From the NCBI GenBank assembly GCA_005116815.1, contig SWDR01000019.1, positions 17,114 through 62,584 on the forward strand: 45,471 nucleotides of DNA. Reading direction: 5' to 3'. Below, in pieces: positions 1 through 45,471 of this stretch. The position numbers were made by a program, and so were the translations under genes. The notes beneath the pieces are model-generated. The model was given only the letters and a program-made list of their open reading frames with translations, did no database searches and was not told the DNA's origin. Each line of letters opens with the position of its first letter. Positions within the stretch are counted from its first letter, which is position 1. This stretch comes from Nitrospira sp. GTDB taxonomy: Bacteria; Nitrospirota; Nitrospiria; Nitrospirales; Nitrospiraceae.

Positions 1-646
1 CGACGAGGCACTCGAAAAAATCCGCACGCTGCGAGATTTGATAATCCGCCGGGCTGGTCTCATTCTCAGCGCCAACTTTCCCCGCCCCTGCAAAGATGGG
101 CCTCGTCACAAAGAACGGCGCCAGGACCTTCACGATGCGCTCGAAGGGCACCGCGCGCGACATGAGATAACTTTCGTGATAGCCGTAGCTGTTGCCCTTG
201 CCGTCCGAGTTGTTCTTGTACAGCACACAATGGTCCCGCCCGGTCGCGCGTGCCATCTGTTCCAGGCACTGAGCCATGATGTGCGCACCCGCTCGTTCGA
301 AGGCCACGATCTCTCGCGGGTTGGTGCATTCGGGTGTGGAATATTCCGGATGGGCTCCGTCGACGTAAAGGCGGCCCCCATTGGCCAACACCTTGTTCAA
401 CTGGCGATTGTATTCAGGATTGGGGCGCTCCGGTTCCCCTTCGACCTCGAAGCCGCGCGCGTCGAGCAACGGGTTTTCATTCTCATAGTCCCAGACCGCT
501 AACGGAGCCGGCAGGCCAGGATAATGCCCGATGACGGCAATGGAATTGGACACGGGATCTGCAGCGGCTGGATCGCGAGACGCGATGCCGAACTCTGTTT
601 CTGTTCCCAATACGCGTGGCGTCGTCAGCGAATTACATTCCTGCAT
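1..646 (-). CDS. dop: Dop, Pup deamidase/depupylase (5' part, runs off the window)
   Basis: Dop is the Pup deamidase/depupylase of the bacterial proteasome system; it prepares Pup for ligation and removes it from substrates. The reading frame begins at ATG 646 and is still open at base 1, giving about 215 residues. The N-terminus shows RVLGTETEFGIA (metal/ATP-binding start of the Dop/PafA glutamine-synthetase-like fold), then WDYENENPLLDARGF, GGRLYVDGAHPEYSTPEC with the conserved catalytic-type Asp, and YKNNSDGKGNSYG followed by HESYLMSR. The WDYE...DARGF stretch is present in Dop and absent from the ligase PafA, so Dop is preferred. It starts 12 bases after the mpa stop, so the two are very likely co-transcribed; no strong ribosome-binding site is visible. 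The rest of the locus (pup, prcB, prcA, pafA in related genomes) would lie to the left, outside the window. Confidence 0.93.
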   Translation of the reverse strand, partial: MQECNSLTTPRVLGTETEFGIASRDPAAADPVSNSIAVIGHYPGLPAPLAVWDYENENPLLDARGFEVEGEPERPNPEYNRQLNKVLANGGRLYVDGAHPEYSTPECTNPREIVAFERAGAHIMAQCLEQMARATGRDHCVLYKNNSDGKGNSYGYHESYLMSRAVPFERIVKVLAPFFVTRPIFAGAGKVGAENETSPADYQISQRADFFECLV

Positions 647-658
647 AGGTGTGACGTC

Positions 659-2335
659 TTAGAGATAATGTCCGGTTGTGACCGTTTCGATCTGACGCGA
701 CTCGTCCGGGCTACCGCTGATCGTCCGAAGATGCACGATTTTTTCGCCTTTCTTCCCGGAGATCTTGGCCCAATCGTCAGGATTGGTCGTATTGGGCAGG
801 TCTTCGTGTTCCTTGAACTCTTCCCGAATGGCGCGGATCAAGTCGTCGGATCGAAGGCCCCGGCCTTCCTTCGCAATCGTCCGCTTGACGGCGAACTTCT
901 TCGCGCGCGACACGATCCCTTCGATCAATGCCCCGCTCGCAAAATCCTTGAAGTAGAGCACTTCCTTCTCACCGTTCGCGTAGGTGACTTCGATAAACTT
1001 ATTTTCTTCCGAGGAGGCATACATGGCCCCGACCGTGAGATCTGCCATCTGTTCGACTAAGGCCTTGGCATCTCCACCATGGCGCTTCAAATCTTCCTCG
1101 GCAAACGGCAAGTCGACACTCAAGTACTTCGAGAAAATATCCTTCGCCGCCACAGCATCGGGACGCCCCACCTTGACCTTCACATCTAACCGCCCGGCGC
1201 GAAGGACAGCCGGATCGATGAGATCCTGGCGATTGCTGGCGCCGATGACGATCACATTGCGGAGCCGCTCCATGCCGTCAATCTCCGAGAGGAATTGCGG
1301 GACGATGGTCGACTCGATATCGGAGGAAATCCCGGTGCCGCGCGTTCTGAACAGCGCATCCATTTCGTCGAAGAATACGATGACGGGATTCCCGTCCGCT
1401 GCCCGCTCTTTCGCTTTTTTGAAGACTTCGCGGACTTGGCGTTCGGACTCGCCGACATATTTATTGAGCAACTCCGGGCCCTTCACGTGCAAGAAGTAAC
1501 TCCGCACTTCTTTGCCGGTGAGGTGCCCCAGCTTCTTCGCGATCGAATTGGCAACCGCCTTTGCGATCAAGGTCTTCCCGCATCCTGGCGGCCCATAGAG
1601 CAACACCCCTTTGGGCGCGCTCAACTTGTACTCTAAAAACAGGGCCGTATGAAGAAACGGCAACTCCACCGCATCACGGACCTGCTCCAACTCATGCTGC
1701 AGCCCGCCGATGTGCTCATAGTCGACATCGGGCACTTCCTCCAACACCATTTCTTCCGCCTCTGACCTCGGCAGCTTTTCGATGACATAGCCGGAGCGAG
1801 GATCGTAGAGCAGATGGTCGCCAACGCTTAACCGTTCGGCGATCAGCGGATCGCCAAGTTCGGCCACTTTCTCTTCGTCGAAATGCAACGTCACCAAGGC
1901 GCGATTGCCTTCCAACACATCCTTGAGCCTCACGACTTCGCCCTGAATATCGAATCCCTTCACTTCAATCACGTTCAACGCTTCGTTCAGGACCACTTCC
2001 TGCCCCTTGCGCAAGGCTGCGCCATTGATGGAGGGATGCAAACTGACTTTCATCTTCCGTCCGGAGACGAAGACATTGCCGGTTCCGTCATCATTGAGAC
2101 TGGAAAAGATGGCGTAGGCAGAGGGCGGCGCGGTCAGTTTTTCAACCTCGGCGCGCAAGGCCTCGATCTGCACCTTCGCTTCTTGAAGCGTGGTGACGAG
2201 TTTCTCGTTCTGTTTGGTGGCTTGATCGAGCTGGTAGCGGGATTGGTAGAGCCGACGGATTTCTTCTTCCATCGACTGGATCTGCACGCGAAGCTTTTCC
2301 ACTTCACGGGTCTGTTCGTCGTTGCGTGGGGCCAT
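659..2335 (-). CDS. mpa: Mpa/ARC, AAA+ ATPase of the Pup-proteasome
   Basis: This hexameric ATPase unfolds pupylated proteins and feeds them to the 20S core in the cytoplasm. With the start at ATG 2335 it has 558 residues: an N-terminal coiled coil (about 8-68) that binds Pup, tandem OB folds (about 70-200), Walker A GPPGCGKT (about 248-255), Walker B VIVFFDEMDALF (about 318-329), and a C-terminal GHYL. HYL fits the HbYX-type tail that docks into the 20S pocket (mycobacterial Mpa ends QYL). ATG 2335 is chosen because GAAGGAG lies 8 bases upstream. The frame stays open to 2539 and ATG 2428 (MAGKKDSPSR) is also downstream of the predicted promoter, so a 31-residue longer form is possible. dop follows after 12 bases. 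Confidence 0.95.
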   Translation of the reverse strand: MAPRNDEQTREVEKLRVQIQSMEEEIRRLYQSRYQLDQATKQNEKLVTTLQEAKVQIEALRAEVEKLTAPPSAYAIFSSLNDDGTGNVFVSGRKMKVSLHPSINGAALRKGQEVVLNEALNVIEVKGFDIQGEVVRLKDVLEGNRALVTLHFDEEKVAELGDPLIAERLSVGDHLLYDPRSGYVIEKLPRSEAEEMVLEEVPDVDYEHIGGLQHELEQVRDAVELPFLHTALFLEYKLSAPKGVLLYGPPGCGKTLIAKAVANSIAKKLGHLTGKEVRSYFLHVKGPELLNKYVGESERQVREVFKKAKERAADGNPVIVFFDEMDALFRTRGTGISSDIESTIVPQFLSEIDGMERLRNVIVIGASNRQDLIDPAVLRAGRLDVKVKVGRPDAVAAKDIFSKYLSVDLPFAEEDLKRHGGDAKALVEQMADLTVGAMYASSEENKFIEVTYANGEKEVLYFKDFASGALIEGIVSRAKKFAVKRTIAKEGRGLRSDDLIRAIREEFKEHEDLPNTTNPDDWAKISGKKGEKIVHLRTISGSPDESRQIETVTTGHYL

Positions 2336-2486
2336 GTCCGTTTCTCCTTCTGTCAGCCGCTTGGTGATCTGCGTGACGGAATCTCGGAGAGACCGGAATC
2401 GACTCGGACTGTCTTTCTTGCCAGCCATGGCATTACTCGGAGAGCGCGAAAACCCTTGCTGCGTCGAGAAGTCCTTATCTGCGCGG

Positions 2487-2515
2487 ATTCTATCATCCGT
2501 TCCGGAGGTGGTCAA
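2487..2515 (-). promoter_or_regulatory. Predicted sigma70-type promoter of mpa-dop
   Basis: On the minus strand TTGACC (2515-2510), a 17-base spacer and TAGAAT (2492-2487) match the vegetative consensus well. It lies in the 225-base gap between the thiE stop and the mpa start. Transcription would begin near 2480, upstream of both candidate mpa starts, so the proteasome genes can be expressed independently of the thi genes. Confidence 0.55.
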
Positions 2516-2560
2516 CCGGACCGTAACATGCAACAGCACGAGAGCCGTGATTGCAAACCA

Positions 2561-3234
2561 TCACGACGCGTGCATGACAGCATCAAGCAGCGCACCTGTC
2601 GCCGACTCCACGTCATCTGCGCCAAGAATCGCCGTGATCACCGCCACGCCGAATGCTCCAGCCTGGCGCATCTCACCTACGCGCGCCGCCGTGACTCCGC
2701 CAATTCCAATAATTGGGATGCGGACCAATCGACATACCTTCTCAAGGCTATGCAGTCCGAGCGGAGGACCGAATGCCTGCTTCGATGGCGTCTCGTAGAT
2801 CGGGCCAAAGATGACATAGTCTGCGCCCTGCGACTCTGCCTGCACCGCCTCCTCTACCCCATGCACGGAAACACCCAGGAGCCGATCGGCTCCCAACAAC
2901 TGCCGCGCAACCGAAACAGGCAGACTATTGCTGCGCAGATGCACGCCGGCGCCTTCCAGCGCCAAGGCAATATCGACCCGATCATTGATAAGAAGTTGCG
3001 ATCCTCCAGAATTCGTCAGGGCCCGCACCTCCCGAGCAAGCGCGACAAGTTCTCTGACCGGGAGATCGCGTTCACGGAGCTGAATAAGAGGTCTCGAACC
3101 GAAAGGTCACGCTCACGAAGTTGAATCGCAGGGGCTCCGACAGCGAGCGCTCGCTGCAGAAGAGGCACCAACGGCCGCCCCTTAGTCTGATGGCGATCCG
3201 TGACGACAAGCAGTCGGCTAGAGAGCGTCAGCAT
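2561..3234 (-). pseudogene. thiE: Thiamine-phosphate synthase ThiE, frameshifted and apparently chimeric
   Basis: ThiE couples the thiazole and pyrimidine phosphates to thiamine phosphate. The N-terminal part (from ATG 3234, SSRLLVVTDRHQTKGRPL...GAPAIQLRERDLSVRDL) and the C-terminal part (IQLRERDLPVREL... through GADYVIFGPIYETPSK, IIGIGGVTAARV and AGAFGVAVITAI) lie in different frames. Together they cover a whole ThiE. The join is a 41-bp segment present twice in tandem (3086-3126 and 3045-3085), each copy encoding IQLRERDL-VR-L. Because 41 is not a multiple of 3, the frame is lost. The first frame ends at a stop at 3016. Unless there is frameshifting, no full enzyme is made. It follows thiS and thiG on the same strand, separated from thiG by a repeat hairpin. 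Confidence 0.85.
3045..3126 (-). repeat. Diverged 41-bp tandem duplication inside thiE
   Basis: Minus-strand copies at 3126-3086 and 3085-3045 align over 41 bases with about 12 mismatches. Nearly all mismatches fall at third codon positions (CAA/CAG, CTT/CTC, GAG/GAA, CGT/CGC, GAC/GAT), so both copies keep the IQLRERDL motif. That pattern implies two thiE sequences that evolved separately under selection and were then joined, not a recent slippage duplication. Confidence 0.85.
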
Positions 3235-3240
3235 AGGAGA

Positions 3241-3339
3241 AGTGCTGAGTCCTGAGTGCTGAGTTCTGAGTGCTGAGCGTTTATGGTCGGGGCTTTTCGT
3301 ATCTTCTTTCTCAGCACTCAGCACTACCTGCTCAGCACT
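3241..3339. repeat. Heptad-word hairpin between thiG and thiE
   Basis: The left arm (3241-3277) is five consecutive 7-base words of the type AGTGCTG, with AGTCCTG and AGTTCTG variants. The right arm (3312-3339) is the reverse complement, again in 7-base register: AGTGCTG, AGCAGGT, AGTGCTG, AGTGCTG when read on the minus strand. The 34-base loop contains a GGGGCTTTT stretch. It fills the gap between the thiG stop and the thiE start and could attenuate thiE or stabilise the upstream mRNA; this is inference. Confidence 0.85.
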
Positions 3340-3341
3340 TA

Positions 3342-4115
3342 TTAGAGCATCCCTTCGATCGGGCTGCTGGCTGTGGCATACAGTTTTCGTGGAATGCGCC
3401 CGGCTTTGTAGGCCAATCTGCCAGCATAGACCGCATATTTCATGGCCTCGGCCATCGCAATGGGATCTTTGGCCCCGGCAATGGCCGTGTTCATGAGCAC
3501 CGCGTCCGCCCCTAACTCCATCGCAAAAGCGGCATCGGACGCGGTCCCGACGCCGGCATCCACGATGATCGGCACTTTGATCATTTCCATGATGATCTTG
3601 AGATTATAGGGATTGCGGATACCGAGTCCCGACCCAATCGGTGCCGCCAAGGGCATGACGGCGGGGCAGCCCACGTCAACGAGCTTCTGGGCCACGATGG
3701 GATCGTCATTCGTATAGGGCAGCACGATGAAGCCCTCTTTGACGAGAATCTTTGCCGCTTCGATCAATCCGGCGGTATCGGGGAACAGGGTCCGCTCGTC
3801 ACCGAGCACTTCCAGTTTGATCAAGTCCGACACACCGGCGGCCCGGCCCAAGCGGGCATACCTCAGCGCATCCTCCACGTTGTAGCAGCCGGCGGTATTG
3901 GGAAGAATGATGTACTTCTTCGGATCGAGATAGTCGAGCAGGTTCTCTTTGGAGCGATCGGTGATGTTCACACGCCGCACCGCCACCGTCACCACATCGG
4001 CGCCAGACGCCTCGATGGCTTTTTTGGTTTCCGCAAAGTCCTTATACTTGCCTGTCCCCACCCATAGCCGAGACGCAAACACACGACCGGCAATGGTCAA
4101 CGGATCATTCTGCAT
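3342..4115 (-). CDS. thiG: Thiazole synthase ThiG
   Basis: ThiG builds the thiazole phosphate of thiamin from DXP, dehydroglycine and the ThiS thiocarboxylate. The 257-residue length and (beta/alpha)8 motifs fit the family: the N-terminal [24 protein letters not shown], the Schiff-base lysine in [10 protein letters not shown], and the phosphate-binding [28 protein letters not shown] near the C-terminus. ATG 4115 is chosen for the preceding GAGGAAGGGG and because the family begins at this point; an in-frame start 15 codons upstream would lie deep inside thiS. The start overlaps the end of thiS by 11 bases, so translation is probably coupled. Confidence 0.95.
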
Positions 4116-4365
4116 GGACGAAACCCCTTCCTCTGCCGTACATATCCAATGGCGCGCCACCGCCGATGAAGCTCAAGATCTCCACTCGATCCCCTTGTGT
4201 CAGACTTCGCTGGTCGAACTCCTTGCGATCGAGAATTTCTAAATTGAGTTCCACCGCCACACGCTCGGTCTTGATGGCAAGCTCACGCAGGAGATCCCCC
4301 ACGGTGGCATCTGCCCGAACGTCCCGTGGATCGCCGTTCACATGAATCTGAATCGCCGCTGCCAT
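4105..4365 (-). CDS. thiS: Sulfur carrier protein ThiS with a C-terminal tail past the diglycine
   Basis: ThiS is a ubiquitin-like protein whose C-terminal Gly-Gly is adenylated and thiocarboxylated to donate sulfur to ThiG. The 86 residues show the family pattern ([38 protein letters not shown]). Here the GGG at residues 68-70 is not terminal: 16 more residues ([16 protein letters not shown]) follow, encoded by DNA that also holds the thiG ribosome-binding site and start. The protein would need cleavage after the glycines to be active, or the extension could be tolerated or a sequence error. It is the first gene of the thi operon and sits next to a good promoter. Confidence 0.9.
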
Positions 4366-4373
4366 CGTTCCTC

Positions 4374-4403
4374 ATCCTAGGGGAGCAGAATTCAGAATGT
4401 CAA
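4374..4403 (-). promoter_or_regulatory. Predicted promoter of thiS-thiG-thiE
   Basis: On the minus strand TTGACA (4403-4398), an 18-base spacer and TAGGAT (4379-4374) precede thiS. The predicted start of transcription falls only a few bases before the ATG at 4365, so the mRNA would be nearly leaderless. No TPP riboswitch (no CTGAGA core) is visible upstream, and there would be no room for one if this promoter is used. Confidence 0.45.
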
Positions 4404-4412
4404 TAAAGCTGC

Positions 4413-4440
4413 GGGGCCTCGCCCCTTGCCCCCTATCCCT
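4413..4440. repeat. Heptad-word half-site between thiS and the HhH gene
   Basis: Read on the minus strand this is AGGGATA, GGGGGCA, AGGGGCG, AGGCCCC: degenerate 7-base words in register, like one arm of the hairpins elsewhere in the window. No matching opposite arm is seen, only a small local GGGGC/GCCCC pairing. It lies between two divergent genes, just upstream of the thiS -35 box. Confidence 0.5.
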
Positions 4441-4469
4441 GATCACGTCAGAATAGCGCCAGCTCAACC

Positions 4470-4967
4470 ATGATCACGTCGCCACAACATAACCAGCAGG
4501 TTGCCGGCATCTTTCGGTCGATTGCTGAACGCTTAGGCACCCAGCGGGCGAACCCCTATCGGGTCAGAGCCTATCGAAGGGCCGCGGATGCGATCGAAGC
4601 CTTGGAAGAAGACATCGCAGATGTCGCGGCACGGCAGGCATTGGAAGAGATTGATGGAATCGGCCGAGACCTGGCCGACAAGATTGAGGAATTTCTCAGA
4701 ACGGGAGCGATTCAGGCCTATGAAGCCTTGCGAACGCCACTCCCCGAGTCGGTGAAGGCCTGGACTCACCTCCCGGGACTGTCTGAATCACTTGTGGCCT
4801 ACCTCTATACCCGACTCTGCATCACCACATTGACCGACCTCGAGCGGCTGGTACGGTCGCACATGCTGCGCACCGTACCAGGGTTCTCAGGATCGGAAGA
4901 ACGGCTGCTTGACGCGATCACCGCTTCGCAGCAGCCCCCCATTAAGACGCGCGAGGAAGCTCCTTAA
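4470..4967 (+). CDS. Stand-alone helix-hairpin-helix protein, like the PolX N-terminal domain
   Basis: The 165-residue protein resembles the N-terminal 8-kDa-type domain of family X DNA polymerases: VAGIFRSIAERLGTQRANPYR, YRRAADAIEAL, then an HhH motif (LEEIDGIGRDLADKIEEFL, about residues 58-76) and a second HhH-like segment (LPGLSESLVAYLY). No nucleotidyltransferase or PHP domain follows, so it is not a polymerase. A role in binding DNA ends or flaps is plausible but unproven. The last 26 bases overlap convergently with the 3' end of ctpA. No ribosome-binding site is evident upstream of ATG 4470. Confidence 0.75.
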   Translation: MITSPQHNQQVAGIFRSIAERLGTQRANPYRVRAYRRAADAIEALEEDIADVAARQALEEIDGIGRDLADKIEEFLRTGAIQAYEALRTPLPESVKAWTHLPGLSESLVAYLYTRLCITTLTDLERLVRSHMLRTVPGFSGSEERLLDAITASQQPPIKTREEAP

Positions 4968-6312
4968 AGATCTTCCAGGTCTTCAACATTTCCACCGCTT
5001 TTTGCAGTTGGACGTCCTGCTCGATCGAAGGATCGCCAGAGGCATCGACGGAAGAAGGCTGGGGCAGTGTGCCACTCTTCAGCTGGCCCTCTTCAGACCC
5101 TTTGCCATTCTGAGCCGGCTGATCTTTCCCCGGCACAACTGCAGGCTTGGCCTGCTTGGGCTCCCCTTCTTTGTCTCCCGGCTTCGACTCCCCTGCCTTC
5201 GCCACCGTAGTCGGGAGCTGAGCCTTGACCACAATGTCAGGCGTGATGCCGGTCGATTGGATCGAGCGCCCTTTAGGCGTGTAGTACTTCGCCGTCGTGA
5301 GGCGGAGGCCTGATCCGTCCCCCAGCGGAAGAATCGTTTGCACCGATCCCTTGCCGAACGAGGTCGTCCCGACAATGACCGCCCGCCCGTAATCTTGTAG
5401 CGCACCGGCCACGATCTCGGACGCACTCGCCGATCCTTCATTGATGAGAATGATCATGGGCGAATCGTCCATCTGATCCTTCCCCTTGGCAATCCATTCA
5501 TCCTTCTTGCTCTCGCGTCCCTTGGTATAGACCACGAGTTTGCCGGCAGGAAGAAACTGCTCGGAGACCTCCACGGAGGCCGTCAACAATCCTCCGGGAT
5601 TGTTTCGCAAGTCCAGGATGGTCGATTGGAGCTTCTGCTCCCTGAACTGTTTGAGCACCTTGCTCAAATCACGCCCCGTCGACTCCTGGAATTGCGTCAG
5701 CCGAACGTAGCCGATATTGTCCAACACCTTCGACTTCACGCTCTCGATCTTAATGGTGTCGCGAACCAGCGTAAATTGGAGCGGATCGGGAATCCCGTCT
5801 CGCTGAATCGTCAAGTTGACCTTCGAGCCCTTGGGACCGCGCATCTTTTGAACGGCATCCATCAGCGTGAGATCCTTGGTCGTTTCGTCGTTCACCTTGG
5901 TAATGAAATCGCCGGACTTGATCCCAGCCCGGTAGGCCGGCGTGCCCTCGATAGGCGCGATCACCGCCAACCGGTTCTCCTTCACGCCGATCTGGATACC
6001 CACGCCCCCGAACTCACCCTTCGTTTCGACCTGCATTTCCTTATACATATCCGGCGTCATATAGGCCGAATGCGGGTCGAGGGTGGAGAGCATCCCACGA
6101 ATGGCTCCCTGAACGAGATCCTTCACCTTCGTTTCATCGACATAACTCTTCTGCACTTGGGTCAACACCTCGGAAAACGTTTTCAGCTCTTCATAGGTTT
6201 CCGTGGCATGTCCGGTCCGCTCCCAGCCCTTGCCGAGCATCACGCCCAACACCAGCGCCACCACCACCGTCGGGCCTACCATCCAGAATCGTCGTCGGGG
6301 ATACTGTTCCAT
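4942..6312 (-). CDS. ctpA: C-terminal processing peptidase, S41 family (CtpA-like)
   Basis: This is a periplasmic serine protease with a Ser/Lys dyad. From ATG 6312 it has 456 residues. It has an N-terminal membrane anchor (WMVGPTVVVALVLGVMLG), an S41 helical region (VLTQVQKSYVD), a PDZ domain (about 80-165, GEFGGVGIQIG and AYRAGIKSGDFI), a catalytic Ser in NEGSASASEIVAGAL and Lys in TTSFGKGSVQTI, and a Pro/Lys/Gln-rich C-terminal stretch before VEMLKTWKIFKEL. ATG 6312 is preferred because GGAAAGGA precedes it and the longer form would overlap envC. It is last in the ftsE-ftsX-envC run, which suggests it trims cell-wall or division proteins; this is inference. Confidence 0.92.
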   Translation of the reverse strand: MEQYPRRRFWMVGPTVVVALVLGVMLGKGWERTGHATETYEELKTFSEVLTQVQKSYVDETKVKDLVQGAIRGMLSTLDPHSAYMTPDMYKEMQVETKGEFGGVGIQIGVKENRLAVIAPIEGTPAYRAGIKSGDFITKVNDETTKDLTLMDAVQKMRGPKGSKVNLTIQRDGIPDPLQFTLVRDTIKIESVKSKVLDNIGYVRLTQFQESTGRDLSKVLKQFREQKLQSTILDLRNNPGGLLTASVEVSEQFLPAGKLVVYTKGRESKKDEWIAKGKDQMDDSPMIILINEGSASASEIVAGALQDYGRAVIVGTTSFGKGSVQTILPLGDGSGLRLTTAKYYTPKGRSIQSTGITPDIVVKAQLPTTVAKAGESKPGDKEGEPKQAKPAVVPGKDQPAQNGKGSEEGQLKSGTLPQPSSVDASGDPSIEQDVQLQKAVEMLKTWKIFKELPRAS

Positions 6313-6341
6313 AAAGATAACGTCCTTTCCTCTTCCGTTCC

Positions 6342-7529
6342 CTATCGCCTCGCTAACCATTGTAGGGGATCCAACGGCTCCGCCCCCTCGCGCAACTCAA
6401 AGTATAGTGTATTTTCACCCGTCATGCCCGTATCGCCTGTTTCGCCGATCGCGTGCCCTGCCTCGACCTGTGCGCCCACCGTCACAAGAATTTTCGATGC
6501 ATGGGCATAGAGCGAAAAGAAGCCATTGGCATGATCGAGGATTATAACGAGCCCATACCCTTTCAACCAGTCCGCATACACAACGGACCCCGGCATCACC
6601 GCATGGATATCGCTCCCCTCGACCGTCTTAATCTCGATCCCTCTCCGTTGCACATAGGTATTGAAGGTCGGATGTTTCTGGCGACCGAAGAAAGAGATCA
6701 CACTCCCATCAGCCGGCCAGGGCAAGGCGCCCTTCGCACCACGCGGGGCCATTCCCCCGGTCGGAGGCCGAACCGGTGCCGCGCGACGGCGCGTTTCCAA
6801 CTCGCGCAACAGACTGTCGATACGCGAGGCGGACCGCTCTAACTCTTGGAGCGCATGTTCGTACGACTCTTTTTCATGCGTGATCCTGGTGAGATAGACC
6901 TTTTTTTCTTTCTTAACGGACTTCATCTCCGCGAGCTGTTTTTCGGTACTGTGCTTGTACGACAGCATCCCGACTCGTGCCTCTTCCCGCTGCCGCTCCG
7001 CCTGCTCCATACGAGTCATATCGGTCCGAAAGGTGCCCATCAGTGCAAAATCCCGTTCGGACACCGCCGAGAGATACTGCAGCCTCCGCTGAAAATCCCC
7101 GTACGAATCCGAGGCGAGCAAGGTCTTCCACTGCCCGAAGCGGCCTTCCATATATTGGACCCGTAATCGCGCTAAGATCGCATCCTGCCGTTCACGCACA
7201 CTTCCCCTTAGCCCGGACAATTGCTCATTGAGAACCTCGATCTCCTGATCTTTCTTCTTCAACTTCCGACTAATCTCCAGATGCGCCTGCCGGTAATGCA
7301 GCACACGTTCGTCGAGCGTCTGAATCCCTTGCAGCAGCGACTCGCGCTTTTTCCCTGCTTCATCGGCCAATTTTCGCTTTTCTTCGATCTGATCTTTGAG
7401 CTGTTCGAGCGCCTTACGTTCTTTCTCAATCTTGTCGACGATCGGATCGGCCAGCACAACCGCCGGCCAGGAAAGACCCAGCAGCCCCCAGATCACGACT
7501 CCGACCCTGAGTCCGATCCAGCAACTCAT
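6342..7529 (-). CDS. envC: EnvC-like murein hydrolase activator with degenerate LytM domain
   Basis: The protein has 395 residues. The signal peptide (LRVGVVIWGLLGLSWPAVVLA) is followed by long coiled coils (about 32-255) and a C-terminal LytM/M23 fold (about 275-393). The metal-binding residues of active M23 peptidases are mostly replaced: RRGIEI stands where HxGxD is expected, and LYFEL where HxHFE is expected; only the H of LYAHASK remains. Loss of catalytic residues together with coiled coils is the hallmark of EnvC, which activates amidases under control of FtsEX. The start overlaps the ftsX stop by 4 bases (ATGA), which supports partnership with FtsX. Confidence 0.9.
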   Translation of the reverse strand: MSCWIGLRVGVVIWGLLGLSWPAVVLADPIVDKIEKERKALEQLKDQIEEKRKLADEAGKKRESLLQGIQTLDERVLHYRQAHLEISRKLKKKDQEIEVLNEQLSGLRGSVRERQDAILARLRVQYMEGRFGQWKTLLASDSYGDFQRRLQYLSAVSERDFALMGTFRTDMTRMEQAERQREEARVGMLSYKHSTEKQLAEMKSVKKEKKVYLTRITHEKESYEHALQELERSASRIDSLLRELETRRRAAPVRPPTGGMAPRGAKGALPWPADGSVISFFGRQKHPTFNTYVQRRGIEIKTVEGSDIHAVMPGSVVYADWLKGYGLVIILDHANGFFSLYAHASKILVTVGAQVEAGHAIGETGDTGMTGENTLYFELREGAEPLDPLQWLARR

Positions 7530-8425
7530 GCCTTGCCCTCGCCGAATCGCCTGATCGAGACGAAGCTCCCGGCAAACCCGAGCCCCATCCCGACTGCAAT
7601 CAGGGCGAGACAGACTGACGGAGGGAAGAATGCCATGAGGTTGTCGAGTCCGGCAAATCGGCCCGTCGTTCGCATTTGCTGCCTAAATAGTTCGTACATG
7701 AACTTGAGCATTACCAGCGAGAGCGCGCTGCCCAAGGCCCCGAGCACTGCGCCCTCCACCAGATAGGGGATGCGGATAAAACTGGTGGTGGCTCCGATGA
7801 GACGCAAAATGGCGATCTCGTCCCGTCGAGAAAATAGGGTCAGGCGAATCGTATTAGCGATAATGGTCACGGCAGCCGCCGAAAGAATCACGCCGATGCC
7901 GATCGCAACCAATTCAATCGATCGAATCACCGTCGCGAGGGCATCGATCCAATCTTGATTATAGTCGACTTTGGACACGCCGGCGATCTGCCTCACCCGT
8001 TCCGCCCATCGCTTCACCGCATCCGGCGAACGGAACGACGGACTGAGCGCCACGACATAGGAGGCCGGCAAGGGATTCTGACCCAGGCCCTCAAGTAAGT
8101 GAGACTCCGAAGGAAATTGGGCCTTGAACTCTCCCAGCGCCTGTTCTTTCGAGATAAACAACAGGGATGCGACGGCACGATCGCTTCGTAAATGTTGCTC
8201 CACTTCCGCGATCGAATCGGACGTAAGCCGGTCATCGAGATAGACCATAATCTTGATGTCGTCCTGAAGCCATCCGGCGGCCGCCCGCAAATTGACATAG
8301 AGCAGTAAAAAAATGCCGACACAGGCCAGCGTAAAGGCCGTCGTCAAGATGGCGACCATCGTCGTCATCCGGTTGGTCCTCATATTGACCCAGGATTCCC
8401 TCAGGAGATAGGCCAGCGTCCTCAT
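7526..8425 (-). CDS. ftsX: Cell division permease FtsX
   Basis: FtsX is the membrane subunit of the FtsEX complex, which passes ATP-driven changes to EnvC in the periplasm. The 299 residues show the FtsX plan: a cytoplasmic N-terminus, a first membrane helix (VAILTTAFTLACVGIFLLLYVNL), a periplasmic domain (about 45-165), and three C-terminal helices (around ELVAIGIGVILSAAAVTIIANT, YLVEGAVLGALGSALSLVML and SVCLALIAVGMGLGFAGSF). The conserved FSRRDEIAILRLIGAT loop is present. It overlaps ftsE and envC by 4 bases on each side, indicating translational coupling. Confidence 0.95.
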   Translation of the reverse strand: MRTLAYLLRESWVNMRTNRMTTMVAILTTAFTLACVGIFLLLYVNLRAAAGWLQDDIKIMVYLDDRLTSDSIAEVEQHLRSDRAVASLLFISKEQALGEFKAQFPSESHLLEGLGQNPLPASYVVALSPSFRSPDAVKRWAERVRQIAGVSKVDYNQDWIDALATVIRSIELVAIGIGVILSAAAVTIIANTIRLTLFSRRDEIAILRLIGATTSFIRIPYLVEGAVLGALGSALSLVMLKFMYELFRQQMRTTGRFAGLDNLMAFFPPSVCLALIAVGMGLGFAGSFVSIRRFGEGKA

Positions 8426-9090
8426 GCCAAGCCTCTCTGTTCAGGCAACAGGCGGCCCTGCGACAAGGTGAGCACCCGCCGATTCACTTGCGCCATCACG
8501 AGCGGGTCGTGCGTCGCCACAACGACCGTCGTACCCCGCGCGTTAATGAGTTTAAACAGTTCAATGATCTCGGACGTCAACACCGGGTCCAAATTGCCGG
8601 TCGGCTCATCGGCCAATAAGACGACTGGACCATTGACGATCGCACGCGCGATGCAGACCCGCTGCTGCTCCCCCGTCGAGAGGCCGGCAGGAAGCTGATC
8701 TCGCTTGTGCTCGACGCCGACTGCTCGTAAGGCCTCCGTCACTTTCCGACGGATGTCGGCAGAAGACACGCCTTGTACGAGCAAGGGAAGCGAAACGTTG
8801 TCGAATACAGACTTCTTCGGCAACAGCCGAAAGTCCTGAAACACCGTTCCCACCTTGCGTCGCAGATAGGGAATGTCGGATGGCCGCAGCGTCGTCACGT
8901 TTTTCTGATGGACGAAAATCTGCCCCTCATCGGGCCGTTCTGCCCCGATCAGCATCCGCAACAGCGTCGACTTCCCCGCTCCGCTCGGTCCCATGAGCAG
9001 GACAAATTCCCCTTTGCCGATCTCAAGGGACACGTCCGACAACGCCGACCGCTGATCGTACTGTTTCGAAACATGGATCAGTTGAATCAT
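8422..9090 (-). CDS. ftsE: Cell division ATP-binding protein FtsE
   Basis: FtsE is the ABC ATPase partner of FtsX. From ATG 9090 (preceded by GTAAGGA) it has 222 residues: LIHVSKQY start, Walker A GPSGAGKST, Q-loop VFQDFRLLP (typical of FtsE), signature LSTGEQQR (Thr where Gly is usual), Walker B VVLLADEPTGNLD, and H-loop ATHD. Longer in-frame starts lie inside yraN and are rejected. It is 7 bases downstream of yraN and overlaps ftsX by 4 bases. Confidence 0.95.
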   Translation of the reverse strand: MIQLIHVSKQYDQRSALSDVSLEIGKGEFVLLMGPSGAGKSTLLRMLIGAERPDEGQIFVHQKNVTTLRPSDIPYLRRKVGTVFQDFRLLPKKSVFDNVSLPLLVQGVSSADIRRKVTEALRAVGVEHKRDQLPAGLSTGEQQRVCIARAIVNGPVVLLADEPTGNLDPVLTSEIIELFKLINARGTTVVVATHDPLVMAQVNRRVLTLSQGRLLPEQRGLA

Positions 9091-9097
9091 TGTGTCC

Positions 9098-9490
9098 TTA
9101 CCATCGAAGATCGTCCCCTGGGACGTCGAACGCATTCTCAATATGCTCGATCCGCGAAGCCTCGGCGTTCGTGCCTTGCAACAAGACGACATCGAATCGG
9201 CAGGGTCGATCCTTGAGATGGTGCCGAGCCAAATACTGCGCTGCCAACTGGATCAACTTCTCTTGTTTCCGCTGATGCACGGCATGGATCGCGCCGCCGA
9301 ATGCATCGGTGCGACGCGCCTTCACCTCGACAAAGACCAGCACCTGACCGTCTTCAGCCACGAGGTCCAACTCTCCCACCGACGAGCGCACATTGCGCGC
9401 CAGAATCCGATACCCCTTGTTGCGCAAGTACTGCTCTGCCGCCGACTCTCCTTCTTGCCCGAAGAGTTTCCGTGGGTCAAGGATGGTCAC
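9098..9490 (-). CDS. yraN: YraN/UPF0102 family endonuclease-fold protein
   Basis: The 130 residues carry the UPF0102 restriction-endonuclease-like core: GQEGESAAEQYLRNKGYRILARNVR, then GELDLVAEDGQVLVFVEVKAR, where E-D-ExK would form the catalytic-type motif. The function is unproven in most bacteria. It follows rnhB with a 4-base overlap and precedes ftsE. rnhB-yraN adjacency is widespread. Confidence 0.93.
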   Translation of the reverse strand: MTILDPRKLFGQEGESAAEQYLRNKGYRILARNVRSSVGELDLVAEDGQVLVFVEVKARRTDAFGGAIHAVHQRKQEKLIQLAAQYLARHHLKDRPCRFDVVLLQGTNAEASRIEHIENAFDVPGDDLRW

Positions 9491-10167
9491 GAAATCGCCC
9501 GTAGAGATCCGCCTGGGCCGCTCAGGAGCCGAGCAACTGGAGCAAACGTGCGCCGATGGATAGCGCAGGGGCCATGTTGTGCCAGCCGCTGTAAATGCTC
9601 TTCTGTCCCGTAGCCCTTATGGGACAGGAAATTATAATGGGGATAGGTCTGATGATGCGCCTCCATCAAACGGTCGCGCGTCACTTTTGCCACGATGGAT
9701 GCGGCGGCAATCGAGACCGACAGCGTATCGCCCTTAATGATCGAGCGTGAGGGAATGGCGAGATTCGAGAGGGTGACGGCGTCGATCAAGAGGCAGTCAG
9801 CCGGAGTTGTCAGCGACTCCACTGCACGGCGCATAGCGAGACGAGTCGCTTCTAAAATATTAAGGCGGTCGATCTCCTGCTCCGTCGCGATCCCCACACC
9901 GATACCGCGAGCCCGCGCGAGAATGACCTCATAAAGCCGCTCGCGATCGGATGCAGAGACTTGTTTAGAGTCGTTGACGCCAACCAAGCGGCAACGAGAA
10001 GGCAGGATCACCGCCGCCGCGACGACAGGGCCCGCAAGAGGGCCCCGTCCGGCTTCATCCAGACCGGCGATGCAGCGATAGCCGCGCCGCCGGGCTTCCA
10101 ATTCAAATTCGTCGGTAGGTCCCACGATGTGGCCCCGCGATGCGTCCGTTGAAAGGGCACCCGACAT
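9487..10167 (-). CDS. rnhB: Ribonuclease HII
   Basis: RNase HII cuts RNA embedded in DNA, including single ribonucleotides. From ATG 10167 it has 226 residues and shows CIAGLDEAGRGPLAGPVVAAAVIL (first acidic residues), VNDSKQVS, ILEATRLAMRRAVESL, CLLIDAV, IKGDTLSVSIAAASIVAKVTRDR and YPHYNFLSHKGYGT, all family hallmarks. The frame is open further upstream, but that part overlaps rplS and lacks similarity, so the internal ATG just before GRGHIVG-type sequence is preferred; no strong ribosome-binding site is visible. It is 28 bases downstream of rplS. Confidence 0.94.
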   Translation of the reverse strand: MSGALSTDASRGHIVGPTDEFELEARRRGYRCIAGLDEAGRGPLAGPVVAAAVILPSRCRLVGVNDSKQVSASDRERLYEVILARARGIGVGIATEQEIDRLNILEATRLAMRRAVESLTTPADCLLIDAVTLSNLAIPSRSIIKGDTLSVSIAAASIVAKVTRDRLMEAHHQTYPHYNFLSHKGYGTEEHLQRLAQHGPCAIHRRTFAPVARLLSGPGGSLRAIS

Positions 10168-10195
10168 TCGTGGTCGATCGCACCAGGGAATGAAA

Positions 10196-10618
10196 CTAGG
10201 CCTTCGGAGCCGCAGCAGCTTCTGCTGGCGCTTCGACCTTACGCGCAACCCCGGCCTTTGCCTTCGGGCTCGCGACGAACTCCCGATCTTCAACCTTGGC
10301 AAACTTGCCCTTCTTCCCACGAAGATAATACAGCTTGGCCCGACGGACCTTACCCTGACGCATGACCTCGACACGCGTCACGATCGGCGAATGGATCGGG
10401 AAAATACGTTCCACACCGACGCCGTAGGAAACCTTGCGTACCGTGAAGGTCTCCGTGTTCAGCAACCCTTTACGGGCGATCACGGCTCCCTCGAACACCT
10501 GGATACGCTCTTTTTCCCCTTCGACGACTTTCACATGCACGCGGACCGTATCGCCAATTTCAAAACTCGGCGCCGATGGCTTCACGAACGACTGTTGTAT
10601 CCGTTCTAACCGATTCAT
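10196..10618 (-). CDS. rplS: Ribosomal protein bL19
   Basis: This 50S subunit protein lies at the interface with the 30S subunit. It has 140 residues from ATG 10618, which follows a strong GGGGAGGAAGGGG and overlaps the trmD stop as ATGA. Family motifs: [48 protein letters not shown], and [14 protein letters not shown]. The final 25 or so residues form an Ala/Lys/Pro-rich tail ([13 protein letters not shown]) beyond the usual end. Confidence 0.97.
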
Positions 10619-11406
10619 GAGACTACCCCTTCCTCCCCACATCGAACAGGCGTGCCAACCACGCCTTCACGAGTAAGTTCGTCTAGCAATTGTTGATCTT
10701 CGAGACTCAAGACCCGATCTTGCAACAGATCCGGCCGTCTCTGATACGTGCTTCGCAGGGATTCCTTCCGACGCCACAGACGAATGGCTTCGTGATGTCC
10801 TGAAAGCAACACCTCTGGCACGGGTATCCCTCGAACGTCCGCCGGTCTGGTGTAGTGCGGATATTCGAGCAATGCATCTGTAAACGACTCTTCCTCAATC
10901 GACTCCGGATCACCCAACACACCGGGGACCAACCTGGCTGCGGCATCGATGAGCACCAGCGCCGGCAACTCGCCTCCGGTCAATACATAATCCCCGACGG
11001 AAATCTCTTCCGGGTGCAAGGCGAGACGCACCCGCTCGTCGACCCCTTCGTAGTGGCCGCAGAGAATGACAAGCCGGCGAGTGTCGGCCGCCAGATTTTT
11101 CGCGTAGGCCTGCGTAAATGGCCGACCATGTGGAGACGGAAACAACAACCGAATCTGTTCCCCGGCTAGCGCATAGTCGGCCTGAATCTGTTCCACTGCG
11201 CGCAAAATCGGTTCGGCCTTCATCACCATCCCGGCCCCTCCGCCGTAGGGGACATCGTCCGCCACCCGATGGCGATCGAGCGTATAGTCGCGCAAGTTGC
11301 GCACCGTGACATGCAACAGACCTTTTTCCTGTGCTCGCTTCAGAATGCTCTGGCTCAGCACCGGCGCCACCATGTCGGGAAACAGGGTCAGAATGTCACA
11401 CCGCAT
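10615..11406 (-). CDS. trmD: tRNA (guanine37-N1)-methyltransferase TrmD
   Basis: TrmD methylates G37 next to the anticodon and prevents +1 frameshifting. The 263 residues from ATG 11406 begin [13 protein letters not shown] and show [18 protein letters not shown]-type [10 protein letters not shown] and [22 protein letters not shown] (the SPOUT knot), followed by [16 protein letters not shown] and [14 protein letters not shown]. It overlaps rimM by 11 bases and rplS by 4. The order rimM-trmD-rplS is conserved across bacteria. Confidence 0.96.
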
Positions 11407-11932
11407 GGCGATCCTCAAGCAAGTCATCAATCCCGCGAACCATCATCTTGCGATGCACGAGATCCACCGACGTCACAAAGCTCTTCGCAGCCGGAATGAG
11501 GACTTCCTCCGTCCCCTTGCGAACGACGAAGACGTGATTGTCCGGTATCTCCAAAATGGTCTCCACCACTCCGATCTCGTCGCCCCGCTCGTTCTCAACC
11601 GTCATCCCGATGAGGTCGCATTCGAAATATACGTCCGCCGCCAACGTCGCGGCCGAGCAACGCGGCACTTGGATCAATCCTCCGCGCAACGCGACGGCGC
11701 CTTCCGGCGTCGTCACCCCCACAAGACTCATGATATAGGTCGAGCCGGCACGCCGAACATGCGCCACCGTCTTCTCGACGACCTGCCCCGTCGGCTCCAA
11801 CACCTGCACCTGCTTGAGTCGCTCAAGCCGGCCAGGCACATCGCTCAACGATCGTACCTTGAACTCGCCTCGCACACCGAAGTGGCGCTCGATTCTGCCG
11901 ATCGTGATCAGATCTGCCTGAGCCGTGGTCAC
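11396..11932 (-). CDS. rimM: 16S rRNA processing protein RimM
   Basis: RimM is a maturation factor that helps assemble the 30S head. The 178 residues start at GTG 11932 and show ITIGRIERHFGVRGEFKVRSLSD at the N-terminus and a PRC-barrel at the C-terminus (YFECDLIGMTV, GDEIGVVETILEIPDNHVFVV, LIPAAKSFV). It begins 3 bases after the stop codon of the rpsP remnant, which is the normal neighbour upstream of rimM, so the operon order is intact up to that break. Confidence 0.94.
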   Translation of the reverse strand: MTTAQADLITIGRIERHFGVRGEFKVRSLSDVPGRLERLKQVQVLEPTGQVVEKTVAHVRRAGSTYIMSLVGVTTPEGAVALRGGLIQVPRCSAATLAADVYFECDLIGMTVENERGDEIGVVETILEIPDNHVFVVRKGTEEVLIPAAKSFVTSVDLVHRKMMVRGIDDLLEDRHAV

Positions 11933-11935
11933 AGA

Positions 11936-11981
11936 CTAGGCCACCTTCTTCTTCGCGGCTTTCTCTGCCGCTTTCTCTGCC

Positions 11982-12004
<23 letters not shown>
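11936..12004 (-). pseudogene. rpsP: 3' remnant of rpsP (ribosomal protein bS16)
   Basis: Only 22 C-terminal codons are present: [22 protein letters not shown] followed by TAG at 11938-11936. G-W-K-F close to the end followed by a Lys/Ala-rich tail matches the C-terminus of bS16, and the position directly upstream of rimM is where rpsP belongs. The N-terminal three quarters are missing; the sequence upstream of about 12004 belongs to uvrB. rpsP is essential, so a full copy must exist elsewhere if this reflects the true genome. Confidence 0.7.
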
Positions 12005-12644
<640 letters not shown>

Positions 12645-12721
12645 GGAACGACCTTTCGGCCGTTATCTTACCATCGAAAACAGCATTGCGCACAGGACAG
12701 ACAGTGGCGGGAGAACGAGAC

Positions 12722-12749
12722 GCCGCCGACCCCTTGCGGGACCGGCGGC
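12722..12749 (-). terminator. GC-rich hairpin downstream of the DEAD-box helicase
   Basis: GCCGCCG (12722-12728) pairs with CGGCGGC (12743-12749); CCC/GGG pair inside with an AC/AC mismatch and a short TTGC loop. It lies 11 bases after the helicase stop on the minus strand. There is no T-run, so termination is only a suggestion. Confidence 0.4.
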
Positions 12750-12759
12750 ATCGGACCTT

Positions 12760-14103
12760 TTAGTATCGTGAATGTCTGGACGGCGCACCGACTGAGGCTC
12801 CTGGCCGATGAGCCGAGCCACGGTTCTCACCCCCGTGGGATCGTCGACCAGTTGATTCCGCGCCTCGGCGGGGCCGCGCGCGAGGATCCTGATAGTCGCT
12901 GGCCGGCATCGGGGCCGGAGCCGGAAGCGGAGCAAACACAGGGAGCGCGAGTTTCTTCGTCTCGATTTTCAACTGTCTCACCATGCGAAGATACTCTCGT
13001 TCTTCGGACTGAGAGAGAATCAAGAAGGTCGACCCTTCCTTCTCTGCGCGGCCGGTCCGCCCGGTCCGGTGGACATAGGAATTCGGATTGGTCGGCAATT
13101 CATAGTGAATCACCTGGACGACATCCTGAATATCCAAGCCTCTGGCTGCCACATCGGTCGCCACAAGCGAGCGGATGTTGCCGGCCCGAAAGGCGCCAAG
13201 CGTCCGTTCCCGCTGCGCTTGGCTATGATTGCCGGTCAACGAACCGACCGAAGCCGGCTCGCCGCCCAAATGGGCCGCCAACCGCCGCACTTTATACTTT
13301 TGATCACAGAACACCATCGACCGCTCCCCGGCCTTCATGGTCTGGAGCAAGGTATGGACGAGCTGTGTGCGCACCTGGTCTCCTGGCACGACATAGTAGG
13401 CATGCACAATCGTGGTCGGGGTGTTGATCCCAGGGTCGACAGAGATGCGTGCGGGATCGCGCTGCATGCTCTGCGCGAGCGTCTGAATATCCCCTGAAAA
13501 TGTCGCGGAGAACAATAGGGTCTGGCGCTCAGCCGGAAGGAGACGAATGATCCGTTGGATGTCGCGCAGGAATCCGCGGTCCAACATCTGATCGGCTTCA
13601 TCCATCACGAGAAACGTCACGCCACCCAACTTCAAGTGACCGGATCCTGCCAAGTCGAGCAACCGGCCTGGCGTCCCAACTACTACCATCGGCGGTCGTT
13701 GCAATGCACGGTACTGACGCTCAATCGGCGTCCCGCCATACACCGACATGGAGGTCACGGACGCCGGAGCATACTTGCGTAATTCCATTTCAATCTGCAG
13801 CGCCAGCTCCCGCGTGGGCGCCAACACGAGAAACTTCGGTCCTGAAGAATGGCTGGGACCGGCAGACTTGACATAGGGGCCAGGCGCAGGCACCGAGGCT
13901 TCACGACGCATGACTTGTTCGATAATCGGCAACAAAAACGCGAGCGTTTTCCCGCTCCCAGTTTTGGCTTGCGCCATAATGTCCCGACCTTCCAGCGCCA
14001 CGGGAATGGCAGCCTGCTGCACCGGGGTCGGTGTCGAGAGGCCTGCCTGTAACAGGCGCTGGGCAAGGGAAGGCTGTAGATTCATATCAGCAAACGTAGA
14101 CAT
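12760..14103 (-). CDS. rhlE: DEAD-box RNA helicase, RhlE-like
   Basis: This ATP-dependent RNA helicase acts in ribosome assembly or RNA decay. From ATG 14103 (AAGGAG upstream) it has 447 residues with the full motif set: the Q motif (LSTPTPVQQAAIP), I AKTGSGKT, Ia APTRELA, Ib GTPGRLLD, II MDEADQML, III SATF, then GERSMVFCDQKYK, V ATDVAARGLDI and VI HRTGRTGRA. After about residue 360 comes a Pro/Ala stretch and an Arg/Gly/Ser-rich tail (RARPRRGAEST, RRSHGGENRGS) typical of RhlE-type helicases. The RRM protein gene lies just upstream on the same strand, a pairing seen in cold-adaptation contexts. Confidence 0.93.
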   Translation of the reverse strand: MSTFADMNLQPSLAQRLLQAGLSTPTPVQQAAIPVALEGRDIMAQAKTGSGKTLAFLLPIIEQVMRREASVPAPGPYVKSAGPSHSSGPKFLVLAPTRELALQIEMELRKYAPASVTSMSVYGGTPIERQYRALQRPPMVVVGTPGRLLDLAGSGHLKLGGVTFLVMDEADQMLDRGFLRDIQRIIRLLPAERQTLLFSATFSGDIQTLAQSMQRDPARISVDPGINTPTTIVHAYYVVPGDQVRTQLVHTLLQTMKAGERSMVFCDQKYKVRRLAAHLGGEPASVGSLTGNHSQAQRERTLGAFRAGNIRSLVATDVAARGLDIQDVVQVIHYELPTNPNSYVHRTGRTGRAEKEGSTFLILSQSEEREYLRMVRQLKIETKKLALPVFAPLPAPAPMPASDYQDPRARPRRGAESTGRRSHGGENRGSAHRPGASVGAPSRHSRY

Positions 14104-14205
14104 AGAACTCCTTGTACGGGGCAAACTTCCTGGGACTGCACGGTCCGGCCTGATCAGAGGGCCGAGAAACGCATCGAGATGATGGGCAATTCAAGGAAGG
14201 AAAAG

Positions 14206-14230
14206 CGGGGCTGCCTGATAGGCAGCCCCG
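14206..14230 (-). terminator. Rho-independent-type terminator of the RRM gene
   Basis: A perfect 10-bp stem (CGGGGCTGCC / GGCAGCCCCG) with a 5-base loop lies 23 bases after the RRM stop. On the minus strand it is followed by CTTTTCCTTCCTTG, a broken T-run. It separates the RRM gene from the helicase, which starts about 100 bases further on. Confidence 0.7.
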
Positions 14231-14253
14231 ACGTGTCAAACAGTCGTAACGGA

Positions 14254-14553
14254 TTAGTACCGGTCGCCGCCTCGGCCACCACCACCGCCACCACCGGTGC
14301 GCGGTTCCTGAGGGCGCGCTTCGTTGACGGTCAACGTGCGACCACCCAACTCCGTGCCGTTCAATGCGGCAACTGCCGCCTGCGCTTCTGAATCCGAGGA
14401 CATTTCCACGAATCCGAACCCGCGGGACTGGCCGGTGAACTTATCTGTGATGATTCTGGATGAAGCGACCGCTCCATGAACAGCAAACAAATCGCTCAGC
14501 TGTTGTTCAGTTGTGGAATACGGCAAACCACCGACGTAAATCTTAGAACCCAT
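14254..14553 (-). CDS. RRM-family RNA-binding protein
   Basis: The 99-residue protein has a single RNA recognition motif: RNP2 KIYVGGLPY at the start, RNP1 SRGFGFVEM at about 44-52, then AAVAALNGTELGGRTLTVNEARP, and a short Gly/Arg tail (RTGGGGGGGRGGDRY). Such proteins are common in cyanobacteria and environmental Gram-negatives, are often cold-induced and act as RNA chaperones. AAAGGAGGAG just before the ATG is a very strong ribosome-binding site. The 266 bases upstream (14554-14819) contain no gene; an A/C-rich patch near 14670-14690 may hold the promoter, but no clear boxes are seen. Confidence 0.95.
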   Translation of the reverse strand: MGSKIYVGGLPYSTTEQQLSDLFAVHGAVASSRIITDKFTGQSRGFGFVEMSSDSEAQAAVAALNGTELGGRTLTVNEARPQEPRTGGGGGGGRGGDRY

Positions 14554-14819
14554 TGGGCTCCTCCTTTGAGAATATGTGTTGTCTTGGACTTGAGATCAAA
14601 GTGAGGAAGGAATGGGCCGAAGACGCAAACACCATGGCGACTAAAGGCTGGCTTCCGATCAAATTCCTACACAAAACCAAAACAACATCTGTCTGAGGCC
14701 TTGTCACTCTCTGCGATATCACCGCCAGGCCTTGCGCAATGACACACAGTGGTCACTCTACTCCTCAGTCCTCTCAAATGCAAGTGATGACGCAAGCCTG
14801 CGCAATGCCGTGCGGCGAT

Positions 14820-15599
14820 CTAATAGGCCGCAGGGGAGGAAAGCGGACGCTGAGAAAACAGGGGGATGGCGTGCAAGCTGTCAAAATCTAACGCGCTTTG
14901 GCCGCGAACCAGGAGTCCGACTTGACCGATCGCCAACGACTGATCTTCAACCGTCAAGACGAACTTCCCATCAAGGAAGGTTTCGATGAAGTCTTTGCTG
15001 AAGATGGTATTCCGCTGGATTCGCAAGGTATGCCAGGGAACTGCTTTCGGCGTGATCGCCGACCGCCCGAGCCTCGTCTCCTGCCCATCGACGATCCGAC
15101 TGACGTCCAGCGTCATCGTTGCGAGATTGACCACCACCGCATAGAAATGCGTGGCATCCTTTACCCCAAACACGATTCCACCCACTCCCGTCGCTGCGTC
15201 GAGGGGAAATCGCAGCCTGACCGACACATCTGGATATTCATACTGAAACCCGTTGGCGACGATCAGTCGATAGCACGTCACGGCCTGACAGGATGAGCTG
15301 ACGGTGAGGATGTTGGAGGCCGATGGAGCATCGGAGTCTGACTTGATCGACCAGTCCGCAACCGGCCCCTCGCCAAACCCCAGCATCGCAAATCCGAGAG
15401 GCGCCTCGCCGGGCTTTTGCTGATCGAACGTCCACCGATTAAACAAGCCTTCTCTGGCTTGATCTTTCAGGTTGACTTCTTTTTCCGTCTGGCTCTCTGT
15501 CTGAATGGCATGGGACCGCTCGACAGAGACACCCCACTCGCCAGCCAGCACAGCCACGGCAAGGAATACCGCCACGATACAGACAGGTTTACGCGTCAT
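14820..15599 (-). CDS. Secreted protein with a LamG/DUF1080-like beta-sandwich
   Basis: From ATG 15599 the protein has 259 residues. A signal peptide (VCIVAVFLAVAVLAGEWGV) leads to a domain reading FNRWTFDQQKPGEAPLGFAMLG, YEYPDVSVRLRFPLDAATGVGGIVFGVKDATHFYAVVVNL, LRIQRNTI, FIETFLDGKFVLTVEDQSLAIGQVGLLVRGQSALDFDSL. Alternating strands, a V-W-H/N-x-R-style segment and the ending G-x-VGL...FDSL are typical of concanavalin-like beta-sandwiches (LamG / DUF1080). The ligand is unknown. It is the last of three minus-strand genes following the DUF255 protein. Confidence 0.7.
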   Translation of the reverse strand: MTRKPVCIVAVFLAVAVLAGEWGVSVERSHAIQTESQTEKEVNLKDQAREGLFNRWTFDQQKPGEAPLGFAMLGFGEGPVADWSIKSDSDAPSASNILTVSSSCQAVTCYRLIVANGFQYEYPDVSVRLRFPLDAATGVGGIVFGVKDATHFYAVVVNLATMTLDVSRIVDGQETRLGRSAITPKAVPWHTLRIQRNTIFSKDFIETFLDGKFVLTVEDQSLAIGQVGLLVRGQSALDFDSLHAIPLFSQRPLSSPAAY

Positions 15600-15642
15600 T
15601 GCATTCCCATGTTCACTCACCTCGATCCACTCCATCTGCCTC

Positions 15643-15894
15643 CTACTCCGGCGACCGTTTCTTCATATCGAGGATATCCTGCTGAAACCGGTCGCGCGCC
15701 GCCAAGATGGCTTTTCTTCGTTGCCACCGGTCCCAGGTCCACCAACGAAGACGATCGCGAAACTTCACGACCGGCGGTTGCGCGCTTCCACCAGGCGCAT
15801 GCTGAAACTCGTAGCCCTTATGCGACTCGCGATTGTCAAAAAAACGACGATAGAGATGATCGTAGAGCCCTTTCCCCGAATCGCCTACACTCAC
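15643..15894 (-). CDS. Small hypothetical protein between DUF255 and the beta-sandwich gene
   Basis: The 83 residues begin at GTG 15894, preceded by GTAGGGAGGG, a good ribosome-binding site. The protein is basic and aromatic (DHLYRRFFDNRESHKGYEF, RDRLRWWTWDRWQRRKAILAARDRF) with no signal peptide or membrane helix. It begins 10 bases after the DUF255 stop and ends 43 bases before the next gene, so it is probably part of that operon. I do not recognise the family. Confidence 0.6.
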   Translation of the reverse strand: MSVGDSGKGLYDHLYRRFFDNRESHKGYEFQHAPGGSAQPPVVKFRDRLRWWTWDRWQRRKAILAARDRFQQDILDMKKRSPE

Positions 15895-15904
15895 GATGCC
15901 CTCC

Positions 15905-17962
15905 CTACAATAACAGGTCCAATTGCTGGCTCTCCATCACCGGAGGCGAGCAGGTCTGCCGCTGACACACATACGCCGTCGGCTGCCCGTTCACACTCGT
16001 CTTCCCCGCAGCCAGCGGCAAGTCAGATTCTCCAGCACGAGCGGCTTCGACCACGAGCACCGCACGATTCGGCAGATAGCGTCGATGGACGGTTGCAAGC
16101 AACGATTCCGTCATCGCCTCGCCCCGTGTGCCGACCACAACAATTTCTTGCGGCGTCGTCAGGTACCATTCGAACGAGCAGAGCAGCGCCGATGCGCCAT
16201 AGGCGTTATGCTCCATGACGCTCCGGAACACCTGAAACTGGCGCTCAGCCAGATCATGATACCGCTGCTCTCTCGTGAAAGAGAAGAGCCGCAACAAGAC
16301 CGAAGCGACGATGGCATTACCGGAAGGGATCGCGCTATCGGTCCCTGATTTCATGCGATGGAGCAGAGCTTCGTGATCGCGGCTCGTATAAAAACACCCA
16401 CCAGCCTCCTCATCCCAAAATCGGTCCAACAAGCTGTCTGTCACGTCGCGGGCCTGATCCAGATACCACCGGTGCGACGTCGCCTCAAACGCATCCAGCA
16501 AGGCGGAAGCCAGACAGGCTGCGTCGTCTAAATAGCCGTTTAGGCGCCCCTTTCCTGCCGTGACCGTCCGATAGACTCGCCCGTTTTCGACCGCATAATC
16601 GAGCAGGAAGGTGAGCGCCCGTTCTGCTGCCGCCAGATAGGCAGGAGTCCCGAACGCATGATAGGCATCGAGATAGGCGGACACCATCATCGCATTCCAA
16701 CTTGTGAGAATGTTGTCGTCCCGCTGCGGCTTCACGCGTTGCTCCCGTGCGGCAAGCAACTTCACCCTGGCAGGCCGCAACAACGCCTCCAACTCCTCCT
16801 GTGCCTCGGAGGTGAGCTGAACGTCACCAAGCCGATTCAACACGTTCTTGCCTTCGAAATTGCCGCTCTCTGTCACACCATAGTGCCGGCAGAACTGCTC
16901 AGCCAATTCAGCGCCTAGCACCGAGGCAATCTCTCCCGGCTCCCAGACAAAATAGATTCCTTCATGCCCCTCACTGTCGGCATCCTGCGCGGCAAAGAAC
17001 GCACCGTCTGGATGCGTCAATTCACGACGCACGTACTCCAGCGTCTCTTCCACGACTTCACGGAACCGAGGCTCTTTGGTCAGACGCCATCCATCGAGAT
17101 AGATCCGCACCAACTGGGCGTTGTCGTAGAGCATCTTCTCGAAATGAGGAATCAACCATTGTCCATCCACGGAATAGCGATGGAAGCCGCCACCAAGATG
17201 ATCGTAGATTCCTCCGGCTGCCATCGTTCTCAGCTGCAAGAGCACGTGCTCTTGATGGGAAGGGTCTTTCGTCCTGGCCGTCTGACGCAGCAACAAGTTG
17301 AGCGGGGGAACCGTTGGAAATTTCTGGCCCTCCCCAAATCCGCCATGGACCGGATCGAAAAACTGTCCTAAACTCTTCGCTGCCTCATCGAGCAATCGAT
17401 CCGTCAAGGGATCGCCCGACGGCTTCGGTGTACCCACCCGCAGCAACCCGGCCTTTACCTTGTCCACATTCTTGCGGACATCGTCGCGATGATTCCGGTA
17501 GGCCTCGACGACACCGTTCATGACTTCGGGAAATCCAGGCAAGTTGTAGCGGGGCGCCGGCGGGAAATACGTGCCCCCGTAAAACGGTTCTTGATCGGGC
17601 GTCAGAAACATCGTCAACGGCCACCCACCACCCCGTCCCAAAAATACTTGCGCGGACTTTTGGTAGATATCGTCCAGATCCGGGCGCTCTTCGCGATCGA
17701 CCTTCACGTTGATAAAGTGCCGGTTCATGAGCTCGGCAATCTGGACATTGTCGAAACATTCATGGGCCATGACATGACACCAATGGCAAGCCGAATACCC
17801 GATGGACAACAAAATCGGCTTGTCCTCTGCTTTCGCCCGCGCCAAGGCTTCCTCGCCCCAGGGATACCAGTCCACTGGATTCGTCGCATGCTGCCGCAGA
17901 TAGGGGCTGGATTCGGCAATCAGCCGATTGGGGGAACGGTCTGCTGTCGCTAAGTCAGTCAT
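15905..17962 (-). CDS. Thioredoxin-fold DUF255 / YyaL (SPATA20-like) protein
   Basis: From ATG 17962 (AAGGA upstream) the protein has 685 residues. The N-terminal thioredoxin-like domain reads [40 protein letters not shown] (CxxC-like CHWC pair), [12 protein letters not shown] and [13 protein letters not shown] long (alpha/alpha)6-barrel-like region follows, with [39 protein letters not shown] and [10 protein letters not shown], as in glycosidase-like or epimerase folds. The family is widespread; the function is not established. It is divergent from the M28 peptidase; the 107 bases between them hold the promoters of both. Confidence 0.93.
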
Positions 17963-18069
17963 CGATTGTCTATCCTTGTGAACAGGCATAGTACATGGCC
18001 GCAAAGCCGCTCTGCAACGGACCTGTCAGGCTATGGTATAGTCCTGCTGCACCTCGAAAGGCTCACCGT

Positions 18070-19626
18070 ATGCACGGCTCAACGTATCACGGTTCTCGCG
18101 CTTGCATTGTCGTCACAGGTCTGGGAATTCTCCTCGGTCTGTTCTCTTTCGGTACTCCCTGCTTCGCACAATCCCAGGAACATCACCCCGCATTGTTTCG
18201 CGCCCTCGACAACCTCTCCAGCGAACGCATGCTCGCCGACATCACCATGCTCAGCAGTCCTTCATTTAACGGCCGCCAAACAGGCACAGTGAACGATGCC
18301 CGCTCGGCGACATGGATCATTCAGCGATTTCATGAATCCGGTCTCTCACCTGCGAATGCCGGCCTCGATCCATTCATGCCTAGCGGGCCGGACCTTGGAG
18401 TCCCCAGCGGATTGATGACCACAACGGTCACAACGTCGACCATTGCACCGGACCCCGTCCTTCGTATTTCATCGGGCAGTGACTCGCTCATCCAGCAACT
18501 CGGAACAGACTACCTCCCTATCCTCGATTCACCCTCCGCCGAAGTGCGCGGGCCAGTCATATTTGTGGGTTATGGAATCGTGGACGCGACGCACGGCATC
18601 GATGACTACACCGGAGTCGATACGACCAATGCCGTAGTCCTCTTCCTCCGCGGCGCCCCCACATACTACAAGGGGACCGTCAGTCACGCAGACAAGGTGC
18701 GATTCGCACGACAGAAAGGCGCAATCGGCTATCTCACGGCCACTGGACCAACGCTCAGCTCCTATGAGTCGCGCCGAGGCGTCACGGGAAAACCAGGAGC
18801 CTTTTATGGCCTCTCTCCTCGATCGGACACCATCCCAGGGGCCTGGATCAGTACCGGTCTCGCCTTGCAGATTCTCGCCGCTCCCGATCAGGCACAACCA
18901 AGTCGGCTGCAGGCCTTACAGGAACAGTTGAATCGCTCCCCTGCCACACAATCCATCAACACTGGCCGCTACGCCTCTCTCGATTGGCAGACTCGTTTGG
19001 AAGAAGGCGTCCTCATGAACGTGCTCGCCCTCTTGCCTGGAAGCGATCCGCAGAAGACACATGAGGTCCTCGTGATCGGTGCGCATCGTGACCATTTCGG
19101 ACGACAAGCCGGCCTGCTCTTCCCCGGCGCAGACGATAATGCCTCCGGCACGGCCGTGATGTTGGAAGTTGCCCGCGCCATGGCCAACTCAAAAGTACGA
19201 AGCAAGCGGACGGTCTTGTTCGTCTCGTTTAGCGGAGAAGAGCAGGGGCTCATCGGCTCGCGGCTTTTCCTCCAACGGTCGGTCATGCCTATCGGCTCGA
19301 CCAGAGCCATGATCAACATCGACCATGCAGGCATTGGAAACGGAAGGCTGACGGTCGGCGTAACCGGATTGGACAAGAGCCTCGCTGTGGAGGCGGGACA
19401 GACGGCAGGGCTTACCGACAAACTGGATCTCTATGGATTTTTCCCCGGCGGCGATCACGTGCCGTTCAAAGAGGTGGGAGTCCCAACCATCACGGTCGTC
19501 AGCGGCGGTGTTCACCCACACTTCCATCAGCCCACCGACAGCGCCGACACAGTCAATCCTGAAATTCTGCATAGCGTGGCTCGCTATGTCCTCGCCCTCA
19601 CCTGGCAACTGGCAAATACTGAATAG
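18070..19626 (+). CDS. Secreted M28-family zinc peptidase
   Basis: From ATG 18070 the protein has 518 residues with a signal peptide (CIVVTGLGILLGLFSFGTPCFA). An inserted PA-like domain (about 100-270) precedes the M28 core: VIGAHRDHFG (His and Asp zinc ligands), GADDNASGTAVMLEVARAM (bridging Asp), SFSGEEQGLIGS (catalytic Glu and ligand Glu), INIDHAG, and a terminal HPHFHQPTDSADTVNPE. It probably acts as an aminopeptidase or carboxypeptidase outside the cytoplasm. TATAGT around 18033 may be the -10 of its promoter. An earlier in-frame start 25 codons upstream lacks support. Confidence 0.92.
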   Translation: MHGSTYHGSRACIVVTGLGILLGLFSFGTPCFAQSQEHHPALFRALDNLSSERMLADITMLSSPSFNGRQTGTVNDARSATWIIQRFHESGLSPANAGLDPFMPSGPDLGVPSGLMTTTVTTSTIAPDPVLRISSGSDSLIQQLGTDYLPILDSPSAEVRGPVIFVGYGIVDATHGIDDYTGVDTTNAVVLFLRGAPTYYKGTVSHADKVRFARQKGAIGYLTATGPTLSSYESRRGVTGKPGAFYGLSPRSDTIPGAWISTGLALQILAAPDQAQPSRLQALQEQLNRSPATQSINTGRYASLDWQTRLEEGVLMNVLALLPGSDPQKTHEVLVIGAHRDHFGRQAGLLFPGADDNASGTAVMLEVARAMANSKVRSKRTVLFVSFSGEEQGLIGSRLFLQRSVMPIGSTRAMINIDHAGIGNGRLTVGVTGLDKSLAVEAGQTAGLTDKLDLYGFFPGGDHVPFKEVGVPTITVVSGGVHPHFHQPTDSADTVNPEILHSVARYVLALTWQLANTE

Positions 19627-19629
19627 AAT

Positions 19630-19683
19630 AGGCACGAGGCTTGGGAGCGAGAGGTTCACCCTCTAGCCTCTCTCCCCGCACCT
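19630..19683. repeat. Heptad-word hairpin between convergent genes
   Basis: The left arm reads AGGCACG, AGGCTTG, GGAGCGA, GAGGTTC (19630-19657). The right arm read on the minus strand is AGGTGCG, GGGAGAG, AGGCTAG, AGGGTGA (19683-19656). Both are in 7-base register with almost no loop. It fills the 61-base gap between two converging genes, a natural place for a bidirectional terminator. Confidence 0.75.
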
Positions 19684-19687
19684 GAGT

Positions 19688-20086
19688 TTATGGGATATCG
19701 TCGAGAATAGTAGACTGAATCGATGGCAGTGGCGCAGTTTGGCGGGGAGGACCTGGGAGGACGAGCGCGCCCCCGCTTTGGTTCGCGCCTTGGATAAGCC
19801 CGATCGAGAGTTGCGGCCCGAGTGTGCTCACGGCCCCGCTCCAGGCCTGACCGGTCGTGGGGTTCCGAAAACTGAACGTTTGAAAATTATTCCCGGGATT
19901 GTAGAGAAATCCCTGGGTGCCCTGATTGTCGAGATAGAGATTGCCTGGGCCGGTCAGATTGAACAACGGCGCGACCCCTCCGTCGAATGAGCGAACACTG
20001 GAAACGGATTGGGCCCACAGGGGCGCGTCCAGCGACGGAAGCGAGAACAGAAAGAGGGCCAGCGCAGCAATCGCCAGAGGACGCAT
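19688..20086 (-). CDS. Hypothetical secreted protein
   Basis: From ATG 20086 the protein has 132 residues: a signal peptide (LAIAALALFLFSLPSLDAPLWA) and a short mature domain rich in Gly, Asn, Gln and Pro (GVAPLFNLTGPGNLYLDNQG, GFLYNPGNNFQTFSFRNP, GAVSTLGPQLSIGLI). No cysteines remain after cleavage. I do not recognise the family. It is divergent from the TolC-type gene, so a functional link to export is possible but unproven. Confidence 0.65.
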   Translation of the reverse strand: MRPLAIAALALFLFSLPSLDAPLWAQSVSSVRSFDGGVAPLFNLTGPGNLYLDNQGTQGFLYNPGNNFQTFSFRNPTTGQAWSGAVSTLGPQLSIGLIQGANQSGGALVLPGPPRQTAPLPSIQSTILDDIP

Positions 20087-20190
20087 TACAACCCGATGGC
20101 CCTGACCGTTGATTGCACTTAGTCGATGACAGGTTTGCATGGAATCATTATAGTATGGGCAAATATTCTTTGTCGATCACAGGGGGCGTT

Positions 20191-21756
20191 ATGAAGCAGG
20201 GGACTAGGACTGATAGATGGTGGCGCACATGCGGCTATGCCGTCGGCATAAGCCTGCTCCTGTCACCTGCCCTCAGTTGGGGGCTAGAGGTCGGGAAGAC
20301 TCAACCGAGTGAACGTCGGGAGACCATCTCCCTTGCCGACGCGGCGCTTCAAGCACTGAAACATAACCTAGACATCAATATCAGCCGCCAGACGAAGGAG
20401 AGCCGGCAGGCCGACATTACGGTTGAACAAGCCAAATTCGATCCGACACTGAGCGTGAACGGTCAATACAATCGAACGGTGAATCCGCTCAACCGGCCGG
20501 TGTTCGGTGGAACCGGCGGGGCGTTGAACGACATTACGACCTTCGACCAACGGAACCAATCCGTCACACTCGATGCGACGACGAACTTGCTCACCGGCGG
20601 CAACGTCGACCTGAACTATAGCCCTGCTCGAACCAACGTCAACCAGAATGTGGCCACCGGGTTCCTCTTCAATCCCGCCTATACGGGCGGCCTCGCACTG
20701 ACGCTCACGCAACCCTTGCTCCGCAACGCCGGCCTCGACATCACCAAGACCTTCATTCGCGTGGCGCAGAACAATGCCATCGTCGAGGAGCATATCTTTC
20801 GCGACCGCGTCCTCACCGTCCTGGCCACCGTGGAGCAAACCTATTGGGAAGTCGTCTTTGCCAACGAGAACCTAAAAGTCGCCGAGGCCGCCTTGAAAGC
20901 GGCACAGGAACTTCTGGCCAGCAACCGGGCGAAGGCGAAGGCCGGCATTATGTCGATCGTCGATGTCCTACAAGCCGAAGCGGCCGTCGCATCGCGGGTC
21001 GAGCAGGTGCTGGTTGCGGATAAAACGATTCGCGACCAGGAAGATCAACTGCGCCGATTACTCAACCCGGCGGAAGAGGATTTACGTCAAGACCTGCGCC
21101 TGACTCCACTCGACCAACCGACCGTGACCCTTGAACCGATCAGCCTGCAGGAAGCCATCGACACGGCGATCGAGCAGCGGCCTGAAATCGTCCAGGCAAA
21201 AAAGAACATGGAGACGAGCGATCTCAACACCAAGTTTGCCAAAAATCAGATTCTCCCGACCCTCTCGTTCCAAGGCACCATGGGGATGGCAGGGCTGGGA
21301 AAAGACTACGGCGATTCGGTGAACAAGAACCTGAGCGGCGACTACTACAACTATGGCGCAGGCCTCGTCCTCAGCTATCCCCTCGGCAACCGCTCAGCCT
21401 GGAGCACCTACAGCAAGCGGCAGCTCGAAGCGAAAAACGCCGAAGCCTCACTCGTGAGTGTGCGGCAGCAGATCATCGTAGGTGTGCGGGAAGCGGTCCG
21501 ACGTGTCCAAACGGATTTCAAGCGGATCGAAACCACCAGATCGGCCAGAATCATGGCCGAGAAACAGTTGCAGGCGGAGCAGGAGCGTCTGAAGGTAGGG
21601 CTGAGCACCACCCGCTTCGTCCTCGATTTCCAACGAGATCTTGCCACGGCCCAAGGCAATGAGTTACGCGCAACCGTCGACTACAATAAATCTCTCTCCA
21701 ACCTCGCGCGGCACAAAGCCACGACACTCGACCGCTATAATTTTCAACTGAACTAG
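20191..21756 (+). CDS. TolC-family outer-membrane efflux channel
   Basis: From ATG 20191 (AGGGGGCG upstream) the protein has 521 residues with a signal peptide (GYAVGISLLLSPALSWG). Two OEP-type repeats follow: TISLADAALQALKHNLDINISR ... GLALTLTQPLLRNAG ... VEQTYWEVVFANENLKVAEAAL, then TLEPISLQEAIDTAIEQRPEIVQA ... GLVLSYPLGNRSA ... RVQTDFKRIETTRSARIMAEKQL. It would form a trimeric tunnel for type I secretion or RND/ABC efflux. No inner-membrane partner is adjacent; a CPBP protease follows 31 bases downstream, so the pair may be co-transcribed. Confidence 0.92.
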   Translation: MKQGTRTDRWWRTCGYAVGISLLLSPALSWGLEVGKTQPSERRETISLADAALQALKHNLDINISRQTKESRQADITVEQAKFDPTLSVNGQYNRTVNPLNRPVFGGTGGALNDITTFDQRNQSVTLDATTNLLTGGNVDLNYSPARTNVNQNVATGFLFNPAYTGGLALTLTQPLLRNAGLDITKTFIRVAQNNAIVEEHIFRDRVLTVLATVEQTYWEVVFANENLKVAEAALKAAQELLASNRAKAKAGIMSIVDVLQAEAAVASRVEQVLVADKTIRDQEDQLRRLLNPAEEDLRQDLRLTPLDQPTVTLEPISLQEAIDTAIEQRPEIVQAKKNMETSDLNTKFAKNQILPTLSFQGTMGMAGLGKDYGDSVNKNLSGDYYNYGAGLVLSYPLGNRSAWSTYSKRQLEAKNAEASLVSVRQQIIVGVREAVRRVQTDFKRIETTRSARIMAEKQLQAEQERLKVGLSTTRFVLDFQRDLATAQGNELRATVDYNKSLSNLARHKATTLDRYNFQLN

Positions 21757-21787
21757 TCCGCATGATTCATAATGAGGGCTGACCTCT

Positions 21788-22504
21788 ATGATGGCGCCTG
21801 AGCCTAGTCCACATGCGACACCGGCTCAGGCCGACGAACAAGGAGCGGCTCTCTCGCTGCTTCCCATCGCCGCTACCCTCTCTTTTTACACCCTCCCTGC
21901 CTCGCTTCAGGAACAGCCACTCGTCCAATTCGCGCCGCAACTGATCGCCTATCTTGCCTTTGGCCTCTGGGCCTCGCGTAACCGCAACATCGTTTCCCGA
22001 CTGGGGCTGGAGAAAGAGAAGGTACAGGATGGCCTGCGCTGGGGACTCGTGACAGGCCTGCTGCTCGGTGGCCTGAATACCTTCGTGATTCTCTCAGTCT
22101 ATCCGCATCTGGGCTATGACATCCATTTCCTCACTGCCACACCGCATGCCCAACTCCCTCTCTTCGTCATGGTCCCCTGGTTCATCTGCGGCATCGCGCT
22201 CTTTGTGGAACTAAACTTTCGAGGATTTATTCTAGGACGACTGGCAACACTTGAATCGAGGCTGTGGAAATCCAGCGTCGCCTCTCGCCTCTCGCCTCTC
22301 GCCCTCATCATCAGCGCGGTGGTATTTGCTTTCGACCCCTTCATGGTGAATACATTCCAATACCTCCATTGGATTGCGTTATGGGACGGGCTCATCTGGG
22401 GAATCATCCGGGTGCGCACCGGCAATCTCTACATCACGATCGTTGCGCATGCAATTGAAGTCATCGTGATGTATAGCGCGGCGAGACTCGCGCTGATGTC
22501 ATAG
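21788..22504 (+). CDS. CPBP-family intramembrane protease (CAAX/Abi-like)
   Basis: The 238-residue membrane protein has about six or seven hydrophobic segments. The CPBP motifs are weak but present: FVELNFRGFILGRL for the EExxxR motif (the first Glu of the pair is Val here), SAVVFAFDPF for the FxxxH-like motif (His is replaced), and IVAHAIEVIVM for the last His motif. The missing second Glu and His raise the possibility that it is a binding protein and not an active protease. A heptad-repeat tract at 22282-22302 lies inside the coding region just before the second motif. Confidence 0.75.
   Translation: MMAPEPSPHATPAQADEQGAALSLLPIAATLSFYTLPASLQEQPLVQFAPQLIAYLAFGLWASRNRNIVSRLGLEKEKVQDGLRWGLVTGLLLGGLNTFVILSVYPHLGYDIHFLTATPHAQLPLFVMVPWFICGIALFVELNFRGFILGRLATLESRLWKSSVASRLSPLALIISAVVFAFDPFMVNTFQYLHWIALWDGLIWGIIRVRTGNLYITIVAHAIEVIVMYSAARLALMS
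22282..22302. repeat. Three tandem heptads inside the CPBP gene
   Basis: CTCTCGC occurs three times without interruption (22282-22288, 22289-22295, 22296-22302), GCGAGAG on the other strand. The same GAGAGGC-type words appear in the intergenic hairpins of this window, but here they are read as protein (around ASRLSPLALI). 21 bases is seven codons, so the frame is kept. Confidence 0.8.
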
Positions 22505-22539
22505 GAATATATAATAGGAAACCACGAAGGAATCTCAGC

Positions 22540-22878
22540 ATGAACGAACTCGGCAAATACGCACTCTATTTTCTGCTCGGAGGCACCATCGTCAGTATCT
22601 CGACCTATCTCGGCTCTCAAGGCCGTTCGTTTCTCGCCGCCTTTGCCAGCACCTTTCCCGCCATCACGGGCGCGACGTTCATTCTGATTTATCTCAATGG
22701 GGGTAGCGAGTCGTTGGTGGGATACGCAAAGCATCTCTTGTGGTTTGTCCCCCCTTGGATCGTCTACGTCATCACCATGATTCTTGGCGTCCCACGCATT
22801 GGGTTTTGGCCAGCTATGGCCTTGTCTATGACATTGTATTTCAGTTGTATCGGGCTGCTGAAGCTCGCTATCCGATAA
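22540..22878 (+). CDS. Small four-helix membrane protein, DUF3147/GlpM-like
   Basis: The 112 residues are nearly all membrane: YALYFLLGGTIVSISTYLG, FLAAFASTFPAITGATFILIYL, HLLWFVPPWIVYVITMILGV and FWPAMALSMTLYFSCIGLLKL. The length, four helices and the FPAITGATF-style motif resemble GlpM/DUF3147 proteins, whose function is unknown. It lies 35 bases after the CPBP gene and ends at a heptad hairpin. Confidence 0.7.
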   Translation: MNELGKYALYFLLGGTIVSISTYLGSQGRSFLAAFASTFPAITGATFILIYLNGGSESLVGYAKHLLWFVPPWIVYVITMILGVPRIGFWPAMALSMTLYFSCIGLLKLAIR

Positions 22879-22893
22879 GCTCCGGAGAAAAAC

Positions 22894-22977
22894 CGTGATG
22901 CGTGAAGCGCGAGAACGGCGAACTGCGGATTGCACCGCTCTCGCCTCTCTTGCATTTCACGCCTCACGTTTCACGTC
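22894..22977. repeat. Heptad-word hairpin between convergent genes
   Basis: The left arm contains CGTGATG, CGTGAAG, CGCGAGA (22894-22914). The right arm read on the minus strand is GACGTGA, AACGTGA, GGCGTGA (22977-22957), followed by AATGCAA and GAGAGGC in the same register. It sits in the 141-base gap between two converging genes. Confidence 0.75.
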
Positions 22978-23019
22978 TAACGAGAAGCGCCGCTGAGTTG
23001 GGATCGAATAGAAGACGGC

Positions 23020-23598
23020 CTAGGCAAGGTGGCTGAAGTGGAACCGGTTCATTTCACTCATCGCCGACACCAGCCGGTCGATCGCGACGGTGACGCAGTG
23101 ACTCGCCTCGTGTGATGGCCCCTTGCCGCCGGCCCAGATATCGGGCGGCTGCTCCACTTCACAGACGTTCTGGCAAAACCGGGTAATAGACTGCTTCCAA
23201 TAGGTCGGGTCCGCGGCTTCGTCGAGAAAATGCTCCCGATCCTTCGTAAAGGGCGCATCGAACTGCTTGGCCCTCATCTGCCACATCTGCTCCATCGCGT
23301 TCTGCCGTTCCTGGGTAAACTCAAGTCCCCTGGCTTTTTCGTTCAACGCGGCAAAGAGTCCCCCAATCACCCGTTCGACATGCGACTCGGGAAAGGCGCC
23401 GACACAGGCTTGCACGACGAGATATTTATGGAAAATAAAGACCTCGGCGCTGATACGGGCCTCGGCGGCCGAGGGATCGTAGGCCCGCGCCAGCTCTTTC
23501 ATTGCATCGCCTGAGGCACTCTCAAGGCTCGCACCCAGCAACCCTGCTAGTTGACGCCCTAGACCCATGTAATCCACCGGAGTCGCTGCATGTGTCAT
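23020..23598 (-). CDS. Hypothetical protein
   Basis: From ATG 23598 (GGAAAGAG upstream) the protein has 192 residues, probably cytoplasmic and mostly helical: GLGRQLAGLLGASLESASGD, ARISAEVFIFHKYLVVQACVGAF, ERVIGGLFAALNEKARGLEF, then a C-terminal half with FCQNVCEVEQPPDIW and a final DRLVSAMSEMNRFHFSHLA. A Cys pair (CQNVC) plus a later His/Cys could bind metal. I do not recognise the family. It stands alone between a convergent membrane-protein gene and divergent uvrA. Confidence 0.65.
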   Translation of the reverse strand: MTHAATPVDYMGLGRQLAGLLGASLESASGDAMKELARAYDPSAAEARISAEVFIFHKYLVVQACVGAFPESHVERVIGGLFAALNEKARGLEFTQERQNAMEQMWQMRAKQFDAPFTKDREHFLDEAADPTYWKQSITRFCQNVCEVEQPPDIWAGGKGPSHEASHCVTVAIDRLVSAMSEMNRFHFSHLA

Positions 23599-23781
23599 GA
23601 TCGATCGTCTCTTTCCGTGAGCCAAACTCACGCCGAGCGTAATCGAGGCAAGGAGAAATTACCAGAAAATAGTCAGACGAATCCGAGAGAAACTATTCTT
23701 TTCCCCACCCGCTCGATCCGTCCTTGAACCACCGCAGCCGGGTTGTTACCATGCGCTTCTTCTTTTCCTCTCAACCGGTCT

Positions 23782-26646
23782 ATGGCACAGATCCGACAGC
23801 CACCAGCTCCGTCCCGCGATCTCATCGTCGAAGGCGCGCGCCAAAACAACCTCAAGAACATCTCGCTCCGTATCCCCCACAATCAGGTCACGGCCATCAC
23901 AGGCGTCTCAGGATCGGGAAAATCCTCTCTCGCGTTCGACACGCTGTTCGCCGAAGGCCAATGGCGCTATGTCGAATCGCTCTCCATTTATGCCCGCATG
24001 TTTCTCGATAAGGTCAACCGGCCCGATGTCGACCGGATCATCAACGTCCGGCCCGCCATTGCCATCGAACAGAAGAACCCCATCCGCACCGCCCGCTCGA
24101 CGGTCGGAACCACAACCGAAATTGCCGACCTCTTGCGCCTCCTGTTCGCTAAAGTGGGCCATCCGGTCTGCCCCGATTGTTCCATCGATGCACGCAGCTT
24201 TCATCCTGGCAGCGTCGCCGACGACCTCCTGAGTCATTGCGCCGGCACACGAGCCATGATCCTCTTTCCGGTCAAAGCACCGCCGCCGAAACAGGACCAA
24301 GCCTTTCTCCAATCGCTGTTGCTGCGCGGCTTTACCAGAGTACAATGCGGCGAGGCCATCCTCGACCTCCACGAAACACTCGGCCTTCCCACAGTTAAGC
24401 CGGACCATCTGTATGTAATCCTCGACCGGCTCGTGATCCGGGGAGACAACCGATCCCGCCTCGTCGAAGCGATCGAAACCGCCTTTCGCGAAGGCGAGGG
24501 CCAATGCCGCGTGGAGGTCATCGACCAGGGCCCCCGCACCTACAGTACAGATTTTCGTTGCCAACAATGTGGCAGAACCTTCGAGCCGATTCGTCCGGTC
24601 CTCTTTTCCTTCAACCACCCGCTCGGCGCCTGCCCCGAGTGCAAAGGGTTCGGCAATATTCTCCGATACGATCCAGACCTCGTCATTCCCGATCCCGGCA
24701 AATCCCTGGCCCAAGGCGCAATCGAACCCTGGACCAAACCCAGCGCCGATTGGTGGCAGAAACAAATGTTGCTCTCGATGAAACGGCGCGGAGTCGACCT
24801 CACGATCCCCTACAAGGACCTGCCACAGACGATCCAGCAGATCCTCTGGCAGGGAGAAGGCAAGCTGGAGGGCATACAACAATTCTTCGACTACTTGGAA
24901 GGGAAGCGCTACAAACTACATGTGCGCGTGATGCTCAGCCGCTACCGGACACCGATCTCCTGTCCGACCTGCCAGGGGTCTCGGCTCAGACCGGACGCGC
25001 GGTATGTGAAAATCGCAGGCACTGATATTCATGAGCTCTCTTCACTCACAATCGAAGCGACTGCCGCCTGGGTCACATCCCTCGCCCTCTCTCCCTATGA
25101 AGAACAGGTCGCCCGCGACATCCTCCGACAACTGACAGCCAAACTCGGCTTTCTCCTCCGCGTGGGCCTCAGCTATCTCACCCTTTCCCGTCAAACCCGC
25201 ACGCTCTCGGGAGGAGAGGCCCAGCGCGCGACCTTGGCCAACCAACTGGGTGCCCGTCTAGTCGGTACGCTCTACGTCCTCGACGAACCGACCATCGGAC
25301 TCCACCCCCGTGACACCGCGACGCTCGCCGGCATCATGCGAGAGCTGGCGAGCCAGGGCAATACGGTCGTCGTCGTCGAACATGATCGTCAGATCATGTT
25401 GGCCGCCGACTATCTCGTCGAGATGGGCCCCTTGTCCGGCGAAAAAGGCGGCGAGGTGATCTGCGCAGCGCCACGACAGGAATTCATCGCGGACCGGCGG
25501 TCGATCACGGCACGCTACCTGCGTGACGAAGACGAGATTGCCACGCCACGCACTCGACGGAAAGGGAATGGAAAATTTCTTGTCATCGCCGGAGCCTGCG
25601 AGAACAACCTCAAAGATCTCTGTGTCCGTATTCCGCTCGGAATGCTGGTCTGTGTCACCGGCGTCTCTGGGTCCGGCAAGAGCACCTTGGTCGAAGACAC
25701 GCTGTATCGCGCCATTGCCAGGGCCTTTCGTATTGAGTCACTGCCCATGGGCAAGTTTCGCGCGATTAAAGGAGTCGAACATCTCACCGGCATCAAACTC
25801 ATCGATCAAGAACCGATCGGCCGCACGCCGCGCTCGAACCCGATCACCTACCTGAAAGCGTTCGATGAAGTTCGTTCCCTCTTCGCGTCCGAGCGCGAGG
25901 CCCTCAGAAGCGGGCTCACGCCTGGGCACTTCTCCTTCAATACCACCGGAGGCCGGTGCGAGAAATGCGAAGGAAGCGGCGTCGAAAAGCTGGAGATGTA
26001 CTTCTTCGAAGATATCTATGCGACCTGCGAAGCCTGCGACGGGAAGCGATTTAAACCGAACGTCCTCTCCATTCGTTACCGCGGGAAAACGATTCATGAT
26101 GTGCTGCAGATGACCGTCGACAACGGGCTTGGATTTTTCAGCGGCTCACCCAAGCTCACAGAGAAACTCCACCTGCTCTCCTCCATCGGGCTTGGCTATC
26201 TCCGGCTCGGTCAAGCCGCCACGACCCTTTCAGGCGGCGAAGCCCAGCGGCTGAAAATCGCCGCTGAGCTGATAGCCGGCAGGGGACTGTCCCGGCAAGG
26301 GACTGTCCCCCTTCCCAGCCGGGCAGATGGGGACAGGCACCGGCCTAGCCGGAGCCAGTCCCCTGATGTGCTCTACATCATGGATGAGCCGACCACCGGG
26401 CTGCATGTCGAAGACATCAAGAAGCTCCTGGCGATGCTGCAAAAGCTGGTGGACAGCGGCAATACCGTGGTGGTGGTGGAGCACAATCTGGATGTGATCA
26501 AGAGCGCCGATTGGGTGATCGACCTCGGGCCGGAAGGAGGATCGGCAGGTGGACAGATCGTAGCGGAAGGGAGACCGGAACAGGTGGCAAAAGTGGCAGC
26601 GTCCCACACTGGGCGATTCCTCGCCCCCCTCCTGGCCCATGAATAG
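23782..26646 (+). CDS. uvrA: Excinuclease ABC subunit UvrA with a repeat-derived insert
   Basis: UvrA is the damage sensor of nucleotide excision repair. From ATG 23782 it has 954 residues: Walker A1 GVSGSGKSS (about 41-49), the UvrB-binding insertion (about 120-240), a first zinc module (CQQC...CPECKGFG), signature 1 TLSGGEAQR, Walker B1 YVLDEPTIGLHP, Walker A2 GVSGSGKST, a second zinc module (CEKC...CEAC), signature 2 TLSGGEAQR and Walker B2 YIMDEPTTGLH. Between signature 2 and Walker B2, where most UvrAs have 5-8 residues, there are about 30 (around 831-861), encoded by a GGGACTGTCCC-type palindrome; the frame stays open. Whether ATPase site 2 still works is untested. An upstream TTG at 23743 is less likely. 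Confidence 0.93.
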   Translation: MAQIRQPPAPSRDLIVEGARQNNLKNISLRIPHNQVTAITGVSGSGKSSLAFDTLFAEGQWRYVESLSIYARMFLDKVNRPDVDRIINVRPAIAIEQKNPIRTARSTVGTTTEIADLLRLLFAKVGHPVCPDCSIDARSFHPGSVADDLLSHCAGTRAMILFPVKAPPPKQDQAFLQSLLLRGFTRVQCGEAILDLHETLGLPTVKPDHLYVILDRLVIRGDNRSRLVEAIETAFREGEGQCRVEVIDQGPRTYSTDFRCQQCGRTFEPIRPVLFSFNHPLGACPECKGFGNILRYDPDLVIPDPGKSLAQGAIEPWTKPSADWWQKQMLLSMKRRGVDLTIPYKDLPQTIQQILWQGEGKLEGIQQFFDYLEGKRYKLHVRVMLSRYRTPISCPTCQGSRLRPDARYVKIAGTDIHELSSLTIEATAAWVTSLALSPYEEQVARDILRQLTAKLGFLLRVGLSYLTLSRQTRTLSGGEAQRATLANQLGARLVGTLYVLDEPTIGLHPRDTATLAGIMRELASQGNTVVVVEHDRQIMLAADYLVEMGPLSGEKGGEVICAAPRQEFIADRRSITARYLRDEDEIATPRTRRKGNGKFLVIAGACENNLKDLCVRIPLGMLVCVTGVSGSGKSTLVEDTLYRAIARAFRIESLPMGKFRAIKGVEHLTGIKLIDQEPIGRTPRSNPITYLKAFDEVRSLFASEREALRSGLTPGHFSFNTTGGRCEKCEGSGVEKLEMYFFEDIYATCEACDGKRFKPNVLSIRYRGKTIHDVLQMTVDNGLGFFSGSPKLTEKLHLLSSIGLGYLRLGQAATTLSGGEAQRLKIAAELIAGRGLSRQGTVPLPSRADGDRHRPSRSQSPDVLYIMDEPTTGLHVEDIKKLLAMLQKLVDSGNTVVVVEHNLDVIKSADWVIDLGPEGGSAGGQIVAEGRPEQVAKVAASHTGRFLAPLLAHE
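26280..26365. repeat. REP-like palindromic element inserted in uvrA
   Basis: The segment is bounded by a perfect 10-bp inverted repeat, CAGGGGACTG (26280-26289) and CAGTCCCCTG (26356-26365). Inside, GGGACTGTCCC occurs twice (26283-26293, 26299-26309), followed by GGGGACAGGCACCGG. Similar GGGGACTGTCCC palindromes are known from many environmental bacteria, often linked to REP-associated (IS200-like) transposases; none is encoded here. No target duplication is obvious. The extra length is in frame. Confidence 0.85.
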
Positions 26647-26661
26647 GTGGTACGCTGACGC

Positions 26662-27888
26662 CTACAGCCCAGGCCGCTTCTCAGCTGTCAGCGCTATCGC
26701 GATTGGCTCGCCTGCTCGACGCACATCCAACTGAAGGGTCTGACCTGCCCCGACCTGACAAAGCCGTTTTGCCTCCCGCTCAGAAGATACCGCCGAAAGC
26801 ACCGCACCGTTACAGGCCACGACTCGATCACCGACTTTGAGACCCGCCTTCTCTGCAGGCAGGCCGGCGCGAATTTCCCGCACGAGGTAGTAGCGAGCGC
26901 CGGACGACTCTTGCAGATCCCAATTCACACCGACCCGCCCGGACCCCAGCAATCCGGTTTGCGAACCGAACCGGGCGAGAATGCGATGGGCAATGACGCG
27001 GGCCAAGCCCTCGGGATCATCGGCCGTGGCATCGAAGCTATGCCCCTCCCCATTAAACAAGACTAAACCGCTTTCCACGTCGATCATCCGAAACGCCAGC
27101 GATACGCGGCTGACTTGCTCTCCCTCCGTTCGCTCCCATTGCTGTACTTCACCCACAATGATTGCATGGGCGCCGACAAGCTTCCCGACTTTCAACACCT
27201 CGGCATCGTCGGCATACTTGAGTTGGATAACCTGCTCCTTGAACACTTCGTCGAGCTTGGCTCGCTCGACAATATTGATATCCAGATCCAGGAGTAAGGT
27301 CGTCATGATCCCGGCGACACGAGCGCCGGATCCCGGAGTGGTTCCCGCATCGACGAACGGCATCACGGCCATCGTGCGATAGCGATCGATCGTGTCTCGA
27401 TTGATCGGCCCGACGCCGGTGACGACCGGCTCAGGACGTCCGAGCATGCCGCCAGAGCCCAGAGCAGCTGTGCCGGACGACGCGCAGGCGCGACGCCGTT
27501 GCAGAATGGCCGAGGGAGCACCCCACGCGCAGAGTTCGTCGTTCACCAGCACAACGTGATAGGGATATTCTCGTTGATGTTCCGATGCGATATTCGTGAA
27601 GGGATAGAAAATGCAGCCGCCGATCCAGACCGAGATCGGGCAAAACGCCAACTCATAGAGCCATTGCTTGCGGGCCGTGAGGGAATATTCCCAGACCAGC
27701 AGACGTCCATCGTCGCGCAACACGCGATCCGGCCGACCGATCTGTTCGATCACCTCGGCCTTGGTCATCGGCACGGCCAGCCGGTCCAGCTTGGATTCCG
27801 ACTTCACCACGGTATAGAGCACACCGCAGCCGGAACAGGCACCGGCAAGAAGCACCAGCACCATCCAACAGCCAATCCGTTTGAGCAT
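26662..27888 (-). CDS. Lipoprotein combining BamE-like, CsgG-like and PDZ domains
   Basis: From ATG 27888 (CAGGAG upstream) the protein has 408 residues. A lipoprotein signal (MVLVLLAGACSGC) is followed by a BamE/SmpA-like segment (MTKAEVIEQIGRPDRVLRDDGRLLVWEY). A CsgG/LpoB-like nucleotide-fold region comes next (TMAVMPFVDAG, VAGIMTTLLLDLDINIVERAKLDEVFKEQVIQ, LVGAHAIIVGEVQQW, AFRMIDVESG), and a C-terminal PDZ domain last (EIRAGLPAEKAGLKVGDRVVACNGAVL). It probably sits in the outer membrane facing the periplasm and takes part in envelope assembly or secretion. The domain order is unusual; each domain alone is familiar. Confidence 0.8.
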   Translation of the reverse strand: MLKRIGCWMVLVLLAGACSGCGVLYTVVKSESKLDRLAVPMTKAEVIEQIGRPDRVLRDDGRLLVWEYSLTARKQWLYELAFCPISVWIGGCIFYPFTNIASEHQREYPYHVVLVNDELCAWGAPSAILQRRRACASSGTAALGSGGMLGRPEPVVTGVGPINRDTIDRYRTMAVMPFVDAGTTPGSGARVAGIMTTLLLDLDINIVERAKLDEVFKEQVIQLKYADDAEVLKVGKLVGAHAIIVGEVQQWERTEGEQVSRVSLAFRMIDVESGLVLFNGEGHSFDATADDPEGLARVIAHRILARFGSQTGLLGSGRVGVNWDLQESSGARYYLVREIRAGLPAEKAGLKVGDRVVACNGAVLSAVSSEREAKRLCQVGAGQTLQLDVRRAGEPIAIALTAEKRPGL

Positions 27889-27973
27889 ATCGGGCGACTC
27901 CTGGAAGCTCACCGCACGAGGACGCAGGGTAACACCTGAGCGAGAAGGCTGCAATGGAATGATCGGGAGATCA

Positions 27974-28055
27974 AGGCACGGGGTACGGGGCACGCGGCAA
28001 GTAACGCAAAAGAAGCCCTCTCAGCCTATCGCCTCGTGCCTCTCGCCCCAAGCCT
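27974..28055. repeat. Heptad-word hairpin between yqgE and the lipoprotein gene
   Basis: The left arm reads AGGCACG, GGGTACG, GGGCACG, CGGCAAG (27974-28001). The right arm on the minus strand reads AGGCTTG, GGGCGAG, AGGCACG, AGGCGAT, AGGCTGA (28055-28021). All words keep 7-base register; the GGC core is nearly constant and the other positions vary. It starts 2 bases after the yqgE stop in the direction of transcription. Confidence 0.8.
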
Positions 28056-28057
28056 GA

Positions 28058-28618
28058 CTAGTTCAGGGAGGGATCGAAAGGCATATCCGCATAATGACGG
28101 TAATCGTCACCCAGAGCGCTCACAATATCGGGCCAGATACGGGTGGGATCCTTGTCGAACACGGCATTGGGATCTGCCGGAATGGTAAACCAGGAACCGG
28201 TCTGCATTTCAGACTCCAGTTGCCCTGGCCCCCAGCCGGAATACCCGAGGTAGGCGCGGAATGCATCGTGCCCTCCGCTGTTGGTCAAAATACGATCGAC
28301 CAGGTCTGTATCCCCGCCTAGGCAAATCCCATCGAACACATGATGGGAGTTCTCAGGCAATTGATCCAAGCGATAAAGCATCATGACCTGATTCGTTTGC
28401 ACCGGTCCTCCGGAGAAGAGGACGTGCCGTTGGCCTTCGAGGATCGGCACTTGAGGTAACGCTTCCGAGACCGACATCGCCGTTGGACGATTGACGACGA
28501 CACCAAGCGCACCTTCAGCCCCATGCTCACAGAGCAACACGACGGTTTGCCGAAAATTCGGATCGCGCAAGGAGGGTGCGGCAATGAGGAAGATGCCTTT
28601 TCCCAATGGAGCTTTCAT
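28058..28618 (-). CDS. yqgE: YqgE/AlgH family protein
   Basis: From ATG 28618 the protein has 186 residues: GKGIFLIAAPSLRDPNFRQTVVLLCEHGAEGALGVVVNRP at the N-terminus, VLFSGGPVQTNQVMMLYR in the middle, and RAYLGYSGWGPGQLESEMQTGSW near the C-terminus. All are UPF0301 hallmarks. The family is conserved and linked to transcriptional regulation (AlgH) in Pseudomonas, but the biochemical role is unclear. Twelve more in-frame codons upstream lack similarity. Heptad hairpins flank it on both sides. Confidence 0.95.
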   Translation of the reverse strand: MKAPLGKGIFLIAAPSLRDPNFRQTVVLLCEHGAEGALGVVVNRPTAMSVSEALPQVPILEGQRHVLFSGGPVQTNQVMMLYRLDQLPENSHHVFDGICLGGDTDLVDRILTNSGGHDAFRAYLGYSGWGPGQLESEMQTGSWFTIPADPNAVFDKDPTRIWPDIVSALGDDYRHYADMPFDPSLN

Positions 28619-28676
28619 AGATATGATCCTACCGTGCGGGCCAGTGCGGTGCAAGCGGCATGACGAAGCAAGCGCA

Positions 28677-28750
28677 GAACGATGAACAATGAACGCGGAA
28701 TGCCGAGGGGACCATCGTCTCCCTGCTCATAGCTCAGCGTTCAGCGCTTC
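28677..28750. repeat. Heptad-word hairpin between the nitrilase gene and yqgE
   Basis: The left arm reads GAACGAT, GAACAAT, GAACGCG, GAATGCC (28677-28704). The right arm on the minus strand reads GAAGCGC, TGAACGC, TGAGCTA, TGAGCAG (28750-28723). The arms pair imperfectly but share the period and the GAAC/TGA core. It lies between two co-directional genes. Confidence 0.7.
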
Positions 28751-28765
28751 CCGGTTGACGGTAGG

Positions 28766-29554
28766 TTATCGGTAGAGGGATTCGCGGCGGTCACGGAGCA
28801 GATCGTTGTAGGGAGTAAGAGCTTTATTCCTCGCCTCGGCAGGATCGATCTCGAGAACATGGAGTTCTTTTTGGTCGCGCGGCGCGCGATGCAGTATCGC
28901 GCCCTTCGGAGCGACGATTTCGCTATTCCCGATAAAGGTCAGAGGAGCTTTGCCGCCTCGTGCTTCGATTCCTATGCGATTACTCGTGACGGCAAACACT
29001 CGATTCTCCCGGCACCGGACCGGCATGGAGTCCGGGCAATCCGGCAGCACGAGGTTCGAGGGATGGCAGATGATCTCGGCTCCCTTGATGGCCAATGTAC
29101 GAGCCGCCTCAGGATAGTACCAATCGAAACAGATCATTACGCCGATTTTAGCCGAGCCAATATCCCACACCTGAAATCCCGTGTCGCCTGGCGCAAAGAA
29201 TAATGTTTCTTCAAAAAACAGATGGGTCTTGCGATAACAGCCGATAAATCCGGACGGGCCGACCACCACGGCAGAGTTATAACAAACAGCCCCGGCGCGC
29301 TCCGGAAGACCGGCAACGATCACCATCCCGCGCCGCCTTGCAAGATCGATCAACCGTTGCGTCGTGGGGCCATCCGGCACCGACTCCGACAGCGCAAGCA
29401 CTTCTTGTTGCGACAGGAACTGATATCCGGAGGCACACAACTCAGGCAACACGATCAGATCGGCATCAGCCCGATCGAGTGCTTCCACAATCGTATCGAG
29501 ATTGCGCGAGACCTCGCCGAACTCCGGAGCGAACTGATAATAACCGACGCGCAT
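28766..29554 (-). CDS. Carbon-nitrogen hydrolase (nitrilase superfamily)
   Basis: The 262-residue amidase-type enzyme has the Glu-Lys-Cys triad: LIVLPELCASGYQ (Glu), GCYRKTHLF (Lys) and GVMICFDWYYPEAARTLA (Cys). The fold and length fit N-carbamoyl or omega-amidase branches, but the substrate cannot be told from sequence. ATG 29554 (MRVGYYQFAPEFG) is preferred; an ATG three codons upstream is also possible. The smbP terminator lies just upstream, so expression depends on read-through or a separate promoter. Confidence 0.93.
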   Translation of the reverse strand: MRVGYYQFAPEFGEVSRNLDTIVEALDRADADLIVLPELCASGYQFLSQQEVLALSESVPDGPTTQRLIDLARRRGMVIVAGLPERAGAVCYNSAVVVGPSGFIGCYRKTHLFFEETLFFAPGDTGFQVWDIGSAKIGVMICFDWYYPEAARTLAIKGAEIICHPSNLVLPDCPDSMPVRCRENRVFAVTSNRIGIEARGGKAPLTFIGNSEIVAPKGAILHRAPRDQKELHVLEIDPAEARNKALTPYNDLLRDRRESLYR

Positions 29555-29575
29555 GATCGTCATATCCCCAGAACA

Positions 29576-29603
29576 GAACGGGCAGGGTCGCCCCTGCCCG
29601 TTC
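29576..29603 (-). terminator. Terminator of smbP
   Basis: A perfect 12-bp stem, GAACGGGCAGGG (29576-29587) and CCCTGCCCGTTC (29592-29603), with a 4-base loop lies 25 bases after the smbP stop. On the minus strand TGTTCTGGGG follows; the T-run is poor but the stem is very stable. Confidence 0.75.
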
Positions 29604-29628
29604 GAAGAAAACCTCTGACCGAAACGAC

Positions 29629-29976
29629 TTACTTCACTTCAGACAAATGGGTCACCGCACCTTCGGCATGTTGGGTGGCCACATCGGCATGACCGGCCTT
29701 GCCATGAGCCACGGCTTCCTTGAGGTGCTTGACGCCTTCATCCAGGTGAGGATTCTTCACGCCTGCCGCCTCGGCATGCTTGAGGGCACCCTCGGCATGC
29801 TGCACCAGGGCATCGGCATGTCCCTGCTTGCCATGCGCCGCGGCTTCTTTGGCATGCTCCACCGCTTCAGCTACATGCTTGTTTTCGGCAAGGGCCAGCC
29901 CACTGAACAGCGGGAAACCAACAAGCGCGGCAACCGCCACAACGACCAATGCTCCGCGATGGGATTTCATTTTCAT
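29629..29976 (-). CDS. smbP: SmbP-like small metal-binding protein, periplasmic
   Basis: The 115 residues have a signal peptide (GALVVVAVAALVGFPLFSGLALA) and a mature four-helix-type domain made of two repeats. Each follows HxxEAVxHxKEAxAHGKxGHADxxxQHAEGAxxH, with about 13 histidines in regular spacing. This matches SmbP of Nitrosomonas europaea, a periplasmic copper-binding protein, and fits a nitrifier with heavy use of copper enzymes. ATG 29976 has GAGGAGG upstream. A TTGACA promoter lies before it and a stable hairpin after it, so it is a single-gene unit, probably highly expressed. Confidence 0.93.
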   Translation of the reverse strand: MKMKSHRGALVVVAVAALVGFPLFSGLALAENKHVAEAVEHAKEAAAHGKQGHADALVQHAEGALKHAEAAGVKNPHLDEGVKHLKEAVAHGKAGHADVATQHAEGAVTHLSEVK

Positions 29977-30043
29977 GGATTCCTCCTCAGTGGTTAAAAT
30001 TCAATCGACGCGCGAAAGGGATCCGCAGTATCTTCGGTCCTTC

Positions 30044-30072
30044 ACCTTACACAGCCGGTTTTTTGCTGTCAA
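30044..30072 (-). promoter_or_regulatory. Predicted promoter of smbP
   Basis: Minus-strand TTGACA (30072-30067), a 17-base spacer and TAAGGT (30049-30044). The -35 overlaps the stop codon of the rhodanese gene. The leader to ATG 29976 would be about 60 bases and ends with the GAGGAGG ribosome-binding site. Confidence 0.5.
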
Positions 30073-30947
30073 GAAGCTCTGACTTGTGGATCAACGTTCA
30101 AGATATGCTGCAACCCCTTGGCGTCTTTCTCCACCGGACAGGCAAAGTCCCGACTCCATTCCCACCAGGATCCCGGATAGTTGCGCACATTGCGATAGCC
30201 CGCAAGCCTGAGGACGAAATAGAGCCAGGCGGAACGGACGCCGCCGGTGCAATAGCAGATGATCTCTAGATCCTGCTTAAGCCCTTTGTCGGTAAGACTC
30301 TCGCTGATCGTCACCAAGTCTTTCACCGTGGCATTCGGTTGAAGAAATCCAGTCCAGGCCAGATGGATCGCCGAGGGAATGTGCCCGGGCCGCGGGATCC
30401 CCGACACTTCTTTCCCGAGATATTCTTCGAGGCTGCGCGCATCGACGATCACGGTGCCAGGATGTGGCTGCTTCACGAGCTGCTTCAATTCATCTTTTGC
30501 GGCAATCACGGTAGCGACCGGCTTGACAGTAAACGTCCCCGGCTTGGGCGTCACGCACCCATGTTCGAACGGACGTTTCTCCTGCACCCACTTGACCCAC
30601 CCGCCATCGAGAATGCGCAGCCTCGTATGTCCAAAATATTCCAACATCCAGAACATGCGGCCTTCGTCACCCCAGTTGTCGAAGGGGTTCGAGTAGATCA
30701 CCACATCGCTGTCCGGACTGATACCCAGCGCGCGAATCTTCTGCTCCATGAATACGCGATCGGGATTGAGCAGCCCCTTCGGCACGGCCTGGGGATCGCT
30801 GTACTCATGCCAAGTCGAATGCACGGCGCCTGGAATATGGCCGCCGAATTCATAGGCTGCCCGCCCACGCACATCGATAATCACCAGACCTGGCTGCCCC
30901 AAGCTCTGCTGGAGGGTTTCCGTATCGATCAACAACGGGTGTGTCAT
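30069..30947 (-). CDS. Two-domain rhodanese (thiosulfate/3-mercaptopyruvate sulfurtransferase)
   Basis: The 292 residues hold two rhodanese domains. The N-terminal one (about 5-135: VIIDVRGRAAYEFGGHIPGAVH, HTRLRILDGGWVKW) lacks the active Cys. The C-terminal one has DARSLEEYLGKEVSG and the loop IICYCTGGVRSAW with the catalytic Cys, close to the CRxGxR loop of thiosulfate:cyanide sulfurtransferases but with TGGVRS. It likely moves sulfane sulfur in the cytoplasm. The multiheme cytochrome gene ends 32 bases upstream, across a heptad element. Confidence 0.92.
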   Translation of the reverse strand: MTHPLLIDTETLQQSLGQPGLVIIDVRGRAAYEFGGHIPGAVHSTWHEYSDPQAVPKGLLNPDRVFMEQKIRALGISPDSDVVIYSNPFDNWGDEGRMFWMLEYFGHTRLRILDGGWVKWVQEKRPFEHGCVTPKPGTFTVKPVATVIAAKDELKQLVKQPHPGTVIVDARSLEEYLGKEVSGIPRPGHIPSAIHLAWTGFLQPNATVKDLVTISESLTDKGLKQDLEIICYCTGGVRSAWLYFVLRLAGYRNVRNYPGSWWEWSRDFACPVEKDAKGLQHILNVDPQVRAS

Positions 30948-30971
30948 GTCGTTCCTTTTGTGGTGTGAGCA

Positions 30972-31044
30972 CTCAACAATCAGCCCTGAGCTCCGGCCTT
31001 ACAACTTCCCCCCTCAGGCTGACGGCTGGTTGCCGAAAGCTGAT
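30972..31044. repeat. Heptad-word element covering the 3' end of the cytochrome gene
   Basis: The left arm reads CTCAACA, ATCAGCC, CTGAGCT (30972-30992). The right arm on the minus strand reads ATCAGCT, TTCGGCA, ACCAGCC, GTCAGCC (31044-31017). The word core is TCAGC. Unlike the other sites, most of it is inside a coding region and supplies the last 20 or so codons of the cytochrome. Confidence 0.6.
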
Positions 31045-32266
31045 TGCTCTCGTTCAATACCGCTGCGAGCGTAGCGGACAGAGGAAACTCCCGCTCGTAC
31101 ACGACGAATTGATAGGGGTCGTTCCCCGTCAGTCCATATTTAGTCTGCAACATCTCATGCTGCGTATCGGTCAGGATGTGGTACTGCACGCGGGTCTTTA
31201 CTTTCAAGCCTTCGGCCTGCGCCGGCAGTTGGTACACAAACTGATATTCCCGACTGGCCAATGGCAACAGGCGGTTATCATACAACTCCACGATAGCCGG
31301 CTGCCAGAGGATCCAACGGCCCATCGTCGACGTTTGCCGATCGAGGATCTTTCCCTGCCGATCTTCCACGGAAAACTCCACGGTGAAATACCGATCGGGA
31401 TCGCCCGTCGGAATCTTATGCCCGGCTCCTGCATTGATCAAGGTGAGCGTAAATCCGACGCGATCGCCCGCTTTGGGCGAAACGGTATCGGCCCGTACTT
31501 GGATGCCCACCGCCCGCTTCACCATATCGGGATCGTGCCCGCCGCGCCAGAGATGCTGGCGTCCCCGCCGGATTGGGCCATTCGTCGCCACCGGCCGATC
31601 GATCTCGGGCATGTGGCAACTCTGGCAAATGAAGCCCCGCTCCTGCATGAAGAACTTGCCTTCGTATTCCGCGTAGGTCCCGCAAGGGCCAACCTTGTAG
31701 AATTGCGCCGGGCCGGACACCACGTTATGGCAACGCTGGCAGACCTGCGCGGTGCGAAAGTTTGGATCGAACTTGGTCGGATGGGGCGCGGCGGAATCTT
31801 CGAACGGACCATAGATGACGCCGTCCCGCACATGGCAGGCCGCGCAGGTGACCGACTCCTTCTGATATTCAGGATCGTAGTGGGGATTGGGCTCCTGGAT
31901 TGCCTTCTCCACCCGCCCCCGCGGAATTTCTTTCACCAACGTCGGCTGCTGATTTTCTAACGGGGTATGGCAGTTCAAACAGACCCAGATATTCTTATCT
32001 TTTTTCCAATAGGCCTGAAAGAACGGGTCCTCATAGGCATGCGCGTGGATACTCGTCTTCCATTCGTCGTAGATCTCGCGATGACATTGACCGCAAGACT
32101 CGGCCTTCAGGCTCGTCAACCCTTCCGGAATCATTTGAAAAGGAATCGCATGGGCATACTCATCGCGCAGCCCGAAGATCACGACCGGCTTGATCTCGGT
32201 GTAGTACAGATAGACGAGCACGCCGGCCAAGACAGAACCGAGCAGAATCTTGATAGGAGTCTTCAT
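30980..32266 (-). CDS. Membrane-anchored five-heme cytochrome c
   Basis: The 428 residues begin with an uncleaved-type anchor (IKILLGSVLAGVLVYLYYTEI), followed by five CxxCH sites: CGQCH (58-62), CLNCH (96-100), CAACH (141-145), CQRCH (176-180) and CQSCH (214-218). The heme region resembles cytochrome c554-type multiheme proteins. From about 250 on there is a beta-rich domain without heme sites (VGFTLTLINAGAGHKIPTGDPDRYFTVEFSVED). A periplasmic electron-transfer role is likely; the partner is unknown. The start overlaps the HDAC gene stop by 4 bases. The last 20 or so residues (SATSRQPEGGSCKAGAQG) are encoded by a heptad-repeat tract and look like an added tail. Confidence 0.9.
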   Translation of the reverse strand: MKTPIKILLGSVLAGVLVYLYYTEIKPVVIFGLRDEYAHAIPFQMIPEGLTSLKAESCGQCHREIYDEWKTSIHAHAYEDPFFQAYWKKDKNIWVCLNCHTPLENQQPTLVKEIPRGRVEKAIQEPNPHYDPEYQKESVTCAACHVRDGVIYGPFEDSAAPHPTKFDPNFRTAQVCQRCHNVVSGPAQFYKVGPCGTYAEYEGKFFMQERGFICQSCHMPEIDRPVATNGPIRRGRQHLWRGGHDPDMVKRAVGIQVRADTVSPKAGDRVGFTLTLINAGAGHKIPTGDPDRYFTVEFSVEDRQGKILDRQTSTMGRWILWQPAIVELYDNRLLPLASREYQFVYQLPAQAEGLKVKTRVQYHILTDTQHEMLQTKYGLTGNDPYQFVVYEREFPLSATLAAVLNESNQLSATSRQPEGGSCKAGAQG

Positions 32267-33207
32267 GCGTTGAGGAGCGCCTGGATATGTCGATCGACCG
32301 ACGCGGCCAAGGAGGTCAGGTGATACCCGCCTTCGAGCGACGAGAGGATGCGCCCCTGAGCATGACGCTGTGCGATACCGGCCACGATGCCGGTGAGGTC
32401 CGCATAGCCCTCTTCGGTCAGCCCCATGCTCGCAAGAGGATCGTCCCGATGCGCATCGAAGCCGGCGGAGATGATCACGAATTCCGACTTGAAGGCATCG
32501 GCCGCCGGCACCAACGATTTCTGAAAGACGGCACGATACTCCTCATCGCCCTCGCCCGCTTCCATCGGCACATTGATCGTGAACCCTTCCCCCGCCCCTC
32601 GGCCACGCTCCGTCGCGCGGCCCGTGCCAGGATAATGCGGATACTGATGTGTGCTGAAGAACAGCACGGAGGGATCGTCGTCAAAACTATGTTGTGTGCC
32701 GTTGCCATGGTGCACATCCCAATCGACAATCAGTACGCGCGCGAGACCATGTTTTTTCTGCACATAGCGCGCAGCGATCGCCACATTGTTGAAGAGACAG
32801 AAGCCCATCGCGCGCCCAGCCTCGGCATGGTGCCCGGGTGGTCGCACAGCACAGAAGACATGGTCCACATTATTAGACATGATCGCATCGACTGCGGCTA
32901 ACGCCCCACCCGCTGCCAAATAGGCGGCAGTCAACGAACCGGGGGACATGGAGGTATCGGGATCGAGCGAGACCCGCCCATTGGCCGGTGCGCGAGACTT
33001 GAGCATCGCAAGATACGACGGTTCGTGGATCTGCGTGACCCATTCGTCTTCAGCCGCTCGCGGTTCAATCCTGGTCAGCCGAGCCGCCGTGCCGCCCTGC
33101 TCCAGCCGCTGCATGATGGCACGTAGCCGATCGGGCGACTCAGGATGTCCTGCGCCCATGTCATGGCCGAGATATGCCGAATGGTACACGAGACCCGTCT
33201 TACCCAT
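32263..33207 (-). CDS. HDAC-superfamily deacetylase (AcuC/APAH-like)
   Basis: The 314-residue zinc hydrolase has the histone deacetylase fold: GLVYHSAYLGHDMGAGHPESPDRL at the start, FCAVRPPGHHAEAGRAMGFCLFNNVAIAA (the His pair), VDWDVHHGNGTQHSFDDDPSVLFFSTHQYPHYPG (zinc Asp/His) and ISAGFDAHRDDPLASMGL (zinc Asp). Bacterial members deacetylate acetyl-CoA synthetase, polyamines or other small amides; the substrate here is unknown. Its stop overlaps the start of the multiheme cytochrome (ATGA), so the two are translated together. Confidence 0.94.
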   Translation of the reverse strand: MGKTGLVYHSAYLGHDMGAGHPESPDRLRAIMQRLEQGGTAARLTRIEPRAAEDEWVTQIHEPSYLAMLKSRAPANGRVSLDPDTSMSPGSLTAAYLAAGGALAAVDAIMSNNVDHVFCAVRPPGHHAEAGRAMGFCLFNNVAIAARYVQKKHGLARVLIVDWDVHHGNGTQHSFDDDPSVLFFSTHQYPHYPGTGRATERGRGAGEGFTINVPMEAGEGDEEYRAVFQKSLVPAADAFKSEFVIISAGFDAHRDDPLASMGLTEEGYADLTGIVAGIAQRHAQGRILSSLEGGYHLTSLAASVDRHIQALLNA

Positions 33208-33218
33208 GCATGAATCCT

Positions 33219-33304
33219 GTGATCGGTGATCAGTGATGGGTGATCGGTAATGGGCAAGAGCCAGGAACGTCCCGACTCATCACCCTTCACGCATCACTCA
33301 TCAC
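33219..33304. repeat. Heptad-word hairpin between divergent genes
   Basis: The left arm is five words, GTGATCG, GTGATCA, GTGATGG, GTGATCG, GTAATGG (33219-33253). The right arm on the minus strand is GTGATGA, GTGATGC, GTGAAGG, GTGATGA (33304-33277). The 7-base register is perfect on both arms. It lies between divergent HDAC and TPR genes, where a terminator makes little sense. Confidence 0.85.
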
Positions 33305-33386
33305 ATGTTGGAATCGTAGCATGCAGGAAAGCGCATAGACAACGAGCGCTTGCCGCTGCTATCGTCGCGTATACCTGGAGGGAAAC

Positions 33387-33710
33387 ATGGCAAATCGCCG
33401 CATCGAACCGCTCAAAAAAGTCTTGGCCATTGATCCGAACGACGAGGTGGCCTGGTTTGGTCTCGGGAAGGCCTACATGGAAGATGAAAACTTCGACGAA
33501 GCGGCCAAGGCCCTGCAACAATGCGTCACAGTCAAGCCCACCTACTCAGCAGCGTATTATGCCCTGGCCCAATCGCTCCACAAGCTCGGTCGCATCGATG
33601 AATGCCGAACCGTCTGCGCGACCGCCATCGATGTCTCCACGAAAAACGGCGACATGATGGTGACGAAAAATCTCGAACTGCTTCAAAGCTCGTTGCCTGC
33701 CAAAAATTGA
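33387..33710 (+). CDS. Small TPR protein
   Basis: The 107 residues contain about two and a half tetratricopeptide repeats: IEPLKKVLAIDPNDEVAWFGLGKAYMEDENFDEAAKALQQCVTVKPTYSAAYYALAQSLHKLGRIDECR. There is no signal peptide. It is probably a cytoplasmic scaffold. CTGGAGGG before ATG 33387 is a good ribosome-binding site. It is alone on the plus strand, convergent with the acidic-tail protein. Confidence 0.85.
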   Translation: MANRRIEPLKKVLAIDPNDEVAWFGLGKAYMEDENFDEAAKALQQCVTVKPTYSAAYYALAQSLHKLGRIDECRTVCATAIDVSTKNGDMMVTKNLELLQSSLPAKN

Positions 33711-33779
33711 CATTCCACTGATTGCCCGCACCTGCCCCCGGAATTGGCGCCGAATCGGAAACACTGACTCGCCATCCTG

Positions 33780-34121
33780 CTAGACCGGTTCTGCATCGTC
33801 ATCATCGTCGTCGTCTTCGTCAGATGAGAGCCCGAGGGCTTCCGGTTGGCGCTTGGCAATTTCCTCATACACTTCGTCGAGCCAGCGGCTGGCACAGCCA
33901 AGGATCTCCCTGACTAGCGGTTCCGGTTGCGCCGTACGTTTGATGGTCCATTGGCAGACATATTCCAACAGCACATCCCGTTCGAACCGCTCCGACGATT
34001 CCGTCGCCAGCGCGGTCATCTCGCCCAGCCCAGTTTTGAGTATATCCGCCACCATGTCGCGCCCGTAGGACGTGCTCGCGGTAACATATTGGACAGCCCG
34101 ATTGAGTTCCTGGTCGGTCAT
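33780..34121 (-). CDS. Hypothetical protein with poly-aspartate tail
   Basis: The 113-residue helical protein (ELNRAVQYVTASTSYGRDMVADILKTGLGEM, RFERDVLLEYVCQWTIKRT, EILGCASRWLDEVYEEIAKRQ) ends in SSDEDDDDDDDAEPV. An acidic tail of this kind can shield a basic surface or chelate metal. I do not recognise the family. The gene is divergent from the M3 peptidase gene, 173 bases away, and convergent with the TPR gene. Confidence 0.7.
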   Translation of the reverse strand: MTDQELNRAVQYVTASTSYGRDMVADILKTGLGEMTALATESSERFERDVLLEYVCQWTIKRTAQPEPLVREILGCASRWLDEVYEEIAKRQPEALGLSSDEDDDDDDDAEPV

Positions 34122-34207
34122 GACGTCTCCCGTTACGCTTGTCGCATCATACCGAGAATGCCACCCCGAGGGAAGATTCTCTCCGTCTCAGGAATGAGAA
34201 ATTTTCC

Positions 34208-34235
34208 TCGACCAGATCGGCTGGAATGGTATGAT
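34208..34235 (+). promoter_or_regulatory. Predicted promoter of the M3 peptidase gene
   Basis: TCGACC (34208-34213), a 16-base spacer and TATGAT (34230-34235) precede the start at 34295 by about 50 bases. The -10 is good, the -35 moderate. Confidence 0.4.
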
Positions 34236-34294
34236 CCTGGCCACACGAACCCAACCGCCTGATCGATACGAGCACGACTAAGGAGATGAAACCT

Positions 34295-36118
34295 ATGCCA
34301 GTGAAGGCCGGCCGAAAAACCAAGACCGTGCGCAAGACTTCTTCCGTGAAGCAGCAGAAATCCACCTATGCCGAGCGCTGGGATCTCTCACACTTGGCCA
34401 AGGAGCCGGTCAAGAAATTCGACAGCCTGTTGGCGGAGATCGAGACCAAGGTCGCACAATTCGAAGCGGCTCGGACCCAATTCAGCCCAACCATGGCTAC
34501 CTCCATCTTCCATCCGCTCCTGACACTGAGTGAAGAGATCGCGGCTGCTTTCTCCCGGCTCAGCGCCTATGCCTATCTCTGGTTTTCCGAAAATACAAAA
34601 GACCTCGCCGCTCGTTCGTTTAAGACCAAAGTCGAAGAACAGCTCACCGCGCTTCAGAACCGATTGGTGTTTTTTGATCTCTGGTGGCAGAGCGTCGATG
34701 AAGACAATGCGCGCCGGCTCATGGCGGGAACCGGCTCGCTCCGGTATCACCTCGACACCATTCGCCGGTTTCAGCCCCATACGCTATCTGAACCGGAAGA
34801 AAAGATCGTCAACATCAAGAACATCACAGGCCGCAGCGCCGTGCAGTCACTGTACGATGTCGTGACGAACGCTTTCACCTTCACGCTCACCGTCAACGGT
34901 AAGCGGAAAACCATGACGCGCGAGGAACTGACGGCGTATCTCCGCCATGCGCAAGGCCAGCTGCGTGAGGCCGCCTATCGGGAGCTATACCGCGTCTATG
35001 CCGATCAGCACGATCTCCTGGGTGAAATCTACAAAGCGTTGGTCAATGACTGGAAAGCGGAAAATCTTCAACTGCGCCACTTCACCAGCCCGATTGCCAC
35101 CCGCAATCTTGGCAACGACATTCCCGATGCTGCCGTGGCGTCGCTCCTGAAAGTCTGTCAAAAAAATGCGGGCATCTTCCAGCGCTACTTCCGCATCAAG
35201 GCGCGCCTCTGCAAGATCACACCGATGAGCCGCTATCACATCTATGCGCCGCATCGCACGGAGCAGAAATCCTACCGCTATCAGGACGCCATCAAGATGG
35301 TGCTGGATGCGTACCGGGGATTCTCACCGCAATTAGCCGACTTGGCGGAGCGAGTGGTGGAGGAGCGCCATATCGATGCACGGGCGAGGCCCGGGAAAAT
35401 CGGCGGCGCCTATTGTTACAGCGTCGTCCCGGGCATGACCCCCTATGTGCTGCTCAACTTCACCGGCGAGGCGCGCGATATCGCGACGATGGCCCATGAA
35501 CTCGGCCATGCCGTCCACGGCATGTTGGCGTCCCACCATTCCATGTTTACCTTCCATTCCACCCTCCCGCTGGCGGAAACGGCCTCGGTATTTGGAGAGC
35601 GCATCCTGTCCGATGCCCTCATGACCCAGGAACGGGACAAGAAGGTGCGGCAGGGACTCCTACTCAACCAACTGGACGACATCTATGCCACGGTCCTCCG
35701 GCAGGCTTATTTCATTCAATTTGAAAATCAGGCCCATGACATGATCGCCCAGGGCGCGACCGTGAAGGATCTGGCCAAGACCTATCTGGCCGAAGTGCGG
35801 CAGCAATTTGGGAAGGGGATTAAGGTTCCGGATGAGTTCCAATGGGAATGGCTGACCATTCCCCACATCTTTGCCAGCCCATTTTATTGTTACGCATACA
35901 GCTTCGGCAATCTGCTCGTTCTCGCCCTCTATCGCATGTATCAAAAAGAGGGGGCCACGTTTGTCCCTAAATATCTCGAGCTGTTGAGCACGGGCGGATC
36001 GGAATCGCCGCAGGCCATCCTGGCCAAAGTCGGCGTCGATATGTCCTCTGAAGATTTTTGGCAATCGGGGTTCGACACGATCCGCGAGATGGTGGATCAG
36101 CTAGAGCAGACGCTGTAA
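34295..36118 (+). CDS. pepF: M3-family oligoendopeptidase (PepF-like)
   Basis: This is a cytoplasmic zinc metallopeptidase that degrades short peptides. From ATG 34295, which has AAGGAG at the right distance (the ATG at 34286 overlaps that site), it has 607 residues. The zinc motif HELGHAVHG (in IATMAHELGHAVHGMLASHHSMF) and downstream Glu (LPLAETASVFGE) are present, as are YAYSFGNLLVLALYRMYQKEG and GGSESPQAILAKVGVDM near the C-terminus. The first 25 residues are Lys/Arg/Thr-rich (KAGRKTKTVRKTSSVKQQK), an extra basic tail. The stop lies in a repeated sequence that also forms the end of convergent ribD. Confidence 0.94.
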   Translation: MPVKAGRKTKTVRKTSSVKQQKSTYAERWDLSHLAKEPVKKFDSLLAEIETKVAQFEAARTQFSPTMATSIFHPLLTLSEEIAAAFSRLSAYAYLWFSENTKDLAARSFKTKVEEQLTALQNRLVFFDLWWQSVDEDNARRLMAGTGSLRYHLDTIRRFQPHTLSEPEEKIVNIKNITGRSAVQSLYDVVTNAFTFTLTVNGKRKTMTREELTAYLRHAQGQLREAAYRELYRVYADQHDLLGEIYKALVNDWKAENLQLRHFTSPIATRNLGNDIPDAAVASLLKVCQKNAGIFQRYFRIKARLCKITPMSRYHIYAPHRTEQKSYRYQDAIKMVLDAYRGFSPQLADLAERVVEERHIDARARPGKIGGAYCYSVVPGMTPYVLLNFTGEARDIATMAHELGHAVHGMLASHHSMFTFHSTLPLAETASVFGERILSDALMTQERDKKVRQGLLLNQLDDIYATVLRQAYFIQFENQAHDMIAQGATVKDLAKTYLAEVRQQFGKGIKVPDEFQWEWLTIPHIFASPFYCYAYSFGNLLVLALYRMYQKEGATFVPKYLELLSTGGSESPQAILAKVGVDMSSEDFWQSGFDTIREMVDQLEQTL

Positions 36119-37012
36119 CAGGCCGCTCAAAACGTCCGCCAGCATCGTTCCCTGCCTTCGCCGAAGCGGCTTCGCGCAGGCAGGTCGGCTCATCGAAATC
36201 CCTGCCCGTTCGAGTCCCTGCCGGCGCGACTCTGAGGCACGGCTCGTCGTCACGATCAAGGTCCTCGCCTGGTCCTGCTTGGCACAGACCCTTGCCTTCG
36301 TCGGCGTCCTGACCGTGCTGTCGAGCACGACACGTAATGGTTGCCGCTGTGCCAGCCTCAATGGGCGATCGGAGAGTCGCGCTGTGAGAGTGGGATTATC
36401 CTTGAGCACAGTGCCGACCCCGACGATCACCGCATCCACTTGACTCCGCAGTCGATGCGCGTCGTGCCGAGCAAGTGGACCAGTAATCCATCGAGACTCG
36501 CCCATTGCCGTGGCCACCTTTCCATCTAATGTCATGCCGGCTTTCAGGATGACGAAGGGACGCCCGGTCTTTAGCCAATGGAGATAGGCGCGATTCAACT
36601 GCGCGGCTTCCTCTCGTGCAACACCTGTCGTCACCGTCATCCCGGCCCGGCGCAAGGCCGCCACACCGCGGCCCTTCACCATCGGATTCGGATCGGTCAT
36701 CGCCACGACCACCGCTCGCACACCGGACTTGATGACTGTCGGCACACAGGGTGGAGTTCTCTTGAGGAGATGGCAACAGGGTTCGAGCGTCACATAGAGC
36801 GTCGCGCCCTTGGCACGGGCCCCTGCTTGGTTGAGCGCAAGAATTTCTGCGTGAGGTTGCCCTGGTCCGTGGTGATACCCGCGGCCGACGATGCGGCCGT
36901 TCTTGACCACGAGGGCGCCGACCATGGGATTCGGGCTGGTCTGACCCAGGCCCTTCGCCGCGAGGCGAAGCGCCAGGGTCATGAAGTGGAGGTGCGTCGT
37001 AGTGGCGGTCAC
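36101..37012 (-). CDS. ribD: Riboflavin biosynthesis protein RibD, C-terminally truncated
   Basis: RibD deaminates and then reduces the pyrimidine intermediate of riboflavin synthesis. From GTG 37012 (GTGA overlap with the ppdK stop) it has 303 residues; the family norm is about 360-380. The deaminase domain is intact (FMTLALRLAAKGLGQTSPNPMVGA, HAEILAL, EPCCHLLKRTPPC). The reductase domain starts normally (RPFVILKAGMTLDGKVA, SRWITG, VIVGVGTVLKDNPTLTAR, LRVVLD). After about GLERAGISM the sequence becomes repeat-derived (CAKPLRRRQG), and the last 60 or more residues of the reductase, including the substrate-binding glycines, are missing. Reductase activity is doubtful. Confidence 0.88.
   Translation of the reverse strand: MTATTTHLHFMTLALRLAAKGLGQTSPNPMVGALVVKNGRIVGRGYHHGPGQPHAEILALNQAGARAKGATLYVTLEPCCHLLKRTPPCVPTVIKSGVRAVVVAMTDPNPMVKGRGVAALRRAGMTVTTGVAREEAAQLNRAYLHWLKTGRPFVILKAGMTLDGKVATAMGESRWITGPLARHDAHRLRSQVDAVIVGVGTVLKDNPTLTARLSDRPLRLAQRQPLRVVLDSTVRTPTKARVCAKQDQARTLIVTTSRASESRRQGLERAGISMSRPACAKPLRRRQGTMLADVLSGLLQRLL
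36119..36184. repeat. Repeat block between pepF and ribD
   Basis: The block begins with a segment of the type CAGGCCGCTCAAAACGTCC followed by GCCAGCATCGTTC, a kind of sequence I recall as frequent between genes in related genomes. It then carries a palindrome (36151-36184): CCTGCCT pairs with AGGCAGG, and CGAAGC with GCTTCG. The block overwrites the 3' end of ribD. No transposase is nearby. Confidence 0.6.
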
Positions 37013-38952
37013 CGCTTCTTGCGCGTGACGCGCGATCGGCTGCGAGGCTTCGGAGCCGACTTCGCCTTCGTGGGTTTCGCCGTCTTCTTCGCCGTCGTCT
37101 TTTTCGCCTTCGTACGCGGCACCGACTGCTTTCGCGGAGAAGGGGCAGCGCTCGCACCCGCTTCGGCTAAGGCCGCATGGGCTGCCGCAAGCCGCGCAAT
37201 GGCGACGCGATAGGGCGAACAACTCACGTAATCCAACCCAAGTTGATGGCAGAACTCCACCGAACTGGGATCGCCGCCATGTTCACCGCAAATACCGAGT
37301 TTGATCCCTGGACGGGATTTCCGGCCTCCGGCGATGGCCTGCTTCATCAAGGCCCCGACCCCTTCTCGATCGAGCACCGCGAAGGGATCCGCGTCCAGAA
37401 TGTTGTTGGTTTGATAAAAATCGATGAACTTCGCGGCATCGTCGCGGGAGAACCCGAACGTGGTTTGCGTGAGGTCGTTCGTCCCGAATGAAAAGAACTC
37501 CGCCTCGGTCGCGATACGATCCGCCGTGACGGCAGCCCGCGGCAGCTCGATCATCGTACCGACCAGATACGTGAGCTTGACGTTGTACCGCTTCATCGTC
37601 TCTTGCGCGACTTCACGGATCAAGTCTTTCTGTGCCTTCATTTCCGAGACCATGCCCACCAACGGAATCATGATCTCCGGGACAATTTTCTTTCCTTCTT
37701 TGGCCAGCTCACAGGCGGCTTCCATGATGGCTCGCGCTTGCATGCGGGTAATCTCCGGCATCGTAATCCCGAGGCGGCAGCCGCGGAGCCCGAGCATTGG
37801 ATTGAACTCGTGGAGTTCTTCGACGCGGGCCAGCAACCGGCGTTTTTCTTCAAGCCTGGCTCCGTCGCGCCCGGTCAATTCCAACTGCGCAATCTCCACC
37901 ATCAAGTCTTCACGCTTCGGCAGAAATTCGTGCAACGGCGGATCGAGAAGACGAATGGTCACCGGGAAGCCCGCCATCTCGCGATAGAGCCCGATGAAAT
38001 CCTGTTTTTGCAGCGGGAGGAGCTGATCGAGAAACTTTTCCCGCTCCTCTTTGGTCCGCGCCAAAATCATCTTCTGCATGATCGGGATGCGATCCTCGGC
38101 GAAGAACATATGTTCTGTCCGACAGAGGCCAATGCCCTCCGCTCCGAAACCGCGCGCGATTTTCGCCTGATCCGGCACATCGGCATTCGCACGGACGCGA
38201 AGTGTTCTGACGCTGTCGGCCCATGACAGAATCAACGCAAACCGCTGGTACTTGTCCGACTGCTTCGGGTCCAACTTGCCCTGAATCACTTGAATGATTT
38301 CAGATTCGACGACGGGCAAGTCCCCTTCATACACATTGCCGGTCGAACCATTGATCGAGAGATAGTCCCCCTCGCGGAATACCTTGGCGCCGATACGAAC
38401 GGACTGGGCATCCAGCACTTCTACCGCATCGCAGCCAGCCACACAGACCTTGCCCATTTGCCTGGCGACCACTGCCGCGTGAGAGGTCATCCCGCCTCGT
38501 GCCGTCAAGAATCCCGCCGCTGCGTTCATCCCGTGTATATCGTCTGGGCTCGTTTCCTGACGAACCAACACCACACGGGTGCCGGCCGCTTTCATCGTCA
38601 CGGCCTTATCGGGAGTTAAGGCGATTTTCCCGGCTGCTGCGCCAGGACCGGCAGGAAGCCCTTTCCCCAGCGGATTGGATTTCGACTCTTCTTTCGTGTC
38701 GAAAATCGGATAGAGATATTGCGCCAATTGCTCTGGCCCGATCCGCTGCACCGCTTCCTGCTTCGAGATGAGGCCTTCTCTCACCATGTCGACGGCAATT
38801 TTTACAGCGGAAATGCCGGTCCGTTTGCCGACCCTGGTCTGGAGCATGTAGAGCTTGCCCTCTTGGATCGTAAACTCCAAATCGAGCATGTCCCGGTAAT
38901 GTTTTTCGAGCTTCTTATAGGTGTGCTCCAGCTCTTTGTATGCCTCGGGCAC
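37009..38952 (-). pseudogene. ppdK: Pyruvate phosphate dikinase lacking its N-terminal ATP-grasp part
   Basis: PPDK converts pyruvate, ATP and phosphate to PEP, a key step when carbon enters through the reverse TCA cycle. This frame holds the last 647 or so residues, starting at PEAYKELEHTYKKLEKHYRDM and IQEGKLYMLQTR. The phosphohistidine domain (LTARGGMTSHAAVVARQMGKVCVAGCD) and the PEP/pyruvate barrel (GTNDLTQTTFGFSRDDA, CGEHGGDP) are present. The N-terminal 250 or so residues are absent; upstream of about 38962 the DNA is radical-SAM sequence in another frame. The C-terminus has a 45-residue Lys/Ala/Arg tail (AKKTTAKKTAKPTKAK, RSRSRVTRKKR) not usual in PPDK. Confidence 0.92.
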
Positions 38953-40031
38953 ATTCTTCGCGCGGTGAAGAAGCCATGTACGATTTCAATGCCGGCCTGC
39001 TTGGCATTCTTCACCGCAGTCGCCACTTCCTCCAGGGTCTGTTCTTTCTTCAGACGATCGAGGATCTTCTGGCTCCCGCTTTCAATTCCAAACATCACCG
39101 TCCGGCAATGGGCCTTGGCCATGGCGGGGAACAAATGCTGCGCGACCGAGTCCACCCGCCCTTCGATGCCCCACTGAATCGTGAGCTTCTCGTCCATCAC
39201 GCCTTGGCAAATCGCCTCGATGCGCTTGGGCTGCAGAAGGAAATGGTCGTCGACGAAATAGACGGACCCATAGCCGCATTCTTCGAGATACTTCAGTTCG
39301 CGCACCACATGGGCGGCTGTCCTCGCGCGCCATTTACCTTCGTTGAAAATTGGAATGTCGCAGAATACGCAGGGCCAGGGGCAACCGCGCGACGTTTGCA
39401 TCGTCGTAAAGCGCTCCATGGACAGCACCGCCGGCACATCCAGCGGCATCGATTCCACAAAATCGAGCGGAAGGCCTTCACGGTCCGGGAAAGGCCATTG
39501 ATCGAGATGGCGCTCCATCGGCCGTCCTGGGTTCTGCACGACCTGGCCATCCTTGGCCCAGGTCAACCCGGCGACCGACGCGGGATCGTCGAACTTTTCG
39601 AGGAGGTCGAGGAGCAACTGTTCACCGTCACCTCGACAGACAAAATCTACTTCCGGGCACTGTAATTTGACCAACGCGGCATTCAAGCTCGCAAAGACCC
39701 CACCGAAGGCCAGCTTGACCTTCTGATTGGTGGCACGAATCTGACGGGCTAAGATCTTTGCGTAGGGATAGCTGGTGGTACTGAGAAAACTGAGGCCGAC
39801 CAGGTCAGGCTGTTGCCGGTTGATCTCTTCGAGGATGACCTCGTTCGGCGTATCGGGATTCGCCTGATCGAACATCACACATTCGTGGCCTGCTTGTTTG
39901 AGTACCGACGAAAGCGACATGATGCCGATGGGCGGAAAGCCCATGACTCTAATACGGCCGTTTTTCGCTCTTGTTTTTGCCGGGAGGGCGTAGAACTGGG
40001 GGTCACGCACATGGATCAGAAATACACGCAT
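38802..40031 (-). pseudogene. B12-binding radical-SAM protein, truncated into ppdK
   Basis: The true part runs from ATG 40031 to about 38965 (355 residues). It has an N-terminal cobalamin-binding domain (GFPPIGIMSLSSVLKQAGHECVMFD, LVGLSFLSTTSYPYAKILAR, FVCRGDGEQLLLDLLE), then a radical-SAM core with the cluster motif CPWPCVFCD in TSRGCPWPCVFCD, VYFVDDHFLL and FGIESGSQKILDRLKKEQT. After IEIVHGFF the family's next strand is missing; the last 50 or so residues (RMCPRHTKSWS...) are ppdK DNA read out of frame. The normal reaction cannot be named; relatives modify lipids or cofactors. Confidence 0.88.
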
Positions 40032-40125
40032 GTATCCACCCTAACACGAATGACGGGGGCAGGAGAAGTGAAATAACCTGGTTCTGATGAACTGAGAATG
40101 AGAGGGAAGAAAAGGATTGAAATGA

Positions 40126-40164
40126 GAAGTGGGGATGCGGTGATCATTCACCCATCCCCACTTC
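40126..40164 (-). terminator. Stem-loop downstream of sucD
   Basis: GAAGTGGGGATG (40126-40137) pairs perfectly with CATCCCCACTTC (40153-40164), and GGTGA/TCACC pair inside around a TCAT loop. It begins 38 bases after the sucD stop on the minus strand and is followed by TCATTTCAATCCTTTTC, weakly T-rich. Confidence 0.7.
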
Positions 40165-40201
40165 ACTGAATAGCTTACGGACGACGAGACGAGAGGCTGA
40201 C

Positions 40202-41074
40202 TTACCGCCCGAGTGCCAGCTTGATCGCATGACCGATCTCAGCCGGGTTCTTCACCACCCGGACACCGGCGGCTTCAAGCGTCTTCATTTTCTCAGCTGC
40301 CGTGCCTTTTCCGCCTGACACAATCGCGCCGGCATGGCCCATACGACGGCCTGGAGGCGCCGTGATCCCGGCGATGAAACTCACGACGGGCTTCTTCACG
40401 TTCTTCTTGATGAACGCAGCGGCTTTTTCTTCCGCATCGCCGCCGATTTCACCGATCATGACAATGCCCTGGGTTTCTGGATCTTTCTCGAACAGGGCCA
40501 ACACATCGACGAAACCCGTTCCGTTGACCGGATCGCCGCCGATGCCGACACAGGTCGTTTCACCCAACCCAAGCGTCGAGAGTTGATGCACCGCTTCATA
40601 GGTGAGGGTCCCGCTGCGGGATACGACACCGACGATCCCCTTCTTATGGATAAAACCTGGCATGATGCCAATCTTCGCTTCATCGACCGTAATTACGCCT
40701 GGGCAGTTCGGTCCGATCAAACGAACGTCGCGGCCATAGAGGGCGCGCTTCACCTTGACCATGTCGTTCACCGGGATGCCTTCGGTAATACAGATGATCA
40801 ATTTCACCCCGGCATCGGCGGCTTCGAGAATCGCATCGGCGCAAAATGGCGGAGGCACGAAGATCAGCGAGGTATCGCACTGCGATTTCTTCACGGCATC
40901 GCGCACCGTATTGAATACGGGAATACCTTCGACCTCTTGCCCGGCCTTGCCAGGCGTCACACCCGCGACCACCTGCGTCCCGTAGGCCTTGCACTGCGTC
41001 GCATGGAACGAGCCTTCCTTGCCCGTGATCCCCTGCACCACCACCCGCGTATGCTTATTAACGAGAATGCTCAC
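40202..41074 (-). CDS. sucD: Succinyl-CoA synthetase alpha subunit
   Basis: SucD forms the phosphohistidine intermediate in the interconversion of succinate and succinyl-CoA (TCA or reverse TCA). The 290 residues start at GTG 41074 after AAGAGGA and show the CoA-binding Rossmann part ([35 protein letters not shown]), [36 protein letters not shown], and the active-site His in [18 protein letters not shown]. The beta subunit gene sucC, usually just upstream, is absent; 154 bases without a gene (41075-41227) separate it from glyS. Confidence 0.96.
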
Positions 41075-41227
41075 AATGTCCTCTTCTTTCTTCCACTCGT
41101 CCCCTTATGGCTGGAAAAGATCCCCAGGGGAGCGACAGGGTTAAGGCCCTGACTGCGGCCGTCGAGCGAGCACATTCCGATCGTGCGCGCTCCGGGAGCA
41201 AGAGACCGGCATAGGTGCTGCTCCTCT

Positions 41228-43420
41228 TTATCCCCCTTGTACCACAATCTGCGAAAAGTCCGCGAATGAGTTGAAGAAGTCATCCACTTCTTGGAGCAAC
41301 GACAACCGATTACTCCGGACGGCCTGATCCTCGGCATTGACCATGACTGCCGCAAAGAACGCATCGATGGTAGGCTTCAGACGCACCAGCGCGTCCAGGG
41401 CCTGGCTATAGTCACCCCGCTTCATCCCGGACATCAGCTTGTCCCGCTCATCCACCGTAGCCTGGTAGAGCGCCGACTCAGCAGGATGCGCAAACCGCGC
41501 GCTATCGACCGGCTGACGATCCCACTTCTCTTTCTCGACGAGCCGGTGCGCGCGTTTGAAGCCGACGATTAATGGATCGAATTCCGGCTTGGTGGTCACA
41601 GCTTCAAGCGCTTTCATTCTCTGCACAAGATCCACGAGGTCGAGCTGCTTGCCGTGCGCCTGCTTGAGTACCGCTTCGATGACATCGTCCCGCAACGCAT
41701 GGACAACCCTGGCATAGTGCCGAACCCGTTCGAAAAGAAATTCTGTCATCCGGCGTCGGCCATCTTCGGCAGAGTCCGCTCCCCCTTTGAATCCACCACC
41801 GATGACGAGGTTTCTCGCGGTCTCGATATAACTCCCGAGATCGATACGCAGGTCTCCCTCAAGAATAATTCTGACAACGGCCGTGGCATTCCGCCGCAGG
41901 GCAAAGGGATCTTCCGATCCGGTCGGCACGAGTCCCACATAGAAGAAGGCTGCAATCGAATCCAGCCGATCGGCCAACGACAACACTTGACCCGCGATGG
42001 TCTTGGGCAACTCGCCTTCAATCGAACGCGGCAAATATTGCTCTCTGATGGCCTGACTCACCGCCTCGGATTCCCCATCATGTTTCGCGTACTCGCCCCC
42101 CATAATGCCCTGCAGCTCAGGAAACTCACCGACGACACCCGTAAGAAGATCTGCCTTGCACAGCTCAGCGGCCCTCTCGCAAGCCTGTTTGAGCTTGCCG
42201 TCCTGCGGTCGCAACGTCGACGCAATGACGCCGGCCAGTTCCTTGACCCGTTGCTGTTTCTTCTCCATCGTGCCGAGCTTCTGTTGAAATGTGACCCCGG
42301 CCAGCTTCGGCACCCGGTCCTCGAGTGTGACCTTCCGGTCTTCGTCAAAAAAGAACTTCGCGTCGGCCAAACGCGCAGCCAGAACCCGCTCGTTCCCTTC
42401 ACGAATCAATCCCATATCTTTGGCTCGATTGTTCGTCACCGCAATGAAATGAGGAACGAGCTTCCCGGTTTCTTTGTGCATCAAGGAAAAGAACCCCTGA
42501 TGTTCTTTCATCGAGGTGATCAAAATCTCTTGCGGCACTTCTAAATAAGCAGGCTTGAAGGACCCGATAATGGCGTTGGGACATTCAGTCGTATAGACCG
42601 CCTGATCCAGCAGGTCTGCGTCGACATTCAACGAGAACCCGGCTTTTTTGCAGAGGGTCGCAATCTGTTCTTCGATCATGTGGCGGCGACGCTGGGGATC
42701 TGGAGTGACGCCTTGACGTTCAAGCCCCTTCAGGTAGGACCCGGAGTCCCGAACCACGAGCCCCTTCGAACTCCCTAAGACGCGATGGCCTAGAGTCTTG
42801 TTGCCTGCGGTAATCCCCGCGGCTTCGATCGGAAGCGTGGCCCCGCCATACACGACCACCAGCCACCGCACTGGACGAGCAAACCGAACGCCGGTGGTAT
42901 TCCATTTCATCGCTTTTGGGAACGAGAGTTTCGCGATCAACTGTGGAAGGAGTTCTCCCAGAACCACCTTGGTTGGCCTCCCCAGCTCTTGCTTCACCGC
43001 AAACAGATATTCCCCCTTCGGAGTCTGACGCACTTGCAGTTCATGCACCGCGACCCCTTGCCCTGCAGCAAATCCCATTGCCGCTCTGGTCGGCTGACCG
43101 GCTGGATCGAACGCCACCGACTTTGAAGGCCCCATCGCTTCCTTGGCCATCGAGAGTTGCAACGTCGCCAGGCCCTCAACCACTACGGTCAATCGCCGTG
43201 GCGTCCCCAGGGTGCGAACAGATTGAAACGCGAGGCGGTGGTCTTTGAATAACTGTTCAGCCGCCTCTTTCAATGTTGCCAACGCAGGCGCGATGAACTG
43301 GTAGGGCAGTTCTTCGACGCCGATCTCAAGCAACAGCTCTGCAGCCTTCACAGGGGAAGGGCGGCTGATTTTTTTCGCAGAAGGAACAGGACGGCGAGAC
43401 GGTTGAGTCTTCTTTGTCAT
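41228..43420 (-). CDS. glyS: Glycyl-tRNA synthetase beta subunit
   Basis: This is the tRNA-binding subunit of the heterotetrameric GlyRS. The 730 residues include ELLLEIGVEELPYQFIAPAL, RTLGTPRRLTVVVEGL, FPKAMKWNTTGVRFARPVRWLVVVYG, KLGTMEKKQQRVKEL, GVVGEFPELQGIMGGEYAKHDGE and ADRLDSIAAFFYVGLVPTGSEDPFALRRNATAVVRIIL. The C-terminal anticodon-binding part includes VMVNAEDQAVRSNRLSLLQ. The first 25 residues are a basic extension (TKKTQPSRRPVPSAKKISRP) before the usual start. It is 18 bases after glyQ. Confidence 0.97.
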   Translation of the reverse strand: MTKKTQPSRRPVPSAKKISRPSPVKAAELLLEIGVEELPYQFIAPALATLKEAAEQLFKDHRLAFQSVRTLGTPRRLTVVVEGLATLQLSMAKEAMGPSKSVAFDPAGQPTRAAMGFAAGQGVAVHELQVRQTPKGEYLFAVKQELGRPTKVVLGELLPQLIAKLSFPKAMKWNTTGVRFARPVRWLVVVYGGATLPIEAAGITAGNKTLGHRVLGSSKGLVVRDSGSYLKGLERQGVTPDPQRRRHMIEEQIATLCKKAGFSLNVDADLLDQAVYTTECPNAIIGSFKPAYLEVPQEILITSMKEHQGFFSLMHKETGKLVPHFIAVTNNRAKDMGLIREGNERVLAARLADAKFFFDEDRKVTLEDRVPKLAGVTFQQKLGTMEKKQQRVKELAGVIASTLRPQDGKLKQACERAAELCKADLLTGVVGEFPELQGIMGGEYAKHDGESEAVSQAIREQYLPRSIEGELPKTIAGQVLSLADRLDSIAAFFYVGLVPTGSEDPFALRRNATAVVRIILEGDLRIDLGSYIETARNLVIGGGFKGGADSAEDGRRRMTEFLFERVRHYARVVHALRDDVIEAVLKQAHGKQLDLVDLVQRMKALEAVTTKPEFDPLIVGFKRAHRLVEKEKWDRQPVDSARFAHPAESALYQATVDERDKLMSGMKRGDYSQALDALVRLKPTIDAFFAAVMVNAEDQAVRSNRLSLLQEVDDFFNSFADFSQIVVQGG

Positions 43421-43438
43421 GAGTTTCTCTGTCGTTCT

Positions 43439-44380
43439 TTATGAGCGGCGGGCCGTCGTTCTCACGCGCGAGGCGGCTGACTTCGCTCCATCACGCCCCC
43501 CGCCTCGATTGAGCAGCGGATGCCCCATCGCCGCTCGTTCTTCGATATAACGTTCGGCACATTGGCGCGCGAGCGCACGAACCCTGGCGATATAGCCTGT
43601 TCGTTCTGCCACGCTGATGGCCCCGCGGGCATCGAGTAGGTTGAAGAGGTGCGAGGACTTGATACAGAATTCGTAAGCCGGAAGGGTCAACCGCTTCTCG
43701 CGATTCGCCAGCAGCCGTTTACATTCTCCCTCGAACGATTGAAACGTGGCCATGAGCATCGCCACATCGCCTTCTTCGAAATTATAGGTCGAGAACTGCA
43801 CTTCGGTTTCGTGATGGATGTCGCCATACGTCACGGCATCGTTCCACGCGAGATCGAAGACGTTATTCACTTGTTGCAGATACATCGCGATGCGTTCGGT
43901 CCCGTATGTGATTTCTACGGTGATGGGATTGAGCTCAATCCCGCCGATTTCCTGGAAATATGTGAACTGCGTGATCTCCATCCCGTCGAGACGCACCTCC
44001 CAACCCAGGCCCCAGGCGCCCAACGTAGGAGACTCCCAGTCGTCTTGAATGAACCGGATGTCGTGCTGCTTCGGATCGATCCCCAATTGAGCCAGACTCT
44101 CCAGATACAACGCTTGAATGTTGTCCGGAGCCGGCTTCAGCACAACCTGATACTGGTAGTAGTGCTGCATGCGATTTGGATTTTCGCCATATCGCCCATC
44201 CGTGGGACGACGACAGGGTTGGGGATAGGCAGCTCGCCAGGGTTCAGGACCAAGGGACCGAAGAAATGTAGCGGGATGGAAGGTCCCGGCACCCATTTCC
44301 AGATCGTAGGGTTGATGGATCACACAACCTTGGTCGGCCCAGTAATGATGCAACGTGAGAATGAGATCCTGGTAGTTCAC
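43439..44380 (-). CDS. glyQ: Glycyl-tRNA synthetase alpha subunit
   Basis: This is the catalytic class II subunit. The GTG at 44380 is chosen (CAGGA upstream; the family starts [13 protein letters not shown]), giving 313 residues; the frame is open for 35 codons more, but that part overlaps the promoter. Motifs: [89 protein letters not shown], and [20 protein letters not shown]. The last 25 residues ([21 protein letters not shown]) are a basic extension. Confidence 0.97.
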
Positions 44381-44433
44381 AATCGGTCCTGCGAGGTGGT
44401 GAAACTGTTGCGTGAGCCCCTGAGCGAAGGAAG

Positions 44434-44463
44434 AAACTAACAGGAATGCGCACAAGCTGTCAA
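44434..44463 (-). promoter_or_regulatory. Predicted promoter of glyQ-glyS
   Basis: Minus-strand TTGACA (44463-44458), an 18-base spacer and TAGTTT (44439-44434) lie about 55 bases before the chosen GTG start at 44380. The -35 is perfect, the -10 weak. Its position supports the downstream GTG start over the longer frame. Confidence 0.4.
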
Positions 44464-44574
44464 GAAACAATCCCTCTATGATCAAGGAGTTGCATCAGTA
44501 TAGGCCTCCTGATTTGGCCTGAAATCTTAACGAACTTGCGAGCGTGACAGCGATTGATCTCCACCAGCCTGCTC

Positions 44575-44603
44575 TTGACGTAGACTCATCAGTCCTCTAT
44601 TGT
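44575..44603 (+). promoter_or_regulatory. Predicted promoter of the Rrf2 gene
   Basis: TTGACG (44575-44580), a 17-base spacer and TATTGT (44598-44603) precede the regulator by about 30-40 bases. CTTGATTAACTC just after the -10 could be part of an autoregulatory operator, but no clear palindrome is seen. Confidence 0.5.
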
Positions 44604-44642
44604 CCTGATACTTGATTAACTCACTCGGCAATGTCTATTTCC

Positions 44643-45077
44643 ATGAAGCTCTCAAAGAAAAGCGAATACGGACTTCGCGCGCTGCTAGAACTCACACTCT
44701 TCTACGGCAAAGCCACGCTCCAACGGCACCAGATTGCGGAGCGCCAGCATATCCCCGTCGAATTCCTTGAGCAGATCCTGCTTGCATTGAAACGAGCCGG
44801 CCTCCTCTCGAGCCGTCGAGGCATGAAGGGTGGCTACGCGCTCATCAAACCTCCAGGGGAAATTACCCTCGGCCAGGTCATTCGCATTTTGGATGGCCCC
44901 CTCGCTCCCATCGGATGTGTGAGCAAAACGGCCTATCAAAAATGCGCGGACTGCCCCTATGCCGAGCATGCCCAATGTCCAGTGCAGCACGTGATGGGCA
45001 CCGTGCGTGACGCCATTGCCGGCATCCTGGACCACTATACACTCGACGACTTCGCCTGCGGACACCACAAAGGATAA
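44643..45077 (+). CDS. Rrf2-family transcriptional regulator with a cysteine cluster
   Basis: From ATG 44643 (KLSKKSEYGLRALLELTL, the usual Rrf2 start) the protein has 144 residues; ATG 44631 adds four. The winged-helix region (QIAERQHIPVEFLEQILLALKRAGLLSSRRGMKGGYAL) is complete. The C-terminal sensor has four cysteines spaced C-x9-C-x2-C-x7-C (from GCVSKTAYQKC to HAQC), more than the three of IscR or NsrR, which suggests an Fe-S or thiol sensor. The TSUP transporter gene follows after 2 bases, so the regulator and transporter form one operon, probably for a sulfur compound. Confidence 0.93.
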   Translation: MKLSKKSEYGLRALLELTLFYGKATLQRHQIAERQHIPVEFLEQILLALKRAGLLSSRRGMKGGYALIKPPGEITLGQVIRILDGPLAPIGCVSKTAYQKCADCPYAEHAQCPVQHVMGTVRDAIAGILDHYTLDDFACGHHKG

Positions 45078-45079
45078 TC

Positions 45080-45471
45080 ATGGATGTAGTCGTACTCGTA
45101 CTGATCACGTTCATCGCCGCCACCGTCAACGGGGCCCTCGGATACGGATTTTCTTCGATCACGGTTCCCGTCGCGCTGCTGTTTTACACCAACCGTATTC
45201 TGAATCCGGCGTTGGTCCTGGTGGAATTAGTGATCAATGGGTACGTCCTCTTCATCAACCGCAAAAGCGTCCCGAACATTTGGTGGCGCGTGGCGCCCAT
45301 TTTGATCGGCCTCCTGATCGGTGTCGCGATCGGCAGCTATATCCTCTCCCTTGTCCATCCGTCCTGGGTCAAATTTGTGACCTACTTTATGCTGCTGCCC
45401 TTGATTCTGCTTCAGGCTGCCGGTATCAGAAAACCCATCAAAGCCGAAAAGGCCATCGCGATCCCGTTCGG
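45080..45471 (+). CDS. TSUP (TauE/SafE) family membrane transporter (5' part)
   Basis: The frame from ATG 45080 (AAAGGATAATC upstream) is open to the end of the window, about 130 residues. It starts with a helix (VVVLVLITFIAATVNGALGYGFSSITVPVAL), in which NGALGYGFSSI is the TSUP motif, followed by NRILNPALVLVELVINGYVL, a basic loop, and PILIGLLIGVAIGSYIL and FVTYFMLLPLILLQAAGI. TSUP proteins export or import sulfite, sulfonates or related organic anions. Coupling to an Rrf2 regulator supports a sulfur role. Confidence 0.88.
   Translation, partial: MDVVVLVLITFIAATVNGALGYGFSSITVPVALLFYTNRILNPALVLVELVINGYVLFINRKSVPNIWWRVAPILIGLLIGVAIGSYILSLVHPSWVKFVTYFMLLPLILLQAAGIRKPIKAEKAIAIPF

What the first reader, a model, noticed from the sequence alone, without database searches (positions are those of the whole stretch)
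3241..33304. A family of hairpins built from degenerate 7-base words in strict register
Sites at 3241-3339, 19630-19683, 22894-22977, 27974-28055, 28677-28750, 30972-31044 and 33219-33304 share one architecture. The 5' arm is a run of 3-5 heptads and the 3' arm is a run of reverse-complement heptads, with no phase slips. The word differs from site to site (AGTGCTG, AGGCACG, CGTGAAG, GGGCACG, GAACGAT, ATCAGCC, GTGATCG), and within a site each repeat varies at two or three positions. In every case the G/purine-rich words are on the 5' arm, so both transcripts would read G-rich first. Sites occur between convergent, co-directional and divergent genes, so simple termination does not explain all of them. 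Heptanucleotide tandem repeats (STRR) are known from cyanobacteria, but an inverted, word-changing version is not something I recognise. Possible roles: bidirectional terminators, mRNA ends, or products of a template-driven 7-base copying process.
Basis: seen in the sequence. Interest (0 to 1): 0.82.

Follow-up and report, generated by a model that had tools for sequence, protein, structure and literature searches.

The report
Word-switching seven-base hairpins in Nitrospira
Gene gaps in the nitrifying bacterium Nitrospira are dotted with hairpins built from loosely repeated seven-base words whose layout stays fixed while the words change between sites and species; it is a many-word relative of repeats known from Xanthomonas and cyanobacteria, with no proven function.

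Summary
The window is Nitrospira (1.97 Mb MAG, 71.6% complete). In a 640-kb sample, period-7 arrays occur 79 times in gaps; other periods from 4 to 13 occur 0-1 times, except period 9 (13). Of the 79, 64 have an inverted partner, and 62 of those 64 are G-rich first. Without the window and hit-picked stretches: 25 arrays, 18 paired, 17 G-first.

The words are a recurring vocabulary (AGTNCTG, GTGATNN, GAACGNN, GAGGCNA, GTGAARC, GCTGATA, GTTTCNN). At one orthologous gap, the occupant (word class, MITE-like element or none) changed at least 15 times over 40 tips. At another, heptads alternate with period-9 hairpins. The same words, in frame, fill and switch in linkers of the Lhr helicase.

Terminator signatures are weak. 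G-first order also holds for 23 of 23 paired period-9 arrays in named loci.

Closest known: Xanthomonas GGGAATC convergent heptad pairs; Nostoc trnL P6b heptad hairpin with class switching. Verdict: new variant of a known kind. Best reading: slippage-prone heptad satellites tolerated in spacers and linkers, kept as self-pairing arms in untranslated RNA. Generator and cause of polarity are unproven.

The parts
3241..3339 (.). Heptad hairpin, word AGTNCTG, G-rich arm first; 2 nt past the stop of thiG (3342-4115, minus)
   Evidence: lag-7 and inverted repeat both 0/400 in shuffles; array and partner score 19; ThiG Pfam
4414..4446 (.). Lone C-rich heptad array (CCTCGCC / CTTGCCC) in gap 4366-4469, no inverted partner
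19599..19625 (.). Weak direct heptads (CTGGCAA CTGGCAA) at the 3' end of an M28 peptidase-like gene
   Evidence: 13/21 threshold
19630..19683 (.). Weak heptad tract between convergent genes (GAGGC-type word)
   Evidence: lag-7 p 0.0075, inverted repeat p 0.27
22271..22309 (+). Direct array TCGCCTC x3.7 inside an Rce1-like protease gene (21788-22504), no partner
22894..22989 (.). Heptad hairpin, CGTGAAG / GGCGAGA words, between convergent genes
27974..28055 (.). Heptad hairpin, AGGCACG word, 2 nt past the stop of algH (28058-28654, minus); heptad array detected in only 3 of 35 named relatives with this gap
28677..28750 (.). Heptad hairpin, GAACGAT word, between a CN-hydrolase gene and algH; in other species the same gap holds period-9 hairpins, a MITE-like element or nothing
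30972..31044 (.). Doubtful site: degenerate heptads (TCAGC words) overlapping the 3' end of a cytochrome-like gene; polarity opposite to the rest
   Evidence: orthologues with TCAGC words
33219..33304 (.). Heptad hairpin, GTGATNN word, in a divergent gap (HDAC-like gene / TPR gene); orthologous site across Nitrospira with different words

Best explanation
These are degenerate heptanucleotide satellites. Short arrays of a seven-base word are seeded, lengthened, drift and are replaced in DNA under little sequence constraint: spacers between genes and flexible protein linkers. In transcribed but untranslated spacers most are kept as a convergent pair (G-rich arm, loop, C-rich arm). An RNA read from either side then folds into a hairpin by pairing words rather than a fixed sequence. 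Selection acts on self-pairing and order, not on the word, so words, and occasionally the period (7 or 9), can be swapped. In genes only the strand without in-frame stops survives. Shown: period, vocabulary, pairing, polarity, word switching at orthologous places, in-frame coding copies. Inferred: slippage and patching between loci as the source; and, as the most likely reason for pairing and polarity, protection of untranslated RNA (the C-rich arm is never exposed before its partner exists, which would limit Rho loading).
For: Period 7 is near-exclusive and mainly intergenic. 64/79 arrays have an inverted partner against 2/79 with shuffled flanks, and 62/64 are G-first (the two arms of one hairpin count separately, about 53 elements in all). 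In named loci 24 of 26 paired heptad arrays are G-first. MITE-like (9:7, 2 ties) and other inverted repeats (54:29, 9 ties) show less bias than heptads (44:1). Folding: 50 hairpins, median z -4.2, 45/50 below -2. Permuting heptads within arms costs little (mean -34.6 to -33.3 kcal/mol; real better than the permuted mean in 29/50), so pairing is mostly at word level, with a modest excess of mirrored order (28/36 sites, p 1.4e-5). Orthologous gaps: word switching, period 9, MITE-like or none; 15 parsimony steps over 40 tips on manual classes. Clean 7-nt differences in one arm: L150 vs L110, L119 vs the others, window vs L094. Lhr linkers: different words in the same linker, in frame. Of 11 internal coding arrays, 7 are C-rich on the coding strand, all with TGA on the other strand; the 4 G-rich ones lack TGA (some gene calls may be wrong). 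Rho is encoded.
Against: No expression data; the Rho link is inference only. Indel lengths give only mild support for slippage: length 7 is 6 of 49 indels in arrays (length 6: 3, length 8: 2) against 40 of 1,417 elsewhere (32 and 16), and the pairs are not independent. The GAACGAT family behaves as a dispersed repeat with shared loops (about 79-92% identity; 10 of the 14 best pairs listed, the other 4 being AGTNCTG), often next to or inside MITE-like elements, so not all sites arise locally. How an array is replaced by another vocabulary word with no length change (Lhr linker 4, 141 nt in six genomes) is unexplained. Mirrored order could equally come from fold-back copying.
Confidence: 0.5

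Rival explanations
1. Bidirectional transcription terminators or mRNA 3'-end stabilisers, selected for at gene ends.
For: 25 of 35 co-directional elements lie within 12 nt of the upstream stop; of the 15 with 40 nt or more of spare gap, 12 are nearer the stop (p 0.035), against 12 of 20 for MITE-like elements (p 0.50). Stable folds. Divergent gaps are slightly poorer (4/64 vs 10/52 convergent).
Against: Only 7 of 49 have a T-rich stretch after the hairpin (no control run). Median 14 nt to the next start in co-directional gaps (16 of 35 within 12 nt), leaving no room for a promoter. Seven elements lie in divergent gaps by the second definition. The orthologous site with most heptad arrays, 33219-33304, is in a divergent gap. 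The same arrays sit in protein linkers.
Confidence: 0.2
2. A family of mobile palindromes (REP/BIME, MITE or RAYT type) whose members have diverged in word.
For: The GAACGAT family has paralogues sharing loops; nested cases in L028, L096, L097, L102; five gaps hold both heptads and MITE-like elements (3.5 expected, so no excess); one Y1 transposase in the genome.
Against: Among the 14 best-matching pairs listed, loops are shared in the GAACGAT pairs; I saw no common loop in the GTGAT, AGTNCTG or GAGGC sites by eye. The Y1 transposase has its own terminal repeat, unlike the heptads. Coding linkers mostly hold direct arrays, not palindromes. Target duplications were not sought.
Confidence: 0.17
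3. All-frame translation stop cassettes: TGA once per heptad, a period coprime to 3, and G-first on both strands close every frame on entry from either side.
For: TGA is the most enriched trinucleotide in the G strand of the own-genome arrays (210 vs 61 after column permutation, z 14.5); all three frames closed in 59% of arrays vs 21% permuted (0 of 300) and 1% on the C strand; similar in G161 (58% vs 24%).
Against: In G174 the excess is not significant (38% vs 25%, 98 of 300 permutations) and in G066 it is modest (69% vs 49%). Period-9 arrays close all frames in 0 of 31 yet are G-first in 23 of 23 paired cases in named loci, many of them from one orthologous gap, and in 6 of 7 in the own sample. 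TAA and TAG are not among the nine most enriched triplets in the own-genome set. Words are few, so TGA is pseudo-replicated. The Xanthomonas word GGGAATC has no TGA.
Confidence: 0.08
4. A dedicated enzyme adds or copies heptads at DNA ends: both 3' ends of a break are extended with G-rich words and then joined, giving the G-first inverted form directly.
For: G-first polarity across words, and at period 9 without all-frame stops. Lone arrays also tend to point their G strand away from the nearer gene: 6 of 6 and 14 of 19 elsewhere (p 0.06).
Against: Many words, so no single template. No RVT_1 in a 71.6% complete genome. No candidate enzyme tested.
Confidence: 0.05

Closest known systems
Xanthomonas GGGAATC heptameric repeats (Rehm et al. 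2015, PMC4692102; search listing and passages seen)
   Same: Intergenic heptads; 70 and 75 cases of paired sites in convergent orientation; sense-strand repeats near stop codons and antisense-strand repeats near starts; same gene context for 83% between two species; under-represented between divergent ORFs and in coding regions.
   Different: One fixed G-tract word, read there as G-quadruplex DNA. Nitrospira has many words, GG is depleted, words and period switch, and coding linkers carry them.
Nostoc trnL intron P6b heptad hairpin (Kaasalainen et al. 2015, PMC4476775; passages and section 18 read)
   Same: A hairpin stem built on heptad repeats (TDNGATT or NNTGAGT); class switches at one orthologous position; a 7-nt unit gained or lost on one side.
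   Different: One intron locus with two word classes; here dozens of gaps, at least seven words, and protein linkers.
Heptamer arrays in Beggiatoaceae (TAACTGA; MacGregor 2015, PMC4679880; abstract, introduction and passages read)
   Same: Intergenic heptads; orientation in ORFs governed by stop codons in all three frames.
   Different: Direct repeats of one word, mostly just upstream of starts; one inverted case reported.
STRR of heterocystous cyanobacteria (recalled; heptanucleotides of Calothrix are mentioned in passages of PMC4692102, as is a Helicobacter pylori GTGATTA heptad)
   Same: Heptanucleotide arrays in intergenic DNA.
   Different: Direct arrays (recalled); PMC4692102 reports only a few inverted pairs for the Nostoc word it studied.
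REP/REPIN with RAYT, and Rickettsia palindromic elements in frame in genes (titles and abstract starts in search listings only, otherwise recalled)
   Same: Abundant intergenic palindromes; in the Rickettsia case, in-frame tolerance inside genes.
   Different: Fixed conserved sequence; no heptad periodicity known to me (recalled).

Membership tests
Xanthomonas-type convergent heptad repeats | unit of exactly 7 nt, intergenic | tested here: met
   79 intergenic arrays at period 7 vs 0-1 at other periods from 4 to 13 except 9 (13); 25 in stretches not picked by hits
Xanthomonas-type convergent heptad repeats | paired copies with G-rich strands convergent | tested here: met
   62 of 64 paired arrays G-first; 17 of 18 in unpicked stretches
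Xanthomonas-type convergent heptad repeats | G-tracts able to form G-quadruplexes / word GGGAATC | tested here: not met
   words AGTNCTG, GTGATNN etc.; GG dinucleotide depleted, z -6
Nostoc P6b-type heptad hairpin | stem of heptads with class switching at one site | tested here: met
   gap 33208-33386: word class, MITE-like or none, 15 steps over 40 tips, manual classes
Nostoc P6b-type heptad hairpin | lies in a group I intron | tested here: not met
   no Rfam family at gathering score in the window
Intrinsic terminator | stem followed by U-tract | tested here: not met
   7 of 49 have 5 or more T in the next 10 nt, no control set; 0 of 49 pass the strict terminator scan
Intrinsic terminator | RNA ends mapped at the site | not testable with these tools
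   no transcriptome held
REP/RAYT elements | fixed palindrome shared with the ends of a Y1 transposase gene | tested here: not met
   the only Y1_Tnp match (L181:2415-3359) is bounded by its own repeat, not heptads; genome 71.6% complete
MITE / dispersed palindrome | copies share loop and flanks, target duplication | tested here: inconclusive
   GAACGAT family shares loops; not seen by eye in other families; target duplications not examined

The most novel reading that the evidence does not exclude
Nitrospiraceae carry an active process that overwrites any tolerant stretch, whether gene spacer or protein linker, with heptad (or nonad) text drawn from a shared vocabulary, laid down G-rich strand outward from each gene. 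The architecture is the heritable, selected thing and the word is free: a structural element conserved by period, pairing and polarity but not by sequence. The same process would underlie the Xanthomonas and Nostoc heptads, making G-quadruplexes incidental there.
Probability: 0.2. Interest if true: 0.85.

Novelty: new variant of a known kind. Interest (0 to 1): 0.62.

Why it matters
Sequence-based searches miss an element whose sequence is free and whose period, pairing and polarity are conserved. Heptads have been treated as single-word simple repeats, explained by G-quadruplexes (Xanthomonas, PMC4692102) or polymerase slippage (Mrazek 2007, as cited in PMC4679880). A genome with many words, no G-tract words, the same G-first polarity, period switching and in-frame copies in a helicase makes those explanations directly testable, and questions whether G-quadruplex formation is the reason for the convergent pairs. 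It also gives a clear case of repeat text sitting in protein linkers and being replaced between close species.

Tried and rejected
RAYT/REP: one Y1_Tnp gene (with a DnaA-C domain) lies on contig C75 beside AGTNCTG arrays, but its own ends carry a different repeat and the arrays lie outside it; rejected. Reverse transcriptase: no RVT_1 match in the own genome. Stop-cassette reading: strong TGA enrichment, but period-9 arrays keep the polarity without it; demoted. Reversed order of heptads between arms, seen by eye in L041: no excess over 36 sites (-0.05, p 0.47). Indel-length spectrum as proof of slippage: the first version aligned unrelated words and is not used; the stricter version is only mildly supportive. 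Automatic word classes (20 steps, 17 of 40 'none/other') were too crude; I reclassified by reading the sequences (15 steps), which is a manual step. The array count of 19 of 39 for gap 33208-33386 includes one false hit (L134, in a MITE-like gap). Paper search for the words as text: one irrelevant paper. Rfam: nothing in the window. Co-occurrence of heptads and MITE-like elements: 5 gaps, 3.5 expected, no signal.

Biases. 12 of the 40 own-genome stretches were picked because one search had AGTNCTG hits in them, so density figures from all 40 are high; one search gives the figures without them and without the window. The G161, G174 and G066 stretches were chosen at hits (G148, G164, G045 and G102 at contig starts), so their densities show presence, not rate. 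My gene caller is home-made; gap types, start sites and some 'coding' arrays carry errors. The groups that score zero (f2, f3, f4, f12, f23) were sampled with only 25-160 kb each, E. coli with 50 kb, and G032 (f3) has GTGATNN hits genome-wide (27+17) despite zero in its 20 kb. In one search the reversed-pattern control also hits in several AT-rich genomes (G066: 14+5 against 62+70), so 53 of 148 is not a clean count. The Acidobacteria and Proteobacteria loci were not examined for arrays.

Full report
WHERE IT IS. The window lies in a Nitrospira genome: the AlgH-like protein of the window is 99% identical to that of Nitrospira sp. Bin_54_10 (L091), and most of the 70 loci returned are named Nitrospira or Nitrospirae. 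The held genome G000 is a MAG of 1,973,679 bases in 81 contigs, 71.6% complete.

CHECK OF THE SITES. Against 400 dinucleotide shuffles each, five of the seven sites are beyond any shuffle for both period 7 and inverted repeat; 19630 fails the inverted-repeat test, and 30972 is weak, C-rich first and partly inside a gene. Additional arrays in the window are 4414-4446 (lone), 22271-22309 (inside an Rce1-like gene) and a weak one at 19599-19625.

GENOME-WIDE. I took 40 stretches of G000; with the window this is 640,428 bases, 648 called genes, about 94 kb outside genes. De novo inverted repeats in gaps (107 of 400 gaps) have lag-7, 14 and 21 identity of 0.51, 0.56 and 0.52 against 0.21-0.32 at the other lags from 2 to 20; shuffled gaps and coding segments show nothing comparable, though they yield only 9 and 10 inverted repeats. 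Of 391 N-free gaps, 55 hold a hairpin whose best lag is 7 (3 in three shuffled sets together; period 9: 10; other periods 1-8). As arrays (15 of 21 lag matches), there are 79 at period 7 in gaps and 21 in called genes; at other periods from 4 to 13 there are 0-1 in gaps, except 13 at period 9. Of the 79, 64 have an inverted partner within 130 nt (2 with shuffled flanks) and 62 of the 64 are G-first; both arms of a hairpin can count, and the arrays merge to 53 elements. Leaving out the window and the 12 stretches that I had chosen because of hits, 25 arrays remain in 57.7 kb, 18 paired, 17 G-first; period 9 has 8, period 6 has 1.

ANATOMY. The words are not random. By family: AGTNCTG 16, GTGATNN 15, GAGGCNA 14, GAACGNN 14, GTGAARC 5, GCTGATA 5, GTTTCNN 3, other 7 (79 arrays). 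Most have a constant core and one or two freer positions. The RNA folds are stable (50 hairpins, median z -4.2), and shuffling heptads within the arms hardly weakens them (29 of 50 real folds beat the permuted mean), so arms of one word pair in almost any order. Variants nevertheless tend to sit opposite each other (28 of 36 sites, p 1.4e-5, register free). In gaps, elements nearly fill the space: a median of 5 nt to the upstream stop and 14 nt to the downstream start in 35 co-directional cases; MITE-like elements leave 19.5 and 108.

EVOLUTION. In the divergent gap 33208-33386, the words are GTGATNN in seven tips (window, L152, L110, L150, L119, N. moscoviensis L115, and L107 in degraded form), CGTGAAR/CGTNNNN words in 17, GCTGATA in one, a MITE-like element in six, and none in nine: 15 parsimony steps on a protein tree of 40 tips, classes assigned by reading. 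The GTGATNN hairpin aligns across species with single-unit differences in one arm only. In the gap between the CN-hydrolase gene and algH, heptads (window, L091, L094) alternate with period-9 hairpins (TTGGTTTGT or GCGAGACGG words; arrays in 15 of 60 named loci), MITE-like elements and mixed or nested forms, while the more distant species have a short gap without them. So position and architecture outlive word and even period.

IN GENES. The Lhr helicase of G000 holds five heptad arrays in four linkers, in frame. The same linkers in relatives hold other words: linker 1 has CATCACC (own), CTCAGCA (L204), TATCAGC (L205, L209, L210, L211), CCTCACC (L207), and two words in tandem (L218). Linker 3 has CTCAGNA, TTTCACG (L208) or CCTCACG (L209). 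Linker 4 of L210 carries a complete G-first hairpin in frame at the same length (141 nt) as the two-word version of the window genome. Of 11 internal coding arrays in the sample, 7 are C-rich on the coding strand and have TGA on the other; the 4 that are G-rich on the coding strand have no TGA (gene calls of my own). Stop codons thus explain which strand and which words survive in genes.

WHAT IT IS NOT. Not a canonical terminator, not a known Rfam family, not RAYT-driven by the evidence here, and not explained by stop codons alone. TGA is strongly enriched, but the period-9 arrays (0 of 31 closing all frames) are G-first in 23 of 23 paired cases in named loci, many from one gap, and in 6 of 7 in the own sample.

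SPREAD. GTGATNN arrays match in 53 of 148 Nitrospirota genomes searched, including other families (G148: 44+25, G032: 27+17, G164: 16+12; reversed-pattern control 0 in these); in several AT-rich genomes the control hits as often or more, so the 53 is an upper figure. Paired, G-first arrays were seen in G174 (7 of 8 arrays), G161 (10 of 12), G148 (2 of 2) and the AT-rich G066 (4 of 13); in G164 neither of 2 arrays was paired. In G066 one array drifts from AGTGATT-like to AGTAAGA-like words without losing register. No period-7 array was seen in the samples of f2, f3, f4, f12, f23 (25-160 kb each) and E. coli (50 kb). The G174, G161 and G066 stretches were chosen at hits.

HOW IT PROBABLY WORKS. 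Shown: period, vocabulary, pairing, polarity, switching, coding copies. Inferred: arrays grow and shrink by unit slippage and are overwritten by copying from other loci; in untranslated RNA, forms that pair with themselves persist, and the order G-rich then C-rich means that a C-rich tract, which could load Rho, is made only when its partner is already there. Rho is encoded. Xanthomonas has convergent pairs; Nostoc, where PMC4692102 found few pairs, belongs to a group described as lacking Rho (abstract start of PMC13289151 in the listing; that Xanthomonas has Rho is recalled). That contrast is suggestive, n = 3.

LITERATURE. Searches. PMC4692102 (passages) already describes convergent heptad pairs in Xanthomonas; PMC4476775 (passages, section 18) a heptad hairpin with class switching in Nostoc; PMC4679880 (abstract, introduction, passages) single-word heptads and, citing Mrazek 2007, heptads as the most abundant unit in most genomes, with polymerase slippage proposed. 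Among the papers listed by those eight searches of an open-licence library I saw none on heptads in Nitrospira.

VERDICT. Real, strong and genome-wide; a new, many-word variant of a known kind. The generator and the reason for the polarity remain open.

Noticed in passing
L055:11485-11613; 39 intervals in the G000 sample: MITE-like palindrome of about 125 bp (GCAGGATGCTGAAAAAG...CTTTTTGAGCATCCTGC), often in gene gaps of Nitrospira, in some relatives starting at the algH stop codon.
   Followed up: partly
L028:5936-6076; L096, L097, L102 algH upstream gap: Nested repeats: heptad hairpins inside the MITE-like element or inside period-9 arms.
   Followed up: partly
L181:2415-3359: Y1 (IS200-like) transposase with a DnaA C-terminal domain, bounded by its own inverted repeat ATGGGGTCAGGCATGAGTATTGACTTA.
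   Followed up: partly
L200:7369-7441 (G066): One array whose words drift stepwise from AGTGATT to AGTAAGA and GGCAAGA while register holds.
   Followed up: no
L104 and L106, gap after algH: Inverted arrays that look like period 6 (AGGTTG words); not counted.
   Followed up: no
G000 sample, gene 3' ends: Canonical intrinsic terminators by a strict scan at only 8 of 395 gene 3' ends.
   Followed up: no
L181:276-1040: Several arrays (three AGTNCTG, one GGCTGAA), all G-rich on the same strand, in a region of contig C75 that looks coding on the other strand.
   Followed up: no
L110/L153 orthologues of window 30948-30979: A long-period (about 15 nt) inverted array GGCTGAAGGGGTTCA in the gap where the window has the doubtful site.
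   Followed up: no
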